Source: Clostridium sp.
GTDB lineage: Bacteria > Bacillota > Clostridia > Lachnospirales > Lachnospiraceae
Assembly: GCA_023664605.1 (NCBI GenBank)
Contig: JAMPFF010000001.1
Location: 48,106 to 112,105, forward strand
Length of the DNA stretch: 64,000 nt
Direction of reading: 5' to 3'
The position numbers and the translations under genes were made by a program. The notes below the pieces were generated by a model. The model was not told the DNA's origin and did no database searches. It saw only the letters and a program-made list of their open reading frames with translations. Shown piece by piece: positions 1 through 64,000 of the stretch (within the stretch, counting starts at the first letter, position 1; each line of letters begins with the position of its first letter).

Positions 1-134
1 TATTCTTACATTCAGATAATCTGCTCCGGAGTGTTCCCAATCTCTACTTCCTGCAAACAACGCTCTCAGTCGATGACGCCGTATTCCTGTTGCTCTCCAT
101 AAAGCGAGTCTCTTTCATCGCATTTTTTATAATT

Positions 135-165
135 ATTGTATACCATAATACAATTAAAAATACAA
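135..165 (-). promoter_or_regulatory. Sigma-A type promoter reading off the left edge
   Basis: On the minus strand a -35 TTGTAT (160-165) is followed after 17 bp by a -10 TATACAAT (135-142). Transcription would start near 127 and run out of the window. No ribosome binding site or convincing open frame is visible in 1-126, so that stretch may be a 5' leader whose gene lies outside. Confidence 0.45.
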
Positions 166-214
166 GCATTGTATCTGAAAAAATACAATCGCAGGCTTTC
201 TGCCAAACTGATTT

Positions 215-1828
215 CTAATTTTTTGCCAGTTTTTTCACAAGATAGGCAAATTCATCCCGATATTCATCCTTATCCGTATCAAGGCCTTGTAATCTGTCAA
301 TCACCGTCTGTATGGTCGCATTTCCCTTATAGGAACTGTCAGTGACGACCAAGCCAAACTCGGCAACCGCCAATGCGAAACGCATATCTTCCTGTGGCGT
401 CTGCGTATAGTCATTTTTATCGACAGGATAGGATAAAAGAATGCTGTTTTGTCCATGCGGTTCTTTATAGCGGATGTTGACCGTAAACCACTCTTCATCC
501 GGCAGCGTTTTTGCTTCCGCATATTTTAAAGAAGTTCCCGCATAAGTGGACGCGCTGTCCGTCGTCACGATTTCATAGAGAGCCGTCACTGTATGCCCTG
601 CGCCGATTTCTCCCGCATCCTTACTATCGTCCGCAAAATCCTGTTCCGCCAGCCGCCTGTTCTCGTAGCCGATAAGACGGTATCCCGCCACCACATCCGG
701 ATTAAACTCCACCTGGAATTTTACATCCTTAGCTACCGTTACAAGCGTTGCGCCCATTTCCTCTACCAAAACTTTTTTCGCCTCCGACATGGAATCGATA
801 TAAGCATAATTGCCATTTCCTTTATCCGCAAGGATTTCCATCTTATTGTCTTTGATATTCCACGTTCCAAAGCCAAGCACCGATAAATAAACGCCGGTCT
901 CTTTCTTCTTGCTGATTAACTCCTCCAGTTCTTCCTCTGTCGTCAGTCCGACGTTCAAATCGCCGTCCGTTGCCAGAATAACCCTGTTGTTGCCGCCCTC
1001 AATAAAATACCGTTCCGCAATGCGGTATGCCGTGATAATACCGTCGCTTCCTGCCGTGGAGCCGCCAGCCGTAAGGGCGTTTATCGCGTTCACAATCTCC
1101 TTTCGATTAGCTCCGCTTTCCCCCTCTAAAATAACCCTGTCCTCACCTGCATATACAACGATAGACACCGTATCTTTCTTGGTCAGATTTTCGGCTAATA
1201 ACGTAAAGGCTTTCTGCAGTAACGGTAGTTTATCCCGACTATTCATGGAACCTGAAACATCCAGTAAAAAGACCAGATTCGACGGTTTTGCCTCGGAAAA
1301 ATCAATATCTTTTGTTTTTAAGCCAATCATCGCCACCTTGCTGTTTTCATTCCACGGACAGTCCGTAATCTGTGTCGTAACGCCGAAAGGTTCATCCTTT
1401 TTCGGATTAGCATAATCATAATGAAAATAATTTAACAGTTCTTCAATTCTGACAGCGCCGTCAGGTATTTCATCCAACGCATAGCCGTCCTCAATCATTC
1501 TGCGCAGATTGCTGTAGGAAGCCGTATCCACATCCGCGGAAAAAGTAGAAAGCGGATTGACAGATGCAGGCACAAAGCCCGTTTCCTCTATGACGCTGTA
1601 TTCCTCCGCGTTCATTATCTCATATCCGTAATCAGCAAACGAAGTTCCCACATAACCGCCGCTATCCTCCGCGGCTTCTGCCGCCGTGGCGGAAGCGTTC
1701 TCATAGCTGCCCGACCAGCCTCCATCATCCATGGAAGTTGACGCGCTGTCTTTCTTACCGCCGCATCCCGTTAAAGCGGTTAGCATCATAACCATGCTGC
1801 ATCCATAACATAACAGTCTTTTTTTCAT
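215..1828 (-). CDS. vWA-domain lipoprotein, YfbK-like
   Basis: The protein has 537 residues. It opens with a lipoprotein signal peptide with lipobox LTGC near residue 22, so it is probably secreted and anchored to the outer membrane face. An Ala/Ser-rich linker leads into the N-terminal region typical of YfbK-like proteins. A von Willebrand factor A domain with the metal-binding motif DVSGS follows near residue 190, then a C-terminal extension of the DUF3520 type. These proteins have no settled biochemical role; the vWA domain suggests metal-dependent protein binding. It lies downstream of a sigma factor and a 405-residue unknown protein on the same strand. Its Shine-Dalgarno site lies inside a long inverted repeat (see 1837-1905). 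Family call is firm, function is unknown. Confidence 0.85.
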   Translation of the reverse strand: MKKRLLCYGCSMVMMLTALTGCGGKKDSASTSMDDGGWSGSYENASATAAEAAEDSGGYVGTSFADYGYEIMNAEEYSVIEETGFVPASVNPLSTFSADVDTASYSNLRRMIEDGYALDEIPDGAVRIEELLNYFHYDYANPKKDEPFGVTTQITDCPWNENSKVAMIGLKTKDIDFSEAKPSNLVFLLDVSGSMNSRDKLPLLQKAFTLLAENLTKKDTVSIVVYAGEDRVILEGESGANRKEIVNAINALTAGGSTAGSDGIITAYRIAERYFIEGGNNRVILATDGDLNVGLTTEEELEELISKKKETGVYLSVLGFGTWNIKDNKMEILADKGNGNYAYIDSMSEAKKVLVEEMGATLVTVAKDVKFQVEFNPDVVAGYRLIGYENRRLAEQDFADDSKDAGEIGAGHTVTALYEIVTTDSASTYAGTSLKYAEAKTLPDEEWFTVNIRYKEPHGQNSILLSYPVDKNDYTQTPQEDMRFALAVAEFGLVVTDSSYKGNATIQTVIDRLQGLDTDKDEYRDEFAYLVKKLAKN

Positions 1829-1836
1829 AAAAATAT

Positions 1837-1905
1837 TCCTCCCTATTTTCGTTTTATGACGCTCTATAGCGCCGCCTGATACAAAAGATACGAATAGGGA
1901 GGAAC
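1837..1905 (-). promoter_or_regulatory. Inverted repeat sequestering the vWA-gene ribosome binding site
   Basis: The segments 1837-1848 and 1894-1905 are perfect 12-bp inverted repeats separated by 45 nt. In the minus-strand transcript the second arm reads AATAGGGAGGAA and contains the Shine-Dalgarno site of the vWA lipoprotein gene; the first arm, TTCCTCCCTATT, is its complement. Pairing would hide the ribosome binding site. A small inner hairpin (CGCT/AGCG) sits in the loop. Translational control is inferred from the sequence. Confidence 0.5.
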
Positions 1906-1931
1906 TTTTTTATGGGTTTTTTCAAAATTTT

Positions 1932-3149
1932 TTATAATTTATAAAAATCACAGTTTATGACTGTCTGATTTTGCTCTGATTCAGTCTTTATTGCATCCTC
2001 TTTTTGCGCATCCTCCTCTTCATACTCTTCTTGTGCATGGATGTAACTACAATCTTCTGCCAGAGTTTCCACTGTACTTTTCTGCTCCTTACTGCACATG
2101 GCACAGCTGCAGTTTATTATCTGCACTTTTTCTTTTAGTTCCTGAATCGGAATCTTAGAATCTATTGATACCATGTCACAATCTATAACAGCAATTCCTT
2201 TCGTATTATCATGCAGCATATCCTCAGTCAAAGCAAATGTGTCTCTGGCAGCAATCACAACCGCATCCTTTCTAATGGTCTTTAGCTTTTTATACTTAAC
2301 GCGATTAGCAGGAAACTTCTCTGCCAGCATTTCATCTGCATACAATCTGCCGCGCACAATCAAGGAAATGTCCTGCAGCTTCTCCTCATCCTCACTTTTT
2401 AGCATAAAGTTCCCGTCAATATAAATTTTTCCGCCTGATTCGCAAAGCAGTTCTTTCGTCAGGTTCTTTTCTTTCGAGTAATAATATCCCTCGGGAATCA
2501 TATCCAGTTCCACATCTTCATCGAAGAGGAGCGCCGCCGTTTCAAACAGTTTTTCCGCAAGAAGCCCTCTTTGGGTAATAAACTGTACCCCCTTTTGCCG
2601 CAGGCTCTCCACATCCAACGTTTCATCTGCAATAATGACTTCATTTTTAGCGTAATATTTCTGATTCCTGCATCTTAAAAGAAATGTTTTGTCTAACAGA
2701 AACGTACTTTTCAGCTTTACCGCATCTCCCGGATAACTTTTCTGAGAACCATTCACCACCATCGGCGGAAGATTCTGTAACGTGGACGGGTATATAACAT
2801 TACCGTTTACTATGATTTTTACGATGTTGTCAAGCGCCTTATCAGCGTCTTTCCCGATTGTCAGGTTTCCGTTTACTGTCAACAACACTTTATTCCTGAA
2901 AGACGTCTCCCCGCTCAACACGCAGTTGCCATTTTCGCAGATAACATCGATTGTTTCCGCCGCATCTTCCATCATCATAATTTCGCTCGCATTGATAGAC
3001 ACCGGATATTCCGCCAGAATTATTTTGGAAGATTCGGACATAATGATGTAATCCGCGTTTATGTTTATACTCCCATATTGACTTAATACTTCCTTTGACG
3101 GCGTTCTCGTATCACATACATCTGCATTAATAATCAGTTTCTTCTCCAT
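1932..3149 (-). CDS. Unknown protein in an ECF sigma factor operon
   Basis: The 405-residue protein has no signal peptide and no membrane segment. It is rich in short beta-strand-like stretches with repeated VNGN/INADY-type patterns (for example TVNGNLTI and IVNGNVIY), which suggests a solenoid or beta-helical fold, loosely like polymer-forming cytoskeletal proteins. The C-terminus carries a CSCAMC cysteine cluster and an acidic tail. It starts 16 bp after an ECF sigma gene and probably shares its transcript. It has no membrane anchor, so a classic anti-sigma role is not supported. I do not recognise the family. Confidence 0.7.
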   Translation of the reverse strand: MEKKLIINADVCDTRTPSKEVLSQYGSININADYIIMSESSKIILAEYPVSINASEIMMMEDAAETIDVICENGNCVLSGETSFRNKVLLTVNGNLTIGKDADKALDNIVKIIVNGNVIYPSTLQNLPPMVVNGSQKSYPGDAVKLKSTFLLDKTFLLRCRNQKYYAKNEVIIADETLDVESLRQKGVQFITQRGLLAEKLFETAALLFDEDVELDMIPEGYYYSKEKNLTKELLCESGGKIYIDGNFMLKSEDEEKLQDISLIVRGRLYADEMLAEKFPANRVKYKKLKTIRKDAVVIAARDTFALTEDMLHDNTKGIAVIDCDMVSIDSKIPIQELKEKVQIINCSCAMCSKEQKSTVETLAEDCSYIHAQEEYEEEDAQKEDAIKTESEQNQTVINCDFYKL

Positions 3150-3165
3150 TCTATTTTCTCCATTC

Positions 3166-3621
3166 TTATGTCAAATATAGTTTTAACAGTTTCTTTCTAA
3201 GCGTTATCAACCTTGCCCTGATTGTAGATGCAGAAATGTGCAGTTTCTCCCCTATCTCGTTGGAACGATAGCCAAGCTCATAGCGCATACGGTATAGTTC
3301 CCGTTCTTCCGGCGTTAATGCCTGCAATAGTTCTTCCACATTAACCGCGTCAAATCCCTCTTCTTGGACAACATCCATATTTATAGTCATATTCTGCGCT
3401 TTGGCTCTTCTTCGCACAGCATCAACAAAAATGTTTTTTGCCGTTCTGTAAAGCCATGAGCTCTGCTGTCTTTCATTCAATCCAAGGAATATATGCGCAT
3501 TCTGTAACGCCCGCAGATAAGTTTCCTGCACGATATCCTCTGCAAACTCCCTGTTGCTTTGGGTCAGCTTCATACAAAACCAGAGCAATTTATCGTAATG
3601 CTTCGTATAAAATCCGTCCAT
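3166..3621 (-). CDS. ECF-type RNA polymerase sigma factor
   Basis: The protein has 151 residues. Region 2 lies at about residues 5-75 (DIVQETYLRAL) and region 4 at about 95-150, with a helix-turn-helix reading EIGEKLHISASTIRARL. It would direct RNA polymerase to a small regulon. The gene heads a unit with the 405-residue protein and possibly the vWA lipoprotein. The start at 3621 has an AGGAG site about 10 nt upstream. A direct repeat TCACAAG-N4-TCACAAG (3642-3659), spaced one helical turn, lies just upstream and could be a control site. Confidence 0.9.
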   Translation of the reverse strand: MDGFYTKHYDKLLWFCMKLTQSNREFAEDIVQETYLRALQNAHIFLGLNERQQSSWLYRTAKNIFVDAVRRRAKAQNMTINMDVVQEEGFDAVNVEELLQALTPEERELYRMRYELGYRSNEIGEKLHISASTIRARLITLRKKLLKLYLT

Positions 3622-3721
3622 TCAAGGACTTCTCCTTTCTATCACAAGTGGTTCACAAGCGATTTATTTAACCGGTTATACTAATATGACGAATGAGAAA
3701 AGCAAAGTGTTTATTCTATTT

Positions 3722-4498
3722 TCATTTTTTCGCTGCCGTTAAGACAACAAGCCTATCCTGCTCATATTGCAGGGAAACTTCATAATTTTCCTCTTTTGCC
3801 AACCCTTTTTCTTCTCTTGGCGCACGGACAAAATCATACTGCGTCTTATCATTGCATATCAATTCTACCTGCATACCATCTTCCATCACAGCATCCGCGT
3901 CCGCTTCTATCACAACGGCATGATATACGGTTTCTTCCCCTGTTTCATCCACCTGTAGAATCTGCACAACAGCCCCTTCCAAAACCTGCCCGTCCGTCAA
4001 TTCCGGCAATGTAGAAGCTGCTTCTTCCGGCGCTTCGGATGTCTCCGATGCTGAATCCGTCTCTCCCACGGGTTCCTCCGCCGCTCCTGAATCCGCCTCT
4101 CCCACGGGTTCCTCCGCCGCTGCCGAAGCCGACTCTTCTACAGGTTCGGACGCCTCCGCTGCCGCCGTCGTACTTGTACTCATCGAACCCGACATATTCC
4201 CTTCGTCCGCAAGTGAAGTATCCGCAGCGCTGCTGCTGTTTTTGTACGAACCCGTAATGCCCATAATAACGGCAGGAAAAAGGATGACGACACACAGGCA
4301 CGCAGCCGCTAAAAGCCCCCAGCGTTTCCACGACGCCTGTTTTCTGACAACAAAACGCTCCGGGCGCACGGTGACAGGCTCTTCCAGGGTCGTCGTGGCT
4401 ATCTTTTTGTCAGAGAGTCCGGCTTCAATCCGGCTCCATAAATCCGGCGTTTCATTTTGCTTCATTTCTCTATATTCCAGCTCAAAATCCCGTTCCAT
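3722..4498 (-). CDS. Membrane anti-sigma factor-like protein
   Basis: The protein has about 258 residues. A short cytoplasmic N-terminus (about residues 1-58) precedes one transmembrane helix at about 60-82. A long extracellular stretch rich in Ser, Ala and Glu follows, with an 11-residue repeat of the type EEPVGEADSGA, then a C-terminal domain. The gene overlaps the sigma factor gene before it, as sigma/anti-sigma pairs often do, so it probably holds that sigma factor at the membrane. A GTG at 4504 is possible, but GGAGG is 7 nt from the ATG at 4498, which I prefer. The N-terminus has no clear zinc-binding anti-sigma motif, so the role rests on context. Confidence 0.7.
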   Translation of the reverse strand: MERDFELEYREMKQNETPDLWSRIEAGLSDKKIATTTLEEPVTVRPERFVVRKQASWKRWGLLAAACLCVVILFPAVIMGITGSYKNSSSAADTSLADEGNMSGSMSTSTTAAAEASEPVEESASAAAEEPVGEADSGAAEEPVGETDSASETSEAPEEAASTLPELTDGQVLEGAVVQILQVDETGEETVYHAVVIEADADAVMEDGMQVELICNDKTQYDFVRAPREEKGLAKEENYEVSLQYEQDRLVVLTAAKK

Positions 4499-5039
4499 AG
4501 CCACACCTCCTTAACTTTTTCACCGCGTTTTTATATCTCCATGTTACCGTGCCAAGCGGAATCTGCAACGACCGGGCAATCTCCTGAAACGTCATGTCGC
4601 CCAGAATCTTCATATTCATAATCTGCCGTTCGTTTTCTTTTAATTCAGAAAATGCCTCTTCAATCGACGCATCGCCAATCACTTCTTGCTCCACCGGACT
4701 TTCCCATTCCGTATTTTGCCCGGGCGGCGTCTGCTCTATTTCCTCTATAATTTCCCTCGCTTCTTCTTTTCCATATTTTCTCAAATAATCAATCGCCATA
4801 TTCCTGGCAATCGTTGTCATCCATGTCTTATGTCCGCTTCCGCCCTGATAATAATCGGCTTTATCCCATAATTTAATAAAAAAATCGCTTGTCACATCCT
4901 CCGCGCTTTCCCTATTGCGCAGAACGTCCTTGACAATCGCATATATCAAAGTGATGTAGGCTTCATAAATTTCCAACAGCCCCTGTTTATCTCCCCGCCG
5001 GATTTTATCAATGGCAGCGTCAAATTGTATATCTGTCAT
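4482..5039 (-). CDS. ECF-type RNA polymerase sigma factor
   Basis: The protein has 185 residues from the preferred start. Region 2 is recognisable (ESAEDVTSDFFIKLWDKAD, then KTWMTTIARNMAIDYLRK) and region 4 carries MTFQEIARSLQIPLGTVTWR. The start at 5039 has AGAAAGGA upstream; a longer frame to 5072 lacks a good site. The last 17 bases overlap the anti-sigma-like gene, implying translational coupling. The dapL terminator ends only about 20 bp upstream of the start, so expression may depend on read-through or on a promoter inside that hairpin. Confidence 0.9.
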   Translation of the reverse strand: MTDIQFDAAIDKIRRGDKQGLLEIYEAYITLIYAIVKDVLRNRESAEDVTSDFFIKLWDKADYYQGGSGHKTWMTTIARNMAIDYLRKYGKEEAREIIEEIEQTPPGQNTEWESPVEQEVIGDASIEEAFSELKENERQIMNMKILGDMTFQEIARSLQIPLGTVTWRYKNAVKKLRRCGYGTGF

Positions 5040-5060
5040 ATGGTATCCTTTCTGTAGGCG

Positions 5061-5092
5061 AAAAAAGCACAAGCCGGACCGCTTGCGCTTTT
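5061..5092 (-). terminator. Intrinsic terminator after dapL
   Basis: On the minus strand a 12-bp stem (AAAAGCGCAAGC with GCTTGTGCTTTT, one G-U pair) with a 6-nt loop is followed by a run of six T. It lies about 30 bp after the dapL stop codon. Confidence 0.75.
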
Positions 5093-5121
5093 CATTCTTA
5101 ATAACCGAAGTTTTTCAGCCT

Positions 5122-6336
5122 TTACATTTTCACGAGACGGTCAACCGCCTCTACCGTATTTTCATAGCTTCCGAATGCCGTTAATCTGAAATATGTCTCG
5201 CCGCTCGGTCCGAAACCGGAACCCGGCGTTCCTACTACATTGGCATTTTCCAGCAGATAATCAAAAAACTCCCAGCTTGTCATGCCGTTTGGCGCTTTTA
5301 ACCAGATGTAAGGCGCATTCACGCCGCCCGATACCGTATAGCCTGCATTTTTCAGCCCGTTTAAAATATAAGCCGCATTTTTCATATAATAAGCGACCAG
5401 CTCTTTCGTCTCTTTTTTACCCGCTTCGCTGTAAACCGCTTCTCCGGCACGCTGAATAATATACGGCGCGCCGTTATACTTTGTGCCGTGGCGTCTTGCC
5501 CAGAGGGAATGCAAAGAAACATCCCCGGCTTTTAACTCTTTCGGAATCACCGTAAAGCCCAAGCGGACTCCGGTAAATCCGGCATTTTTAGAAAAAGAGC
5601 GAAGCTCGATTGCGCATGTTCTCGCACCGTCGCATTCATAAATGGTATGTGGTACATCCTCTTCTGCAATATAAGCCTCGTAAGCGGCATCATAAATAAT
5701 GACAGAGCCGTTCTTATTGGCATAATCAACCCATTCCTGTAACTGCGCTTTCGTTATCGTGGAACCTGTCGGATTATTCGGAAAGCACAGATAAATCAAA
5801 TCCGGCGTTTTCTTCGGCAATTCCGGTGCAAAACCATTCTCCGCAAGACAGGGCATATAAATCACATCACTCCAGTTGCCCGTCGCCGCATCATATGTAC
5901 CCGTTCTGCCCGCCATTACATTAGTATCCACATAAACGGGATATACCGGGTCGCAGACCGCAATCTTATTATCCACGCTGAAAATTTCCTGAATATTGCC
6001 GGAATCGCACTTTGCTCCGTCGGAAACAAAGATTTCATCCGCTTCGATTTGGCATCCTCTTGCCTTATAGTCATTGTCGGCTATCGCCGTACGCAAAAAC
6101 TCATATCCCAAATCCGGCGCATAACCGCGAAAAGTTTTGGCATCCGCCATTTCATCCACCGCGCTGTGCAGCGCGCCTATTACCGCAGGCGATAACGGCT
6201 GCGTCACGTCGCCGATGCCCAGACGGATAATCTTCTTATCCGGATTGGCCGCCGCATACGCATTTACTTTTTTTCCAATCGTAGAAAAAAGATAACTGCC
6301 GGGCAGTTTCAAATAATTATCATTTACTTTTACCAT
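5122..6336 (-). CDS. dapL: LL-diaminopimelate aminotransferase
   Basis: This PLP enzyme of about 404 residues converts tetrahydrodipicolinate with glutamate directly to LL-diaminopimelate, for lysine and peptidoglycan synthesis. The family-typical start [17 protein letters not shown], the [11 protein letters not shown] stretch, the FPNNPTGS loop and the PLP-lysine region [15 protein letters not shown] are all present. The first ATG at 6348 directly abuts its purine-rich site, so the ATG at 6336 with GGAG 6 nt upstream is preferred. It follows dapF by 39 bp on the same strand and makes the substrate for it. Confidence 0.95.
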
Positions 6337-6375
6337 GTCTGTCTCCATTCCTTTCCCAAAACTTCACTACTAAAG

Positions 6376-7221
6376 TCAACGGGCATAATCACCGTCAAAA
6401 ACAGTCTCTGCAGGCCCCGTCATATAGACAAGGTTCTCTTCTCTATTCCACGTAATCTCAATTTCGCCCCCTAATAGTTTAACAATAACAGTCTCATCCG
6501 TCAAACCATTTAAGATACACGCAACGACCGTCGCACAGCAGCCCGTTCCGCAGGCAAGCGTTTCTCCGGTTCCTCTCTCCCATACCCGCATCTGCACATG
6601 CGCCCTGTCCAGAATCTTTACAAATTCCGTATTCGTCCGTTTCGGGAAACGCTCATGATTCTCAAAAAAAGGACCAATCTTTTCTATTTCCAAATGTTCC
6701 ACATCATCCATAAAAACAACGGCATGGGGGTTCCCCATTGACACACATGTCATTTTATACTCTTTGCCATTTACCAGAATCGGCTCATCCACAATCCTGT
6801 CTTTGCCATTCTCGATGACTGCCGGGATTTTCTCCGGATGCAGTTCCGGCGCGCCCATATTGACCTTAACCGTATCTACCTTTCCGTCTTTTAAGAAAAG
6901 TTTCAGGTACTTTATCTGTCCGCAGCTGATAACGCTGATATCCGTCTTATCGGTCAGCCCTTTGTCATAAACATATTTTGCCACGCAGCGGATACCGTTG
7001 CCGCACATCTCCGCTCTGCTGCCGTCCGCGTTATACATTTCCATCTCAAAGTCCGCTTCATCGGACGGATTAATAAAAATTGCGCCGTCTCCGCCGATTC
7101 CGAAATGCCTGTCGCTGATTTTCCTGACAAGCTCCGGTTTTTCCTCCTGCGCTATTTTCTCCTCAAATCCATTAATATAGATGTAATCGTTTCCGCATCC
7201 GTGCATCTTTGTAAACTTCAT
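6376..7221 (-). CDS. dapF: Diaminopimelate epimerase
   Basis: The enzyme of 281 residues interconverts LL- and meso-diaminopimelate without a cofactor, using two cysteines. Both are visible: MCGNGIRCVAKY near residue 75 and ACGTGCCATVVAC near residue 220. The N-terminus MKFTKMHGCGNDYIY is family-typical. The frame extends upstream to 7287, but the ATG at 7221 has AAAGGA at correct spacing and matches the family start. It is followed by dapL, so the two form an operon. Confidence 0.95.
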   Translation of the reverse strand: MKFTKMHGCGNDYIYINGFEEKIAQEEKPELVRKISDRHFGIGGDGAIFINPSDEADFEMEMYNADGSRAEMCGNGIRCVAKYVYDKGLTDKTDISVISCGQIKYLKLFLKDGKVDTVKVNMGAPELHPEKIPAVIENGKDRIVDEPILVNGKEYKMTCVSMGNPHAVVFMDDVEHLEIEKIGPFFENHERFPKRTNTEFVKILDRAHVQMRVWERGTGETLACGTGCCATVVACILNGLTDETVIVKLLGGEIEITWNREENLVYMTGPAETVFDGDYAR

Positions 7222-7287
7222 AAAACGGGTTCCTTTCTTTTCCAACTGACATTTTCCCTGTCTGCCCCTATTGTACCACACCGCCAT

Positions 7288-7767
7288 TTATTTTTCTATA
7301 TCTTCCTGTTCTATCCCTGCCGCCGCGTCTGTTCCTGCCAAAACCATCTTTTCCCAGCTTCCATCTTCCTGATATTCATAACGGAAAGTTCCCAAATCGC
7401 CCGACTTTACCCGGAAATTATAACTTTCATCTTCCCACATCACCCAGCCGAAATCCCAAGCCCTGTATACTTTCTGTATGGAAAATACTTCTTTTGCCAG
7501 AGTATTGTCTACGACTGCAATATTGACATAGTGTACCGACACGCTTGCATCCTCTTCCACCGACGTCCGTATCGTATATTGTCCATCATAAGAATCATAT
7601 TCCTCCGGATGCCTTTCTATCTGGGCGTTTAATGCCTCGTTGTGCGCACGGGTAACAATATAAGCCGTGTATGCGCCTATACCCAAAATAAAGAACAGTA
7701 AAACCGTTACGATAATCAGTATGATTTTGAAAGGCTTGCGGGTTTTGGGTATATTCTGCTGACTCAT
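7288..7767 (-). CDS. Small membrane-anchored protein of unknown function
   Basis: The protein has 159 residues. A basic N-terminus leads into one transmembrane helix at about 14-36, followed by a soluble domain with an aromatic-rich centre (YRAWDFGWVMWEDESYNF) and an acidic tail. The start overlaps the stop of the DinJ-type antitoxin gene by 4 nt (ATGA), so the two are probably translationally coupled. It does not resemble a toxin I know. Function unknown. Confidence 0.65.
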   Translation of the reverse strand: MSQQNIPKTRKPFKIILIIVTVLLFFILGIGAYTAYIVTRAHNEALNAQIERHPEEYDSYDGQYTIRTSVEEDASVSVHYVNIAVVDNTLAKEVFSIQKVYRAWDFGWVMWEDESYNFRVKSGDLGTFRYEYQEDGSWEKMVLAGTDAAAGIEQEDIEK

Positions 7768-8024
7768 TCGTCTACCTCAATAATATCATGTTCTACGCCC
7801 TTTCCGGCATTAAGAGCTTCTACCCCTCTGCGTAAATGTGCCATATTACTTTCAGAATAAAACGGATCAATAGACACCTCAAAAGGAATCCTTTTTTCTC
7901 TTGTCATCTTTTTAGCAAATATAGTAATCGCAGTAGTCATATTCATGCCAAGTTCCTGACATGTCTGCTCCATGTTTCTTTTTAATTCTTCATCCATACG
8001 AATATTTACCAATGTTTGCGCCAT
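7764..8024 (-). CDS. RelB/DinJ-family antitoxin without a recognisable toxin
   Basis: The protein has 86 residues from the ATG at 8024, which has GGAAGGGAG upstream. The N-terminus MAQTLVNIRMDEELKRNMEQ is a ribbon-helix-helix DNA-binding segment. MTTAITIFAKKM and REKRIPFEVS follow, as in DinJ. The next gene is a membrane protein rather than a RelE/YafQ/YoeB toxin, so this looks like an orphan antitoxin. The antitoxin at 47285-47560 is a clear paralogue with its toxin present. Confidence 0.85.
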   Translation of the reverse strand: MAQTLVNIRMDEELKRNMEQTCQELGMNMTTAITIFAKKMTREKRIPFEVSIDPFYSESNMAHLRRGVEALNAGKGVEHDIIEVDE

Positions 8025-8130
8025 AATAATAATCTCCCTTCCTATTTGGCTTATAGTACCACGCAATAAAGATATTGTTAACACATTGTCTTTACACGCT
8101 CTCATCTTTATCACTTAATATTTATGCTAT

Positions 8131-8616
8131 TTACAGATTCTCCACTTCCAAATACAGCGCATTTTCCTCTTGCAAATAATAAACTTCCCCTGCATAACGC
8201 CATCCCAGCATTTTCATCTGAAACTCCCGGTTAAAAGTCCAGACCGCCTCATTATCTATGCCCATACCCTCGGCAAGATGAGGCTCAATCGGGATTTTTA
8301 TCTGCTCGTCCTCATGATATTTATTTTTCTTCTCTCCCTGATACTGACCGGCAATCATGTCCATTTCATCACTGCCGATAATAATAACCGCCGTCAAACG
8401 ATAATTGGTCGGACCAATAAAATCAAAAAACGGACTTCCTATTATCTCTACTTTATAACGACAGCTTTCTATCCCCTGCATTTCGGGAAATTCCGCTTGT
8501 ATCCATGCTGCGTCCTCTCCGTATGTAATCCTTTTTTTATGATTGATATATAAAATAAAAAATGCCGCCGCCGCAAGAAAAACCGCCGATATTATCATTA
8601 CTTTTTTCCTGTTCAT
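8131..8616 (-). CDS. Small membrane-anchored protein of unknown function
   Basis: The protein has 161 residues. The start MNRKKVMIISAVFLAAAAFF is a transmembrane anchor or uncleaved signal at about 5-24, followed by a soluble extracellular domain. There is no motif I recognise. It is the first gene of a minus-strand run toward the dap genes and is divergent from trpE. Confidence 0.6.
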   Translation of the reverse strand: MNRKKVMIISAVFLAAAAFFILYINHKKRITYGEDAAWIQAEFPEMQGIESCRYKVEIIGSPFFDFIGPTNYRLTAVIIIGSDEMDMIAGQYQGEKKNKYHEDEQIKIPIEPHLAEGMGIDNEAVWTFNREFQMKMLGWRYAGEVYYLQEENALYLEVENL

Positions 8617-8731
8617 ATAGTAATCTCTCCCGACGTCTTATATGATAAAAAACTGTCTTACAGTCTATTTGCAAAAACTTAATTCATTATAGCAGATTAG
8701 GATATAAAAGGGAAGAATCAGCACAAATCCC

Positions 8732-8760
8732 TTGACACGCACCGCAAAACATGAAAGAAT
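8732..8760 (+). promoter_or_regulatory. Probable trp operon promoter
   Basis: A perfect -35 TTGACA (8732-8737) is followed after 17 bp by AAGAAT (8755-8760), a 4 of 6 match to the -10 consensus. It lies about 60 bp before trpE. The leader contains an inverted CTGTCA...TGACAG pair just before the ribosome binding site. I see no T-box or leader peptide. Confidence 0.45.
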
Positions 8761-8817
8761 CATTCTGTCAGGGGCATTTTTATGTTCTTCATGACAGGAG
8801 AAAGGAATGGTAATCAT

Positions 8818-10284
8818 ATGAATTTTTTACCCACTTTAGATGATGTCCAAAAAATTGCCGCCACAGGCGAGTATAAAGTCGTGCCGGTAAGCTGTGAAGT
8901 GCTCTCGGATATCTGCACACCGATTGAAGCGGTAAGAATCCTGAAAAATGTATCGACCCACTGTTATATGCTGGAATCGGTTGCCGAAAAGGAAAAATGG
9001 GGACGCTACACATTTCTCGGCTTTGACCCCAAACTGGAAATCACCTGTATAGACGGTGAAATGAAAGCCGGTAACGTTTCCATCAAAACCGACAATCCGT
9101 CTGCATTCCTGCGCCAGATTCTTGCCGATTATAAAAGCCCCTGCTTTGACTATCTTCCGTCTTTTACGGGCGGTCTGGTCGGCTATTTTGCCTACGATTA
9201 TCAGGGCTATCACGAACCGGCGGTCAGGATAAAAACGGTCGATACTGAATCGTTTAAGGACGTTGATTTAATGCTTTTTGACAAAGTTATCGCCTTTGAT
9301 AACTTCCGCCAGAAAATTATATTCATCGTCAATATGCCGTTAGAGGATATCAAAGTCGGCTACAACAAAGCGGTTATGGAATTAAAACAACTGTGCAGTC
9401 TGCTCCGCACGGGGGAAAAGAAAAAAGAACCCGCCGGGAAACTGCTTGGCGAAGTTACGCCTCTATTTGACAAGGCGCGTTACTGCGAAATGGTGGAAAA
9501 GGCAAAACATCATATCCATGAGGGCGATATTTTCCAAATCGTACTTTCCAACCGTTTAAGCGCCCCTTTTGAGGGCAGCCTGTTCGATACATACAGGGTG
9601 CTTCGCACCATCAACCCGTCGCCTTATATGTTCTATTTTTCAGGAACGGACGTTGAAGTTGCGGGAGCTTCCCCGGAAACGCTTGTAAAACTGGAAAACG
9701 GCATACTTCACACATTCCCGCTTGCCGGAACAAGACCCAGAGGCAAAACGGAGGAGGAGGACAACGCGCTGGAAACAGAACTTCTCGCCGACGAAAAGGA
9801 ACTTGCCGAACACAATATGCTGGTCGATTTAGGTCGCAATGACCTTGGTAAAATAAGTAAATTCGGCAGCGTACAGGTAGAAAAGCTGCATTCCATCGAA
9901 CGTTACTCTCACGTTATGCACATTGGTTCTACTGTCAGGGGGCAAATCCGTGAGGATTACGACGCGCTGGACGCCATCGAGGCGGTTCTGCCCGCCGGAA
10001 CGCTCTCCGGCGCACCGAAAATCCGCGCCTGCCAGCTTATCGGCGAATTGGAAAACAACAAGCGCGGCATATACGGCGGCGCCATCGGTTATATTGATTT
10101 TACCGGCAATATGGACACCTGTATCGCTATCCGCATTGCCTATAAGAAAAACGGCAAGGTCTTTGTCAGAAGCGGAGCGGGCATTGTCGCCGATTCCATA
10201 GCCGAAAAAGAATATGAGGAATGTATCAACAAGGCAAAAGCCGTTGTCAACGCGCTGACGCTTGCAGAGGAGGTGGATTTATGA
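8818..10284 (+). CDS. trpE: Anthranilate synthase component I
   Basis: The protein of 488 residues makes anthranilate from chorismate, using ammonia from TrpG. The chorismate-binding C-terminal half is complete, with IFQIVLSNRL, SPETLVK, the FPLAGTRPRGKTEEED stretch and AVLPAGTLSGAPK. The N-terminal YMLESVAEKEKWGRYTF carries the LLES-type tryptophan feedback site region. The start at 8818 is preferred over the in-frame ATG at 8782 because AAAGGA lies upstream of it and it matches the family N-terminus. It overlaps trpG by 4 nt. Confidence 0.95.
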   Translation: MNFLPTLDDVQKIAATGEYKVVPVSCEVLSDICTPIEAVRILKNVSTHCYMLESVAEKEKWGRYTFLGFDPKLEITCIDGEMKAGNVSIKTDNPSAFLRQILADYKSPCFDYLPSFTGGLVGYFAYDYQGYHEPAVRIKTVDTESFKDVDLMLFDKVIAFDNFRQKIIFIVNMPLEDIKVGYNKAVMELKQLCSLLRTGEKKKEPAGKLLGEVTPLFDKARYCEMVEKAKHHIHEGDIFQIVLSNRLSAPFEGSLFDTYRVLRTINPSPYMFYFSGTDVEVAGASPETLVKLENGILHTFPLAGTRPRGKTEEEDNALETELLADEKELAEHNMLVDLGRNDLGKISKFGSVQVEKLHSIERYSHVMHIGSTVRGQIREDYDALDAIEAVLPAGTLSGAPKIRACQLIGELENNKRGIYGGAIGYIDFTGNMDTCIAIRIAYKKNGKVFVRSGAGIVADSIAEKEYEECINKAKAVVNALTLAEEVDL

Positions 10285-10856
10285 TTCTGCTCATAGACAA
10301 CTACGACAGTTTTTCCTATAACCTCTATCAGCTTATCGGGGAAATCAACCCCGACATTAAAGTCATCCGTAACGACGAGATGAGCGTCGATGAAGTCAGG
10401 GCGTTACAGCCTGAGCGCATTATCCTTTCCCCCGGTCCGGGCAGACCGGAGGACGCGGGCATTACCATGGAGGCTGCCAAAACGCTCGGAAAAGAAATTC
10501 CCGTTCTCGGCGTCTGCCTCGGTCATCAAGCTATCTGCGCGGCTTTTGGCGCGACCGTCACCTACGCAAAGGAGTTGATGCACGGAAAACAGTCCGTTGT
10601 TACCTTTGATTCCGACTGCCCACTATTTAAAGGCTGCCCCGAACACGCGCCCGTGGCGCGTTACCATTCCCTTGCGGCAGACGCAGCGACCATTCCCGAA
10701 GAACTGAAAGTAACTGCCGTTACAGCCGATAACGAAGTAATGGCGGTTCAGCATAAAACCTATCCCATTTTCGGCGTACAGTTCCATCCCGAATCCATTA
10801 TGACGCCGGACGGGAAAACCATGCTATATCATTTTATAAAGGAGATATCACTATGA
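10281..10856 (+). CDS. trpG: Anthranilate synthase component II (glutamine amidotransferase)
   Basis: The protein has 191 residues and is a class I glutamine amidotransferase. It starts [15 protein letters not shown]. The catalytic nucleophile lies in [14 protein letters not shown] and the His-Glu pair in [12 protein letters not shown]. It supplies ammonia to TrpE. ATGA overlaps on both sides (trpE and trpD) show a tightly coupled operon. Confidence 0.95.
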
Positions 10857-11872
10857 TTAAAGAAGCCATCGTAAAAATCGTGAATAAGGAGGACCTCACC
10901 TACGACGAGGCGTATACCGTCATGAACGAAATCATGAGCGGAGAGACAACGCCGACCCAGAACGCCGCTTTTCTTGCCGCGCTTTCCACCAAAAGCACAA
11001 GAGCGGAGACAACGGATGAAATTGCCGGATGCGCCGCCGCCATGAGAGACCACGCAACCAAGGTAGAGACCGATATGGAACTGTTTGAAATCGTCGGAAC
11101 GGGCGGCGACAACGCACACAGTTTTAATATTTCCACCACTTCCGCCCTCGTCTGCGCAGCAGGCGGCATGAAAGTTGCCAAACACGGCAACCGTGCGGCT
11201 TCCTCCCAATGCGGAACCGCGGACTGCTTAGAGGCGCTTGGCGTCAATATCGAGCAGAGTCCGGAAAAATGTATCGAACTTTTAAAAGAGGTCGGAATGT
11301 GTTTCTTTTTCGCACAGAAATACCATACTTCCATGAAATATGTAGGCGCTATCCGTAAAGAGCTCGGATTCCGCACCGTATTCAATATTCTTGGTCCTCT
11401 CACCAACCCCGGAAGCCCGGCTATGCAGCTTCTCGGCGTATATGACGAATATCTTGCCGCGCCGCTTGCACAGGTTTTGATAAGCCTTGGCGTCAAACGC
11501 GGCATGGTCGTATACGGTCAGGACAAATTGGACGAAATCTCCATGAGCGCGCCCACCACCGTCTGCGAAATCAAAGACGGCTGGTTTAAATCTTATACGA
11601 TTACACCGGAGCAATTCGGATTTGCGCGCTGCAGCAAAGCCGACCTTGCAGGCGGTACACCCGCAGAAAACGCGCAAATCGTCCTCGATATCTTAAACGG
11701 TGAAAAAGGTCATAAACGTAACGCGGTCTTAATGAACGCCGGAGCGGCTCTCTACATCGGCGGGAAAGCCGAAAACATGGCGGACGGCATCCGCCGCGCC
11801 GCAGAACTGATTGATTCCGGCAAAGTCATGGAGACTTTGCAAAAGTTAAAGGAAATAAGCAACCGCGCTTAA
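10853..11872 (+). CDS. trpD: Anthranilate phosphoribosyltransferase
   Basis: The protein of 339 residues transfers phosphoribose from PRPP to anthranilate. Family motifs are present: [29 protein letters not shown] and [13 protein letters not shown]. It is the last gene of the block. trpC, trpF, trpB and trpA do not follow; a terminator and an opposite-strand gene come next, so the rest of the pathway must be elsewhere. Confidence 0.95.
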
Positions 11873-11884
11873 ATACAAATATAC

Positions 11885-11917
11885 AAAAAAGATGGCTGTT
11901 TTTAAGCCATCTTTTTT
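11885..11917. terminator. Bidirectional intrinsic terminator
   Basis: A perfect GATGGCT/AGCCATC stem with a 7-nt loop is flanked by A6 and T6, so it can act on both strands. It ends trpEGD on the plus strand and the convergent gene 11961-12941 on the minus strand. Confidence 0.9.
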
Positions 11918-11960
11918 AATTTGGATGTTCCAAGACTGTTTTTACATTCTTGCTTCAATA

Positions 11961-12941
11961 CTATAACCATCCTTCCACCAATGCCACAATCACTCCTGCC
12001 AGTACTGTAACTAAAAACGTTGCAACTATTGCTCCTATTTTTCCTTTTATTCCCGCCTCAGCATTTTTCTTAATAATACTGTCTTTTATTTCGTCCGAAT
12101 TCTTTCCTATTTTTTGAATATCTTCCTGCATTCTATCTAACTTCAAATCCGTTTTAACAGTTTTGCTATCAAGTTCCCTTAATTGCATTTCGACAGAAGA
12201 AAATCTATCACTTAACGACTTATTTTCCTGCTCTCTTTTCGTTGATTCTTTTAAAAGGTCATTTGCAATCTGACTGACCTTTTCTTTTAATCCGCGAACA
12301 TCTTCACCTAATTGCCCTTGACTTTCCCGAAACGCTTTCTGCAATTCTTTCAATTCTATCTCAAGATTTTGCGGATTTACAGGTTTATATTTTTCAATAA
12401 GAGTTAAAAGCTTTTCCGGAAAAGACTCTATAGAAGTAGGCTTTTTATACTCTGAAAGCATTTCCTCATTGGTCAATTCAAAAAAATTTGCTGCCACAAT
12501 TTTGGTTCCCGGACTCAAAGTGTATGGTGTTCCTGCAACATTTCTCAATCCAAATACTAAATATCCCTCATAGCCTGGATCAATCGTTAATCCTCCCATT
12601 AGCTCTATTCCATCTTGTGCTAAACTCCGCTTTGGACTCAATTGCGCGTAAACATTAGATGGCAAAACCAACCTTTCCCGGCTCAACACAAAAACCACCT
12701 CTCCCGGCTCTACTACAGCTTTTCTAATATCTTCAGCGCTTTTTAAATCCTTTTCATAATCCATAACCCGTCCAAAATACGCCTTTAAGAAGTTGCTGCC
12801 TAATCTAAAATCGTATTTTATTCCCTCCGCACAAAACAAATCACCATTTATAATGACTGTCTCTTCCTGAACCCATTCCCTGATTTGATTTTCTGTTATC
12901 ACTTTAGACATATTCACATACCCCTCATGTGCCTTATTCAT
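11961..12941 (-). CDS. dCTP deaminase/dUTPase-like protein with coiled coil and C-terminal membrane anchor
   Basis: The protein has 326 residues. Residues about 10-165 resemble the dCTP deaminase/trimeric dUTPase fold: KYDFRLGSNF, LSPKRSLAQDGIEL and LTIDPGYEGYLVFGLRN, the last matching the motif with the catalytic or structural Asp-Pro-Gly-Tyr. Residues about 190-295 are a charged heptad-rich coiled coil. The C-terminus, about 303-324, is one transmembrane helix. Normal Dcd and Dut are soluble and about 150-190 residues. A membrane-tethered version in an accessory patch suggests a nucleotide-sensing or depleting role, possibly defence; that is inference. AGGAGG lies upstream of the start. Confidence 0.75.
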   Translation of the reverse strand: MNKAHEGYVNMSKVITENQIREWVQEETVIINGDLFCAEGIKYDFRLGSNFLKAYFGRVMDYEKDLKSAEDIRKAVVEPGEVVFVLSRERLVLPSNVYAQLSPKRSLAQDGIELMGGLTIDPGYEGYLVFGLRNVAGTPYTLSPGTKIVAANFFELTNEEMLSEYKKPTSIESFPEKLLTLIEKYKPVNPQNLEIELKELQKAFRESQGQLGEDVRGLKEKVSQIANDLLKESTKREQENKSLSDRFSSVEMQLRELDSKTVKTDLKLDRMQEDIQKIGKNSDEIKDSIIKKNAEAGIKGKIGAIVATFLVTVLAGVIVALVEGWL

Positions 12942-13153
12942 TTCCTGTACCTCCTATTGTTCATGGATACCTTTCATTAAAATCATAACTTATCCGGTGT
13001 ACAATAAATGGAACAGTAATTCATTTTATCTATAACAATATATTGTATCTTGCGTTATCCTTATCGCATTATATTGATGCATTCATGATTTGTTTTCATT
13101 ATAAATATTCACATACTACATGTCAAGGCTAACAAGACTTAATCAAGATATTC

Positions 13154-13216
13154 CTATTATCTACAGCAGTCCTGCCAAACAAATGAGAATCTTTCCGGCA
13201 GAACTGCCTGATTATG
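13154..13216. repeat. 63-bp palindromic direct repeat, copy 1
   Basis: This matches 15219-15281 with one mismatch. Each copy contains an imperfect inverted repeat (GCAGTCCTGCC and GGCAGAACTGC around a 20-nt loop). A further shared tail of about 20 bp (ATATAAGAATCAAGATTT) follows in both, directly here and after an extra stretch in copy 2. The rest of the gap 12942-13274 holds only AT-rich sequence with no gene I can support. Confidence 0.85.
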
Positions 13217-13274
13217 CATAGTGCATATAAGAATCAAGATTTATTTCCCTATATTTCTCCACCAATACCAAACT

Positions 13275-13589
13275 CTATCTAACTAACATTTGTAATGCCA
13301 TTAACAAGCCCGAAGATACCACATTACTCATAACATTAGTGAAAAAATTATCCTTATTCTTTTGAATAAATCCTTTCAAACCTGCTTCATCTTTTTTTCT
13401 TACAATTTTCTCAAACTCAGATATCGTTTGTATACCCGCCTTATCAAATACTGTATCCTTGTTATACGCAGAAAGAAACGATTCTAATTCATCCCAGTCT
13501 CTACTTTCTAACTGTCTGACTATTTCAACATTTTTATACTCATTAAACGTCTGGCTGCCAATTTTACTATTATTAATATTAATTTGCAT
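13275..13589 (-). CDS. Small protein of unknown function
   Basis: The protein has 104 residues and starts MQININNSKIGSQTFNEY, a pattern of N-terminal strands seen on many small accessory proteins. A mostly helical body follows, with a hydrophobic C-terminus (about 85-102) that may be a membrane or amphipathic helix. It begins 5 bp after the stop of the 165-residue membrane protein gene, so they are co-transcribed. Function unknown; a role with its membrane neighbour is likely from context only. Confidence 0.6.
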   Translation of the reverse strand: MQININNSKIGSQTFNEYKNVEIVRQLESRDWDELESFLSAYNKDTVFDKAGIQTISEFEKIVRKKDEAGLKGFIQKNKDNFFTNVMSNVVSSGLLMALQMLVR

Positions 13590-13594
13590 AATCT

Positions 13595-14092
13595 TTATCC
13601 TTTGAATATATTATCTTTGTACTCATTTATAGAACATGATTCTATCGTGCAGTTTTCCATATTAATTCTGTATCCACTGCCAGAGTTAATACAATTAACA
13701 ATAGTCTCCATAATCTCGATTGAAAAATTATGATTGGCACAATATAAATATATGGTTTCTCCTGAATTCAAACTCAAAACCAAATATTCGCCCCTGTCTT
13801 CATTCTCTTGTGTTATTCGATAAATAATCCATCCCCCCAATACTGCTATCGCCAATCCAATTAATATTAGTATTGCGTTTTTCGTAAAAAGACAACATAG
13901 TCCAAATAAAATCATTGCAAATGTGTATAATGGATATGGCTGTTTAGGTGAAGCTGCTGTTCTCATCCTTGAAATATTGGGCAATGAAATCATTGTTTCA
14001 TTATAAATAAAAACATTTTGGTCAATCTTCAATTCTTTAGTAATGATTTTTTCCTGTTGATTGTTTCCTATATTTACCTTTGCATCATTCAT
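13595..14092 (-). CDS. Membrane protein of unknown function, possibly DUF6232-like
   Basis: The protein has 165 residues. The N-terminal part (about 1-50) is soluble, two hydrophobic helices lie at about 55-93, and a soluble C-terminal domain of about 70 residues follows (EYLVLSLNSGETIYLYC, then IETIVNCIN-like helix). The overall layout resembles DUF6232-type proteins; I cannot confirm this. A C6 run at 13833-13838 lies in frame. Paired with the next small gene. Confidence 0.6.
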   Translation of the reverse strand: MNDAKVNIGNNQQEKIITKELKIDQNVFIYNETMISLPNISRMRTAASPKQPYPLYTFAMILFGLCCLFTKNAILILIGLAIAVLGGWIIYRITQENEDRGEYLVLSLNSGETIYLYCANHNFSIEIMETIVNCINSGSGYRINMENCTIESCSINEYKDNIFKG

Positions 14093-14225
14093 GTATATTT
14101 CCTTCCTTTTATCAATGATTTTAATAACTTAATTATATTCTATCATTTACTAAAGGAATTTTTTCTTCATATTTTGACAATAATCATGCTATTTTTGCTC
14201 TTAAAGACTTCTTTTTTCTTCACTT

Positions 14226-15116
14226 CTACATTCTTGCCTCAAACTCCGCAATGCTTGATGCCCTTGCTGCGGCTTTAAGCCATCTGCCGATAACATCCAT
14301 ATTCGTTTCCTGCTGAAGCTTCTGCATGATTCGCTGCGGAACTTTTCCAAGTTCTTCCAGCAGCTCTATTGTACTCTCGATTTTCCCCTCTATGATACCT
14401 TCTCGTCTGATTCTGTCTGCAATTTCACACATGATGTTCACTCCTTCTTTCTGCATCTTAAAATAATGTACTCGTTCCACAATTCTTGGAAAATTCACTG
14501 TTTGATATAACGGGTCAGAATTTTCCATATATCTTAATAATTCATTTATCTTTTCATCTTCTGTCGGATATTCCAGATTGAAATACCTCTCATGCAGGCC
14601 ATTATCCATATCTATAACAGTTTCATTTGCAGTCCTTTCACCCGCAGTCGCTTTGTCTATAACTCTGCCCTTTCCATATGCCATTCTATGTACCTGGTAA
14701 TCACCTCTGCGTCCGCCGATAAAATCCTTTCTGGTAATGTATATGATTGTCACGTCCGGCAGTTCATAGTAGTCTTTACCCTTTTCCAAAATACTCATAT
14801 CAATACTTGACAGATAGTAACGGCTCCTTTTAAGCGGTGCAGTTTCTTGGTACATCTGCAATTCGGCATTAATCAGCCTCCCGAATATATCTTCCGCCAG
14901 AATATCCAATTCCACAGAATGTTTTTCCAGATTTCGTATGGTATGCTGTGTCTGCACATTTTTAAGGACAATCGTTTCATCACATAAAAGAATGCGGCAC
15001 AACTCCTGACAAGCTACGATATCTTCAAACACCTTTCCGGCAAACAAGTCGCTTGTCAGGTTGAATTCCTGCAGTATCTGCTGTTTTTCTTGCAAGATAG
15101 TTTCCTCCTTATCCAC
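14226..15116 (-). CDS. Rpn family PD-(D/E)XK nuclease / putative transposase
   Basis: The protein has 296 residues and resembles the PDDEXK-type Rpn/transposase_31 family. The nuclease core is visible at about residues 65-90: a VELDILAED strand followed by INAELQM, giving the D...E-x-Q type active site. A helical C-terminal part carries a RREGIIEGKIE stretch common in this family. These genes occur in many Lachnospiraceae copies and promote recombination-linked DNA cleavage in the studied cases. It lies between two copies of a 63-bp repeat. Confidence 0.8.
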   Translation of the reverse strand: MDKEETILQEKQQILQEFNLTSDLFAGKVFEDIVACQELCRILLCDETIVLKNVQTQHTIRNLEKHSVELDILAEDIFGRLINAELQMYQETAPLKRSRYYLSSIDMSILEKGKDYYELPDVTIIYITRKDFIGGRRGDYQVHRMAYGKGRVIDKATAGERTANETVIDMDNGLHERYFNLEYPTEDEKINELLRYMENSDPLYQTVNFPRIVERVHYFKMQKEGVNIMCEIADRIRREGIIEGKIESTIELLEELGKVPQRIMQKLQQETNMDVIGRWLKAAARASSIAEFEARM

Positions 15117-15218
15117 TTAATGCAGGAGTCTGCTATCAGAACAGAAAATAAATGAAGCATATAATGCACTTTCAAATGCTATTTTTACTTATCCACTCTA
15201 CAGGAGGTCAATTTATTT

Positions 15219-15281
15219 CTATTATCTACAGCAGTCCTGCCAAACAAATGTGAATCTTTCCGGCAGAACTGCCTGATTATG
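15219..15281. repeat. 63-bp palindromic direct repeat, copy 2
   Basis: This is the second copy of the element at 13154-13216. The two copies bracket the three genes 13275-15116. The remainder of the gap 15117-15447 has the shared tail near 15322-15342 and otherwise nothing I can identify. Confidence 0.85.
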
Positions 15282-15447
15282 TACTGTGCCACGGATGAGT
15301 ACCAAAAAGAAAAGCACAATACATATATAAGAATCAAGATTTGTTTTTTGTTATTTTTATAACGGTATTATAACACAAGGTAATTATGTTTGCAATATAT
15401 TTTGCAAACTTTTATGAACGAATTATCGTTTTTACAAATCAAATAAT

Positions 15448-16557
15448 TTACACTATTTCTCTTTCTCTAGGTACAGCATACATAACCAGCTCTGCATTAC
15501 CCAAGCGATTATTATATGATGGTGCATATTTTCTAAACATAATCTTGTATTTATCCACTATCTCATAAACCAACAATGGCAACTCTACGATATCTTCCGG
15601 TTTATGATATGCACATATTGCTAAAACAGGACGATTCTTCTTTATGCATTCTTTTAAGCCTATTATAACTTCCTTTTCCATACCTTCTATATCCATATTT
15701 ATTAAGGTTATTTTTTTATCTATATAATATTCTACACTGCTTTTATCCAGATATATATTTTTAAGTTCAATTTTATGAAGTAAATCATCCGGTAAAATAT
15801 TTATATTCTTTCTCAGCTTTCGGTATGTATCTCCATCTCCTTCTACACCATATATCTTCTCAAATTGTTCTTTTCTATTTTCTATAAAATAGAATATGGA
15901 ATCTCCAACACAACTGCCAACATTTAAAAAGCACTCGTCTTTTAGCGGAATATAGCCTTCAAAATATTTATTACATGATTTTCCATGTTCACCTTTATAT
16001 ACACAATTTGTAATTATCGCCTTAATATATTCAAAGATTGCCTCCCTTGACGGAGTATCCTCTAATTTCTCAAACATTTTCAATAATTCATTCTTATGAC
16101 ATGTATAATAATGAAACCAACTGTACCTATATGGTGCCAGTCCATATTGCTGTGCAAAAGGATATATAAAATTATCCATACCAAGCTTTCTCAATATCTG
16201 TAAAATTTCTGCTGTTTCCGTCTCATAATACTTAGGTGATATTAAAACCAAATATCCCCCCCCTAGCAATTCTAGAGGAATTCTATCCGGATGATATATT
16301 GTACAGGAATCCATTTGCTTATTATGTTTATCAATATCATTATCTATAATAAATTTAACTGATATTCTTTCCTTCTTCAGCCAATGTAATAAATACTCAC
16401 ATCTTAGTCCGGCACCATAAATAACAATTTCATAATTTTTATATTTAATGATGGAGCGTAAAAATCCCATTTCAGATACCAATTCATATTCTCCACCACC
16501 TTGAACCATGTAATTTTCAGGATAGTTTAACATGTCCTCAAAAACAGTTTCTTGCAT
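15448..16557 (-). CDS. FkbM-family methyltransferase with N-terminal Rossmann-like module, phase-variable
   Basis: The protein has 369 residues. Residues about 40-140 are the island's shared Rossmann-like module (IVIYGAGLRCEYLLHWL, then FIIDNDIDKH). The C-terminal two thirds are an FkbM methyltransferase: FLNVGSCVGDSIFYF is the SAM-binding loop, followed by LINMDIEGMEKEVIIGL and the family ending. It would O-methylate a sugar. A G8 tract on the coding strand (16256-16263, codon about 98) encodes GGG in ELLGGGYLVL; the present length keeps the frame. The ATG at 16557 has AAAGGAGA upstream and is preferred to 16587. It is divergent from the giant fusion gene. Confidence 0.85.
   Translation of the reverse strand: MQETVFEDMLNYPENYMVQGGGEYELVSEMGFLRSIIKYKNYEIVIYGAGLRCEYLLHWLKKERISVKFIIDNDIDKHNKQMDSCTIYHPDRIPLELLGGGYLVLISPKYYETETAEILQILRKLGMDNFIYPFAQQYGLAPYRYSWFHYYTCHKNELLKMFEKLEDTPSREAIFEYIKAIITNCVYKGEHGKSCNKYFEGYIPLKDECFLNVGSCVGDSIFYFIENRKEQFEKIYGVEGDGDTYRKLRKNINILPDDLLHKIELKNIYLDKSSVEYYIDKKITLINMDIEGMEKEVIIGLKECIKKNRPVLAICAYHKPEDIVELPLLVYEIVDKYKIMFRKYAPSYNNRLGNAELVMYAVPREREIV
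16256..16263 (-). repeat. Poly-G8 tract (coding strand), gene in frame
   Basis: Eight C on the plus strand, eight G on the coding strand of the FkbM gene, surrounded by very AT-rich sequence. One-base slippage would truncate the protein before its methyltransferase domain. Confidence 0.85.
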
Positions 16558-16591
16558 AAGAATACTCTCCTTTAATAATATATTCACTTAT

Positions 16592-16620
16592 AATATAGCA
16601 TTGATATATCTATTTTTCAA
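16592..16620 (-). promoter_or_regulatory. Promoter for the FkbM gene
   Basis: Minus strand: TTGAAA (16615-16620), 17 bp, TATATT (16592-16597), about 35 bp before the start codon at 16557. It is back to back with the plus-strand promoter at 16627-16656. Confidence 0.5.
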
Positions 16621-16626
16621 TTAATT

Positions 16627-16656
16627 TTGACCTTGAGTTTCATCCTCCTGTATGCT
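16627..16656 (+). promoter_or_regulatory. Promoter for the fusion gene at 16729
   Basis: TTGACC (16627-16632) is followed by 18 bp and TATGCT (16651-16656), about 70 bp before the ATG at 16729. A weak AAAGGA site lies before that ATG. Confidence 0.45.
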
Positions 16657-16728
16657 ATCCTTTTTATAGCAATAACATCAAAATATAGTGAAAATTACTG
16701 CAATAAAATAAAGGATAAATATTAGATT

Positions 16729-19700
16729 ATGGCAAAATTAGGGTTTGGCTTTCTTAGATTTCCCACAATTGAAGATGAACTTGACGAATTTGATTTGGAA
16801 AAAGTTCAAGCTATGGTAGATGAGTATATGAAAGGTGACTTCTGCTATTTTGACCTTCATCCAGGATATTTAAAAGGCAAGGCTGAAGAATTTCTTAGAA
16901 AATTCGTAGTAGAAAAGTATGACAGAAGCTCATTTATGGTCGCTAATAAAGTACCTCATTATGTGCAAAAAGAAGAAGACTATAATATCATTTTTAACAA
17001 TTCTCTAAAAACTTGTAACGTAACATATTTTGACTATTACCTTTTACATGCTCTTACAAAATCGAATGCTTCATTACATGAGAAACTGGGTGGATTTCGT
17101 TTTTTAAACAAATTAAAAGAACAGGGTTTAGTAAAAAAAATAGGATTTTTTTTCCATGATACCGCTGATGTTTTGGATGAAATATTAAGTAATCATCCAG
17201 AGATGGATTTTGTCCAATTACAGATTAACTATTTAGATTGGAATGACCCTGTCATCCAATCCAGAAAATGTTATGAAGTTGCAAGAAAACATAACAAACC
17301 TATATTTGTAATGGAACCAATAAAGGGCGGTTTTTTATCAAATCTAGATTATATAAAAGACCAATCTCTGCCAACGGCAAAACAGCTTGCTAAAATAGCA
17401 TTACAATTTGTATCGTCACTACAAGGAATTGATATTATCTTAAGCGGCATGAGTGAAGTTTGCCATATACAAGAGAATAGAATAACTCTCTCAAAAGATG
17501 AAGCAGATAACTCTTTACAAATAGAAGCATTAAGAGAAGTTATTAAAAAGAATAAACGTATTCAATGCACCGCTTGTAGATACTGTGAAAGGGAATGTCC
17601 TAAAAAAATATCAATTCCAGACATTATATCCTTATTGAACTCTTATGAACATGTGGGAGCGCATGATATCTCTTATATTTCAAGAGCCAAAATACTATAC
17701 AACGGCTTGATAACTGAAGAAAAAGGCAAAGCAAGCGAATGCATCAAATGTGGTAAGTGTGAAATAAACTGTCCGCAAAAACTTAAAATAAGAAAATATA
17801 TGAACGAGGCTAAAACGCTTTTTGAAATGGATTCAAATTCTCCAAGAAATTATTATACCAATGAAAGAAATGTACAAATCCTGATTTATTTATTAAAAGT
17901 CCATGGCATTCATAAACTTGTTATCAGCCCTGGCAGCGCTAATGTTGCCTTTTCATATAGTGTTCAATATGACGGAGATTTTGAAATATATTCTTGTGTA
18001 GATGAAAGATCTGCGGCTTATTTAGCATGTGGGCTTGCCGCAGAAACAGGCGAAGCTGTCGTTTTAAATTGTACAGGTGCAACTGCCTCAAGAAACTATT
18101 TCCCTGCCTTAACAGAAGCGTACTATAGAAAATTACCTATCCTAGCAATCACTGCCACACAATTTACCGGCAATATAGGAAACCTAATTCCACAGGTAAT
18201 TGACCGTTCTGTACAACCTAACGATATTGTAACATTAAGTGTTGACATTCCTATAGTCAAATCAGATGAAGACGAGTGGAATGCAGAAATAAAAATAAAT
18301 CAGGCATTACTTGAACTCAAAAGAGCTGTCGGGGGGGGACCGGTTCATATTAATCTTCAAACATCATGGACCTGTGATTTTTCAGTTAAGAAACTTCCAG
18401 AAGCCAGAATAATAGATAGGATTACAGTGGAAGATAATTTTCCCATACTTAATAGCCAGCATGTGGGAATATTTGTAGGTTCTCATTTAAAATGGGATAA
18501 AAAATTAACAGACAGCGTTGACGCATTCTGTGAAAGCCATAATGCAGTAGTTTTATATGACCATACAAGTAATTACCACGGAAAATATGGCGTTTTAGCA
18601 ACTATTATTTTAAGCAATGATATCCATGATTTAAATGATTTTGAATTACTAATTCACATAGGAAATACTTCAGGAGCATATTATCCTATAAAAACACAGG
18701 AAGTATGGCGAGTGAATCCGGATGGAGAAATCAGGGATACTTTCAAAAAATTAAAATTTGTTTTTGAAATGAAAGAAATAACCTTTTTTGAATCATATTG
18801 CCAAAATACAAGCGATACAAGCACTCATTTTGCAAAACAATGGCAAAATGAATATGAGCGACTAATTCACCAAATACCCGAACTTCCATTTTCAAATATA
18901 TGGGCTGCGCAACAAACTTCTAGTAAAATTCCATGTGAATCCGTCATTCATTTTGGGATTCTAAATTCATTAAGAAGTTGGAATTTTTTTGAGCTTCCCA
19001 AAACAGTTTACGGATATTGCAATACGGGCGGATTTGGTATTGATGGCTGTGTTTCCTCGTTAATAGGTGCATCTTTAGCCGATGCTAACAAGATATATTA
19101 TGGCATAGTGGGAGATTTAGCTTTCTTTTATGACATGAATTCACTTGGAAACAGACATATTTCCTCCAATATACGATTGATGATTATTAACAATGGCACC
19201 GGTGTAGAAATGAAACTTAAAAGAGCGGCAAATTTCCTTGAAAAATTTGGGAATGATGTTGATGATTTCATTGCTGCTAAAGGTCATTATGGGCAAAAGT
19301 CCAGCACTCTTATAAAAGACTATGTAACCAATCTAGGGTTTGAATATATGTGTGCTACAGATAAAGAAACATTTATGCAAGTTCTGGAACGATTTACATT
19401 AACCAGCATTACGGAAAAACCTATGGTGTTAGAACTATTTGTAAATGAGTTAGATGAATCTGCGGCACTCGATATGATAGAAAATATAGAAGCAAACAAA
19501 CAGAAAAAGAATTTTGACAATTTAGTTATTTCAAAAGAAAGAAAAACGGTAATCCATCCTCAATCACTGCATAATTCCGATAGCAAACAAAATGTTGTCG
19601 TATGGGGTCGGGGCGTTGCTTTTAAATCATACATAGACAAAGTTCAGGAAAAATGTCATGTCTCTTATGTATGTGATAATGATAATACCAAATGGGGTAA

Positions 19701-19890
19701 AAAAATATATGGAATTGAATGTATATCACCCCAAAAGCTATTAGAATTGGAAAATGTCTTTGTTGTCATTATGCTTAAAAATATTGACACCGCCTTTCAA
19801 GTAGGAAACCAACTATTAGATATGGGAATATCACATTTTGATAGCGTTTTTAATTTCCTACAGTACGACAGTTGGGAATGGTTCTTATAA
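16729..19890 (+). CDS. Four-part fusion: aldo/keto reductase, two 4Fe-4S motifs, MenD-like TPP enzyme, Rossmann-like module; phase-variable
   Basis: The protein has 1053 residues. Residues 1-270 form an aldo/keto reductase barrel (LGFGFLRFP, FDYYLLHAL, QLQINYLDW, EPIKGG). Two ferredoxin-type cysteine clusters follow near 280 (CTACRYCERECP) and 337 (CIKCGKCEINCP). Residues about 378-925 resemble thiamine-diphosphate enzymes of the MenD type: DERSAAYLACGLA, LNCTGATASRN, and GDLAFFYDMNSL...NNGTG near 794 for cofactor binding. The end (about 954-1053) is the island's shared module (VVVWGRGVAF, VCDNDNTKWG). It may decarboxylate or join a keto acid to an aldehyde to build an unusual sugar; inferred. 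A G8 tract at codon 534 keeps the frame. Confidence 0.85.
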   Translation: MAKLGFGFLRFPTIEDELDEFDLEKVQAMVDEYMKGDFCYFDLHPGYLKGKAEEFLRKFVVEKYDRSSFMVANKVPHYVQKEEDYNIIFNNSLKTCNVTYFDYYLLHALTKSNASLHEKLGGFRFLNKLKEQGLVKKIGFFFHDTADVLDEILSNHPEMDFVQLQINYLDWNDPVIQSRKCYEVARKHNKPIFVMEPIKGGFLSNLDYIKDQSLPTAKQLAKIALQFVSSLQGIDIILSGMSEVCHIQENRITLSKDEADNSLQIEALREVIKKNKRIQCTACRYCERECPKKISIPDIISLLNSYEHVGAHDISYISRAKILYNGLITEEKGKASECIKCGKCEINCPQKLKIRKYMNEAKTLFEMDSNSPRNYYTNERNVQILIYLLKVHGIHKLVISPGSANVAFSYSVQYDGDFEIYSCVDERSAAYLACGLAAETGEAVVLNCTGATASRNYFPALTEAYYRKLPILAITATQFTGNIGNLIPQVIDRSVQPNDIVTLSVDIPIVKSDEDEWNAEIKINQALLELKRAVGGGPVHINLQTSWTCDFSVKKLPEARIIDRITVEDNFPILNSQHVGIFVGSHLKWDKKLTDSVDAFCESHNAVVLYDHTSNYHGKYGVLATIILSNDIHDLNDFELLIHIGNTSGAYYPIKTQEVWRVNPDGEIRDTFKKLKFVFEMKEITFFESYCQNTSDTSTHFAKQWQNEYERLIHQIPELPFSNIWAAQQTSSKIPCESVIHFGILNSLRSWNFFELPKTVYGYCNTGGFGIDGCVSSLIGASLADANKIYYGIVGDLAFFYDMNSLGNRHISSNIRLMIINNGTGVEMKLKRAANFLEKFGNDVDDFIAAKGHYGQKSSTLIKDYVTNLGFEYMCATDKETFMQVLERFTLTSITEKPMVLELFVNELDESAALDMIENIEANKQKKNFDNLVISKERKTVIHPQSLHNSDSKQNVVVWGRGVAFKSYIDKVQEKCHVSYVCDNDNTKWGKKIYGIECISPQKLLELENVFVVIMLKNIDTAFQVGNQLLDMGISHFDSVFNFLQYDSWEWFL
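18331..18338 (+). repeat. Poly-G8 tract, gene in frame
   Basis: Eight G read GTC GGG GGG GGA CCG inside the MenD-like domain. Gain or loss of one base would leave the reductase and iron-sulfur part but destroy the TPP enzyme. Confidence 0.85.
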
Positions 19891-19899
19891 AAATACGCC

Positions 19900-19935
19900 A
19901 AACTATATGCTCCTTATGCTTGGAGCATATAGTTT
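19900..19935. terminator. Convergent hairpin between fusion gene and 19946 gene
   Basis: A perfect 14-bp stem (AAACTATATGCTCC and its complement) with an 8-nt loop. T-tracts on both sides are short, so termination strength is uncertain. Confidence 0.6.
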
Positions 19936-19945
19936 AAAAAATAGT

Positions 19946-20422
19946 TTACACTTCATATAAAACATCTTCCAATGAAATAATTTCACAATCCAGTTTTTTA
20001 GAAAGTTTCTGTTCAATTTCATCAAAAAAAGTAATAGCAGTAACTACTACCGCATCTACTTTCTCCAGTTCATCTTCCAAAGAAAAGACTTCAACATCAG
20101 CATAAATTGATTCACCCTTTTTATCAATGCCATATGCTACATGAATACTCGTATTTTTTAGTTCATCAAGCAAAGTTTCCCCTGCATAATGCATACCATA
20201 AATAGCAATATTCCTATAACCTTTTCTTTCAAAATAATCTGCAAGACATTTACCCTCCTGCTTTACCTTGACCCATTGATTCATCATAAGAAACAATGCT
20301 AAATGTTTATCTGACAAAGACTGGAGTTTATTTATTTTATCTGATGCCGCCTTTCCCGTTATCCCAACCCCAATTATCGTTCCTGCTAATGCTGACAATG
20401 TTGAAATTATTCCCTTTTTCAT
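19946..20422 (-). CDS. Small protein made mainly of the shared Rossmann-like module
   Basis: The protein has 158 residues. A hydrophobic N-terminal helix (about 5-24, glycine-rich) may be a membrane anchor. A short helical linker follows, and then from about residue 70 the module seen on many enzymes here: IAIYGMHYAGETLLDEL, VAYGIDKKGES, VDAVVVTAI. It is closest to the C-terminus of the GT2 at 35876-37114. No enzyme domain is attached. A binding or scaffold role is speculation. Confidence 0.65.
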   Translation of the reverse strand: MKKGIISTLSALAGTIIGVGITGKAASDKINKLQSLSDKHLALFLMMNQWVKVKQEGKCLADYFERKGYRNIAIYGMHYAGETLLDELKNTSIHVAYGIDKKGESIYADVEVFSLEDELEKVDAVVVTAITFFDEIEQKLSKKLDCEIISLEDVLYEV

Positions 20423-20439
20423 TATCCATTTTCCTCCTG

Positions 20440-21639
20440 CTATCTAATTTTTTCCCATATATGATGTCCAACATTATTCTCCTTTCGTTTAGGGGAACAA
20501 TTCTCTAAATGTTGGATAATATCTAATATATCATCCTTATCGTATTCAATCAATGTTTCATTTTTTTCCTGGCATTTCTGAGCAAATCTTTCAGCACTTT
20601 CTTTTTCTAAAATAATATCTACCAACTGCATAATATTGGTATCTGTATCTATGAGTAAGTACTGTCGTCTTTTATATGAATATAAAATAATATATCTTTC
20701 CCGGAAAACACAGTCAAAACAATTATCGCGATACCATATTCCTTCATCCGCATACTCGCTCTCCATATCGCAAACATTAACTTCATAAGTGTTTTTATTT
20801 ATACAAACTATCTTGTTTGCCGCATATGGAATAAACCATATCTTATCTTTAATCTTTACACTCCATCGAAACAAAGGATTTTTACATCTTATATCTTCTA
20901 TATTTTCAAATGCTTTTTCATTTTCAACCTCAAACTGCTCCTGTCCAATAGACGCAGGCATATTATAAACTGAAACCACTTCATTTCTTTCCTTATTCCA
21001 CCTTATAACCTCCTTTGTCTGTCCGGTTATCCAAAAATCGTCTCCATCATAACAAATTGTTTGCGCCATGATATCATACTTAATATTAAATTCCGTTATT
21101 CTTTTTGTTACAGTAGAAAATTCACAAATTAAATTCTGGGCTGGAATGGTAAAGTAAATATTGTTATTTACTACACAAACTTCACTGCTAATTCTGGTAA
21201 TTCCCAATTTCTGACTTTGGATATATGCACTGATAGAATATATACCTGTTACTGTCTTTTTTATAATATTTATTTCTATAATTTGTTCCAGACCAGCAGA
21301 AAATGCATAAATATTATCTCCACACCGACAAGCCATTCCAATAATGAACCGTACTTTATTCGGATTATCTAAAGCAATTTTACTTAATTTCTTATCCACA
21401 AGATGATATACCCAAATACATTCCCCGAAATCCGGAAATAAATATATCTCATCTCCTATTTTCATACAATACTGATTTACTCTAAATGCCATAATAGGCA
21501 CATCAGGAAAATCCGTAATAAACTCATATTTTTTTGTGCTAAAATCCACATAAAACAAAGCATTTATATTAACTCCCATCATCCAGGCGCCACTGTCGTC
21601 ACAAGCCATTCGGTCACACCACAAATTTTTCAGCTTCAT
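20440..21639 (-). CDS. Probable beta-propeller protein of unknown function
   Basis: The protein has 399 residues and no signal peptide. Recurrent strands of about 45-50 residues with patterns such as IYLFPDFGECIWVY, IYFTIPAQNLICEF and IWFIPYAANKIVCI suggest a beta-propeller of six or so blades. It lies directly after an FrhB-type iron-sulfur protein and before the small module gene. No catalytic motif is recognised. It may bind a glycan or partner protein; that is inference. Confidence 0.6.
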   Translation of the reverse strand: MKLKNLWCDRMACDDSGAWMMGVNINALFYVDFSTKKYEFITDFPDVPIMAFRVNQYCMKIGDEIYLFPDFGECIWVYHLVDKKLSKIALDNPNKVRFIIGMACRCGDNIYAFSAGLEQIIEINIIKKTVTGIYSISAYIQSQKLGITRISSEVCVVNNNIYFTIPAQNLICEFSTVTKRITEFNIKYDIMAQTICYDGDDFWITGQTKEVIRWNKERNEVVSVYNMPASIGQEQFEVENEKAFENIEDIRCKNPLFRWSVKIKDKIWFIPYAANKIVCINKNTYEVNVCDMESEYADEGIWYRDNCFDCVFRERYIILYSYKRRQYLLIDTDTNIMQLVDIILEKESAERFAQKCQEKNETLIEYDKDDILDIIQHLENCSPKRKENNVGHHIWEKIR

Positions 21640-21672
21640 TTACTCACCAAAACTTTCCCTTCTAATCTAAAA

Positions 21673-22803
21673 TTATCCCCTGTAATCCCTACATTTTTTC
21701 ATTTCTGTACTTAATATATCTATTGCATGCTTTCCCTTATGTAAATACTTATTATAAAACACTTCTCTATTTCTTATATCAAAACTAGACTTCCCATAAG
21801 CATTATTCAATTCCCACAATTTCTCTTGTAACACTTTTTTTATATAGAAATCATCTTTAACTGCTTCCATTAACTTCCGCCCCTTATTAGTATTAACATA
21901 AACTAAAGATGTTCCTTTATTATCATTAAATTTCTCTATATAGTCATCTACTGTCCAAAAATCCCCTATTGTCAAATCACTGTATCGGTTCATTCCTTTA
22001 AATTGACAATTATAGCAGCATTTTCTATCAATATATCCTTTCAAGAAGCCAAACATATATGGATTTTGTTTTTGCGTATCAACATATTGCGATCCATCCG
22101 AAAATTCTATTTTCATTCCGAAATTGCTCCAGCCCTCAAGGGATTTATCTCTGAAAGAAATATTTTTACACTTAGCATTTCTTTTTTCTTCCATCATTCT
22201 TACGAATTCACGCCAAATTTGGGGCGAAGGAACACCATGGCATATTAAATCTACTAAAAACAAATTTTCATAATCTTTTTCTAAAAATGTGTGCAGCCCA
22301 TATACTTGGCAAGGCGTTCCTACAAACAAAACCTGCTTTCCACTTTCAAGGATTCTTTGAATTTGCAAATAACATTTTCCCAAATCACTCTGCACATATT
22401 TTGACTTTGTCAGCTCACCAATTCTACTTGCATCATCAATGATAATATGTTTAACATACATCTCATTATCCAGGACAGCACCACATACTACTCCTCCCGA
22501 TTGCAATACGGAAAGAGCAAAACTGTAAAATACCCCCCCCGATGAACTTATTCTCCTGATTTTCTTAGAACGATGAATCATCCCTAAGACTTGAGGATAA
22601 AATTTCTGTCTTTTTACCTGCCGGGTCGGACATACCTTATAACATAGACCACATTGAACACATCTTTCCATATTGATGTTCGGATGTAAAAACCCCTCCG
22701 AATCCATTTTCATCTCTATGCACTTTTTAGGACAAATATTAACACAGGCTGTACATCCGACACATTTATTATAAGAAATTTCTCTGATGTTTCTACATTT
22801 CAT
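21673..22803 (-). CDS. Coenzyme F420 hydrogenase/dehydrogenase beta-subunit-like (FrhB) iron-sulfur protein, phase-variable
   Basis: The protein has about 376 residues. Two 4Fe-4S clusters start it (CVGCTACVNICPKKC and CVQCGLCYKVCP). The FrhB N- and C-terminal domains follow, with SSSGGVFYSFA, GTPCQVYGL and CHGVPSP. Such proteins are flavin/iron-sulfur electron carriers and often sit beside polysaccharide pyruvyl transferases in glycan loci, as here. The G8 tract 22533-22540 (codon about 88) encodes the SGG turn and is in frame. The ATG at 22803 has GAAAGGA at good spacing; an upstream ATG at 22824 overlaps the previous stop. Confidence 0.85.
   Translation of the reverse strand: MKCRNIREISYNKCVGCTACVNICPKKCIEMKMDSEGFLHPNINMERCVQCGLCYKVCPTRQVKRQKFYPQVLGMIHRSKKIRRISSSGGVFYSFALSVLQSGGVVCGAVLDNEMYVKHIIIDDASRIGELTKSKYVQSDLGKCYLQIQRILESGKQVLFVGTPCQVYGLHTFLEKDYENLFLVDLICHGVPSPQIWREFVRMMEEKRNAKCKNISFRDKSLEGWSNFGMKIEFSDGSQYVDTQKQNPYMFGFLKGYIDRKCCYNCQFKGMNRYSDLTIGDFWTVDDYIEKFNDNKGTSLVYVNTNKGRKLMEAVKDDFYIKKVLQEKLWELNNAYGKSSFDIRNREVFYNKYLHKGKHAIDILSTEMKKCRDYRG
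22533..22540 (-). repeat. Poly-G8 tract (coding strand), gene in frame
   Basis: Eight C on the plus strand. On the coding strand it reads TCG GGG GGG GTA within the conserved SSGG turn of the FrhB-like protein. Confidence 0.85.
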
Positions 22804-22823
22804 ATAGGATGATCCTTTCTTCA

Positions 22824-23844
22824 TTAACTATTTTCTTTCTTATAAATATACCAAGATTCAATAACATCACCATCTATCTGCTTATTTTCTGCCCCTATTC
22901 CCGGCACCATCGTATTCTTAAATTTGCAAATTAATTTCATCTTCCTTTTCCCAAAAATATCTTCAATCACTTTTTGCGGAAATATCCGCCATGTATTTGC
23001 CGGATTCTGTTCATTACTTAAAACACTTTCCGTCATAGTATCTTCCGTATGCATATCAAACACTACATATCCATCCTTTTTACATATCCGAATCATTTCC
23101 AGCAAATATCGATAAGCATTATCATAGGTAATTAAAGAAAATATATTGCTCGCAAATACTAAGTCCACAGACTCATCTGCCGTTGCTTTTAGACTTCTCC
23201 CGTCTGCTTCCTGACTCAACATCTGACAATATGGATATTGATAATTTTCGATAATATACTCTGCCAATTTCTTCTCTATTTCGTAGAATTCATACCTTGT
23301 CGGTTCAAATTTTTCAATCAGCTTAACCAAAATTCTTCCTGAACCAGGGCCAATCTCGCAAATACCCCCCCCCAGATAAATTTACTACTTCCGCAATTTT
23401 ATCAATAAGAACATCTGTTTTTACTCCTACGGCATTATAATGATTTTCATAATATTGAGCCAGCGTAATACCTTGTCTATGTGCATCATAAATCATAAAA
23501 GCAGGTGCATATAAATGATAGTAATGCTCCTCCCAGAACACATCCTCTATATTCTTATTATCCACATGCTTCTCATCTAATGATTTTATTATCTCTGTAA
23601 ATATAACATCATTTATACACGCTACCAGATAACAATAATCGTTCATCTTATCCGCATCCAGGTCTGTTATCTGCTGTATTCCTTCACCGGTGCGGTTATT
23701 ATCTACAATACAATATTCCTGCAGATGAAATTCCTGATTCAAAATTTCTTTTACTTTTTTTCCATAAACGCCAAATGGATAAATAATAATTTCTTTCTTC
23801 TTATCTAATGCTTTTTTCACTGCTTCTCTGATTCTTTCTTCCAT
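22824..23844 (-). CDS. SAM-dependent methyltransferase with N-terminal Rossmann-like module, frameshifted at a G9 tract (phase OFF)
   Basis: As sequenced the gene is split. The first frame (23844 to 23323) holds the shared module (IIIYPFGVYGKKVKEIL, CIVDNNRTG) and a linker, then reads through the tract into a short nonsense tail. The second frame (to 22824) holds the rest of a class I methyltransferase. With G8 in place of G9 the frames join and the methyltransferase motif I, ICEIGPGSGRILVKL, follows the tract immediately. The joined protein would have 339 residues. The start at 23844 has GAGGTGA upstream. The current allele should make no methyltransferase unless slippage occurs during transcription or translation. 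Confidence 0.85.
23365..23373 (-). repeat. Poly-G9 tract (coding strand), gene out of frame
   Basis: Nine C on the plus strand at codon about 157 of the methyltransferase. Loss of one base restores the reading frame through SAM motif I. Confidence 0.9.
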
Positions 23845-23855
23845 ACTCGGTCACC

Positions 23856-24926
23856 TCATACTTGTAATGCGTTTTTTAAATATCGCATAGATTTCTTACG
23901 TTCTACCGAAAGTTTTTTTTCAACGTCTGCATAATGAATTGTACTTTCGACAAAATCAATTTTCTCTCCCGGTTGAAAATAATTTTTGATTCCTAAAATT
24001 TCAAAAAGATTCTTTATTCTGCAATCATGGTCATAAACATCCTTATCATTAACAATGCGCTTTATGGCATAAAATTGTTTATGATAAATAATAGAAAACG
24101 CAGAACCATGGAAAGAGTCAGTTATAACCGCATCTGCATACCTAATCAATGATATAAATTCAGCAGGTCCGATATTCAACTTTCCTTCACCAACCGAATA
24201 TCCATCATTATTCTCCATAGTTATCCATACTATTTTTTTCCCAGTGTAATGTTTCCCTATCTGTGTGATACTGTCATCCAAACAACTTGTCTTCCCTATT
24301 ATATACATAATAATATACGGTGCTTTAATCAATCTTTTTGCACTCATCCGGTTCCAGTCTTTTCTATGGATTAACAAAGTAGGGTCAAGTACGGTCTCTA
24401 CTCTTCTATGTGCAATATCTTCAATAATATTACTTCCTGCCTTTTCTCTGGTAGACAAATATGAAATATCACCAATCCATTTAGCTACCCTTTTCTCATA
24501 AACAGGACTTGTTATGATATCATCACGTAACGACGGCGCATAAGCAATCTTCGGGATTTGAATCTTCGGAAAATTTAAGAAAAAGATTGAATTATAATCT
24601 TTTTCATACCAGATACAGTCACTCCCGCAGACTACTGCATCAGCATTCTGCAAAAGTTTCTCAAAAATATCCCTTTGATTAGCTCTTACCACAGGAAATT
24701 TCATATATCTTCTACGAAATACTTCAAACAATATTCCCCTGATGCCATATTGTCTTATATTATGCTTAAACCAGGAATCAAAATCTCGTTTTTCATCTTC
24801 ATAGGCTGCTGTAATACATTCAAATCCCAATTGGGAAATTGCTCTGTTTAACGCTACCGCTTGCAATGTCTCCCCATAGTTAAATCGAAACCTTCTGCAC
24901 TCTGTTATAATTACCACCTTTTTCAT
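23856..24926 (-). CDS. Polysaccharide pyruvyl transferase family protein
   Basis: The protein of 356 residues has the family layout: start with FNYGETLQAVALNRAI, AVVCGSDCIWYEKDY, IAYAPSLRDD, VLDPTLLIHRKDW, and the C-terminal ITDSFHGSAFSIIY motif. Members transfer pyruvyl ketals from phosphoenolpyruvate onto sugars. It lies 11 bp before the methyltransferase gene and close to the FrhB-like gene, the usual companion. Confidence 0.85.
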   Translation of the reverse strand: MKKVVIITECRRFRFNYGETLQAVALNRAISQLGFECITAAYEDEKRDFDSWFKHNIRQYGIRGILFEVFRRRYMKFPVVRANQRDIFEKLLQNADAVVCGSDCIWYEKDYNSIFFLNFPKIQIPKIAYAPSLRDDIITSPVYEKRVAKWIGDISYLSTREKAGSNIIEDIAHRRVETVLDPTLLIHRKDWNRMSAKRLIKAPYIIMYIIGKTSCLDDSITQIGKHYTGKKIVWITMENNDGYSVGEGKLNIGPAEFISLIRYADAVITDSFHGSAFSIIYHKQFYAIKRIVNDKDVYDHDCRIKNLFEILGIKNYFQPGEKIDFVESTIHYADVEKKLSVERKKSMRYLKNALQV

Positions 24927-24928
24927 GG

Positions 24929-26005
24929 CTATTTCTCCATTGCCTGCAAATATTGTATTGTTGTTCTAATATTCTCAACGGGCTGATCCGGTCCACCCGG
25001 CATATACAATAAATGCTTTTCAAAATATTCCGCATTTGCACAATCTGTTCGTTTTATAAAATATTCTGCCTTATGCAGACATGCTCCGGCAGGTCTGACC
25101 TGAATTTCCTTATTTTCCAAATATGTTCTGACCGCTTTTGCATCTTCACATAAAATATCCGGAGTATAAACCACCTCATCCTCTTTTGTCGGAATCATTT
25201 TAATCTGTTTCTGCTCCCTTAAGCCGTCTACATACATTTTATAGTTGGACTTACTTGCCGCTATTTTTTGCTGTATTTTATCAAGCTGTACCAAACCGAC
25301 AGATGCTAAAATATCAGTATACTTCAAATTAAATCCGGCTAATTGATAAAGATTGCTTTCAAAGATATTATCCATTCCCTGCATTTTCAACTTTTTCATT
25401 CTGGCATATAGTGCCTCATCATCTGTCGCAACAAATCCGCCCTGTGCCGTAGTCAGAATTTTAGTTACTGCAAAAGAATAACATGCAATGTCTGCGTCAC
25501 AACCTGCATAATTCCCCTCTGTTCCTGAACCCAATGCCTGACAGGCATCATCAATAATATAAATTCCGCTTCCTTTTAATTTTTCCCGTAATAATTTGGT
25601 ATCCGCCCTGCGTCCATTTAAGTGAACCGGAATAATAGCCTTCGTCTTCGGTGTAATTAAATCCATCACTCGTTCCACATCAAGTAATGGCGCGTCTTTT
25701 TTGGTATCCGCCAATATAACATCTGCGCCAAGTAATTTAGGCGCATGTCCTGTTGCTATAAAAGTAAAATCCGGAATAATTACTTCATCACCCGGCTTTA
25801 TGCCGATTCCCATCATCGCAAGTAAAACAGAGGAACTACCATTAGGAACACAGATTGCATATTTTCTTCCCAAAAATTCAGCTAATCTTTTCTCAAATTC
25901 CTTTACCTTAATTCCCTCGCTTAAATTACGCTCCATAATGCTGTCATACGCCGCCTGTGCTTCTTTTTCCCCAAGTGAAATATTCCATGTATTAATTTTC
26001 ATCAT
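24929..26005 (-). CDS. DegT/DnrJ/EryC1/StrS-family PLP sugar aminotransferase
   Basis: The protein has about 358 residues. Family features: PNGSSSVLLAMMGIGIKPGDEV, IPVHLNGRRAD, IIDDACQALGS, and the PLP-lysine stretch SFAVTKILTTAQGG. It would put an amino group on a keto-sugar nucleotide. It starts just after the stop of the HldE-like gene, with AAGGG before ATGATG at 26005/26002. A sugar-nucleotide dehydratase to feed it is not obvious among the neighbours; the epimerase genes at 29829 or 37221 are candidates. Confidence 0.9.
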   Translation of the reverse strand: MMKINTWNISLGEKEAQAAYDSIMERNLSEGIKVKEFEKRLAEFLGRKYAICVPNGSSSVLLAMMGIGIKPGDEVIIPDFTFIATGHAPKLLGADVILADTKKDAPLLDVERVMDLITPKTKAIIPVHLNGRRADTKLLREKLKGSGIYIIDDACQALGSGTEGNYAGCDADIACYSFAVTKILTTAQGGFVATDDEALYARMKKLKMQGMDNIFESNLYQLAGFNLKYTDILASVGLVQLDKIQQKIAASKSNYKMYVDGLREQKQIKMIPTKEDEVVYTPDILCEDAKAVRTYLENKEIQVRPAGACLHKAEYFIKRTDCANAEYFEKHLLYMPGGPDQPVENIRTTIQYLQAMEK

Positions 26006-26007
26006 AA

Positions 26008-27537
26008 TCACCCTTTCAATAATGTTGTTATAAATTTTAGTGTATCAACTTTATTAAGACTATCTTTATTGCCAACAATATTAGCCGCCAACGCGCCTGC
26101 AACGTTGCCCAGAAAAGTTCCTACTTCAACCGGCGCTCCCGCAGCAGCTATCAAACCTGCCAGTGAAAAGAATGCATCACCCGCTCCTATTGTATCAAAT
26201 ACATCCAAGACAAATGCCGGACAATCCGCTAATTCTCCATTTTCAACATAGAGTGCGCCTTTAGATCCTCTTGTAAGCCATCCTTTTGCCTTTAAAGCAT
26301 TCGATAAAGCCAACAAAAGTTCCTCTTCCGTTTTTTTATAATTTGAAAAGGCAAGCCGTAACTCCTTCTCATCTAATGAAAAATAATCCGCCCTTTGGTA
26401 TTTCGTTATTAAATTCAATCCATAATTTGAGGAATTAGTCTGGCAATTCAAAATTAACTTTTTAGCTCCATTCTGGATAATATCTATTGTTTCTTCATCA
26501 ATTAATCCATGCCCAAAATCGCACAGAAAAACGGCATCATATTCTGCAATCTGTGCCTTTAATCTCTCCTTAAATATCGAAAGGACTTCTTCCTTTATCA
26601 TTATTTTTTCCGGCAGATTGTTGATAACGAAAATTTTATTTAATTCTTTCCGTTTATCATCCGGTTCTACATAGCGCTTTTTAATAATGGTTGCAACTTC
26701 CGGTGTTCTAACCAAATCTAAAACAATCTTTCCTTTACATTCATTATCCAGAAGATCTTCTAACTCTGCTTCCTGACCCATGACGGACAACAAGGTTACA
26801 TTTTCAGTAAATGCACTCAAATGCCTGGCAATAGCTATACTTCCCCCTAAATACTTTTCTTCTTTTATAAATTTAGCAGAGTAGCCATTGTTTTTTGACA
26901 TTAAACCCTGTACTTTACAATAAACATAATCATCAATTATAATATCACCGACTACTAAAACATGTAATTGCTGCATTCTATCTACATATTGATGCAGTTT
27001 ATCCATTGTCCATCTTTTTTTAAACTCACTTAAATATTCTTTTAATTCTTCCGAAAATACGGGAAATGCCTGATTAATCAATTTCGTTGAACTAAATACA
27101 TCTCCGCTGGTAAAATAGATATCACCACCATATTTTCTAACAAGTTCTACTTCTTCCGTAATCTTTCCGGTTATATCATCTTCGGCCTTTTTATATTCCT
27201 GCCCCTTAACATATAAATCAGGCTGAACTACCTCTATAATATCTTCAACCGTATAATTTTCTGACAGAAGTACATAGTCAATACATTCTATTGCCGCCAA
27301 CGATTCCAGACGCAACCGGTCATTAAAGTAGGGCCTGCCCGGTCCTTTTCTGACATAATTCGCTGCCGTAACCGAAACTACCAGTACATCTCCTAACGAT
27401 TTAGCCTCCTGAAAATGTTGTATATGCCCCGGATGAATTAAATCAAAAACCCCATGGCATAAAATAACTCTTTTCCCTTGTCTTCGCAGTTCTTTTCTGA
27501 TTTCTGCAAACTCTTGTTTACTTACTTTCTTTTCCAT
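26008..27537 (-). CDS. HldE-like bifunctional nucleotidyltransferase-PfkB kinase, domain order reversed
   Basis: The protein has about 509 residues. The N-terminal part (about 10-140) is a cytidylyltransferase-fold adenylyltransferase (CHGVFDLIHPGHIQHFQEAK with the HxGH site, RPYFNDRLRLESLAAI). The C-terminal part (about 190-500) is a PfkB sugar kinase (VVGDIIIDDYV, LGGSIAIARHL, DTIGAGDAFFSLAG). In Gram-negative HldE the kinase comes first. With gmhA- and gmhB-like genes at 30836-31964, the likely job is heptose 1,7-bisphosphate formation and nucleotide activation. The start at 27537 has AGAGGGG 5 nt upstream. Confidence 0.85.
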   Translation of the reverse strand: MEKKVSKQEFAEIRKELRRQGKRVILCHGVFDLIHPGHIQHFQEAKSLGDVLVVSVTAANYVRKGPGRPYFNDRLRLESLAAIECIDYVLLSENYTVEDIIEVVQPDLYVKGQEYKKAEDDITGKITEEVELVRKYGGDIYFTSGDVFSSTKLINQAFPVFSEELKEYLSEFKKRWTMDKLHQYVDRMQQLHVLVVGDIIIDDYVYCKVQGLMSKNNGYSAKFIKEEKYLGGSIAIARHLSAFTENVTLLSVMGQEAELEDLLDNECKGKIVLDLVRTPEVATIIKKRYVEPDDKRKELNKIFVINNLPEKIMIKEEVLSIFKERLKAQIAEYDAVFLCDFGHGLIDEETIDIIQNGAKKLILNCQTNSSNYGLNLITKYQRADYFSLDEKELRLAFSNYKKTEEELLLALSNALKAKGWLTRGSKGALYVENGELADCPAFVLDVFDTIGAGDAFFSLAGLIAAAGAPVEVGTFLGNVAGALAANIVGNKDSLNKVDTLKFITTLLKG

Positions 27538-27551
27538 CAGCACCCCTCTTA

Positions 27552-28622
27552 TCAAATAAAATTAATATGACGCTTATCCATATTAACCAATGAATCCAGC
27601 AATTCATTTCTTTCTTCAAATGCACATCTGAAATTACATTCGTTCTGAGGAATCATTTTTCTAAATTTTTCTGTAGTCTCATCAGAAAACCATAATTCTT
27701 TGAATGACTGATTCGTTAAACTACCAATCATGCCCATCTGGGTATATGCTCTCTGATGACAATAATATACATTACAATCTGCCCCTATTACCGTAAAAAT
27801 TTCCTTTATATAGCAATGACTGCACTTTTTCTCAAACTGCTTATCAAAACTGGCATCATTTGTATACTTATCTATAATTGAAAAATGCTCGTCTTGAAAA
27901 TCGCTTTTTGCTTTCATTAATTGTTCTTCAATATTTCCTCTTATCTGCTTATGATATTCCGGTATTGCTCCTTTTACCATCAGCGGTGAAAATTTCACAT
28001 TATCAACCCCAATGCCTGAAAGTATCTTACACATTTCATATACTTTGGAATAATTATCTTTCGTAATAACAAAATTCACCCCTAATACACACTCAGCGTT
28101 TTTTTCCTGTGCAAATTTTTCTATGTTTTCCATTACTACCGAATATGTATTTACACCCCTGATACTTTGATACATTTCCTGATTAACCGAATCCAAAGAA
28201 ATTCTAAGCCATTTCGCATCTTTTAAAACTTTTCGCGCTTTCTCATCTAACGCCTGTCCATTAGAAATCATCGCATAATCAATATTTTTTTGCCGAACCA
28301 GCTCTAACGTTTCATAAATATGGTGATAGCAAAGAGGTTCTCCTCCTCCGCTAAAAGTTATCGCCTTTGTTCCCATTTCAGACAAATTATTAATAATTTC
28401 CTGCATTTTTTCCCATGGAATGGATTCTCTCCGGTCAACGCTGCGGTTTTCAATCACCTTATCATTCGCATAAACACAATACCAACAATTTTGATTACAT
28501 ATATTGGTAGGCTTTATACGAACATATAAAGGCGCTGTACGCTGTCCATTTAAAATCGCACTCAGCTTATCAGGATGGCATAAAATTTTCAAATCACTAT
28601 AGACATTATTTATCTGTTGCAT
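27552..28622 (-). CDS. Radical SAM protein with SPASM-like C-terminus
   Basis: The protein has 356 residues. The radical-SAM cluster is CNQNCWYC near residue 42 (CxxxCxxC) and the SAM-binding GGGEP follows. The C-terminal region holds extra cysteines (KKCSHCYIKEIF, CNVYYCHQ, NECNFRCAF), consistent with an auxiliary SPASM/twitch cluster. It might carry out an epimerisation, dehydration or C-C bond reaction on a sugar or peptide; the substrate is unknown. It sits between the HldE-like gene and a glycosyltransferase. Confidence 0.85.
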   Translation of the reverse strand: MQQINNVYSDLKILCHPDKLSAILNGQRTAPLYVRIKPTNICNQNCWYCVYANDKVIENRSVDRRESIPWEKMQEIINNLSEMGTKAITFSGGGEPLCYHHIYETLELVRQKNIDYAMISNGQALDEKARKVLKDAKWLRISLDSVNQEMYQSIRGVNTYSVVMENIEKFAQEKNAECVLGVNFVITKDNYSKVYEMCKILSGIGVDNVKFSPLMVKGAIPEYHKQIRGNIEEQLMKAKSDFQDEHFSIIDKYTNDASFDKQFEKKCSHCYIKEIFTVIGADCNVYYCHQRAYTQMGMIGSLTNQSFKELWFSDETTEKFRKMIPQNECNFRCAFEERNELLDSLVNMDKRHINFI

Positions 28623-28634
28623 AAAAACACCTTT

Positions 28635-29825
28635 CTAAATTCCCTTATAAAAAGCTATTAATCTTTCAATTTGATTATCAATTGCAAATACTTCCCTTGC
28701 CTTATACGCTTTTTCTCTATTGATTGCACGATTTTTTTTAAGTTCATCCATTTTATCCGGTAGTTCCTCCAAACTACACCAAACGGCTCCTCCAAAACGT
28801 GCAAGATAATTTCCAAACAGCTCACCTGCCCTTCCATATATAGGCATAACTCCCGCGTCCAAATAATCAAAATACTTATTTGTCGCATAATAACGATTTT
28901 TGGCTTTCATATTAAAAGCGTTTTTTTGTAAACTGTACATTTCAATATCTTTATTCAGTTCAAGGCAGTCTATTCCATAATCCATATACTGTTCATAACG
29001 AATCAATTTATGATAGCCCATCGGTTCTTTTATCAGTATATTACTATATTTTTTTTTCAATTGTTGATAGGCGCTGTATTTCACACCTATACACGGACAA
29101 TTTGGTAATATTACAAAATGTGCATTATTCTCCTGCACTGTTTGTGCAATGTGAGTAAGCCCATTTAATTCTATTATATATCGATATCGTTCCGTACGTG
29201 TTGCAGGTTTAACCAGTAACCGTCCACCATATACAAGCTTTAAGCCTGTATTATCCTTATTTGTTCTTAGCAAAATATCGCTATCATTCCAGCAATAATC
29301 CAGAAATAACAGTCTCTTTCCATTAAATTGATAATGATACTTATGTTTTAAATGCTGTGTTTCAAACATTCGACAACACAATCCGTCTGCATTTTCTAAA
29401 CAATATTTTTCCCGTCTTCCTATTTCATCCAAATTATCCGTTAAAAAGCCTCTATATATATCATATTGATCATAAACTACCTTTCCCAGATTATTTTTCT
29501 TCCGAATTAAATACTCCGCCCATTCGTCTACTGCCGCTTCCGTAAAAAGATGGTAAGCCACAGGTGCAAAGAATAAACATTTTATATATAAATCTTTTTG
29601 TCCTTGGAAAAAAATTACCTTTGTAAAGAAACTTCTGTCCAACTTCTTTCGTTCGTTTTTACCAGGATTTTTTAAAAGTAAAATGACCTTAAAATTTCTT
29701 TTTTTTAATGCATATCCAATTTTAGCCACACGAGGCTTCATAGTCTGTGCAACTAAAATTACTTCATTCTCTTTCACTTTTTGTTTTCCATGCATTATTT
29801 CTAATATTTCTGTTATCTTATCCAT
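28635..29825 (-). CDS. Probable GT-B fold glycosyltransferase
   Basis: The protein has 396 residues. An N-terminal Rossmann-like half (VILVAQTMKPRVAKIGYAL) and a C-terminal half with a donor-site-like stretch (YYATNKYFDYLDAGVMPIYG, then GAVWCSLEELPDK) fit the GT4-like type. Sequence is too divergent for a family name. It follows the NAD-dependent epimerase gene by 3 bp. Confidence 0.65.
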   Translation of the reverse strand: MDKITEILEIMHGKQKVKENEVILVAQTMKPRVAKIGYALKKRNFKVILLLKNPGKNERKKLDRSFFTKVIFFQGQKDLYIKCLFFAPVAYHLFTEAAVDEWAEYLIRKKNNLGKVVYDQYDIYRGFLTDNLDEIGRREKYCLENADGLCCRMFETQHLKHKYHYQFNGKRLLFLDYCWNDSDILLRTNKDNTGLKLVYGGRLLVKPATRTERYRYIIELNGLTHIAQTVQENNAHFVILPNCPCIGVKYSAYQQLKKKYSNILIKEPMGYHKLIRYEQYMDYGIDCLELNKDIEMYSLQKNAFNMKAKNRYYATNKYFDYLDAGVMPIYGRAGELFGNYLARFGGAVWCSLEELPDKMDELKKNRAINREKAYKAREVFAIDNQIERLIAFYKGI

Positions 29826-29828
29826 ATA

Positions 29829-30815
29829 TTACCTTCCCAAATACTTAAACCAATCTTTTGTGGCGACATCGATACTGTCCGGTGTCCACACCGGAGCCTC
29901 TCTCCAATAATCAATATTGTCAAGCACTTTCTGCACACCCTCTTCAAAGGTCACTTTTGCTTTCCAGCCCAATTTGTTCTGAATTTTACTTGTATCCGCA
30001 AAGGTACAGTCCGGTTCTCCCGGACGTTTCGGAATATGTGTAATTTCTCCTCCCAACAATTCGCACAAATAATTTACAGAGTATGTTCCTCCGCTTCCTA
30101 CATTAAAAGTATCCTGTACCACATCCGATACAGCCGCAGTGTAAAAAGCATCCGCTATATCTGTTACATAAGTAAAATCCCTTGTTTGGTTTCCATCTCC
30201 AACTACCGTAAATTTCTCTCCCGCTAACTTTTGTGCCAGAAATATTCCAAAAACCGCACCATAGGTTCCGGAAGTCCTTGACCTTGTTCCATATACATTA
30301 AATAATCTTAATGTTATTACCGGCAATCCATATACCTGCCCCCAATGAAGCGCCGTTTCCTCCCCTAATCTCTTTGTCAACGCATATGGATACTGTGGTC
30401 TAATTTCTGCTGTTTCTTTTGTAGGATATTCATCCGGTATCCCATAGCAGGAGGAAGAAGCCGCATATACCAACTTCCTAACACCGGCATTTTTAGCACA
30501 TTCCACTACATTATAAGTTCCTAATACGTTCGATGAATAATAATCCCATGGTCTTTGAATAGAAGGTACAATATCCGCTAACGCCGCAAAATGAAATACA
30601 TAATCAACATCTGCAAATATTGACTCAATTTCATCTCTATTCCTAATATCCACATGATATATTGTTAAATTCGGGTTTCCTTTCTGATGATCCAAGTTTT
30701 CAGGCCGTCCTGTTGACCAATTATCAATTACCTTTACTGTGTGTCCCTCTAAAAGCAATCGATCTACCATATGAGAACCGATAAATCCACACCCGCCCGT
30801 TACCAATGAAACCAT
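29829..30815 (-). CDS. NAD-dependent sugar-nucleotide epimerase/dehydratase
   Basis: An extended short-chain dehydrogenase of 328 residues: TGGCGFIGSHMVDRL, FAALADIVPSI, the Ser in YAASSSCYG, and the YPYALTK catalytic Tyr-Lys pair. It is similar in length and motifs to UDP-glucose 4-epimerases. Its place beside gmhB- and gmhA-like genes suggests it acts on an activated heptose; that is inference. Confidence 0.85.
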   Translation of the reverse strand: MVSLVTGGCGFIGSHMVDRLLLEGHTVKVIDNWSTGRPENLDHQKGNPNLTIYHVDIRNRDEIESIFADVDYVFHFAALADIVPSIQRPWDYYSSNVLGTYNVVECAKNAGVRKLVYAASSSCYGIPDEYPTKETAEIRPQYPYALTKRLGEETALHWGQVYGLPVITLRLFNVYGTRSRTSGTYGAVFGIFLAQKLAGEKFTVVGDGNQTRDFTYVTDIADAFYTAAVSDVVQDTFNVGSGGTYSVNYLCELLGGEITHIPKRPGEPDCTFADTSKIQNKLGWKAKVTFEEGVQKVLDNIDYWREAPVWTPDSIDVATKDWFKYLGR

Positions 30816-30835
30816 ATCTATTTCCTCCGCTCTGA

Positions 30836-31405
30836 CTATAATATTTGTATAATATCCCTTAAATCATGAAAAATATAATCCGGCGTCACATCACTTTCTA
30901 AATATGCAGTGCCATATCCCGACTCTAATAACACTGTTGTAATTCCCACGTTCTGCCCGGTTATAATATCACTCGCCCTATCACCTACAAAAAGGGAGTG
31001 CGCCATATCAATATTAAATTCCCTGTTCGCTTTTTCTATCATCCCTGCTTTAGGTTTACGGCAATTACAATCTATAGCATACCTTTCTATTTTTCCTTTT
31101 ATATAATGAGGACAATAATAAACTGCGTCTACTGCGGTTATTTCATGCAAATAACGGTTCATTTCCAACAGCGCATTTTCTGTAAAAAGTCCTCTGGCTA
31201 CTCCGCTTTGATTTGTGATAACAATAGCATAATATCCCTTTTCCTTTATCTGTCGGACACATTCTTTAGCATAAGAAAATATCTGCAATTCTTCTACCGA
31301 GCATACATAACCTTTCTCTTCTGTCAATACCCCGTCTCTATCTAAAAATACAGCCGGTTTTCTTTTTACGCTTTTTTCATTCATATTATATAACAGCTCC
31401 ATCAC
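30836..31405 (-). CDS. gmhB: Heptose 1,7-bisphosphate 7-phosphatase, HAD family (GmhB-like)
   Basis: The protein has up to 189 residues. HAD motifs are clear: FLDRDGVLTEEKGYV, VITNQSGVARG, the zinc-loop cysteines (YYCPHYI, then CNCRKPKAGM), and LFVGDRASDI. GmhB removes the 7-phosphate in nucleotide-heptose synthesis. The frame overlaps the end of the gmhA-like gene; starts at 31405 or 31384 are both possible. Confidence 0.85.
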   Translation of the reverse strand: MMELLYNMNEKSVKRKPAVFLDRDGVLTEEKGYVCSVEELQIFSYAKECVRQIKEKGYYAIVITNQSGVARGLFTENALLEMNRYLHEITAVDAVYYCPHYIKGKIERYAIDCNCRKPKAGMIEKANREFNIDMAHSLFVGDRASDIITGQNVGITTVLLESGYGTAYLESDVTPDYIFHDLRDIIQIL

Positions 31406-31964
31406 GCTCCATAATATAATCTACCACCTGCTGAAGCATCAAATTATGTATGGATTCCACTATTCCATATTTTTGGGCCGGTACATATACATTAATATCT
31501 CCAAGCTGTTTTGCCTTATTATCCTTCTCAAAACCAGTAAATGTAATGACCGTTGCTTTTTTTCTTTTTGCTACATTAATAGCATTACATATATTCTGCG
31601 AATTACCGGAACTACTGATAGCAACCACCAAATCATCTTGTCTGACTAAAAACTCCATTGGCTTTGAAAATATATATTCATACCCGTAGTCATTTCCCAT
31701 ACATGTAGTAACCGCATTATCATACAAACTATAGGTATTCATTCCACCATTTTTCATAAAGTCTGCCGTCATATGACTGGCAATCGCCGAACTTCCCCCA
31801 TTGCCAATAAAAAACAATTGAGAACTCATTTCCTTATGTTTAGAAAATACTTTCACCAACAAATCAATCCCCTGCGTATAATCCTCACACTTCTTGCAAT
31901 TAGCATCCCATATCTCTGTATTTTCCAGTTTTTCACATAGTTCTTTTATATATAAATCATTCAT
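31386..31964 (-). CDS. gmhA: Sedoheptulose 7-phosphate isomerase, SIS domain (GmhA-like)
   Basis: The protein has about 192 residues from the preferred start. The SIS domain shows FFIGNGGSSAIASHM, TADFMKNGG and VVAISSSGNSQNI. GmhA converts sedoheptulose 7-phosphate to a manno-heptose 7-phosphate, the first step of heptose-nucleotide synthesis. The frame runs to 32042, but the first residues are atypical and the ATG at 31964 has AGG at usable spacing and fits the family length. Confidence 0.85.
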   Translation of the reverse strand: MNDLYIKELCEKLENTEIWDANCKKCEDYTQGIDLLVKVFSKHKEMSSQLFFIGNGGSSAIASHMTADFMKNGGMNTYSLYDNAVTTCMGNDYGYEYIFSKPMEFLVRQDDLVVAISSSGNSQNICNAINVAKRKKATVITFTGFEKDNKAKQLGDINVYVPAQKYGIVESIHNLMLQQVVDYIMERDGAVI

Positions 31965-32085
31965 ACTGTCCATCCTGTATTCAGTTTGAAATATACAACT
32001 AAAATTAATATCGGCAATTATTTTATTTTTCTGATATGCCATCTTGTATTTCTCTCTTATTATTTTCAGTCCATATATTGCTTCC

Positions 32086-33309
32086 TTATTCTTCTCTTAC
32101 AATATCCTGTAAACTGCTGACAAAAACATTATCCGGTACTATATCCTGCAGGTTTTTCCGTATTTCATTTTCATCGTTAATCGCGGTAATGATAAGACAT
32201 TTTACTCCTGTAAAATCTGAATTACCCACATCTCTTAATCTTTTTATCTCATAGTCTGACGGCTGTAAATTTTGGTCTATCAAAAACTTTATCTTAGTCG
32301 TATTCTTCTTTGTCAATTTTTTTAACAGTATTTTCCCTATATCTCCAAAACCATAAATAATAATATCTCCCGCTTGATATTGCTCAAAGAAATTATTTAT
32401 TTTTCTTTCATACTCATCATTCATAATCCATTTTTTTATAAACGCATAATTAGAACGCAGATTACTATTTTTATGTGCATTTGCAGAAATACTTTTATTA
32501 AAAAGTTCTTTTCCAAGACAATCTGATAACTCGCTCACTTTGTTTTCTTGCACTGCCATCAAAAATAATCTGTTAAGATGATCTTCCAATCTTCCATGGA
32601 TGCTGAAAAAATCTGTATATTTCTTAACAAGCAACGCCAATCCGCTTAATCCGCTGCCTTTCGTATTGGTAATACTGCTTTCAGATTCATATACCTCTAC
32701 TAAAGACTCATCAACGCAAAAAAACTTTGCTCCCTGTGCAAACCGCAGATTTATCTCCCAATCTTGAAATCTGGGCATTTCTAAATCAAATGCGCCATAT
32801 TGTATAAAACATTGTTTACGCACAATCATTGTCTGTGTGCTAATAACATTCATTCGGCTTAAAATATGCGCTATATCTTTAGCAAGCATTTCCTGAGTAT
32901 AATTTCTATTCGGAATTAATCCTGTACTCCCATTTAAAAGAATATAGGTAAAACGGGAAAACACAATATCCACGTCATTCCGCGTTTCAAATACATTCAT
33001 TTGCTTTTCCAGCTTGTCCTCTAACCAGACATCATCACTGTCCTGAAACGCAATATACTCTCCAACCGCATTTTGTATGCCGATATTTCTTGCATGATTT
33101 GCGCCGCGTCTTTTTTCCGTTACCAGATAGCGCAGACGTGAATCTTTATATTCATTGACTATTTGTGCTGTATCATCCGTGGAACCGTCATCTACAATAA
33201 TCAGCTCAAAATCTTTGTAAGTCTGGTTTAGCACACTGTCAATCGCTCTTTTTATGGTATTAGCCCGATTGTAGGTTGGTATAACAACAGATACTTTTGT
33301 TTTGTTCAT
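32086..33309 (-). CDS. GT2 glycosyltransferase with C-terminal Rossmann-like module
   Basis: The protein has about 407 residues. The GT-A catalytic domain lies at about 1-230 (VSVVIPTYNRANTIKRAI, IIVDDGSTDDT, FQDSDDVWLEDKL). A helical middle is followed by the island's module at about 315-405 (IIIYGFGDIGKILLKKL, FLIDQNLQ). The start at 33309 has GAGG upstream; the frame runs to 33324. A broken partial copy of this gene lies at 34545-34705. The gap 33310-33729 upstream holds a perfect hairpin and the hicA promoter. Confidence 0.85.
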   Translation of the reverse strand: MNKTKVSVVIPTYNRANTIKRAIDSVLNQTYKDFELIIVDDGSTDDTAQIVNEYKDSRLRYLVTEKRRGANHARNIGIQNAVGEYIAFQDSDDVWLEDKLEKQMNVFETRNDVDIVFSRFTYILLNGSTGLIPNRNYTQEMLAKDIAHILSRMNVISTQTMIVRKQCFIQYGAFDLEMPRFQDWEINLRFAQGAKFFCVDESLVEVYESESSITNTKGSGLSGLALLVKKYTDFFSIHGRLEDHLNRLFLMAVQENKVSELSDCLGKELFNKSISANAHKNSNLRSNYAFIKKWIMNDEYERKINNFFEQYQAGDIIIYGFGDIGKILLKKLTKKNTTKIKFLIDQNLQPSDYEIKRLRDVGNSDFTGVKCLIITAINDENEIRKNLQDIVPDNVFVSSLQDIVREE

Positions 33310-33443
33310 TTTTCGCATCCTCAATGAGTTCCGGCATCACCCACCATACGAAGCATCGTTTGCATTCTTGGAGTAATTCTGCCTATAATTTCTTTTTTCA
33401 ATACTTAATTCCTGCATTTACATTTCCTCAATAAATCAGAAAT

Positions 33444-33463
33444 GGCGGGAAGTTCTTCCCGCC
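33444..33463. terminator. Perfect GC-rich stem-loop
   Basis: GGCGGGAA-GTTC-TTCCCGCC forms an 8-bp perfect stem with a 4-nt loop in an otherwise AT-rich intergenic stretch. It lacks a strong T run, so it may be a weak terminator or a protein-binding site between the GT2 gene and hicAB. Confidence 0.4.
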
Positions 33464-33679
33464 TACGGTGTTCCAAAAAGTTTTCGCCAGGCAAAAACTA
33501 TAACACATTACAATGATACTTTATTTAAGTTATAGCATATCTATATATAATCTTCAAGCATTTTTTACCTTTCTATTGCATATTTTTTGCCACAATCCTT
33601 CATCCGCCTTAATCTGGCAGCAAGCGTATAGATTTATTCAAGACTGCATAAAATACTTGTATATTTTTGCGAAACGCCC

Positions 33680-33708
33680 TTGACAAATTGTGTATTTTTG
33701 TGTATTAT
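33680..33708 (+). promoter_or_regulatory. Strong promoter for hicAB
   Basis: TTGACA (33680-33685), 17 bp, TATTAT (33703-33708): a near-perfect sigma-A promoter 20 bp before the hicA start codon. Confidence 0.75.
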
Positions 33709-33729
33709 ATTCTTATAAGGAGGAGCGCA

Positions 33730-33915
33730 ATGAATCCACGAAACACTGCTATCAAAGATCTGAACAACAGCGGATACACTTTCAAACGAAGCGGCGGCAA
33801 CCATGATATCTACTACAATCCGAAAACAAAATATTCCATACCGCTAAAACGCGGACACTTTGATGAAGACGATCTCCGTTACATACGCAAGGAAATCAAG
33901 CAGGGTGAGAAGTAA
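33730..33915 (+). CDS. hicA: HicA-family toxin
   Basis: The protein has 61 residues. It shows the HicA core: NSGYTFKRSGGNHDIYYN with the catalytic His in GGNHDIY, then PLKRGHFDEDDLRYIRKEI. HicA is an mRNA interferase neutralised by HicB. AAGGAGG precedes the ATG at 33730; an upstream in-frame extension to 33667 overlaps the promoter and is rejected. It is the only plus-strand module in this part of the island. Confidence 0.9.
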   Translation: MNPRNTAIKDLNNSGYTFKRSGGNHDIYYNPKTKYSIPLKRGHFDEDDLRYIRKEIKQGEK

Positions 33916-33948
33916 AGTCTCCTCACCGCCAGCAAAGGAGGCTGACTG

Positions 33949-34356
33949 ATGAAATATATCTATACCGCAACATTCATACCAAATGAAGATGGAACCAAAT
34001 ATTACTGTAGAGTACCTGATCTGCCCGGATGCATTACCACCGGTAGCAGTATTGATGATGCCATTGAGATGATTACCGATGCGGCCAGCGGCTGGCTTGT
34101 AGTGGCAGAGGATGAGGGAAACGAGATTCCTGCCGCCACCCCACAACACGGGCTAGACATTCCCGAAAATGCCATCTGCTCCATTATTTGTATTGACACG
34201 CTTGCATACCGAGCCGCAACCGACACTAGGGCAGTCCGCAAGAATGTTTCCCTGCCTGCATGGATGGCTACCCTGGCAGAAAAGCGGGGCGTGAACTGCT
34301 CCCAGGTTCTCCAAGATGGACTTATGCAGTTGCTCAATGCCAGTCATGCAGGATAA
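33949..34356 (+). CDS. hicB: HicB-family antitoxin
   Basis: The protein has 135 residues. The N-terminal partial RNase H-like fold is typical (YIYTATFIPNEDG, CRVPDLPGCITTGSSIDDA) and the C-terminal part (NVSLPAWMATLAEKRGVNCS) is a ribbon-helix-helix-like DNA-binding segment. It neutralises HicA and represses the operon. Confidence 0.9.
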   Translation: MKYIYTATFIPNEDGTKYYCRVPDLPGCITTGSSIDDAIEMITDAASGWLVVAEDEGNEIPAATPQHGLDIPENAICSIICIDTLAYRAATDTRAVRKNVSLPAWMATLAEKRGVNCSQVLQDGLMQLLNASHAG

Positions 34357-34429
34357 GAATCACACACAATAACCATGAAAGGAAGTATGACCACAAATTA
34401 TTTTCAAGGCTTTTCTCTCCACATAAAAA

Positions 34430-34467
34430 CGACTTTAGTAGAAAGGATTTTCCTCTCTACTAAGTCG
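34430..34467 (+). terminator. Possible terminator after hicAB
   Basis: CGACTTTAGTAGAAAGG and CCTCTCTACTAAGTCG pair with one bulge and one mismatch around a 4-5 nt loop. No strong T run follows. Confidence 0.4.
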
Positions 34468-34544
34468 CCTGGTTACTTTATGTCCATAATTTTTGTATTA
34501 AATTTATCTTCATTGCTGCATAACTCTAATTATTCAAAAATTTG

Positions 34545-34705
34545 CGCTGCATCTTTTTTCCGTTTCCAGATAACGCAGGCGTGAATCTTTATATTCACTG
34601 ATTATTTGCGCCGTATTATCCCCCGATTGTATGTTGGTATAACAACAGATACTTTTGTTTTGTTCATTTTCCGCATCCTCTATCATATGAAGCATCGTTT
34701 GCATT
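34545..34705 (-). pseudogene. Remnant of a GT2 glycosyltransferase gene
   Basis: The minus strand is clearly homologous to the start of the GT2 gene at 32086-33309 (compare with about 33090-33365): the leader, MNK-like start, YKDSRLRYLETEKR and SAN stretch are shared, but about 80 bp covering the catalytic DDGST motif is deleted. With the intact copy it brackets hicAB, so the module lies between a gene and a fragment of its duplicate. Confidence 0.75.
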
Positions 34706-34714
34706 TTCACTATA

Positions 34715-35904
34715 TTACTCAAATAGCAAATACTGATAAAACTTTCTCTTTTCCAATTCCTGTATAATCTCCGCCTGCCATTGACTTCCTACAGAAATAA
34801 TAATTCCGGTAGTTTTTTTCAACTCAATATCATCTATTGACATAACGGAAACTCCCTCTATTTCTTTATCGTCCATATTACCTATTGAGGTAACAATAAA
34901 CCCTTTCGGTTGTATCCTTAAAGACCGGCAAATTTGTAGGCACTCTTTTCCCATTATCCCTGCGCCATATAAATAGAGAGCAGAATATTTCTGACTAAAC
35001 TTTTCAATTTCTTCCATTCTGGAATTATAATTACTTAATCCACGATAAGTCCTAATTCCGAAATTATCTTTCATTATATTCCACAATTCACTCATCTCAT
35101 CATGCAATAGATTAATAAAATATTCCGCAAAAGAAGAGGATATTGCAATTTTTACCTGATATCCCGCATCTTCCACCACATATTGTAAAACCCGCTCTAT
35201 TGCATGATTTATCTCCCCATCATCCCGTATCGGTTCATCCGGAAAATCCGTATACTGCCAATTTTTAATATATAATTTTTCTAATGTCTTAGTTCTTGCC
35301 CAAAAAACTGTTCCATATGTAACGGGGGGGCAGAAGAGATATCTGCCATCACTCCTAATGTTTCTGCTAATTTTCGTGTATTCTGGTAATTTGACCCCCA
35401 TGAGGCATGCAGCCAAGTTCCTATATCTCTTTTATGCGGCGGCAACGGCACAAACATTCCTATATTTTTCTCACTTTCAAACAATTCCAAAATATTATAT
35501 ATATAAATATCCGACCGCAGCATATTATCCCACAAATTTTTTCTCCATACATCCACAAACGCCTTAGTACCTAATGACTTTTCCTTTTTATCATGAATAA
35601 AACAAATATACTCATATTGGGAAAGCACATCCTTGGCTGCTACCAGTAATGCACTGATATCCCTTCCTCTATTTTCTTTTTTTATTTTCTGAAATCTATC
35701 CGATGCAAACAATTCTAAAATTGTGTCTTTTGAAGAAATAAGAATAATATCTATAAAATGTGGGATTCTCTCTAAATATTCCCGATAAAATTCCACTTGT
35801 TCATCATAGTATAAGTGAACTAAAACTGCTGCTTTCAGCTTTTCTATATCTAATTCTGTCGTTGTTTTTTTATTATCAGAAATTATGTGATACATTTCCT
35901 TCAT
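34715..35904 (-). CDS. RgpF-type glycosyltransferase with C-terminal Rossmann-like module, frameshifted at a C7 tract (phase OFF)
   Basis: The gene is split in two frames. The first (35904 to 35281) is the N-terminal part of a rhamnan synthesis protein F-like protein (VLVHLYYDEQVEFY, RGRDISALLVA, FVPLPPHKRD). The second (to 34715) continues it with VTYGTVFWARTKTLEKLY and the shared module at the end (LYLYGAGIMGKECLQI). The frames cross at seven C on the coding strand (35324-35330). With eight C the two join as GCC CCC CCC GTT into one protein of 396 residues. The true start may be the ATG at 35895, with GGGAG 9 nt upstream. As sequenced the gene is OFF. Confidence 0.85.
35324..35330 (-). repeat. 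Poly-C7 tract (coding strand), gene out of frame
   Basis: Seven G on the plus strand near codon 191 of the RgpF-like gene. Gain of one base restores the frame. It is the only tract of the set with C on the coding strand. Confidence 0.9.
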
Positions 35905-37114
35905 CTCCCATATCTAATTCCAACAGCAGCCGTTGTATTGTAACCACCGGACAGCCCGCCTTTTGCGCTAAATAATCGCAAAGCTCTTCGCACTTTTCCA
36001 CCAGTGTAACAATCATTACATCTACTGGCGGCAGCTCATTATCCGGATGGAATATTTGTAATTCCTCCCTAAAATCTATTGCTGACTTATCTATGGCATA
36101 TGCTACAGAAATATTACTGTTTTTCAACTCATAATATAAGCTTTCCCCAATATATCCCATACCGTATATAGCAACACTATGATACTGATGATTTATAAAA
36201 AATAATGAAAAACTTTTTCCATGGTTCTTTGAGTCAATCCAATTACGCATAACATGAAAAATTTTAGAATTCTTTCGCATCTGCCTTATCGTCTGCATAA
36301 CATTTGTATCTTTCCAAAAACAATATGTATCTGCTGCTTCCATCAAAGCTATCCATTGGCTTAACATGACACGTTCATCTTTATTCAGTATTTTCGTATC
36401 AACAAGTATTTGTAACGTTTCTTTAAGGGATTGTATCATATGGAACTCATCTACCGAATCTTCTGTTCTGGCTGATGTATGATAATACAGACACTCTTCA
36501 TTGATTCCTAACTGATATCCCTTTTTTAACATCATAATCCACAGTAAAAAATCATCTGCCCCATTTATTTGCTGTATATGACTTAACCATTCCTGTGGAA
36601 TACAGTCTTTTCTCATAATTACCTGCCCCGGTGACATGATGGGATTGCCGGAACGTATCAAAGCTTCTAAACTGCGCGTATTATTCTCTAATGTTCGGGA
36701 ATCGCTCAGTTTACGGAACCTCTCCAACCATCCATTACATACACAAACAGGTACCTTTGTTTCTTCAATTTTATGCCACTGACTATATATCCAATTATCC
36801 TTTGCCAAATCGTCCTGGTCAAAAAGAATAATATATTTTCCTTTTGCATTCTCAATCCCTGTAACACGGGCTGCATGTATCCCTTTATTTCTCTCATGCG
36901 TAATCAGACGTGTCACAAACAAGGTGTCCTTTCCCTCCAGCACAATGTGTTCTTGAGGAAAATCATTTACAAAAATAACTTCTAATGAACACTCTTGATA
37001 CAAATTTTGAAAGACATAATTACGCTCTATAAGGTTCAATAACTGACAGCAATACTGCCCCCCCCGATATAATGGAATCACTATCGAAATATCCATATTA
37101 TCACTGTTTTTCAT
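35876..37114 (-). CDS. GT2 glycosyltransferase with C-terminal Rossmann-like module, phase-variable
   Basis: The protein has about 412 residues. GT-A motifs: ISIVIPLYRGGQYCCQLL at the start, VIFVNDFP, and FDQDDLAKDNWIY. The C-terminal 110 residues are the shared module (VAIYGMGYIGESLYYEL, VAYAIDKSAID), closest to the small gene at 19946. The G8 tract at 37060-37067 encodes the RGG at about codon 16, so slippage would abolish almost the whole protein; it is now in frame. Starts at 37126 and 37114 are both open; spacing to AAAGG favours 37114 over the adjacent 37126. Confidence 0.85.
   Translation of the reverse strand: MKNSDNMDISIVIPLYRGGQYCCQLLNLIERNYVFQNLYQECSLEVIFVNDFPQEHIVLEGKDTLFVTRLITHERNKGIHAARVTGIENAKGKYIILFDQDDLAKDNWIYSQWHKIEETKVPVCVCNGWLERFRKLSDSRTLENNTRSLEALIRSGNPIMSPGQVIMRKDCIPQEWLSHIQQINGADDFLLWIMMLKKGYQLGINEECLYYHTSARTEDSVDEFHMIQSLKETLQILVDTKILNKDERVMLSQWIALMEAADTYCFWKDTNVMQTIRQMRKNSKIFHVMRNWIDSKNHGKSFSLFFINHQYHSVAIYGMGYIGESLYYELKNSNISVAYAIDKSAIDFREELQIFHPDNELPPVDVMIVTLVEKCEELCDYLAQKAGCPVVTIQRLLLELDMGDEGNVSHNF
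37060..37067 (-). repeat. Poly-G8 tract (coding strand), gene in frame
   Basis: Eight C on the plus strand; coding strand reads CGG GGG GGG CAG at about codon 16 of the GT2 gene. Confidence 0.85.
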
Positions 37115-37220
37115 TTTAATAACCATGCCTTTCTCTCAACCTGCGATGTTTGCTGCCGTAAGGCACAAACTCGCGTGTGCAAAATTTATTTTTCACACTA
37201 CTCTCCATCATCATTCAAAT

Positions 37221-38165
37221 TTATAACTCTTTAAAACACCTATCAAAATATTGCACTGTCCTTGTAACTCCCGCCTCTAACGTCAGCCTGTCCGGCTGTC
37301 CAAAACAACTCTCATATCTGGAAATATCCAGAATATTGACCGGAACATCTGCTTTTCTATTTTCCTGATATTCTACAGCTACTCTTTTTCCTAAGACTTT
37401 TTCTATGATGCCGATTACTTCATTTACACTATATCCTTTGCCCGAACCGACATTGAAAACTTTAAAATTTCCTTCATAATCCACAATATTAAGAATTGCT
37501 GTAACCGCATCTTCTATATATATGTAATCTCTTATTACAGAACCGTCTCCATATACTGATAGGGTCTCATTTCGCATAGCTCTATATATGAAAGTGGTAA
37601 CCACTCCCTGTACCCCGTTTGGTCTCTGATGCTTTCCGTAAGGATTAGACAATCTGATTATCCTATAATCCAAACCATACAAATACCAATATAAATATAA
37701 TAATTTTTCAATTGTAATTTTTTGCAAACCATATCCTGAAATCGGATTATTAACAGCATCTTCCGACAATGGTACATTATCAGACATACCATATATTGTG
37801 CCTCCGGAAGATAAAAAAATCACTTTTTTCACGCCGTTTTTCACACAAGCCTCCAATAATAACGAAGTGACCACAACATTATCTATTAAGCCCTGTGCAA
37901 TATGCTGATTGGAATTATTCGGAAGCGTTGTACTGATTAAATGATATACAATATCAATATTCTGTGTCAACTGCATAAAATCTGTTTCCGTATTAAAATC
38001 TCCCTGTATAACACGACATTTTGTCTGTTGTTTTGCCGGCATCTCTTGACAAAAACTTATTTTATCCTTATCGAACAATATGAATTCATCATAACTTCTA
38101 TCAAAAGCCATTTCTACTAAATTTCTGCCAATAAATCCACCGGCCCCTAAAATCAAACACCTCAC
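37221..38165 (-). CDS. NAD-dependent sugar-nucleotide epimerase/dehydratase
   Basis: The protein of 314 residues is an extended short-chain dehydrogenase. It shows LILGAGGFIGRNLVE, FLSSGGTIYG, the catalytic YGLQK, and RLSNPYGKHQRP. It resembles UDP-glucose 4-epimerase type enzymes. It follows the ParE/RelE-type toxin gene by 15 bp. Confidence 0.85.
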   Translation of the reverse strand: MRCLILGAGGFIGRNLVEMAFDRSYDEFILFDKDKISFCQEMPAKQQTKCRVIQGDFNTETDFMQLTQNIDIVYHLISTTLPNNSNQHIAQGLIDNVVVTSLLLEACVKNGVKKVIFLSSGGTIYGMSDNVPLSEDAVNNPISGYGLQKITIEKLLYLYWYLYGLDYRIIRLSNPYGKHQRPNGVQGVVTTFIYRAMRNETLSVYGDGSVIRDYIYIEDAVTAILNIVDYEGNFKVFNVGSGKGYSVNEVIGIIEKVLGKRVAVEYQENRKADVPVNILDISRYESCFGQPDRLTLEAGVTRTVQYFDRCFKEL

Positions 38166-38180
38166 AGATACAGTTTCCTT

Positions 38181-38513
38181 TCACACCAAGATATTTTCAT
38201 AATCTTGCAAATCATGGTAAACACCGATAACATATACGCGTGTATCGATAATTTTGTATAACATAAAATACTTATGCTGCTTTAAATGTATAGTTCGATA
38301 TCCCAAAGTTCTAAATTTCGGAGCATCACACAATTTCAGACTGTCAGCTATATAAGAAAGTCTTTTAACGGTTTCTTTCATATCCTGCTCAACACTATAA
38401 GCCGCCTGCGCATTTCCCAATTCATCAAAAATATAATCTATAATCTTCTGTATTTGTTCTTCTGCCTTTTGAGTCAATACAACTTCAAAATTTATATCTT
38501 TTTTCCAACCCAT
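38181..38513 (-). CDS. RelE/ParE-family toxin
   Basis: The protein has about 110 residues from the ATG at 38513 (GAGG upstream). It shows the superfamily layout: VVLTQKAEEQIQKIIDYI, a central LGYRTIHLKQHKYFMLYKI and VYVIGVYHDLQDYENIL at the C-terminus. It overlaps the antitoxin gene by 29 bp. Probably a ribosome-dependent RNase or a gyrase inhibitor; I cannot decide which. Confidence 0.85.
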   Translation of the reverse strand: MGWKKDINFEVVLTQKAEEQIQKIIDYIFDELGNAQAAYSVEQDMKETVKRLSYIADSLKLCDAPKFRTLGYRTIHLKQHKYFMLYKIIDTRVYVIGVYHDLQDYENILV

Positions 38514-38745
38514 TAAATACCTCTTCTTCTCTTTTGTACTTTCCATTGGCAATCTCTTTTTCTGCTATCTCTACATCATGCAAAAAATCTTCTTCGGACA
38601 TGGGTTTAAGTATTCTGCCAATTTTTTCATCAGCTAATTCGCACTCTCGTTGCTGAAATAGTTCTCGAATTAAATCTTGTATCTTCACTAAATCAGCTTC
38701 CGGTAATGTTTCCATCATAGAAATTGTCTTCTCTAATGTACTCAT
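38485..38745 (-). CDS. Antitoxin of the RelE/ParE-type pair
   Basis: The protein has about 86 residues from the ATG at 38745, with GAGGAGG upstream. It is helical and acidic (METLPEADLVKIQDLIREL, EEDFLHDVEIAEKEIANG). It is of the kind commonly paired with ParE-type toxins in Clostridia. The pairing is clear from overlap; the family name is not. Confidence 0.75.
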   Translation of the reverse strand: MSTLEKTISMMETLPEADLVKIQDLIRELFQQRECELADEKIGRILKPMSEEDFLHDVEIAEKEIANGKYKREEEVFNGLEKRYKF

Positions 38746-38837
38746 TGTAATCCTCCTCTCCAATTAATCTAAAGCCATTATCCAATATTGCTCTTTTATT
38801 ATATCAACTTTCCTGGTAAATATAAATCTTTTCTCCC

Positions 38838-40124
38838 TCAGCATTCTACACCGCTCTGCTTATATGCAAGCAGCTTACTTTCATATTCCTGATACTGCTC
38901 GTCCAAATTATCATAATACTGCTCTGACTTATAGACATATATCAATATATGTTCTTCTTTTACTCCCATCGCCATAAGCTGTCCACTGATTACTTTTGCA
39001 CTGTTTTGACTAGTGTTTATCCACAATGCTTCGGGATATCTTTCATAAGCTTTTTCAATAGATAACACCTGAATATCCTGATAATATGTTCCCTGTTTTT
39101 CTTTGCTGTTATCACAAAAACATTCGATATTATTGATACCACAACGTTTTAACGAATCAGCCATATCCTTTCCGATATCTGAAAATCCCACAACAATAAT
39201 GCTATCTGCTTTTTGGCATCTCTCAATGATGTATTTCCAGTCATTATTTCGCATATTTTCCATCGCATATCCATATATCTCATCATAATCCGCCGAATGC
39301 AATGCTTTCTTAGCGTTCTCCCACCATACGCTGCTTCCCCTCATTCTAACAAACTGCCATGGTTTATATCTTCCCGGGAAATGAATAATACCACCATACC
39401 GCTTTACTTCATCAATCTCTTTCTGATTAAAAGAAGTACCTTTAAGTATATCAACTCTCTCATAATAATCTGCAAAAAAATTAAATCTCAAATCTAATTG
39501 TTCAATTTTTCCATAACAACATTTATTCAAAATATCCTGATCCATCATCTTATAATGCTTATCTATATACGACAAAAATACCTTTTCCATGTCATTATCT
39601 CTAATCATTTTTAGATTCATGAGTAAGACTCCGGCATTGATATAGTTTTCCATTGTTGGAATTCCCAATATATCCTTATAAGAAGCCTGCTCTTCCATGT
39701 TATATTGTATGCAGCAATCTTTTACGCCCGCTAAATATAACCCTGTTAAATCCGTATCATAAATTTCCGACAAATCAGTATTAATAATCATATCCCCATC
39801 TAAAAAAAGACATTTATCGTCCTTTATTATATGACTAATAAGCAGACGATAAAACGATGCCACCGGGATATAAGCCGTCGTTTTTGCATCCTGAAATATT
39901 TTCTCATCTATTTCATCAAAACGAATATCCATATTCTTCCATTCACTCTGTAAATCCTCAATTTTTTTTCTATGCTCTTTTCCTAACTTCGGACTACACA
40001 ATATATGAATATTAAAAAATATATCTTTCTTTGCAGCATTCAACATACTCCAAATTGCTACTCTTGTTTGCAATATATAATTCTGGTCTGTCGTCATAGC
40101 AATCGATAAACATTTTTTCACCAT
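38838..40124 (-). CDS. GT8 glycosyltransferase with C-terminal Rossmann-like module
   Basis: The protein has 428 residues. The GT8 catalytic domain is at about 1-270: SIAMTTDQNYILQTRVAIWS, the DxD site in CLFLDGDMIIN, YINAGVLLMNL, DQDILN and IIHFPGRYKPW. The module at about 305-405 has IIVVGFSDIGKDMADSL and CFCDNSKEKQG. Probably transfers glucose or galactose; the acceptor is unknown. Confidence 0.85.
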   Translation of the reverse strand: MVKKCLSIAMTTDQNYILQTRVAIWSMLNAAKKDIFFNIHILCSPKLGKEHRKKIEDLQSEWKNMDIRFDEIDEKIFQDAKTTAYIPVASFYRLLISHIIKDDKCLFLDGDMIINTDLSEIYDTDLTGLYLAGVKDCCIQYNMEEQASYKDILGIPTMENYINAGVLLMNLKMIRDNDMEKVFLSYIDKHYKMMDQDILNKCCYGKIEQLDLRFNFFADYYERVDILKGTSFNQKEIDEVKRYGGIIHFPGRYKPWQFVRMRGSSVWWENAKKALHSADYDEIYGYAMENMRNNDWKYIIERCQKADSIIVVGFSDIGKDMADSLKRCGINNIECFCDNSKEKQGTYYQDIQVLSIEKAYERYPEALWINTSQNSAKVISGQLMAMGVKEEHILIYVYKSEQYYDNLDEQYQEYESKLLAYKQSGVEC

Positions 40125-40173
40125 GATAAAAAATTCCCCGTTTCATAATCTGATAGTTAAAGCGCTGCTAAAA

Positions 40174-41175
40174 TTATTTTACCGCATATATCATGCCAAT
40201 CTTCTGCCCTGTGACAAAATATTTAAATTGATGCCTTTTCAATAAATCTGTAATCTCTTCCGGATCTCGATGATACTCTAATAAAACAGCATCAATATGA
40301 TTGAGCAAATCCGTTTGCCTTAAAGAATTAAAAATAGCAAACTCAGATCCTTCCGTATCAACCTTTAATATAACTTTACTTCCGCTATTTTCTTCAATAA
40401 TTTTTCCTATTTCATCTGCTGCTGTTTTACAATATATCTTTTCTTTACGAGTATCTGAAGTCTGTACTGTATTAATACTTCTCCATCCCGTATTCTCGGT
40501 AACCACTGCCACTTCCATCTCTCCTGCCTTATCTGATAAAGCTACATTCATAGGATGAATTTTGGATTTAATAATATCATTATTTAAAGCAAAATTTTCC
40601 AGGGCCTGTTGATAGGTATCCGGGAACGGTTCAAAACCATATACCTTATTGACCCAGTCTTTTTCTGCAAAATATAACGACACAGCTCCTATATTCATGC
40701 CAACATCAATAACTGTTACATTTTCCTGTAAAAGATTAATATGATATGCCTGATTGACAAACACCTCAACTACAATATCAAAATCTGTAAGATACTTTTC
40801 TCGAATCCGTATATTCCCTATCGTAGAAATAAAAGAATCTTCATTTTCCACCTGATAATGCCACTCTATACCTCCGTCTAATGTTCCAATACGGTTTAAC
40901 AATTTAATTTTTCTAATATCCAGATTATTTTCCCGCAAATTCTGCAAAATTCTATTTCCTACTGTATAACTGGTACATATATAAATATAATCATAATCAA
41001 CATTTTTAAATTCCGCAGGCGTTATGATTTCTTTTCCTTCATATAGTTTTCCTGTAACAGAAGTTGTATTATTAATATTGCTATCTGCATAAGCTACTAT
41101 TTCTATGTCAGGCGGCAACTTATGTTTATTCTTTCGATAATATTCCCCTATACCATACACAATTATTTTTTCCAT
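40174..41175 (-). CDS. FkbM-family methyltransferase with N-terminal Rossmann-like module
   Basis: The protein has about 333 residues. Residues about 1-95 are the shared module (IIVYGIGEYYRKNKHKL, YADSNINN). From about 150 the FkbM domain shows VIDVGMNIGAVSLYFAEK, FEPFPDTYQQALEN and ILKVDTEGSEFAIFNSL. It would O-methylate a glycan. No homopolymer tract is present, unlike the FkbM gene at 15448. The ATG at 41175 is preferred on spacing to GGAAGG. Confidence 0.85.
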   Translation of the reverse strand: MEKIIVYGIGEYYRKNKHKLPPDIEIVAYADSNINNTTSVTGKLYEGKEIITPAEFKNVDYDYIYICTSYTVGNRILQNLRENNLDIRKIKLLNRIGTLDGGIEWHYQVENEDSFISTIGNIRIREKYLTDFDIVVEVFVNQAYHINLLQENVTVIDVGMNIGAVSLYFAEKDWVNKVYGFEPFPDTYQQALENFALNNDIIKSKIHPMNVALSDKAGEMEVAVVTENTGWRSINTVQTSDTRKEKIYCKTAADEIGKIIEENSGSKVILKVDTEGSEFAIFNSLRQTDLLNHIDAVLLEYHRDPEEITDLLKRHQFKYFVTGQKIGMIYAVK

Positions 41176-41196
41176 CTTTACCATTCCTTCCATAAT

Positions 41197-42300
41197 CTAT
41201 TGCGATACTTTCACTAACTCCCACAGTTTCCTGTTATTTTCAATCCTTTTCATGCGGTAATCGCCATCCCGCCAGCCTGCATTGAAATGATGAATTGCTA
41301 TTGTCTCTTCAGACATTGCCGTTAATTCATACAACACAGCATCTAACGGAGCCAAATAATTTCTAGGCAAAAATACCATGTTATGAATAAGCTGCGCATT
41401 CCCATTTAACACAAGACCAATATCCTTTAAAACCGGTCTGATATACCGCGGCTGACACAAACGATTCATCACTTTTGTTTCACCGGAAAATATGACATCA
41501 TCATAAAGCTCCATCAACCTCTTTATAAGCGGATTACCCGCCTTTGCGCCAAAAGTTCCTAAATCAATATCATTTTGTGTATCGAAAGTAAAAAAAGCCT
41601 CACACCCCAATAAATCATCCATCGAACGCAGTAATTCTACATCCATATCCATATAAATGCCACCTTGATGATAAATGATATCCAGTCTTGCATAATCAGA
41701 CGCAAACGCCCATTTCTTTTCCTCTATGGCTTTTTTCATAAATGGATGCTTTGCATAATCATAATTATCCATATTCCATTCTCGAACTTCATAATCAGGA
41801 CACACTTTTTTCCAGCTATCAATACACCTTTGGTATGCCTCCGGCTTTTTATCCCCGCTAAACCAGAAACTATGTATAACCTTTTCTATCTGTGGTTCAG
41901 CTTTTGTTTTGTTGATGTAATCTTTTAACTGTGTATCTGTCTTTCCTACGCTGTTCGCCATAATCAGAGGAAATACATAACAAATAATATCATCATTTAA
42001 ATTCATGTCCACAAGCTGTTCATACATTTCATATACATAGAGTCCGCTGGAAAGCATTACTACACATTTATCTTCCTTTAATAATTGCGACGGAGAATAT
42101 ATAGGAACTTTCCTGTCCAAAATCTGGAACTCTGCACCGGCACGACCATTATCAATCACATACGCAATATCATGTTTCAGTTGCACCGGAAAAACCTCTT
42201 CCATATATAATTTCCAATATTCACCGGCTCCAAATATGACCAATTTCTGACCTTCTATTTTCTCCTGTAGTTCATCCCGACAGCAATTACACAATTTCAT
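41197..42300 (-). CDS. GT32-type glycosyltransferase with N-terminal Rossmann-like module
   Basis: The protein has 367 residues. The module is at about 15-110 (LVIFGAGEYWKLYMEEV, YVIDNGRAG). The catalytic domain is that of DXD sugar transferases: IHSFWFSGDKKPEAYQRCI, then SDYARLDIIYHQGGIYMDMD with the metal-binding DMD. It may add mannose, galactose or a related sugar. Confidence 0.85.
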   Translation of the reverse strand: MKLCNCCRDELQEKIEGQKLVIFGAGEYWKLYMEEVFPVQLKHDIAYVIDNGRAGAEFQILDRKVPIYSPSQLLKEDKCVVMLSSGLYVYEMYEQLVDMNLNDDIICYVFPLIMANSVGKTDTQLKDYINKTKAEPQIEKVIHSFWFSGDKKPEAYQRCIDSWKKVCPDYEVREWNMDNYDYAKHPFMKKAIEEKKWAFASDYARLDIIYHQGGIYMDMDVELLRSMDDLLGCEAFFTFDTQNDIDLGTFGAKAGNPLIKRLMELYDDVIFSGETKVMNRLCQPRYIRPVLKDIGLVLNGNAQLIHNMVFLPRNYLAPLDAVLYELTAMSEETIAIHHFNAGWRDGDYRMKRIENNRKLWELVKVSQ

Positions 42301-42306
42301 TTCACT

Positions 42307-43461
42307 TTATCCCTTTTCTATCAAATAATCCTGCAAACCCGAACCATTTCGCGCATAATCCCACTCGAAGCTTTCCGCTTTTGCAGTATCGCAATATTTA
42401 CAAAGACAAGACGCCTTTCCCAGCGCTTCACTTATTTTCCCTGCATCGGCATCGGGGCGATGAATATCAAACCAATCTTCATTCTCTCTTATCTGATACT
42501 TTGTTCCAAACTGTCCATTAAATTTCTCAAAAGCTATTGCCGCAGAGCAGGAAGATATTTTTCCCCGATATACCTCATAACAGCTTGAAGCAATACACTT
42601 CTCAAAGCTTTGCTGCATATCATTATCAGGTTTATCTGTATAATATTTCAAAAAACTTTCTCTCTTTAAAATAACGTAAGGCAGCCCATGTTTCTTTAAT
42701 ACGGAATCAATTTGTTCCAGCATATTGTAAGTCGGCTTATATCCCGATACATGAATAGAAATATGGTTTTCTTTGAGACAATCCCAAAAAGATTCTTCCA
42801 TCTTGGGAATCAAAAGTCCGTTCGTACACAAGTCTATCTCTGAATTCGGAAACAACTCACGATAACATCCCAGTATTCTTGTAATATCAGGATGCATTAA
42901 AGGTTCTCCTCCCAAAATTCTTATCCAAGGAACATCAAAAAACAGTTCTGCCATCCTCTGTGCATCCTTTTGAATGCTATCAAAAGCAATATGTTGGTTA
43001 TCTCCCGGCATATTCGTTGCAAACAGACAACCTTTACAATTTAGATTACAAGTATCCGTAACAGGCACTTCAAAATAATGCAGCGTAGGTTTATCTCCAC
43101 TAAATTGGATTTTTCTTACTCTTGCCGCTATTAATCCGTTTTCATCAAAAATTGGCAATCTGCACTTGCCTACAATATCATGCATCATATAAATATTGTA
43201 ACACTGATGCGATTGGCAGACATCTATCATCAATTTCAGCGTTTTTTGCGCTCCTGCTGCCAGAAAAACCGCATATATTGTATCCATATCAAATTCGTCA
43301 AAAAAATCCTGTGGACGATATATTTTTATTTTCCGATACTCACCCTTCTGAAAATTGTCGATAAAGCCAACAATTTTATACTCTTTTTTCAACAATTCAT
43401 CACACAAATATTGTCCGGCATTCCCTGCCCCAAATATCGCAATTTTTTTTTCATTTATCAT
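42307..43461 (-). CDS. Radical SAM protein with N-terminal Rossmann-like module
   Basis: The protein has 384 residues. The shared module comes first (IAIFGAGNAGQYLCDEL, GFIDNFQKG). The radical-SAM domain starts near residue 130 with CNLNCKGC and LGGEPLMHPD. C-terminal cysteines (CLCKYC) could hold an auxiliary cluster. It is followed upstream by a similar gene at 43467-44624, from which it is separated by 5 bp; the two probably descend from one duplication. Confidence 0.8.
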   Translation of the reverse strand: MINEKKIAIFGAGNAGQYLCDELLKKEYKIVGFIDNFQKGEYRKIKIYRPQDFFDEFDMDTIYAVFLAAGAQKTLKLMIDVCQSHQCYNIYMMHDIVGKCRLPIFDENGLIAARVRKIQFSGDKPTLHYFEVPVTDTCNLNCKGCLFATNMPGDNQHIAFDSIQKDAQRMAELFFDVPWIRILGGEPLMHPDITRILGCYRELFPNSEIDLCTNGLLIPKMEESFWDCLKENHISIHVSGYKPTYNMLEQIDSVLKKHGLPYVILKRESFLKYYTDKPDNDMQQSFEKCIASSCYEVYRGKISSCSAAIAFEKFNGQFGTKYQIRENEDWFDIHRPDADAGKISEALGKASCLCKYCDTAKAESFEWDYARNGSGLQDYLIEKG

Positions 43462-43466
43462 GGCAA

Positions 43467-44624
43467 TTACCCCTCCACCTGCACCGCCGGCGCCACCGCA
43501 TCCGTATCATGCGCCGTAAAACCGCGGCATTTCTTACAGAAATTGGTATAGCCTTTATTGGTATAGCCCAAACGGAACTCGACTAGCTCTTTCTTCTTAT
43601 CCGTCGTATGGCTTCTCAAATCATAACTTTCCTCGATATCCTGTTCGCCCGCAATGCCTGCAACAGTCGCATACGCCGCATAATTGCAACTGTATAATTT
43701 ACCATCCCTAAGTTCCTGCCACGTCTGCCCGCATTCCGTGCGGTGGCGTATCAGTTCTTCTTCGCTTAACATGGAATAATCAGTTTTTTCCGGCGCCAAA
43801 TCGACCCAACTGGTTACCTTATTGATATAGTATTTAATATGATACCGCTCCAACTTCTGAATCAGCGTATCAAACTGCTCCCGATACTGCGGTACGGCAT
43901 CCCGATAATCATCCACTACGAGTTCTACACTGCATTTGCTTATCTTTTCTAACGTTTCATCAGACGGCACGACCGTTCCGTTTGTCGCGGCGCGCATCGT
44001 TCCTATTTTATCCCCGTAGTGACCGTCTATATAGGCAATCAAATCTGCGGTATGCTGATACAGCATCGGCTCTCCTCCGCTGACATGAAACTGCATCACA
44101 AAGTCCACATGGGAAAAGAACAAATCAATATCCTCTTTTAACGCCTCCCACTCTCTAACGTAAAACTTTTTGGCAAACGGATTAAAATTCAGGCAATGTC
44201 TGCATTTTAAATTACATGCCGTGCTGGGCAAAAACGATATATTCAAAAAATACACCTTGTCATACCGATAAAGATAATAAACGGAAATAAATTCTTCTAT
44301 CAGGAAAAAATCCACATCCTGGCGATAACCGCACTGACATAGCTGCTCTATGGCTCCAGCGCGGTCATACTGGGAAATTGTCAGGATAATGCCCTCGTCT
44401 TTTTTTAACGATACCTTATCAAGACCTACGCAATCTTTCCCGTTTATCTGTTCTTTCTGCTTGGCGGGATTATTATCGATATAGCCGATAACGGATACTT
44501 CGTTCCGGAAGCATTTCAAAAACTGTCTCCCGTAATCCCCGCAGCCAAACAGATAAAATCCTTTTTTCCCGGATATTGTGCGATATACTTCGTCATACTC
44601 ATGTCCTTTATTTTCCCAACGCAT
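43467..44624 (-). CDS. Radical SAM protein with N-terminal Rossmann-like module
   Basis: The protein has 385 residues with the same architecture as its neighbour: module at about 20-115 (FYLFGCGDYGRQFLKCF, GYIDNNPAKQ), then CNLKCRHC, SGGEPMLYQHT and a C-terminal CKKCRGF. The base composition is less AT-rich than that of the neighbouring gene at 42307, as in the genes to its right, so the pair spans a composition boundary. Substrate unknown. Confidence 0.8.
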   Translation of the reverse strand: MRWENKGHEYDEVYRTISGKKGFYLFGCGDYGRQFLKCFRNEVSVIGYIDNNPAKQKEQINGKDCVGLDKVSLKKDEGIILTISQYDRAGAIEQLCQCGYRQDVDFFLIEEFISVYYLYRYDKVYFLNISFLPSTACNLKCRHCLNFNPFAKKFYVREWEALKEDIDLFFSHVDFVMQFHVSGGEPMLYQHTADLIAYIDGHYGDKIGTMRAATNGTVVPSDETLEKISKCSVELVVDDYRDAVPQYREQFDTLIQKLERYHIKYYINKVTSWVDLAPEKTDYSMLSEEELIRHRTECGQTWQELRDGKLYSCNYAAYATVAGIAGEQDIEESYDLRSHTTDKKKELVEFRLGYTNKGYTNFCKKCRGFTAHDTDAVAPAVQVEG

Positions 44625-44671
44625 CTTTTTTTATGCTCCTTATCTCTTTTCCTATCGGATATTCGTAAATA

Positions 44672-45640
44672 TTATAGTTGATATTGCAAAATTTCATCAA
44701 ACCGCGTAAGCCATTCCGTTTTATCCGCATTCAGCCTACGGTATTCCTTTTCATATTCCCGCATTAACGCCTGCGCTTCCTCTAACACACTTTTATCCTT
44801 TAACTCATAGGCAAGTTCCGCCATATAACTGCTATGATATACCAGAATCCGTTTAATAAAATCCATAACCAACGGTTCCACGCCATGTTCCATAAATTTC
44901 TGCTGTACCATCCGATAAGCTCTGATATTGTCCTGTTTTCTCGCCAAATCCGGCAGATGACAGCCGGACACATCTCGCTGCAGATAGTGATAAAAAGTTT
45001 TATCCACATAGACTGCCCGTCCGGTATTTAATGCACACTGCGCCAAATATAAAACATCTCCTCCCAGTTTCATGCTTTCATCAAATACAATCGGACCGTC
45101 AATGCCGTTATAAACAACTTCTCTTTTATAAAGCTTATCCCATATATAGGCAAATGTCCTGTAGGCATCTCTTTCATATAAATATCGCAACAGCATTTGT
45201 CCGTCAAATGATTTAGGCTCCACGGTCTTTTCGTTTTGCACCGTAATGCGTTGTTTTCCCGGCTCTTCAAATTCCCGGTAAAATCCCGCAATCGCCATAT
45301 CCGCATTGTCTTTTTCCAATGCTTTTACCAAAGATTCATACATATCCGGTTCAATCCAGTCATCGCAGTCCATAAAGCCTATGTAATCCCCCGCAGCGGC
45401 GCGCAGTCCGGTATTTCTGGCATTGCTCTCTCCCTTGTTGGGCTGATGGATAGCAAGCACTCTGCCGTCACGCTTCGCAAATTCATCCACTATCCGTCCG
45501 GAGTTGTCCGTTGAACCGTCATCTATACAAATAATTTCCATATTTTGATATGTCTGTGAAACCGCGCTTTCCAGACATCGTTCTAAATAGTTCTCAGTAT
45601 TATAAACCGGTATAATAAGCGAAACTTTCTTGTTCTGCAT
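44672..45640 (-). CDS. GT2 glycosyltransferase
   Basis: The protein has 322 residues. Catalytic motifs: VSLIIPVYNTENYLERCL, ICIDDGSTDNSG, and GFMDCDDWIEPDMYESL. It lacks the shared module. Its start lies 41 bp inside the end of the TagD-oxidoreductase gene, implying coupled translation. Confidence 0.9.
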   Translation of the reverse strand: MQNKKVSLIIPVYNTENYLERCLESAVSQTYQNMEIICIDDGSTDNSGRIVDEFAKRDGRVLAIHQPNKGESNARNTGLRAAAGDYIGFMDCDDWIEPDMYESLVKALEKDNADMAIAGFYREFEEPGKQRITVQNEKTVEPKSFDGQMLLRYLYERDAYRTFAYIWDKLYKREVVYNGIDGPIVFDESMKLGGDVLYLAQCALNTGRAVYVDKTFYHYLQRDVSGCHLPDLARKQDNIRAYRMVQQKFMEHGVEPLVMDFIKRILVYHSSYMAELAYELKDKSVLEEAQALMREYEKEYRRLNADKTEWLTRFDEILQYQL

Positions 45641-46970
45641 TTCTCATCTCCAAAAACTTCTCCATAATCCCCGCCAATGTAATACTCTCACCCTTAGTCA
45701 GTTTAAACTGCTTTTCTTCAAAGCCGTTGATACTCGATACAAAATCTCCGATTTCATAGCGCAGGCCGTCATTTAAAAACTTGGAGAAATATTTTTCATT
45801 CTGGCTGCTGTCCTCATAGCGGACTTCAAAGGAAGTCGTTTTCCACCACGGCGCGTCTACAATGATATAACCCCTTGTTCCCGATACGATAAGCTGGCCT
45901 TCCGATTTTACGCCCAAGCCGTTCTTGGCAGTCGCCAGCGCATTTTCATAGGTAAAATACACTTTTGTATAAATATCCAGACCGTTGGCTGCCCTCTGGC
46001 ACTTAAACTCCAGTTCCTGATAATGTTTGCCCAGAATTTTTAAAACGGGTAATACCGTATAGCTGCCAAGTTCCGTGAAGCTGCCGCCATAAACTGTATC
46101 CGTCAACTCGCGGCCAAGCGGATTCTCCAGTTTCGTAAAACATGCCTCCACATCCCGCACGCTGCCGATTGCGCCGCTTCGCACAATGGATAAGAGTTGG
46201 TTAAACCCGGGGCAGTACGCCGTTTTAATCGCCTCCATCAAAACGACCTTATTTTCCTCCGCCATCCGGAACAATTCCTCCGCCTGCGCTTTCTGCAAGA
46301 CCATCGGTTTCTCGCACAAGACATGCTTATGGTGTGCGATGGCGCTCTTGATATAATCATAATGCGTCTGATGTGGGGAAGCAATATAGACGGCGTCGAT
46401 TTCCGCATAAAATTCCTCCAAATCGTCCATATACTTATTCATTTCAAAACGCGCGGCGAATTTTTCCGCGCTTTCCCTATGCGGATTATAGACGGCGTCA
46501 ATGTTAATGCCGCTGACATATTTTACTTCCGGCACCATTCTTGCGGCAATGCGCCCGGTTCCGATAATGCCAAGCCTGATGATATTATACTTTTTTGCCC
46601 GTAACATCGTACTGGAAATATCTTTTGTCCTTTCCAGATAGACAACCTCGCAGTAATCCTTTAAGGAATCAAATACCCCTGTCCAGTCGGAACCTACCGT
46701 AAAGATATCTATATCATATTTCATGATATCCTCTACTTTTTGTCCGGGATGGTCTTCTATAATAATCTCGTCGGCAAAGCCTGTTTTTCTCACATTTTCA
46801 ATGCGGTCCATCAGGGAGTCCACTACGTTCATTTTTCCGCGCGACTCGTCGTAATGTTCCGTCGTCACGCCGACAATCAGGTAATCTCCCAAAGCCTTTG
46901 CCCGCTCCAACAGACGGTAATGGCCTTCATGAAATAAATCAAAAGAACCGTATGTAATGACTTTTTTCAT
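45600..46970 (-). CDS. Cytidylyltransferase (TagD-like) fused to a Gfo/Idh/MocA oxidoreductase
   Basis: The protein has 456 residues. Residues 1-130 are a glycerol-3-phosphate cytidylyltransferase-like domain (ITYGSFDLFHEGHYRLLERA with HxGH, then ISSTMLR). From about 131 to the end it is an NAD(P)-dependent Gfo/Idh/MocA dehydrogenase (LGIIGTGRIAARMV, VYIASPHQTHYDY, LCEKPMVLQ). It might oxidise or reduce a polyol or sugar phosphate and link it to CMP, supplying CDP-polyol to the LicD-type and CDP-glycerol-type transferases downstream; inferred. Confidence 0.85.
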   Translation of the reverse strand: MKKVITYGSFDLFHEGHYRLLERAKALGDYLIVGVTTEHYDESRGKMNVVDSLMDRIENVRKTGFADEIIIEDHPGQKVEDIMKYDIDIFTVGSDWTGVFDSLKDYCEVVYLERTKDISSTMLRAKKYNIIRLGIIGTGRIAARMVPEVKYVSGINIDAVYNPHRESAEKFAARFEMNKYMDDLEEFYAEIDAVYIASPHQTHYDYIKSAIAHHKHVLCEKPMVLQKAQAEELFRMAEENKVVLMEAIKTAYCPGFNQLLSIVRSGAIGSVRDVEACFTKLENPLGRELTDTVYGGSFTELGSYTVLPVLKILGKHYQELEFKCQRAANGLDIYTKVYFTYENALATAKNGLGVKSEGQLIVSGTRGYIIVDAPWWKTTSFEVRYEDSSQNEKYFSKFLNDGLRYEIGDFVSSINGFEEKQFKLTKGESITLAGIMEKFLEMRNAEQESFAYYTGL

Positions 46971-47018
46971 CTGATTCCACCTTAATCCTTATGTTCTCTT
47001 TTTCTTCAAAGCAAAAAT

Positions 47019-47288
47019 TTAACTTTCGTAATGTCCTTTACAGGAAATAATGATAGCCACATCATCTGTAACGGCATATACGAGTCTATGCTCATTACTA
47101 ATGCGGCGGCTCCAAAATCCACTTAAATTTCCCTTTAATGCTTCAGGTTTTCCTATTCCATCAAAAGGAGTTCTTTTTATGTCCTTAATAAGTTGATTTA
47201 TCCGTTTTACCATACTTCTATCTTTCTGCTGCCAGCCACAGTATTCATCCCAGGCATCAGCATCCCATTGTATAAGGCGTATTTTCAT
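47019..47288 (-). CDS. yoeB: YoeB/Txe-family toxin
   Basis: The protein has 89 residues with the YoeB signature: DEYCGWQQKDRSMVKRINQL, TPFDGIGKPEALKGNLSGFW, SRRISNEHRLVYAV and the C-terminal CKGHYES. A ribosome-dependent mRNA endonuclease. It overlaps the antitoxin stop by 4 nt. Confidence 0.9.
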   Translation of the reverse strand: MKIRLIQWDADAWDEYCGWQQKDRSMVKRINQLIKDIKRTPFDGIGKPEALKGNLSGFWSRRISNEHRLVYAVTDDVAIIISCKGHYES

Positions 47289-47560
47289 TTATCATCCTCC
47301 AATAAATCATGTTCGGATAACTGCAATCGTTCCGCCTTATAATCTGCCATTTTCTTTTCCAGATAACGAATATTACTTTCAGTATAAAATAAATCCGGTT
47401 CAGCTGTAATTTCAAAAGGTATACGCCTTTCCATAGTGACTTTATTGATAAAAAGATTTAATGCTGCCGTCATTGTCAGACCCATTTTGGAACATACCTC
47501 TTCCATCTCTTTTTTTACATCTTCATCAATACGAAAATTAACCATTGTTGTCTGCGCCAT
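47285..47560 (-). CDS. RelB/DinJ-family antitoxin of YoeB
   Basis: The protein has 91 residues from the ATG at 47560 with AAAGGAGA upstream. N-terminal ribbon-helix-helix: MAQTTMVNFRIDEDVKKEM, then MTAALNLFINKVTMERRIPF. It represses its operon and neutralises YoeB. It is close to the lone antitoxin at 7764-8024. Confidence 0.9.
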   Translation of the reverse strand: MAQTTMVNFRIDEDVKKEMEEVCSKMGLTMTAALNLFINKVTMERRIPFEITAEPDLFYTESNIRYLEKKMADYKAERLQLSEHDLLEDDK

Positions 47561-47684
47561 ATCAATGTCTCCTTTATCTTTGCACAAATAAATTTTTCTT
47601 GTGCAACATACGATACTTCATTTTATTATACGTTTCTTTACATGAAAGTATACTGTATTTGTAAAGCATTGTAAAGAATTTTAT

Positions 47685-48533
47685 TTACATTTTTTTCTTT
47701 TTCATCTGTGAATCTGAAACAAAGCATCGCAGCTCCGTCACCGGATGCACCTTCCGCATTTCCATCGGCGGCAGTTCCCTATAGTTTCCAAACTTAAATG
47801 TCAAATAGGCATCATAATTTTTAATGCCCCAGAACATTTCGTTCTCAAATAGTATTTTCTCACTGTTTTCATACCATTCCCGCAGATAGCCGTATTCCCT
47901 ATTCGGCGTTGGAAATGTCAGGATGCGCACCCATTTCGTCTTCTTCTTACTTTGCTTTAACACATATTTATTATAATGCCGGTATAAAACATCCGCCGGA
48001 ATGGCGTTAAGCAGCCTGTACCAGCCCTTTAAAAACAGGCTTTTGGAAACGATTTTCCCAACCGGCGCCCACATCATCTTTCGGATGCAGTAACAATGAA
48101 GATTCTGCCATGTCCTTATCATCCTGTTATCGGAAACCGCATCCAGTGGAAAAATATCAATGAAAATTCCCTGCTCATACGGCATATGCTCCTGATTCTC
48201 ACGCAAAAACACGGTTCCTTTTCTGCGCAGTTTTCCGTATCCCCAGCGGTAACCCGTTGTATTTCTATGGTCCTGAAAATAAAATCTGCTATGGTCTAAC
48301 TCTTTCTCGCAGGCCGCCCGGAATTTCTCGTAATCTTTTCTAAGAAACGCCACGTCCGCGTCATCATCCCATGGAATATAGCCCTTATGCCTTACCGCTC
48401 CCAAAAGCGTACCCGCTATAATATTGTAATGGATATTACAAAGTTTACAGATTCTATCCACTTCTTTTAACATTTCCAACTGGATGAGCTGAACCTGCCT
48501 GAGTTCAGTGTCCGTCAAATGATGCACTTTCAT
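47685..48533 (-). CDS. LicD-family phosphotransferase
   Basis: The protein has 282 residues. LicD motifs: NIIAGTLLGAVRHKGYIPWD with the DDDADV metal site, and GIFIDIFPLD. LicD proteins transfer phosphocholine or related phospho-alcohols from CDP donors to glycans. No licA, licB or licC genes are present, so choline is less likely than a polyol phosphate. A paralogue lies at 62930-63820. Confidence 0.85.
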   Translation of the reverse strand: MKVHHLTDTELRQVQLIQLEMLKEVDRICKLCNIHYNIIAGTLLGAVRHKGYIPWDDDADVAFLRKDYEKFRAACEKELDHSRFYFQDHRNTTGYRWGYGKLRRKGTVFLRENQEHMPYEQGIFIDIFPLDAVSDNRMIRTWQNLHCYCIRKMMWAPVGKIVSKSLFLKGWYRLLNAIPADVLYRHYNKYVLKQSKKKTKWVRILTFPTPNREYGYLREWYENSEKILFENEMFWGIKNYDAYLTFKFGNYRELPPMEMRKVHPVTELRCFVSDSQMKKKKM

Positions 48534-48615
48534 ACCAAATATCCCTTTTCATTGCTATGCCGCTTTCTCAGCCTGCTTCCTAACCTAATTACGGACCAAC
48601 CTAACTACGGACTGC

Positions 48616-49923
48616 CTAATCTTCCACAATATCATGATTCATAATCATAACCGGTTTCCCCTGCTGCCTGAACATCTCCACAACGGAACTTCTATCGCCA
48701 TAATAGGCGTCCGATAAATTAATTGCCCTGTGTAAATCCGGCGAATCATCATAAATCCCGATTTTCTGCTTTTTATAACTCTCTACCAGCTTTTTATAGT
48801 CATCCTCCACGTCGGGATTGCTGGAAACGATGGTCTCCATCATCAAAGGATGCGGCCTCCATAACAGCACAACGTCTTCTCTTTTTCCGAAAAACTGAAA
48901 TACCCAGTTTAACTTTTTTAGAAACTGCTCGCTCTTTCCCTTGGCCAGCCCCGTCCAATGCGTATTGAAAAAAATCACCTTTTTATCCTGGCTTAAAAAC
49001 GCTTTCCATTCCTCCGGAATGACTCTGTCTTCTCTTTCTATCACGTCCAGTTTTGGCGAGCCTAACGCCTGAAATTTCTGTTCAATAGCCCGCATTCCCA
49101 CTTTCTGGGTCAGTTCCGGTAACGCTTCCGTATAATATTTAATATACTGTTCTCTGACGCGCTCCGACTGCAAAACCACCACGTCCGCATAGAGTGTTCC
49201 CGGCAGAATGCAGTAATCCTCTTTTACCATATCATTCTGATGCACAAAATAAGGGATATAGACCAGCTTATTTGTATATTCTCTGATTTTGGAAGCATAA
49301 AAATAAGGATGTATCGTCGTCAGCAGATTATACTGGTCATACGGATTATGGATAAAAATAACATCCGGCTTCTCTTCCTCCAAAGAATACTGCTGCCAGT
49401 CCACAATCGGCACATCCGCCGGAAATTTATCTCCCTCATACTGCATCTGCGCTAACGACCCGTCTTCGTTTTTTCCAAAATAAGGAATCGGCACAACCAG
49501 GCACTCCCACTCCGCATCTTGGCAGCCTGCCCGCCAGATGCTTTCAAAACAGTCCCACATGGAAACCTTATAGGGCAGAAAAACCGCCGTCTTTTTCACC
49601 GGCATATGCCGGATGGCATTTTCCGCTTTAATAAGCGCCTCTTCCAGCGATTTATACGCTTTTTTCGCCGGAATTTCCTCTATCTGCTCATTTATCTGAT
49701 ATAACCGCTCACAATAGCGTTCCAGATGCGTAACCGCTTCCGTTCCGGTTCCCACCGCCTGCTCGATAGCTTCTCCCGTCTGAATCGCCGCTTCCTGCTC
49801 GTCGCATAACGCCGTCTGTGCGCCTGCAAAATCCCTGCGCTCCAGTTTTTCTTTTATCGTCTGATGAAGCATGTGCATACTGTCAATCACATCTAATAGT
49901 TGTTTTTGCAAAAATCTGCGCAT
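48616..49923 (-). CDS. CDP-glycerol glycerophosphotransferase-like protein
   Basis: The protein has about 435 residues. The first 100 form a coiled-coil-like helical region. The rest follows the CDP-glycerol:poly(glycerophosphate) transferase (TagF/GT-B) pattern: KKVIFFNTHWTGLA, LLWRPHPLM and DAYYGDRSSVVEMF with the last metal/phosphate-binding stretch. No membrane segments. The ATG at 49923 with GAGAGGA upstream is preferred to a GTG at 49941. Confidence 0.8.
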   Translation of the reverse strand: MRRFLQKQLLDVIDSMHMLHQTIKEKLERRDFAGAQTALCDEQEAAIQTGEAIEQAVGTGTEAVTHLERYCERLYQINEQIEEIPAKKAYKSLEEALIKAENAIRHMPVKKTAVFLPYKVSMWDCFESIWRAGCQDAEWECLVVPIPYFGKNEDGSLAQMQYEGDKFPADVPIVDWQQYSLEEEKPDVIFIHNPYDQYNLLTTIHPYFYASKIREYTNKLVYIPYFVHQNDMVKEDYCILPGTLYADVVVLQSERVREQYIKYYTEALPELTQKVGMRAIEQKFQALGSPKLDVIEREDRVIPEEWKAFLSQDKKVIFFNTHWTGLAKGKSEQFLKKLNWVFQFFGKREDVVLLWRPHPLMMETIVSSNPDVEDDYKKLVESYKKQKIGIYDDSPDLHRAINLSDAYYGDRSSVVEMFRQQGKPVMIMNHDIVED

Positions 49924-49977
49924 GTAACTAAATCCTCTCACATCTAAACTCGCAAGCCCGCGCTTTCAGCGCTTTAT

Positions 49978-50010
49978 GTCCGATTACATCGGACGCTTGC
50001 TCTCATTATA
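49978..50010 (-). promoter_or_regulatory. Promoter and palindrome upstream of the CDP-glycerol-transferase-like gene
   Basis: On the minus strand TGATATAAT (an extended -10; core 50005-50010) lies upstream of a 7-bp palindrome GTCCGAT-TAC/GTA-ATCGGAC (49978-49994). The palindrome would sit in the first transcribed bases, fitting an operator or a leader hairpin. Confidence 0.4.
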
Positions 50011-50119
50011 TCACATGCTTTAAAAGTCCACCACTCTATAAATTGTGTATCTGTATCATGTATGTGACGTCTTATACATTATATCGAATAAAATATACTA
50101 AACCTTTAGCCGCATTCTA

Positions 50120-50128
50120 TGGTATAAT
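50120..50128 (+). promoter_or_regulatory. Extended -10 promoter for the gene at 50178
   Basis: TGGTATAAT (TATAAT at 50123-50128) matches an extended -10 element about 50 bp before the ATG at 50178. No clear -35 is seen. Confidence 0.45.
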
Positions 50129-50177
50129 AACCTCAGACTTAGCAGTCTGCGCTATAATCGTAAAGGGAGCAGCATCT

Positions 50178-51338
50178 ATGAAAATACTGTTTATTGAATG
50201 GGAAAGTTTCGGGAATGAAGATATCAAAGACGCTTTCACAAAAGAAGGGCATCGTTTTTACAGCTTCCCTTTTTCCAATAAAGACGGCAGAAGAGGCACG
50301 GAAATTGAAAAAGAACTGATTGCGGCATTGCATAAGCATACGCCGGATGTTGTTTTTTCTTTCAATTATTTTCCGGTTATTTCCAATGCCTGTAAAAAAG
50401 AGGATATCAAATATATCTCCTGGATTTATGACAGCCCGTATGTCATGCTCTATTCTTATACGGTCATCAATCCCTGTAACGTCATCTATATCTTTGATAA
50501 AGAACTATATCTGGAATTTCACAACGCAGGCATTACAACGGTTCACTATCTGCCTATGGCCGCCAATACAGAGAGACTGGACGCTCTAAAGCCACTCTCC
50601 GGCAGGCAGGCGGACGCCTCATCCGATTTTTTATATGATATCTCCTTTGTCGGTTCACTTTATACGGAAAAACATAACTTTTTTGAACGGATGACGACAC
50701 TGTCCGATTATACGAAAGGCTATCTGGACGCCATTATGAATGCGCAGATGAAAGTGCAGGGCTATAATTTCATTCAGGAAACTCTCGCCCCTGTTATGGA
50801 TGATTTATACAAGGCGCTTCCAATGGACCCCAATCCCGACGGCGTGGAAACGAAAGAATATCTCTATGCGCAGTATGTTATCAACCGCAAGATTACCGGC
50901 CTGGAACGCATGGAACTGATTCGCGCCATCACCGGAGCGCATACGCTTGACCTTTTTACACATGATAAAAATTTTTCCATGCCGGGGCTTTGCAACCGCG
51001 GCACGGTCGATTACTATACACAGATGCCCATTGTTTTTAAACAGAGTAAAATTAACTTAAACATTTCCCTGCGCAGCATTAAAAGCGGCATTCCGCTGCG
51101 CGCTTTCGATATCATGGGAAGCGGCGGCTTTCTGCTTAGTAACTTTCAGGCGGATTTTCTCGATGATTTTATACCGGGGGAGGATTTTGTTTACTATGAA
51201 AGCAAAGAAGATTTGCTGGCAAAAATCGACTATTATCTGATCCATGAGGACGAACGGCTGGCAATTTCCCAAAACGGGCATGATAAAGTGGCGGCGGCGC
51301 ATACATACAGGCATAGGGTGAGGGAGATGCTTGAGTGA
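50178..51338 (+). CDS. CgeB/DUF3880-type glycosyltransferase
   Basis: The protein has 386 residues. It opens with MKILFIEWESFGNEDI; the N-terminal half has VVFSFNYFPVIS and WIYDSPYVML, and the C-terminal half carries the CgeB donor-site pattern NLNISLRSIKSGIPLRAFDI followed by GSGGFLLSNFQ. These are GT-B enzymes of unknown sugar specificity. AAAGGGAG precedes the ATG at 50178; the frame runs upstream to 50043. It is paralogous to 52903-54090. Confidence 0.85.
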   Translation: MKILFIEWESFGNEDIKDAFTKEGHRFYSFPFSNKDGRRGTEIEKELIAALHKHTPDVVFSFNYFPVISNACKKEDIKYISWIYDSPYVMLYSYTVINPCNVIYIFDKELYLEFHNAGITTVHYLPMAANTERLDALKPLSGRQADASSDFLYDISFVGSLYTEKHNFFERMTTLSDYTKGYLDAIMNAQMKVQGYNFIQETLAPVMDDLYKALPMDPNPDGVETKEYLYAQYVINRKITGLERMELIRAITGAHTLDLFTHDKNFSMPGLCNRGTVDYYTQMPIVFKQSKINLNISLRSIKSGIPLRAFDIMGSGGFLLSNFQADFLDDFIPGEDFVYYESKEDLLAKIDYYLIHEDERLAISQNGHDKVAAAHTYRHRVREMLE

Positions 51339-51344
51339 GGGGAA

Positions 51345-51539
51345 TTATGCTCTCCTCGCACTATTTCCCCTTGGAGGATTTACTCTTCTAAACTTCAATG
51401 CCCTTTCCGGGGTAGTTTCCGGACAATCCTCATCAAAAACAACCGGTTTTTCTCTGGCAATTTTCAATTCTTGTATCTCCTCTTCCGAAAAAGCCAGTTC
51501 TCTTACTAAACCTGCCGACAAATTACTGACATTTACCAT
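51345..51539 (-). CDS. BrnA-like antitoxin partner
   Basis: The protein has about 64 residues from the ATG at 51539. It contains KPVVFDEDCPETTPERALKF, the linker found in antitoxins paired with BrnT, but lacks the usual C-terminal ribbon-helix-helix and is short. It overlaps the BrnT gene by 17 bp. AAAGGGG precedes the start. Confidence 0.7.
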   Translation of the reverse strand: MVNVSNLSAGLVRELAFSEEEIQELKIAREKPVVFDEDCPETTPERALKFRRVNPPRGNSARRA

Positions 51540-51921
51540 AATAAAGACCCCTTTCAAAACTGGTGGCATATCTTGCCGAAATCAATCTTATCACATCGAT
51601 ATCCATACCGTTTTCATTTCGTCTAACACGTTCCGTATATACTACAAATAACACATCATCTATTCCAACATTACCAATGGTGGTATCTGTGTTTTCTGCA
51701 GGGCTAATGCCTCCTGCCGATACATCTCCAATCGTATCATATCTGTCTTCAAAAACGCTATTCTCTTCATCATAAAATTCAATTCTATCATAATCGAAGA
51801 ACACACGAGCAGCGCTCCTAAAAGAAATACCATGTTTTTCAATATTTGCTTTATTCTTATCTTCATCATATTCAAAGGTCATTCCACCAAGAATAAATGT
51901 AATATATTTGTTACTATCCAT
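51523..51921 (-). CDS. brnT: BrnT-family toxin
   Basis: The protein has 132 residues. BrnT features: FEYDEDKNKANIEKHGISF, EDRYDTIGDV, VLFVVYTERV and IRLISARYATSFERGLYY. Normal BrnT is about 90-100 residues; here about 20 extra residues lie between TIGDV and DDVLFV and contain a second TIGNV, like an internal duplication of the strand. Whether it is active is unclear. Confidence 0.8.
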   Translation of the reverse strand: MDSNKYITFILGGMTFEYDEDKNKANIEKHGISFRSAARVFFDYDRIEFYDEENSVFEDRYDTIGDVSAGGISPAENTDTTIGNVGIDDVLFVVYTERVRRNENGMDIDVIRLISARYATSFERGLYYGKCQ

Positions 51922-52050
51922 ATTGCAACTTTCAAAATCCTTATTTTACTTTCTATTGATACTTATTAGTATACGTTGACCGCACGAAAAATACAATATA
52001 TTGCACGGAAAATGTATGTTCCATTCCTCGTCCTTTTACGCTCTATATCC

Positions 52051-52863
52051 CTATCTTAGATAATACAGCAGCATTTTGTTGACCTGCTCTAAAATACCTC
52101 TTTTCTGCGCTCTTAATAAGACCTCTTCCACCACACTGCTAAATTTACCATATTTTACCAATTCTGCTTTATGCTGCGCTATCATGTAACATCTTGCTTC
52201 ATAATAGCCTGCCGTATTGGATGAAACGCCCTCTGTATTCAAATGCACTATCACCAGCGGCTCTTCTATAAAAAGAATCGAATATTCCTTGGCGATTCGC
52301 ATAAACAGCTCCCAATCTTCCAGACAGGACAGATTCTCACAAAACAACCCGACTTTTGAAAAACATTCCCTGCGTGCCAGCACCGTCGGCGCTCCTATCG
52401 TATTCCGACAAAGCAGTTTTTCATAAATATCTCCCTGTTTGTCATGCAGCGGTATCTGCTCATCCGGCACAATAGTAATATCTCCGTCAAATCTATTGCA
52501 TTCATAGGCACAATACACCATTCCCGCCTGCGGGTTATCCATAAGCGCCTGCATCTGCTTTTCCAGCTTATCCGGCTTCCACCAGTCATCACTGTCCTGA
52601 AAGGCAATATATTCATATGCCGCTTGCCTGATTCCCTCGTTTCTGGCGGCTGATGCACCGTGATTCTCCGGCATTTTGATATAACGCATCCGCTCATCTT
52701 CTATGCTATTTATCACATCCTGCGTATTATCGGTAGAACCGTCATCGACAATGATAAGTTCAAACTCCCGGTAAGTCTGTTCTAATACGCTTCTAACCGA
52801 TTTTTCTATGCAGTCCGCTCTGTTATAAGTCGGTATGATAATACTCACTTTTTCTCTTTCCAT
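52051..52863 (-). CDS. GT2 glycosyltransferase
   Basis: The protein has about 270 residues. Motifs: VSIIIPTYNRADCIEKSV, IIVDDGSTDNT, FQDSDDWWKPDKL, and the ED acid stretch LSCLEDWELFMRIA. Close in sequence to the GT2 at 32086 but without the Rossmann-like module. The start at 52863 follows an AGGA-rich leader. Confidence 0.85.
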   Translation of the reverse strand: MEREKVSIIIPTYNRADCIEKSVRSVLEQTYREFELIIVDDGSTDNTQDVINSIEDERMRYIKMPENHGASAARNEGIRQAAYEYIAFQDSDDWWKPDKLEKQMQALMDNPQAGMVYCAYECNRFDGDITIVPDEQIPLHDKQGDIYEKLLCRNTIGAPTVLARRECFSKVGLFCENLSCLEDWELFMRIAKEYSILFIEEPLVIVHLNTEGVSSNTAGYYEARCYMIAQHKAELVKYGKFSSVVEEVLLRAQKRGILEQVNKMLLYYLR

Positions 52864-52902
52864 ATTTCTTCTTTTCCTCATAAATTTTTTACAAAAGTAA
52901 CT

Positions 52903-54090
52903 TTATACTTCAAATAGTCTTTCAAATCCCCTTTGATAAGAAAAGCTTTCCTGCACTTTCTTTTGTCCCGCCGCCGCTATCCGCTGTCTTTCCTCCTCAT
53001 GCTGCAAATAATAGCTTATTTTATCCAGACATTCCTGCAGACTCCGAAATGTCGCAATTTCTTCCCCTTCACGGAAAGCTTCCGCAATTTCCGGCTGCCA
53101 GTTCGTCAGCATAAATCCGCCGCACGCCATGCAATCCAGCACTCTGAGCGGGATTCCTGAATGTATGGAACGCAGCGTCAGATTCAAGTTAATCCTGCTT
53201 TCTGCAAACACAAGCGGCATCTGTGTATGATAATCGACAGTGCCTTTATGATGGCGGGATAATAGTGGTATCCCCTGCAAATCAGAAGCCGTATACAGAC
53301 TGAAACGATATTGTTCTCCAAATGCTGACGCTGTCTGCACTAAAAGCTCTCGTCTTTCTTCTACCGTGACTTTCTTTTCCAGTATCTTTGCCAAAACCAC
53401 GTCCTCCGGTTTGGCAAAATAATCTTCTCCCAATCCAAACCCCTGTTCTTCCAGCATCTCCGAAAGAACGTTAAATTCCGTCCTGTTTTGTTCCACCGCT
53501 TCTCGCAGATAATCCCCTTGATAGGAAAAGCACTGTTTTTGCAGCGCCTGGCTCCATACGTTTTCCTCCCCTTGCGGGAATAATTTATCATAGTAATTAT
53601 GCTCATCCGTATACAGAGAACCTATAAAAGAAATATCGCACTGATACTTTGTCCGCTCTGTATTGGAAGCCTGACGAATCGCATCCGCAAAAACATCCGC
53701 GTCCACCGCAAGAGGCACATGGTACACAGTCTGTACGCCGTACTGCTGTAGATTTTCCACCAATTTTCTATCAAAAATGCCGATATGGTTACAGGGCAGC
53801 ATAACCAGCTTGGCATACAGCGTAAAATGCGGACAGTCATATACCCACGCATAATAGGGAATCTCCACCGTATCGCAAATCATGGAAATAATGGGAAAAT
53901 AATCAAAAGAAATGACAGCCTCTATACCCTGCTCATAAATATAGGGTATCATCTGCGCGGCAAGCTCCATATCCCTCGTATAATGACTGCATTTCTTACT
54001 AAACGGAATAATTTCAAATCCAAGCTTTCTTAAATTATCACTTAAAATCTGTTCACTATTGGATTTCCATGAATATAATAGTAGTTTCAA
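52903..54090 (-). CDS. CgeB/DUF3880-type glycosyltransferase
   Basis: The protein has 395 residues with the same layout as 50178-51338: MKLLLYSWKSNSEQIL, VISFDYFPIIS, WVYDCPHFTLY and NLTLRSIHSGIPLRVLDC, then GGFMLTNWQ. The two genes lie on opposite strands about 1.6 kb apart and are obvious paralogues. Confidence 0.85.
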   Translation of the reverse strand: MKLLLYSWKSNSEQILSDNLRKLGFEIIPFSKKCSHYTRDMELAAQMIPYIYEQGIEAVISFDYFPIISMICDTVEIPYYAWVYDCPHFTLYAKLVMLPCNHIGIFDRKLVENLQQYGVQTVYHVPLAVDADVFADAIRQASNTERTKYQCDISFIGSLYTDEHNYYDKLFPQGEENVWSQALQKQCFSYQGDYLREAVEQNRTEFNVLSEMLEEQGFGLGEDYFAKPEDVVLAKILEKKVTVEERRELLVQTASAFGEQYRFSLYTASDLQGIPLLSRHHKGTVDYHTQMPLVFAESRINLNLTLRSIHSGIPLRVLDCMACGGFMLTNWQPEIAEAFREGEEIATFRSLQECLDKISYYLQHEEERQRIAAAGQKKVQESFSYQRGFERLFEV

Positions 54091-54114
54091 CGACCGCTCC
54101 TTCTATGCTTTGCA

Positions 54115-55290
54115 CTAACTATTCCATAAATAGTCATTCAACATCTTTGAAAACTTCACCGCGCCATAATAATTCAAATGTGTCGCATCATAATAGCAGG
54201 CTCTTTCCTTTGCAATTTCGTGGTCTTTCCAATCCAAAAATACAAAGGGATACTGTTTTTGATACTCCTGCATAACATCATAAAATATTGTCTGCCATTC
54301 GGCATACGCCTCTTTCTGCATCTCTTCCGTCTCTATGTACTTGGGTATTAAAATTGCAAAAATTTTCATTTTCGGATTAATTCTATATGCCAACTCTAAC
54401 AGCCTATAAAAATATACGGTATTTTCCTGTATGGTTTCCTGATATACATTTTTTACAATACTTGTATATACCTGATGTTCTTTTATATCCTTTTCTTTAA
54501 CGATTCTTGCCCTTTCATATAGTTTTAGGGGATTCCTAAATTCCTGATACTTTGTTTTTTCATGCACATTATCAAAAATCTGCTCCCAAGCAGCCATCTT
54601 TTCCCGTGTAATTCCTTTCAAACTCTGTTCCTGCAATACCATCTGCAGTTCTTCAAACCGGTATGGAATATTTTTGTTTTTGGAAAAATTATGGGCATCC
54701 CGCATAAAACCGCCGTCATTATAATACTGTGTAATCGCTTTACTCATAGAAACATCAAAATTAAAATATGTATAATCATACATATCAATAATCAGGTATT
54801 TCATATCTGCAATTTTTTCCGGATAATGTAAAAAGCAATGCTCCAGAGTTTTAAAGTTATAATAAATATCCTGAGAAGAAACCGCTAAATTGCAGAATGC
54901 GCCATCGAAACACCGCGGCATGATTCCGCAATAAGCATGTGAAATACCCAATATCATACCATCATATCTGGATATCAAAGGATTTTTCATCACTCTATCT
55001 ACTACCATAGGCGGTACAATGGCATGGTACACCGCATAAAAATTAATGATTTTACTATCATCCCCCCCTATCAGGCAAACCAGCAATTCATACAAATATT
55101 CTGCATGTTTTTCCTCCTGCATGGCTATGATAATCCAGTCGCAGTCTGACAGCATATCCGCCCTCAATTCCTCCGGTCCATTATCATCATCCCAATAAAC
55201 GGTCTTTGCAACTGCGCTTTCGTCTCTAAGAGCGCACCGCACCAGACCCATATCTTCTTTTTTACCAATCAGTAAAACTTTCATCTTCAT
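54115..55290 (-). CDS. SGNH/GDSL-like protein with N-terminal Rossmann-like region, phase-variable
   Basis: The protein has about 391 residues. The first 100 residues look like a diverged form of the shared module (VLLIGKKEDMGLVRCAL, DWIIIAMQE). The remainder ends with DATHLNYYGAVKFSKML, the Asp-His block of SGNH-type acyl esterases and transferases, and has LGISHAYCG as a possible nucleophile region. It may add or remove acyl groups from the glycan; moderate confidence. A G7 tract (55062-55068, codon about 74) encodes IGGDDS and is in frame. The ATG at 55290 best fits the AAAGG spacing. Confidence 0.65.
   Translation of the reverse strand: MKMKVLLIGKKEDMGLVRCALRDESAVAKTVYWDDDNGPEELRADMLSDCDWIIIAMQEEKHAEYLYELLVCLIGGDDSKIINFYAVYHAIVPPMVVDRVMKNPLISRYDGMILGISHAYCGIMPRCFDGAFCNLAVSSQDIYYNFKTLEHCFLHYPEKIADMKYLIIDMYDYTYFNFDVSMSKAITQYYNDGGFMRDAHNFSKNKNIPYRFEELQMVLQEQSLKGITREKMAAWEQIFDNVHEKTKYQEFRNPLKLYERARIVKEKDIKEHQVYTSIVKNVYQETIQENTVYFYRLLELAYRINPKMKIFAILIPKYIETEEMQKEAYAEWQTIFYDVMQEYQKQYPFVFLDWKDHEIAKERACYYDATHLNYYGAVKFSKMLNDYLWNS
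55062..55068 (-). repeat. Poly-G7 tract (coding strand), gene in frame
   Basis: Seven C on the plus strand; coding strand reads ATA GGG GGG GAT. A shift of one base would remove the SGNH-like part. Confidence 0.75.
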
Positions 55291-55411
55291 TACCATGCCT
55301 TTTTCACACTAGGAGTTTCGCGAATGCTAACCGTAAATATAAAGAATAGCTTTCTCACGCTAAATATGATACTATAAAGTATAAAACTATACTACCACAA
55401 AGGAACAAATT

Positions 55412-57610
55412 ATGCACCCGATATCTGTATGTATCATAGCTAAAAATGAAGAAGCAAGAATCGAAAAATGCCTTTCCTCCATCAAACCATGCGGTTTTGA
55501 GATTGTCGTTGTGGACACCGGTTCTACCGACAGGACGAAAGAAATTGCCGCTAAATACGCGGACAAGGTTCTGGACTTTGTCTGGTGCGACGATTTTAGC
55601 GCGGCAAGGAACTTTTCACTGCAGGCGGCTTCCAACAACTGGATTTTCATGATGGACTGCGACGAATGGATTAAGACAATCGATGTGGAAGAACTGAACT
55701 TTTTCAGGAAACATCATGCCGACAGCGTCGGGGCTATTTCCAGAGAAAATCTGATAACGACAAACGGACAGCTGACTTTAAATAATACCGATTATACGGA
55801 ACGCTTCTTTAACCGGAAGCTTTATCACTATGTCGGCATTATCCACGAGCAGCTTAGACCCATCCGCGGCAGCGATTTTCCCTGTCTTTTACTGCATACG
55901 ACGATTGAGCATACCGGCTATGATATGACGCCGGAAGAACAGCTTGCCAAGGGGAAACGCAATCTTACCCTTTTGCACAAGCAGTTGGAAGAAGAAGGTG
56001 AAAATCCCTATATTTACTACCAGTTAGGCAAGGGATATGAAATCGTCGAAGATTACAAAGCCGCCTGCGAATACTACGGCAAGGGGCTGTATTTTGACGT
56101 GGACCCCGAACTTGCCTATGTACAGGCTATGGTCGTTTCCTATGGCAATGCCCTGTTACGCACGGAACAGACAGAAACCGCCTTGGGATTTGAATCCATC
56201 TATGACACCTTTTGCTCTTCTGCGGATTTTGTTTATCTGATGGGGCGCATCTATATGGCGAATGAGTTGTACCCACAGGCGGTCGAGCAGTTTTTAAAAG
56301 CAACGACCATAGAAAATTGTAAATTTCACGGTGCAAACAGCTTTCTAAGCTTTTATCATATCGGTCTTATCTTTGAAAAATTAGGCGATACCGCTAATGC
56401 TGATGTGTACTTTAGAAAATGCGGCGATTTTCCGCCTGCCTTGGAAAAACTATCCCGCGTACGGATTGTTGTATTGGAAGGCGGCAATTTTATCCTGCAA
56501 TACATTACGGAACAATACCGCAAAGCTTTTGAAAAAATGGGATATGAAGTTTTTCTCTACCCGAAAGATGTCAATACGCAGGAAGATTTTCAAAAATATA
56601 CCGAGCAGCTTTTTCTGTTCCATGAAAATGGGCTGGACTTTGCTTTTACCATGAATAACCGCTGTTTCGACTGGCAAAATACCGACGGAACTTTTCTCTG
56701 GGATGTATGGAATGTTCCCTGCTTCAACCTGCTCGTTGACCATCCCGTACACTATTTTGACTCGCTGGATAAAAGTCCTGATTATGGTGTCGTTATCTGC
56801 TCCGACAGGAACCATGTGTCCTACGTTAAACGCTTCTACCCTAATGTACAGAATGCGCTCTTCATCCCTACTGCCGGGGTAGAGTTTCACCCTGATGCAC
56901 TGAAAAAACCAATAATAAATCGTTCTATTGATGTTCTTTTTATAGGCAGTTTGAAGCTTACGACCGACTATGCTTTCGACGATTTAGACCATCAGGTCAT
57001 CAATTATCTGCTGACGCATTCGGAACAGACTTACGAGCAGGCGCTTGAAAAATGTTTACAGGCAGCTTCCATACAACTGCCGGATTCCGAACTCAAAGAA
57101 GTTATGCAAAACCACCGCCATGTCGATATATTTATTAGTGCATATTATCGAATGGAAATCATACGCCGGTTAGTGGAAGCCGGTATCACGGTGACCGTAT
57201 ACGGAGAAGGCTGGCAAAACACAGATTTTTATGACGACCCGCATTTTATCTGCCATCCCGGTTCCGTTCCTTTCGAGGACGGACTTGCCCTTATGGAAGA
57301 TAGTAAAATAGTCCTGAATCAAATGTCATGGTTTAAGGACGGCGCAACCGAGCGTATCTTCAATGCCATGCTGCAGGGGGCTGTCAGCCTGACCGACGAC
57401 AGTATCTATCTTCGCGAGGCATTAACGGACGGAAAAGACGTTGTCTTTTATTCTCTGAAAGGATTGGATGGATTGTCTGCCATTGTGGTAGACTTATTGC
57501 AAAATCCTGATAAAATGCAATATATTGCAGATAATGGATATCAGACGGCACGCGCCGGACATACCTGGGAACACCGCGCAGCGCAATTACTGGAGGCTTT
57601 TTATGGATAA
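55412..57610 (+). CDS. Bidomain glycosyltransferase: GT2 with TPR-like repeats plus CgeB/DUF3880-type domain
   Basis: The protein has 732 residues. Residues 1-220 form a SunS-like GT2 domain (ISVCIIAKNEEARIEKCL, VVDTGSTDRTKEIA, DFSAARNFSLQA, MMDCDEW). TPR-like helical repeats lie at about 190-340. The second half (about 350-732) is a CgeB/DUF3880-type GT-B domain (NLLVDHPVHYFDSL, DVLFIGSLKLTT, FNAMLQGAVSLTDDS). Soluble, so it acts in the cytoplasm. The N-terminal half is paralogous to 61827-62897 and the C-terminal half to 60553-61743, as if those were split or fused from it. Confidence 0.85.
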   Translation: MHPISVCIIAKNEEARIEKCLSSIKPCGFEIVVVDTGSTDRTKEIAAKYADKVLDFVWCDDFSAARNFSLQAASNNWIFMMDCDEWIKTIDVEELNFFRKHHADSVGAISRENLITTNGQLTLNNTDYTERFFNRKLYHYVGIIHEQLRPIRGSDFPCLLLHTTIEHTGYDMTPEEQLAKGKRNLTLLHKQLEEEGENPYIYYQLGKGYEIVEDYKAACEYYGKGLYFDVDPELAYVQAMVVSYGNALLRTEQTETALGFESIYDTFCSSADFVYLMGRIYMANELYPQAVEQFLKATTIENCKFHGANSFLSFYHIGLIFEKLGDTANADVYFRKCGDFPPALEKLSRVRIVVLEGGNFILQYITEQYRKAFEKMGYEVFLYPKDVNTQEDFQKYTEQLFLFHENGLDFAFTMNNRCFDWQNTDGTFLWDVWNVPCFNLLVDHPVHYFDSLDKSPDYGVVICSDRNHVSYVKRFYPNVQNALFIPTAGVEFHPDALKKPIINRSIDVLFIGSLKLTTDYAFDDLDHQVINYLLTHSEQTYEQALEKCLQAASIQLPDSELKEVMQNHRHVDIFISAYYRMEIIRRLVEAGITVTVYGEGWQNTDFYDDPHFICHPGSVPFEDGLALMEDSKIVLNQMSWFKDGATERIFNAMLQGAVSLTDDSIYLREALTDGKDVVFYSLKGLDGLSAIVVDLLQNPDKMQYIADNGYQTARAGHTWEHRAAQLLEAFYG

Positions 57611-58643
57611 ATTAATCAGCATCATCATCCCCTGTTATAATGTAGCAGCATATATTGACCGCTGTTTTCAATCTATCCTTGCACAGACGATAGGTTTTGA
57701 TAAGCTGGAGATTATTCTGGTGGATGACTGCTCCACCGACCATACATGGGAGAAACTGACCGCGATTGAGGCTTCTTATCCGGAATCCGTCATGATTATC
57801 CACTGTGATGAGAACGGGCATCAGGGTACGGCGAGAAATATCGGCATGGAATACGCCTCCGCTCCCTACATCGGCTTTGTGGATTCTGATGACTGGATTG
57901 AGCCGGATATGTATGAGAAATTATACGATAAACTGGTGTCATATGAATGCGATATCGCTATGTGCCAGGATTTACGTGACCCCGGAAATATCACGGTAAC
58001 ACCAGAAATGAGACTAACCGGAGCATCGGACCGCATACTCCAGATTGATACGGTAGATAAAAGAAAGACTTTTCTGGTCTGCAGCTCCATTGGCTACGGT
58101 CCATGCAATAAACTATATACCCGTGAGCTTCTTTATGGAAACGACATTCGTTTCCCCAACCACCTTGCTTATGAAGACCCATTTTTTTGCATGTTCTTAT
58201 ATTTCTATGCCAATAGGGTCTATATATTAGAGGAACAGCTGTACCATTACTTCATCAATCCGGCTTCAACAACTTTAAAGCCGGACGCCGCACATCATCT
58301 TCATATTTTAGATGCGGATATACTGCTCTGGGCGGAATGTGACAAACGGGGATTTTTGGAAATATACCGTCAGGAACTGGAATACCAGTTTCTCTGCTTA
58401 TGTTATTTATCCGGACTAAAAATGCTGAGTCTGCGTCTTACCAAACCGCCGTATGACTTTTTTCTGCGGCTGAAAGCAGAAACATTGAAAAGAGTGCCGG
58501 ATTACCATAACAATCCTTATATCAAGGATTATATAACCGAATTTAACCAAGCATTATTACAGACATTAGAACTGCCTATCAGTGAGCAGGATTTAGAATC
58601 TATCTGTTCTACCATACGGCAGAAAACCTTAACTAATACCTGA
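57603..58643 (+). CDS. GT2 glycosyltransferase
   Basis: The protein has 346 residues. Motifs: ISIIIPCYNVAAYIDRCF, LVDDCSTDHTW, GFVDSDDWIEPDMYEKL. The ATG at 57603 overlaps the preceding stop by 8 nt; a longer frame to 57525 is a shadow of the upstream gene. The next gene begins with a near-identical domain. Confidence 0.9.
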   Translation: MDKLISIIIPCYNVAAYIDRCFQSILAQTIGFDKLEIILVDDCSTDHTWEKLTAIEASYPESVMIIHCDENGHQGTARNIGMEYASAPYIGFVDSDDWIEPDMYEKLYDKLVSYECDIAMCQDLRDPGNITVTPEMRLTGASDRILQIDTVDKRKTFLVCSSIGYGPCNKLYTRELLYGNDIRFPNHLAYEDPFFCMFLYFYANRVYILEEQLYHYFINPASTTLKPDAAHHLHILDADILLWAECDKRGFLEIYRQELEYQFLCLCYLSGLKMLSLRLTKPPYDFFLRLKAETLKRVPDYHNNPYIKDYITEFNQALLQTLELPISEQDLESICSTIRQKTLTNT

Positions 58644-58657
58644 AAGGATTTCAGAAC

Positions 58658-60556
58658 ATGGATAAACTTATCAGCATCATCATACCCTGCTACAATGTTG
58701 AGGCTTACATCGACCGGTGCTTTACCTCCATTGCGGCACAAACAATCGGTTTAGACAAACTGGAAGTCATCCTCATAGATGACTGCTCCACCGACCATAC
58801 ATGGGAAAAACTGACTGCAATCGAAACTTCTTATCCGGAATCCGTTATGATTATCCATTGTGATGAAAACGGACATCAGGGCCGGGCCAGAAATATCGGT
58901 ATGGAATATGCTTCCGCTCCCTATATCGGCTTTGTGGATTCTGATGACTGGGTGGAACCGGATATGTATGAGAAACTATATCAAAAAATGCGGACACATC
59001 CCTGTGATATTGTAATGTGCAAAAACTGGCGCGATTACGGCTATGCCAACCAGTCAATAGAGCCTAAATTAACCGGTGAAACAGACCGTCTTTTTGAAAT
59101 CAATACTACCGATAAGAGAAAAACTTTTCTGGTCTGTCTTTCCATGGGCGCTTTCGTCTGGGATAAACTGTACACACGGGATTTTTTGATGCAAAACCAA
59201 ATTTTTTTCCCGGAAGGGTTTGCCTATGAAGACCATTTTTTCATAGTGATGCTCCATCTTTATGCGAAGAAAATATATATTTTGGAAGAAAGGCTATACC
59301 ACTATTATGTAAATCCACACTCCATTGTGCTGTCGCCAAACGCCTCTCACCACTTTCATATCCTAACCGTGGATACCATGTTATGGGAAGAATGCGACAG
59401 GCGGGGATTTTTACAGACATACCGCAAAGAACTGGAATATACATTCCTGACGCTTTGCTATCTGGCAGGTTTAAAAGTTATCAGCCTGCGCTTTACCAGG
59501 CTTCCTTATGACTTTTTTTTACAACTGAAAGAAGAAACATTGAAACGTGTGCCGGATTATCATGCAAACCCTTATATTGGAGACTATGTAACGGAATTTA
59601 ATCAGGTTTTATTACAACTGCTGGATGTTCCGGTTACAGAAGCGCAGCTACAGGCATTCTGCGATGCTTTGCGAAAAAAAAGCTGTCAGGGTATCCTGTC
59701 GATTTACGTTATGACCCATGTAAAATTTGACCCGCCGCAGAATCCTATTTACCACCCTCTGCACGTCGGCCATGCCCTGCACGAAGATTTAGGCTACCCC
59801 GGCGATGATACGGGCGATAACATTTCCGATTTAAACATGTATTACAGCGAACTGACCGGCCTGTATTGGACTTGGAAAAATGTACAGAATACGGAATATA
59901 TCGGGCTATGCCATTACCGCAGATACTTCTTAAACGATAAAAACAGCATTATGACAAAAGCGGATTTCATACCGATTCTTGCTAAATATCAGGTTATTAT
60001 TTCACAGCCTGTTACATCCGAGAAATGCTATCGTGACGGCTACGGCGAAGCACATAATATCCATGACTTAGAAGCGGTCGGCGCAGCTATCAAACAGCTT
60101 TATCCCGACTGTGTACCGATTTTTAATGAAGTACTAAATGGCTGCAAACTTTACTGCGGCAATCTCTTTGTCACAACCAAAGAACTATTTGACGATTATG
60201 CCGAGTGGCTTTTTTCCATATTCGATGTGGCTTCCAAGCAGATTGACACAAGTTCCTATGACGATTACCATAAACGTGTCTACGGCTTTTTATCGGAACA
60301 GCTTTTATATGTCTGGGTTCGATACCGGAATCTGACTTATTATGAGGCGCCTATTGGATTTACGCAGGAAAAAGCGGAGACTTTATCCTTAAAAGAACAG
60401 TTGGCCGCTCTATTAAAAGAGCATAAAATAGAAGAAGCACGTACCTTATTTTTAGAGACAATGAAACACCGTCCGGACGTAATGCTGCCGGGTTCCGATT
60501 TTAACCGGGAACTGGCTGCCTATTATAACCTTATTATGGAGGAGCAGAAGAAATGA
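58658..60556 (+). CDS. GT2 glycosyltransferase fused to a DUF4422 domain
   Basis: The protein has 632 residues. Residues 1-340 closely match the preceding GT2 protein, including GFVDSDDWVEPDMYEKL. From about 347 there is a DUF4422 glycosyltransferase-like domain (SIYVMTHVKFDPP, GDNISDLNMYYSELTGLYW, GLCHYRRYFL). A duplication followed by fusion is the simplest history. It overlaps the next gene by 4 nt. Confidence 0.9.
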   Translation: MDKLISIIIPCYNVEAYIDRCFTSIAAQTIGLDKLEVILIDDCSTDHTWEKLTAIETSYPESVMIIHCDENGHQGRARNIGMEYASAPYIGFVDSDDWVEPDMYEKLYQKMRTHPCDIVMCKNWRDYGYANQSIEPKLTGETDRLFEINTTDKRKTFLVCLSMGAFVWDKLYTRDFLMQNQIFFPEGFAYEDHFFIVMLHLYAKKIYILEERLYHYYVNPHSIVLSPNASHHFHILTVDTMLWEECDRRGFLQTYRKELEYTFLTLCYLAGLKVISLRFTRLPYDFFLQLKEETLKRVPDYHANPYIGDYVTEFNQVLLQLLDVPVTEAQLQAFCDALRKKSCQGILSIYVMTHVKFDPPQNPIYHPLHVGHALHEDLGYPGDDTGDNISDLNMYYSELTGLYWTWKNVQNTEYIGLCHYRRYFLNDKNSIMTKADFIPILAKYQVIISQPVTSEKCYRDGYGEAHNIHDLEAVGAAIKQLYPDCVPIFNEVLNGCKLYCGNLFVTTKELFDDYAEWLFSIFDVASKQIDTSSYDDYHKRVYGFLSEQLLYVWVRYRNLTYYEAPIGFTQEKAETLSLKEQLAALLKEHKIEEARTLFLETMKHRPDVMLPGSDFNRELAAYYNLIMEEQKK

Positions 60557-61743
60557 GATTTGTACTATTCCACGAATACACAAGTTCCTTTAATTATTTT
60601 ATCAGCCAGATTGCAGAGGAACTGCAAAAAGGAGGGCATGAAACTTTTATACTGGACTTGCTCCACACGGATGCGCCGGGGCATTCCTTGCAGGAACTTA
60701 CCGCTTTCTGTACACGAAAAATAGACGTCGTCATTTCCATCGACCGTATTGGCATCCATGATGACTATTATATCAACCTGTGGAACCTTTTGGGCGCATG
60801 CTGCGTCAATATCCTGATGGACCATCCGCTGCGGTTTCATCCCACGATGGAACACCATCCTAATAAGTATATCCAGTTTTGTCCGGATATGGACCATGTT
60901 TCCTATGTAAAAACCTATTTCCCGGAGGTCGAACATGTGGAATTTCTCCCCCATGCGGGAACAATAGATGATGAAGAGCCGATTCCTTATACAGAAAAAG
61001 AATATGACATTTTTTTCTCGGCCACCTACTATCCACCGGACAGCAAACTGGGCGAAATTGAACAGTATGTCTGCCCAAAGGATTCACCGCTTTATCAGAT
61101 TTACATGCAGATTGCCCAACATCTGCTGACACATACCGGTGTAACCGTAGAACAGGCCGTTCTCGACATTCTTTCGGCCAACCACATGGATTTAAGCAAT
61201 GAATCCTGCCGCACCATTGTGCGTGGTATGTCGCCCATTGACTGGATGGTCAGAATGTACTATCGTTCCAGAGCCATCCAGATACTGGTAGACGCCGGTT
61301 TTCATGTGCATGTCCTTGGCAGAGGCTGGGAAGACCATCCCTGCGCAGGCGCCGATAATCTGCATATTATAAATGGACGTGTGGATTTTGCCGATACTTT
61401 CCCTTATATCCGTAATGCCAGAATCAATTTAAACGTCATGCCGTGGTTTAAGGCCGGCACACACGACAGAATCTTTAATACGATGCTTCGCCATTCCATC
61501 TGTCTGACCGATTCCAGCTCCTGGATAGATGCTCATTATACCGACAAGGAAGATATCGTTCTTTTCCACTTGGACGAACTGGAAAGGCTTCCGGAAATCG
61601 CTGATTTCTGGCTGACACACCCGGATGAGGCGGAAGTCTTGATTGCCAAAGCTAAACAGAAAACAGCCGAAAATTTTGTCTGGAAAAACTGTGTGGACTC
61701 TATTTTAGAAAGCCTTGAGCGAAATTATAATATATATGACTAA
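60553..61743 (+). CDS. CgeB/DUF3880-type glycosyltransferase
   Basis: The protein has 396 residues. It matches the C-terminal half of the protein at 55412: NILMDHPLRFHP, HVSYVKTYFPEVEHVEF, DIFFSATYYPP and FNTMLRHSICLTDSSSW. Start coupled to the previous stop (ATGA). After it, 61744-61826 contains short CATACATGAC-like repeats full of stops and nothing coding. Confidence 0.85.
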   Translation: MRFVLFHEYTSSFNYFISQIAEELQKGGHETFILDLLHTDAPGHSLQELTAFCTRKIDVVISIDRIGIHDDYYINLWNLLGACCVNILMDHPLRFHPTMEHHPNKYIQFCPDMDHVSYVKTYFPEVEHVEFLPHAGTIDDEEPIPYTEKEYDIFFSATYYPPDSKLGEIEQYVCPKDSPLYQIYMQIAQHLLTHTGVTVEQAVLDILSANHMDLSNESCRTIVRGMSPIDWMVRMYYRSRAIQILVDAGFHVHVLGRGWEDHPCAGADNLHIINGRVDFADTFPYIRNARINLNVMPWFKAGTHDRIFNTMLRHSICLTDSSSWIDAHYTDKEDIVLFHLDELERLPEIADFWLTHPDEAEVLIAKAKQKTAENFVWKNCVDSILESLERNYNIYD

Positions 61744-61826
61744 ATGACATACATGACTAATCATATACATGACATAATGACGTAATAAATAACGATAAAA
61801 TTTGTGAAATCAGAAAGTGAAGAAAT

Positions 61827-62897
61827 ATGATACCGATATCCGTCTGCATCATTGCCAAAAATGAAGAAAAAAACATAGAAAACTGTTTAAAACCCCTGCG
61901 CGCCTATGACTGGGAGATTATCGTCGTAGATACCGGTTCTGACGATAATACGAAAGAAATTGCCGTCCGCTATGCGGATAAGGTGTTGGATTATGTCTGG
62001 ACGCAGGATTTTAGCGCGGCAAGAAATTTTTCCATCGAGCAGGCTTCCCACGATATGATTCTTGTTATCGACTGTGACGAAATCTTACTCGACATTGATA
62101 TCCATGCCATTTTGGCGTTGATGCAAGAACATCCCCAATACATTGGGCGGCTATCCAGACAGAACCACTATGAGATGAATGGCACGGACAGCGTCTATAC
62201 CGACGCCGTGGAACGTCTTTTTTCCCGCCGCTATTATCACTACCGCGGTATCATCCATGAGCAGGTTGCTCCCATACAGAAAAATACGCCCGTTTACGGC
62301 ACTTACCGGATTCCCCTCCTGTTAGGCCACTGCGGCTATAACGGTAGCCCTGACGAGCTTTTAGCAAAGGCACAGCGCAATATCGACCTTTTGCTGACAG
62401 ATTTACGCAATCACCCCGACAATCCGTATACCTATTTCCAGCTCGGCCAATCCTATAATATGATACATGATGATGAAAATGCCTGTCTCTATTATAGCAA
62501 AGGACTCTCCTATGACGTAGACCCTGCGGCGGAATATGTACAGATGATGGTTATCGGCTATGGCTATGCCCTGCTCCACTTAAACCGCGCCGAAGAGGCT
62601 CTCGGGCTGGTCGGTGTCTATGACGCTTTTGCCGTCTCCGCCGACTTTGTCTCCCTGATGGGGCTTATCTATCTAAGAAACGGGCAATATATGAAAGCGC
62701 TGCTCGAATTTACTAAGGCGACCACGTTTGAAACCGCCCATGTCACAGGCGCGAATACGTTTATTCCCTCCTACAATATCGGCCTTATCAATGAAATGAT
62801 GGGAGAACCTCAGATGGCTCTTATCCATTACCGCAAATGCGGTAATTTTCCGATGGCGCTTGAGAAAATCAAATCTCTTGAAGAAAAAAAATCCTAA
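61827..62897 (+). CDS. SunS-like GT2 glycosyltransferase with TPR-like repeats
   Basis: The protein has 356 residues and is a close paralogue of the first half of 55412-57610: ISVCIIAKNEEKNIENCL, VVDTGSDDNTKEIA, DFSAARNFSIEQA, VIDCDEI, then IIHEQVAPI and TPR-like helices. Family members such as SunS glycosylate peptides in the cytoplasm. AGAAAGTGAAG before the ATG is a modest ribosome site. Confidence 0.85.
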   Translation: MIPISVCIIAKNEEKNIENCLKPLRAYDWEIIVVDTGSDDNTKEIAVRYADKVLDYVWTQDFSAARNFSIEQASHDMILVIDCDEILLDIDIHAILALMQEHPQYIGRLSRQNHYEMNGTDSVYTDAVERLFSRRYYHYRGIIHEQVAPIQKNTPVYGTYRIPLLLGHCGYNGSPDELLAKAQRNIDLLLTDLRNHPDNPYTYFQLGQSYNMIHDDENACLYYSKGLSYDVDPAAEYVQMMVIGYGYALLHLNRAEEALGLVGVYDAFAVSADFVSLMGLIYLRNGQYMKALLEFTKATTFETAHVTGANTFIPSYNIGLINEMMGEPQMALIHYRKCGNFPMALEKIKSLEEKKS

Positions 62898-62915
62898 AAA
62901 GAAAAAACGCCAAAA

Positions 62916-62940
62916 AGGAACGCTGCCAATCAGCGTTCCT
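62916..62940. terminator. Terminator shared by convergent genes
   Basis: AGGAACGCTG/CAGCGTTCCT forms a 10-bp perfect stem around a 5-nt loop. On the minus strand it is followed by TTTTTGGCGTTTTTT, a good terminator for the licD gene, whose stop codon lies inside the hairpin. Confidence 0.85.
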
Positions 62941-63820
62941 CCAAATATTTGTCAAAAAATACATCATACGGCATATCGGGGTCTAATATAATATTTTCAT
63001 GCCCAGTGCCGCCTTTAACCGGCGTCATATAATCCCCGTAACACTGCGTCAAAATCTTATCATATTCGGCGGGTGCAGGCACTTTGATATGCTCAAAAGG
63101 CAGATAGACCGTCTTTTGAAACCACTCTCTTTTTACGCTCTTGCCTCCCTCCCCTGACAATTCGTCTAAAATGTAATTTACATTTTCAGACTGTCCGGCA
63201 TACGAGAGACTGAGTGTCTCAAATTCCTTTAATCTCTGGCTTCTGTCCATCTTAATCAGGTCTAATAAAATATCAATATCAAGCGTAAACTGTTTTCCCT
63301 GCTCATAGTCTAATAATAACTGTTTAGGGTTATAAATGGTGCGTTTAATATCCCTCTGTACCTCCAAGACCGTAGAAAACTCCTCATGGACGCCATCCGG
63401 TACGTCATCCAGCGGAAAAATGTCTATAAACATGCCCTGATTGAAATTTTTTACGGAAAATTCAATCGCCGTCGTTCTACTATCCCTGATTTTAGAGAAA
63501 AACCAAAGCATCTGGTCGTTATAGGAATTCTGGAAAAAATAAGGCGCTTTAAATTCTTTCGGGGCTATTTCCTGAAATTTCTCATAGTCCTGTCTAAACA
63601 TGACAACGTCAATATCGTCATCCCACGGGATAAATCCCTTATGCCGTACCGCACCGAGCAGCGTGCCATAATATACATAATAGGGAATATCATACTTTTT
63701 ACAAACGATATCCAACTGCTCTAAGAGATTAATCGCTACCGACCATACCTTTTTACGCTTCCTGTCCACCTTAAAATCCCAGCGTATTTCTTCTTTTAAG
63801 AATGACTCATCAAAGTCCAT
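62930..63820 (-). CDS. LicD-family phosphotransferase
   Basis: The protein has 296 residues. Motifs: YVYYGTLLGAVRHKGFIPWD with DDDIDVV, and GMFIDIFPLDDVPDG. It is paralogous to 47685-48533. It lies next to flagellin on the same strand, separated by a terminator. AGGAGG is 12 nt before the ATG. Probably decorates the flagellar glycan with a phospho-alcohol; inferred. Confidence 0.85.
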   Translation of the reverse strand: MDFDESFLKEEIRWDFKVDRKRKKVWSVAINLLEQLDIVCKKYDIPYYVYYGTLLGAVRHKGFIPWDDDIDVVMFRQDYEKFQEIAPKEFKAPYFFQNSYNDQMLWFFSKIRDSRTTAIEFSVKNFNQGMFIDIFPLDDVPDGVHEEFSTVLEVQRDIKRTIYNPKQLLLDYEQGKQFTLDIDILLDLIKMDRSQRLKEFETLSLSYAGQSENVNYILDELSGEGGKSVKREWFQKTVYLPFEHIKVPAPAEYDKILTQCYGDYMTPVKGGTGHENIILDPDMPYDVFFDKYLEER

Positions 63821-63877
63821 ATCTTTTTATATCCTCCTGAAAATTTATTGAGATAGTTATATATACCTTATCATAAT

Positions 63878-63904
63878 AAGAGCCGCCCTTGTAGGACGGC
63901 TCTT
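63878..63904 (-). terminator. Terminator after flagellin
   Basis: On the minus strand AAGAGCCGTCCT and AGGGCGGCTCTT pair over 12 bp (one G-U) around a 3-nt loop, followed by a T-rich TTATTATG stretch. It lies 44 bp after the flagellin stop. Confidence 0.75.
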
Positions 63905-63947
63905 TAAATCCTTTTGTACGATATTTCTTTTTAGCATTGCTAACTTT

Positions 63948-64000
63948 TTATTGAAGTAATGACAACGCCAACTGATTGGACTGATTTGCCTGTGATAACA
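63948..64000 (-). CDS. Flagellin, C-terminal end only
   Basis: The minus strand reads LSQANQSNQLALSLLQ and then TAA (63948-63950), with the rest of the gene outside the window. This is the conserved C-terminal D0 helix of flagellin, which packs in the filament core. It is too short for the ORF length threshold but the match is distinctive. It anchors the interpretation of the island as flagellin modification. Confidence 0.88.
   Translation of the reverse strand, partial: LSQANQSNQLALSLLQ

Follow-up and report, generated by a model that had tools for sequence, protein, structure and literature searches.

The window, by which we mean the whole 64,000-nucleotide stretch of DNA analysed, harbours an AT-rich surface-glycan cluster which encodes methyltransferases, pyruvyl transferase, DegT, cytidylyltransferase-PfkB, SIS, HAD, epimerases, glycosyltransferases, radical SAM and LicD proteins. 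Although this region had been called a flagellin island in an earlier note, a Flagellin_N search gave nine matches in the genome and none in the window, the nearest on the same contig being located at C11:149496 while the window ends at 112105, so that the Campylobacter-type linkage of glycan genes with flagellin genes is not found here and the island is a surface-glycan cluster. A run search of both letters over the whole window returned exactly seven G/C runs of at least seven bases, and one run of exactly six at 13833. These are the seven tracts reported previously, with one coordinate shifted by two bases (37058-37065 instead of 37060-37067), and all are located inside open reading frames (ORFs), five in frame and two at a frame break:

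15448 to 55296, no strand assigned: AT-rich surface-glycan cluster
16256 to 16263, minus strand: G8 on the coding strand (C8 on the plus strand), in frame in the FkbM-type methyltransferase ORF 15448-16587
18331 to 18338, plus strand: G8, in frame in ORF 16729-19890 with aldo/keto reductase, 4Fe-4S and TPP_enzyme_N domains
22533 to 22540, minus strand: G8 on the coding strand (C8 on the plus strand), in frame in the FrhB/FdhB-type Fe-S ORF 21673-22824
23365 to 23373, minus strand: G9 on the coding strand (C9 on the plus strand), where the frame breaks between ORF 23323-23844 and the methyltransferase ORF 22824-23330
35324 to 35330, minus strand: C7 on the coding strand (G7 on the plus strand), at a frame break inside the RgpF gene (35281-35904 and 34715-35416)
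37058 to 37065, minus strand: G8 on the coding strand (C8 on the plus strand), in frame close to the start of the GT2 ORF 35876-37126
55062 to 55068, minus strand: G7 on the coding strand (C7 on the plus strand), in frame in ORF 54115-55296, which is without Pfam match

As had also been described, the tract-bearing stretch is AT-rich (GC 0.369 between 15.4 and 55.3 kb vs 0.434 in the first 15 kb) and all seven runs lie beyond the first 15 kb. The window holds more runs than expected by chance: Markov models of orders 1 to 4, with 40 simulations each, gave a mean of 0.3-2.9 runs of at least seven bases and a maximum of six in one simulation, with seven observed, and a mean of 0.03-0.9 runs of at least eight and a maximum of three, with five observed. 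The tracts are, however, not confined to the island as had been suggested, since 50 of the 57 G/C runs of at least seven bases detected in the genome by pattern searches are located outside the window; 56 of these runs were read individually and one run of seven was left out. The window is nevertheless enriched, with seven tracts vs 1.02 expected (Poisson 9e-5, for a region picked after the fact).

The genome-wide distribution of G/C run lengths (133 runs of six, 12 of seven, 30 of eight, 14 of nine and one of ten) is bimodal with a dip at seven and a peak at eight, where about 1.1 runs are predicted from decay and 30 were found. Chance or neutral decay does not yield such a histogram. Neutral slippage, which sees in the tracts chance stretches of Gly-Gly (GGG) or Pro-Pro codons and in the out-of-frame copies genes being lost, therefore appears an unlikely explanation; while many tracts indeed code for Gly-Gly, in some cases within a lipoprotein linker or where a Gly-rich position looks conserved, runs of eight to nine outnumber runs of seven, unlike in neutral decay. 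In two further members of the genus examined, the modal tract lengths are 9 and 10, differing from 8 here.

The length of a tract is associated with the reading frame. Among the 36 coding runs of eight to ten bases that were judged, those of length eight are in frame throughout (24/24), whereas those of nine to ten are in frame in four and out of frame in eight of 12 cases (Fisher 1.6e-5). The p value becomes 3.5e-4 if two ambiguous runs of eight are scored out of frame, and 3e-3 if two runs close to gene ends (L018:3049 and L033) are scored likewise in addition. This count leaves out ambiguous runs of eight (L001, L005) and nine (L007, L015), five non-coding runs (L010, L012, L022, L023, L025:3073) and all runs of seven; the 11 runs of seven that were read comprise seven in frame, two out of frame and two non-coding. 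The tally was made by hand, as the automatic frame caller mislabelled tracts close to signal peptides or to the end of a gene. Polymerases and ribosomes generally tend to slip on long homopolymers, and transcriptional slippage or ribosomal frameshifting could give both products although the DNA length is fixed, with the broken genes still expressed. We regard this as very unlikely, given that a programmed shift does not necessitate that all 24 judged runs of eight are in frame, and that the DNA length itself differs between sister species at nine of 30 tracts.

This comparison was made by pairwise alignment of orthologous tracts with a sister species of 93% DNA identity. Control runs rarely differed by pure length (1/74 for A/T runs of at least seven bases and 2/341 for G/C runs of four to six), in contrast to the nine of 30 aligned G/C runs of at least seven. 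On the other hand, 15 of 31 orthologous tracts are of identical length in both species and in three (L003, L004, L013:2991) substitutions break up the run in the sister, which indicates that not every tract is fast; the interrupted sites also speak for neutral slippage. Against neutral slippage, genes broken here are open and otherwise similar in the sister: in silico, six genes broken at the tract, the RgpF gene of the window among them, are open there, with one or two genes showing the reverse, while L036 vs L256 (paralogues) and L034 (several changes) were not taken as clean pairs. Length-variable tracts that switch the reading frame, as had been proposed, are thus borne out between the two species, with orthologous lengths varying far above control runs and deciding between open and broken genes.

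Only two tracts of the window, 35324 and 37058, could be compared with the sister. The RgpF gene, broken here at a run of seven, has a run of eight in the sister with the frame open up to the end of the sister contig, 32 codons on, while the GT2 tract has length eight in the sister, too. A counterpart of the broken methyltransferase (tract 23365 to 23373) was not found in the sister set, the window DNA between 15.4 and 24.0 kb had short matches and no long match in 76 other genomes of the genus, and a search of the genome contigs did not retrieve a relative of the FrhB-type ORF.

Errors in homopolymer length upon sequencing or assembly, as a cause of the apparent breaks and differences, are highly improbable. 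The genomes are multi-contig assemblies; in G012 the end of a contig shows a poly-G artefact of more than 40 bases, in L287 a contig likewise ends in poly-G, and single breaks may still be errors. Yet two species carry the tracts in orthologous genes, only the one site differs among A/T runs of at least seven bases, and the peak at eight would be left unexplained.

The 50 tracts outside the window are located in glycosyltransferases, pyruvyl transferases, solute-binding lipoproteins, regulators, wall proteins and others. Glycan and lipoprotein genes are numerous among the tract genes, and some tract genes have no evident surface role, such as an IspD-type protein, a response regulator and an antiporter. 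A neighbour control of only 108 ORFs (after removal of 4/112 which are tract genes themselves) contained Glycos_transf_2 in two, and the 25 families listed of 140 did not include an SBP_bac family. At several tracts, the encoded Gly-Gly may be required by the protein in any case.

Besides coding tracts, a small class is located at gene starts, foremost poly-G stretches of differing lengths 4-7 nt ahead of the flagellin start codon in eight species, as identified with a pattern which missed many regions, including tract-bearing L274 that was found on checking. This recurrence equally argues against neutral slippage, while start-site tracts as a class show no overall enrichment (8/159 vs 65/1894 control runs). 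Located in the Shine-Dalgarno position, poly-G length probably tunes translation of the flagellin genes. A conserved upstream ORF before flagellin was rejected, as frames disagree across species. In promoter-spacer phase variation of the Neisseria porA type, a tract between -35 and -10 changes the spacing by its length. A G-run followed by TARAAT was discarded as a promoter mark, with several cases lying within genes or four bases ahead of what could be a start codon; L011:3033, among the four best-scoring such sites, lies inside a gene, and three sites in G059 overlap a possible start codon. L023 and L039, which could also fall in the first codons of its ORF, were the only promoter-like tracts retained, and at L023, the only site comparable, the spacer is 18 in both species despite 8 vs 7 G, so that tract length does not alter the spacing.

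We consider it likely that the tracts are contingency loci, G/C homopolymers which slipped-strand mispairing lengthens or shortens by a base, a reading that draws on the tract surplus, the bimodal lengths, the length-frame association, the length differences between sisters and the broken/open pairs. Mispairing at replication would add or remove one base in the run and, within a gene, place the downstream half in or out of frame as an on/off switch, which may be reversible within a population and could be of benefit in immune or phage escape. Phase variation by the tracts is, judged from sequence, well supported, though not proven; switching independently, they might give rise to many glycan forms. 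Loss of mismatch repair was rejected as a cause, as MutS is present in the genome; this is unlike the situation known from Campylobacter and Helicobacter and weighs against the contingency reading.

A full-text literature search gave no description of such tracts in Lachnospiraceae among the matches listed. Comparable systems are known from elsewhere. The Campylobacter jejuni contingency gene cgtB is reported with 8 or 9 G (PMC6437147), and as there, G-runs of eight to nine are found within surface-glycan genes, where one G more or less shifts the frame; in contrast, the present lineage is of Gram-positive type and contains MutS, the tracts occur also in solute-binding lipoproteins, in regulators and before flagellin starts, and switching within a population is here a prediction. 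The simple sequence repeat (SSR) phasome of Neisseria, given as 115 genes (PMC5084427), shares dozens of length-variable repeats per genome, many of them in surface genes, and both coding and upstream positions, whereas here G/C homopolymers only were covered, the comparison was between two species and the promoter-spacer type is not established. Poly-G in a leader affects translation in the espR 5'UTR variants, where the tract, positioned at the leader's 5' end, is modelled to act via folding (PMC11898584); the tract here takes up the Shine-Dalgarno position ahead of flagellin starts, and its effect is putative. Inactivation of prokaryotic genes by frameshift has been described for poly-A/T homopolymeric tracts (Orsi 2010; PMC2831843), while in the present case it is the G/C runs that vary between sisters and the A/T runs that stay stable.

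The genome-wide set of hypervariable tracts closely resembles the on/off switches known from Campylobacter, though it is found in a gut Lachnospiraceae lineage and has some tracts directly ahead of flagellin genes. Tentatively, the whole genus may possess a genome-wide poly-G phasome, with dozens of unrelated tracts per species close to a length particular to that species (8, 9 or 10) and poly-G Shine-Dalgarno tuning of flagellin translation; the flagellin and surface glycans of these commensals would then vary stochastically within the host. The differing modal lengths raise the question of what sets the equilibrium length of homopolymers in a MutS-bearing bacterium. Abundant in the gut, Lachnospiraceae present their flagellins and surface glycans to the host. 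Should these be phase-variable, a single genome sequence would misstate the display of the population, and counts of tract length in existing reads would make within-host variation, immune recognition and phage resistance of these commensals testable.

All seven G/C runs that an earlier note had described in the window as a phase-variation system were confirmed in the sequence, six where it had placed them and the sixth at 37058-37065, two bases off, and all lie in ORFs, five in frame and two exactly at a frame break, as had been claimed; read on the coding strand, all are G-runs except the C-run at 35324. In Markov simulations of the window, runs of at least 7 averaged 0.3-2.9 and runs of at least 8 averaged 0.03-0.9, with 7 and 5 observed. 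Since the window holds 7 of the genome's 57 runs of at least 7 against 1.02 expected (Poisson 9e-5, for a region picked after the fact), the AT-rich island (GC 0.369 vs 0.434 in the first 15 kb of the window) is a hotspot and not the entire system: the proposed tie of the tracts to the island holds as an enrichment, but 50 of the 57 runs lie outside the window. The island genes point to a surface glycan, and the name 'flagellin island' was dropped because the nine matches of a Flagellin_N search of the genome all fall outside the window.

Other features of the window are as follows.
13143-13224 and 15208-15289: direct repeat of 82 nt (91% identity) on both sides of a PDDEXK-transposase-type ORF (14226-15116), at the island's left edge
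19946-20422: ORF of 158 aa without Pfam match, with DNA relatives of 66-75% in many genus genomes, in some of them several copies each
38181-38552: ParE-type toxin domain within the glycan cluster
57603-59616: glycosyltransferase stretch in tandem duplicate (direct repeats 82% and 71%, spacing 1055)

Pattern matches on both strands of the whole genome (3,585,022 bases in 78 contigs) number 118 for G7, 61 for G8 and 16 for G9, with 30 for exact G8, and resolve into 12 runs of 7, 30 of 8, 14 of 9 and one of 10, next to 133 exact runs of 6. Extrapolation of the drop from 6 to 7 predicts 1.1 for length 8 and 0.1 for length 9, where 30 and 14 are observed, and thus a tract class of 8-9 stands on top of the chance distribution. 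Nine further runs are found on contig 22 between 97 and 168 kb, most of them inside or upstream of genes for sugars or polysaccharides.

Reading of 56 of the 57 runs (the window's seven and 49 others with about 3 kb on each side, less near contig ends) assigned the tract genes by Pfam to GT2, GT61, GtrII, pyruvyl transferases, Glyphos_transf, an acyltransferase, hexapeptide transferases, DegT, an epimerase, radical SAM, CotH, regulators (AraC, two-component), methyltransferases, a GGDEF-EAL protein, an LRR wall protein, an antiporter subunit, proteins with RHS repeats and one flagellin (locus L022); several had no match. Six are solute-binding proteins, with the tract after the lipobox in several as judged by eye, and directly before the start in one (L040). 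Among 108 neighbouring ORFs, a weak control as neighbours share operons with tract genes, Glycos_transf_2 occurs in 2 and BPD_transp_1 permeases in 10, and no SBP_bac family was among the best 25 of 140 families.

Run length is associated with reading frame. In a tally by hand, after four ambiguous runs (two each of length 8 and 9) and five outside coding regions had been dropped, all 24 remaining G8/C8 runs are in frame, as against 4 in frame and 8 out for G9/G10 (Fisher, 1.6e-5); p becomes 3.5e-4 with the two ambiguous runs of 8 counted against, and 3e-3 with two more near gene ends also counted against. The 11 runs of 7 divide into 7 in frame, 2 out and 2 non-coding. Among 25 genes with an in-frame tract (length 8 in 24 of them, 7 in one), the tract lies in the first third in 16.

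The sister species G034 shares 96% identity across the region of the flagellin tract and 93.2% across 143,187 aligned bases (36 pieces). Among the regions around runs of at least 7 in G034, an orthologous site was found for 31 of 56 tracts, while the other 25, with none in that set, may be absent or shortened there; 15 of the 31 have the same length, 11 differ (three, L023, L031 and L035, with an adjoining substitution), 3 are interrupted by substitution, and L034 (several changes) and L036 (a paralogue) were set aside as unreliable. By strict gap count, pure length differences affect 9/30 G/C runs of at least 7 (6 more interrupted or impure) vs 1/74 A/T runs (23 interrupted), or 9/24 vs 1/51 with interrupted runs excluded; among runs of 4-6 they affect 2/341 (G/C) and 13/2523 (A/T). 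Six genes are broken here and open in G034.
Window 35324: RgpF, open in G034 to the contig end 32 codons on, 99.2% identity over 372 bases
Glyphos_transf gene: 432 aa
ORF without further name: 239 aa
SBP_bac_5 protein: 779 aa
L027: 544 aa
L031, methyltransferase: 299 aa
The reverse is seen in L035 and perhaps L034; no counterpart of the window methyltransferase (23365) was found among the sister loci. The RgpF/GT2 segment (window about 35000-37400) is 98.5-99.2% identical to sister locus L245, against 93.2% overall, and a recent exchange of a glycan cassette is possible.

Besides tracts in genes, poly-G stands 4-7 nt upstream of the flagellin start codon in ten genes of eight species.
Own genome: G8, GTG start
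G034: G9 in the ortholog and G9 in a second flagellin
Run of 10: G099, G048, G032 (two genes), G105
Run of 9: G001
Run of 7: G002
The same place holds GGGGCGGGG in G110 and CGGAGGGCAGG in related genes of G109, G040 and G037. Of 13 leaders scanned, 10 carry a GCCGATA-like sequence, which we take to be the sigma-28 -10 element, 76-148 nt upstream, and none was found in L022, L236 and the short L216. G7 or more occurs at 10/24 distinct recognised flagellin starts (23 by pattern, L274 by eye) and at 7/21 not picked for the tract; such a run is present in 4 of the 39 regions retrieved for their flagellin starts, most others being missed by the start pattern, and poly-G in one more (L287) looks like a contig-end artefact. 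As G-U wobble lets G-runs pair with the anti-Shine-Dalgarno sequence, we infer that control would be graded and not on/off. Overall, start-site tracts show no enrichment over control runs (8/159 vs 65/1894).

Tracts also lie between well-matched -35 and -10 sequences, with TTGACA-18-TAAAAT upstream of a permease gene (L023) and TTGACT-17-TATATA where a GtrII ORF starts (L039), and G-strand promoter scores of at least 10 were reached by 4/114 tracts (L155, L023, L011:3033, L152) vs 0.1 expected from 1489 control runs, the L011:3033 match falling within a gene. Promoter switching is not claimed, since the L023 spacer is still 18 bp in the sister despite a G-run of 7 there, and three cases in genome G059 overlap a possible ATG.

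Exact G8 runs are present in 65/77 genus genomes and G9 or longer in 56/60 members of the G9 search, in which positions and not runs were counted; most G9 matches of G012 come from a single contig end (contig 29, bases 1-54, nearly pure poly-G), probably a sequencing artefact and a caution for position-based counts. In loci picked for holding G9 or longer, so that shorter tracts are undercounted, runs of 5-10 in G005 number 37, 0, 0, 2, 27 and 3 (mode 9) and runs of 5-11 in G059 44, 0, 0, 0, 4, 16 and 2 (mode 10), with exact G8 at only 8 and 6 genome-wide; exact G8 runs number 54 in G006 and 34 in G020, where G9 matches are only 6 and 2 by pattern count. An automatic caller left many G059 and G005 tracts unassigned, and in-frame as well as shifted cases are present. 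In G005 (L171, contig 1) three tandem copies spaced 526 bases apart carry G9 at the same place each (2020, 2546, 3072). MutS was found in 74/77 genus genomes, the three without match being 66-68% complete. Poly-G richness may recur outside the genus, because other families of the order have many G9 positions (G063 142, G076 407, G085 71, G097 197).

The full-text matches listed include none on poly-G contingency loci in Lachnospiraceae, a weak absence with few subscription papers and no preprints covered. The closest reports, as far as the retrieved parts go, include the 8/9-G switch of C. jejuni cgtB (PMC6437147), a Neisseria survey (PMC5084427), poly-A/T tracts (Orsi et al.; PMC2831843) and the espR leader (PMC11898584), and a Clostridium flagellar glycosylation paper names phase variation, in the part retrieved, for C. 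jejuni (PMC13317340). We have not seen the flagellin start-site version described. Judged from the genomes compared, the hypervariable G/C tracts are a real genome-wide set of likely frame switches, probably shared across the genus, which is known in kind and, as far as the searches show, new in this lineage.
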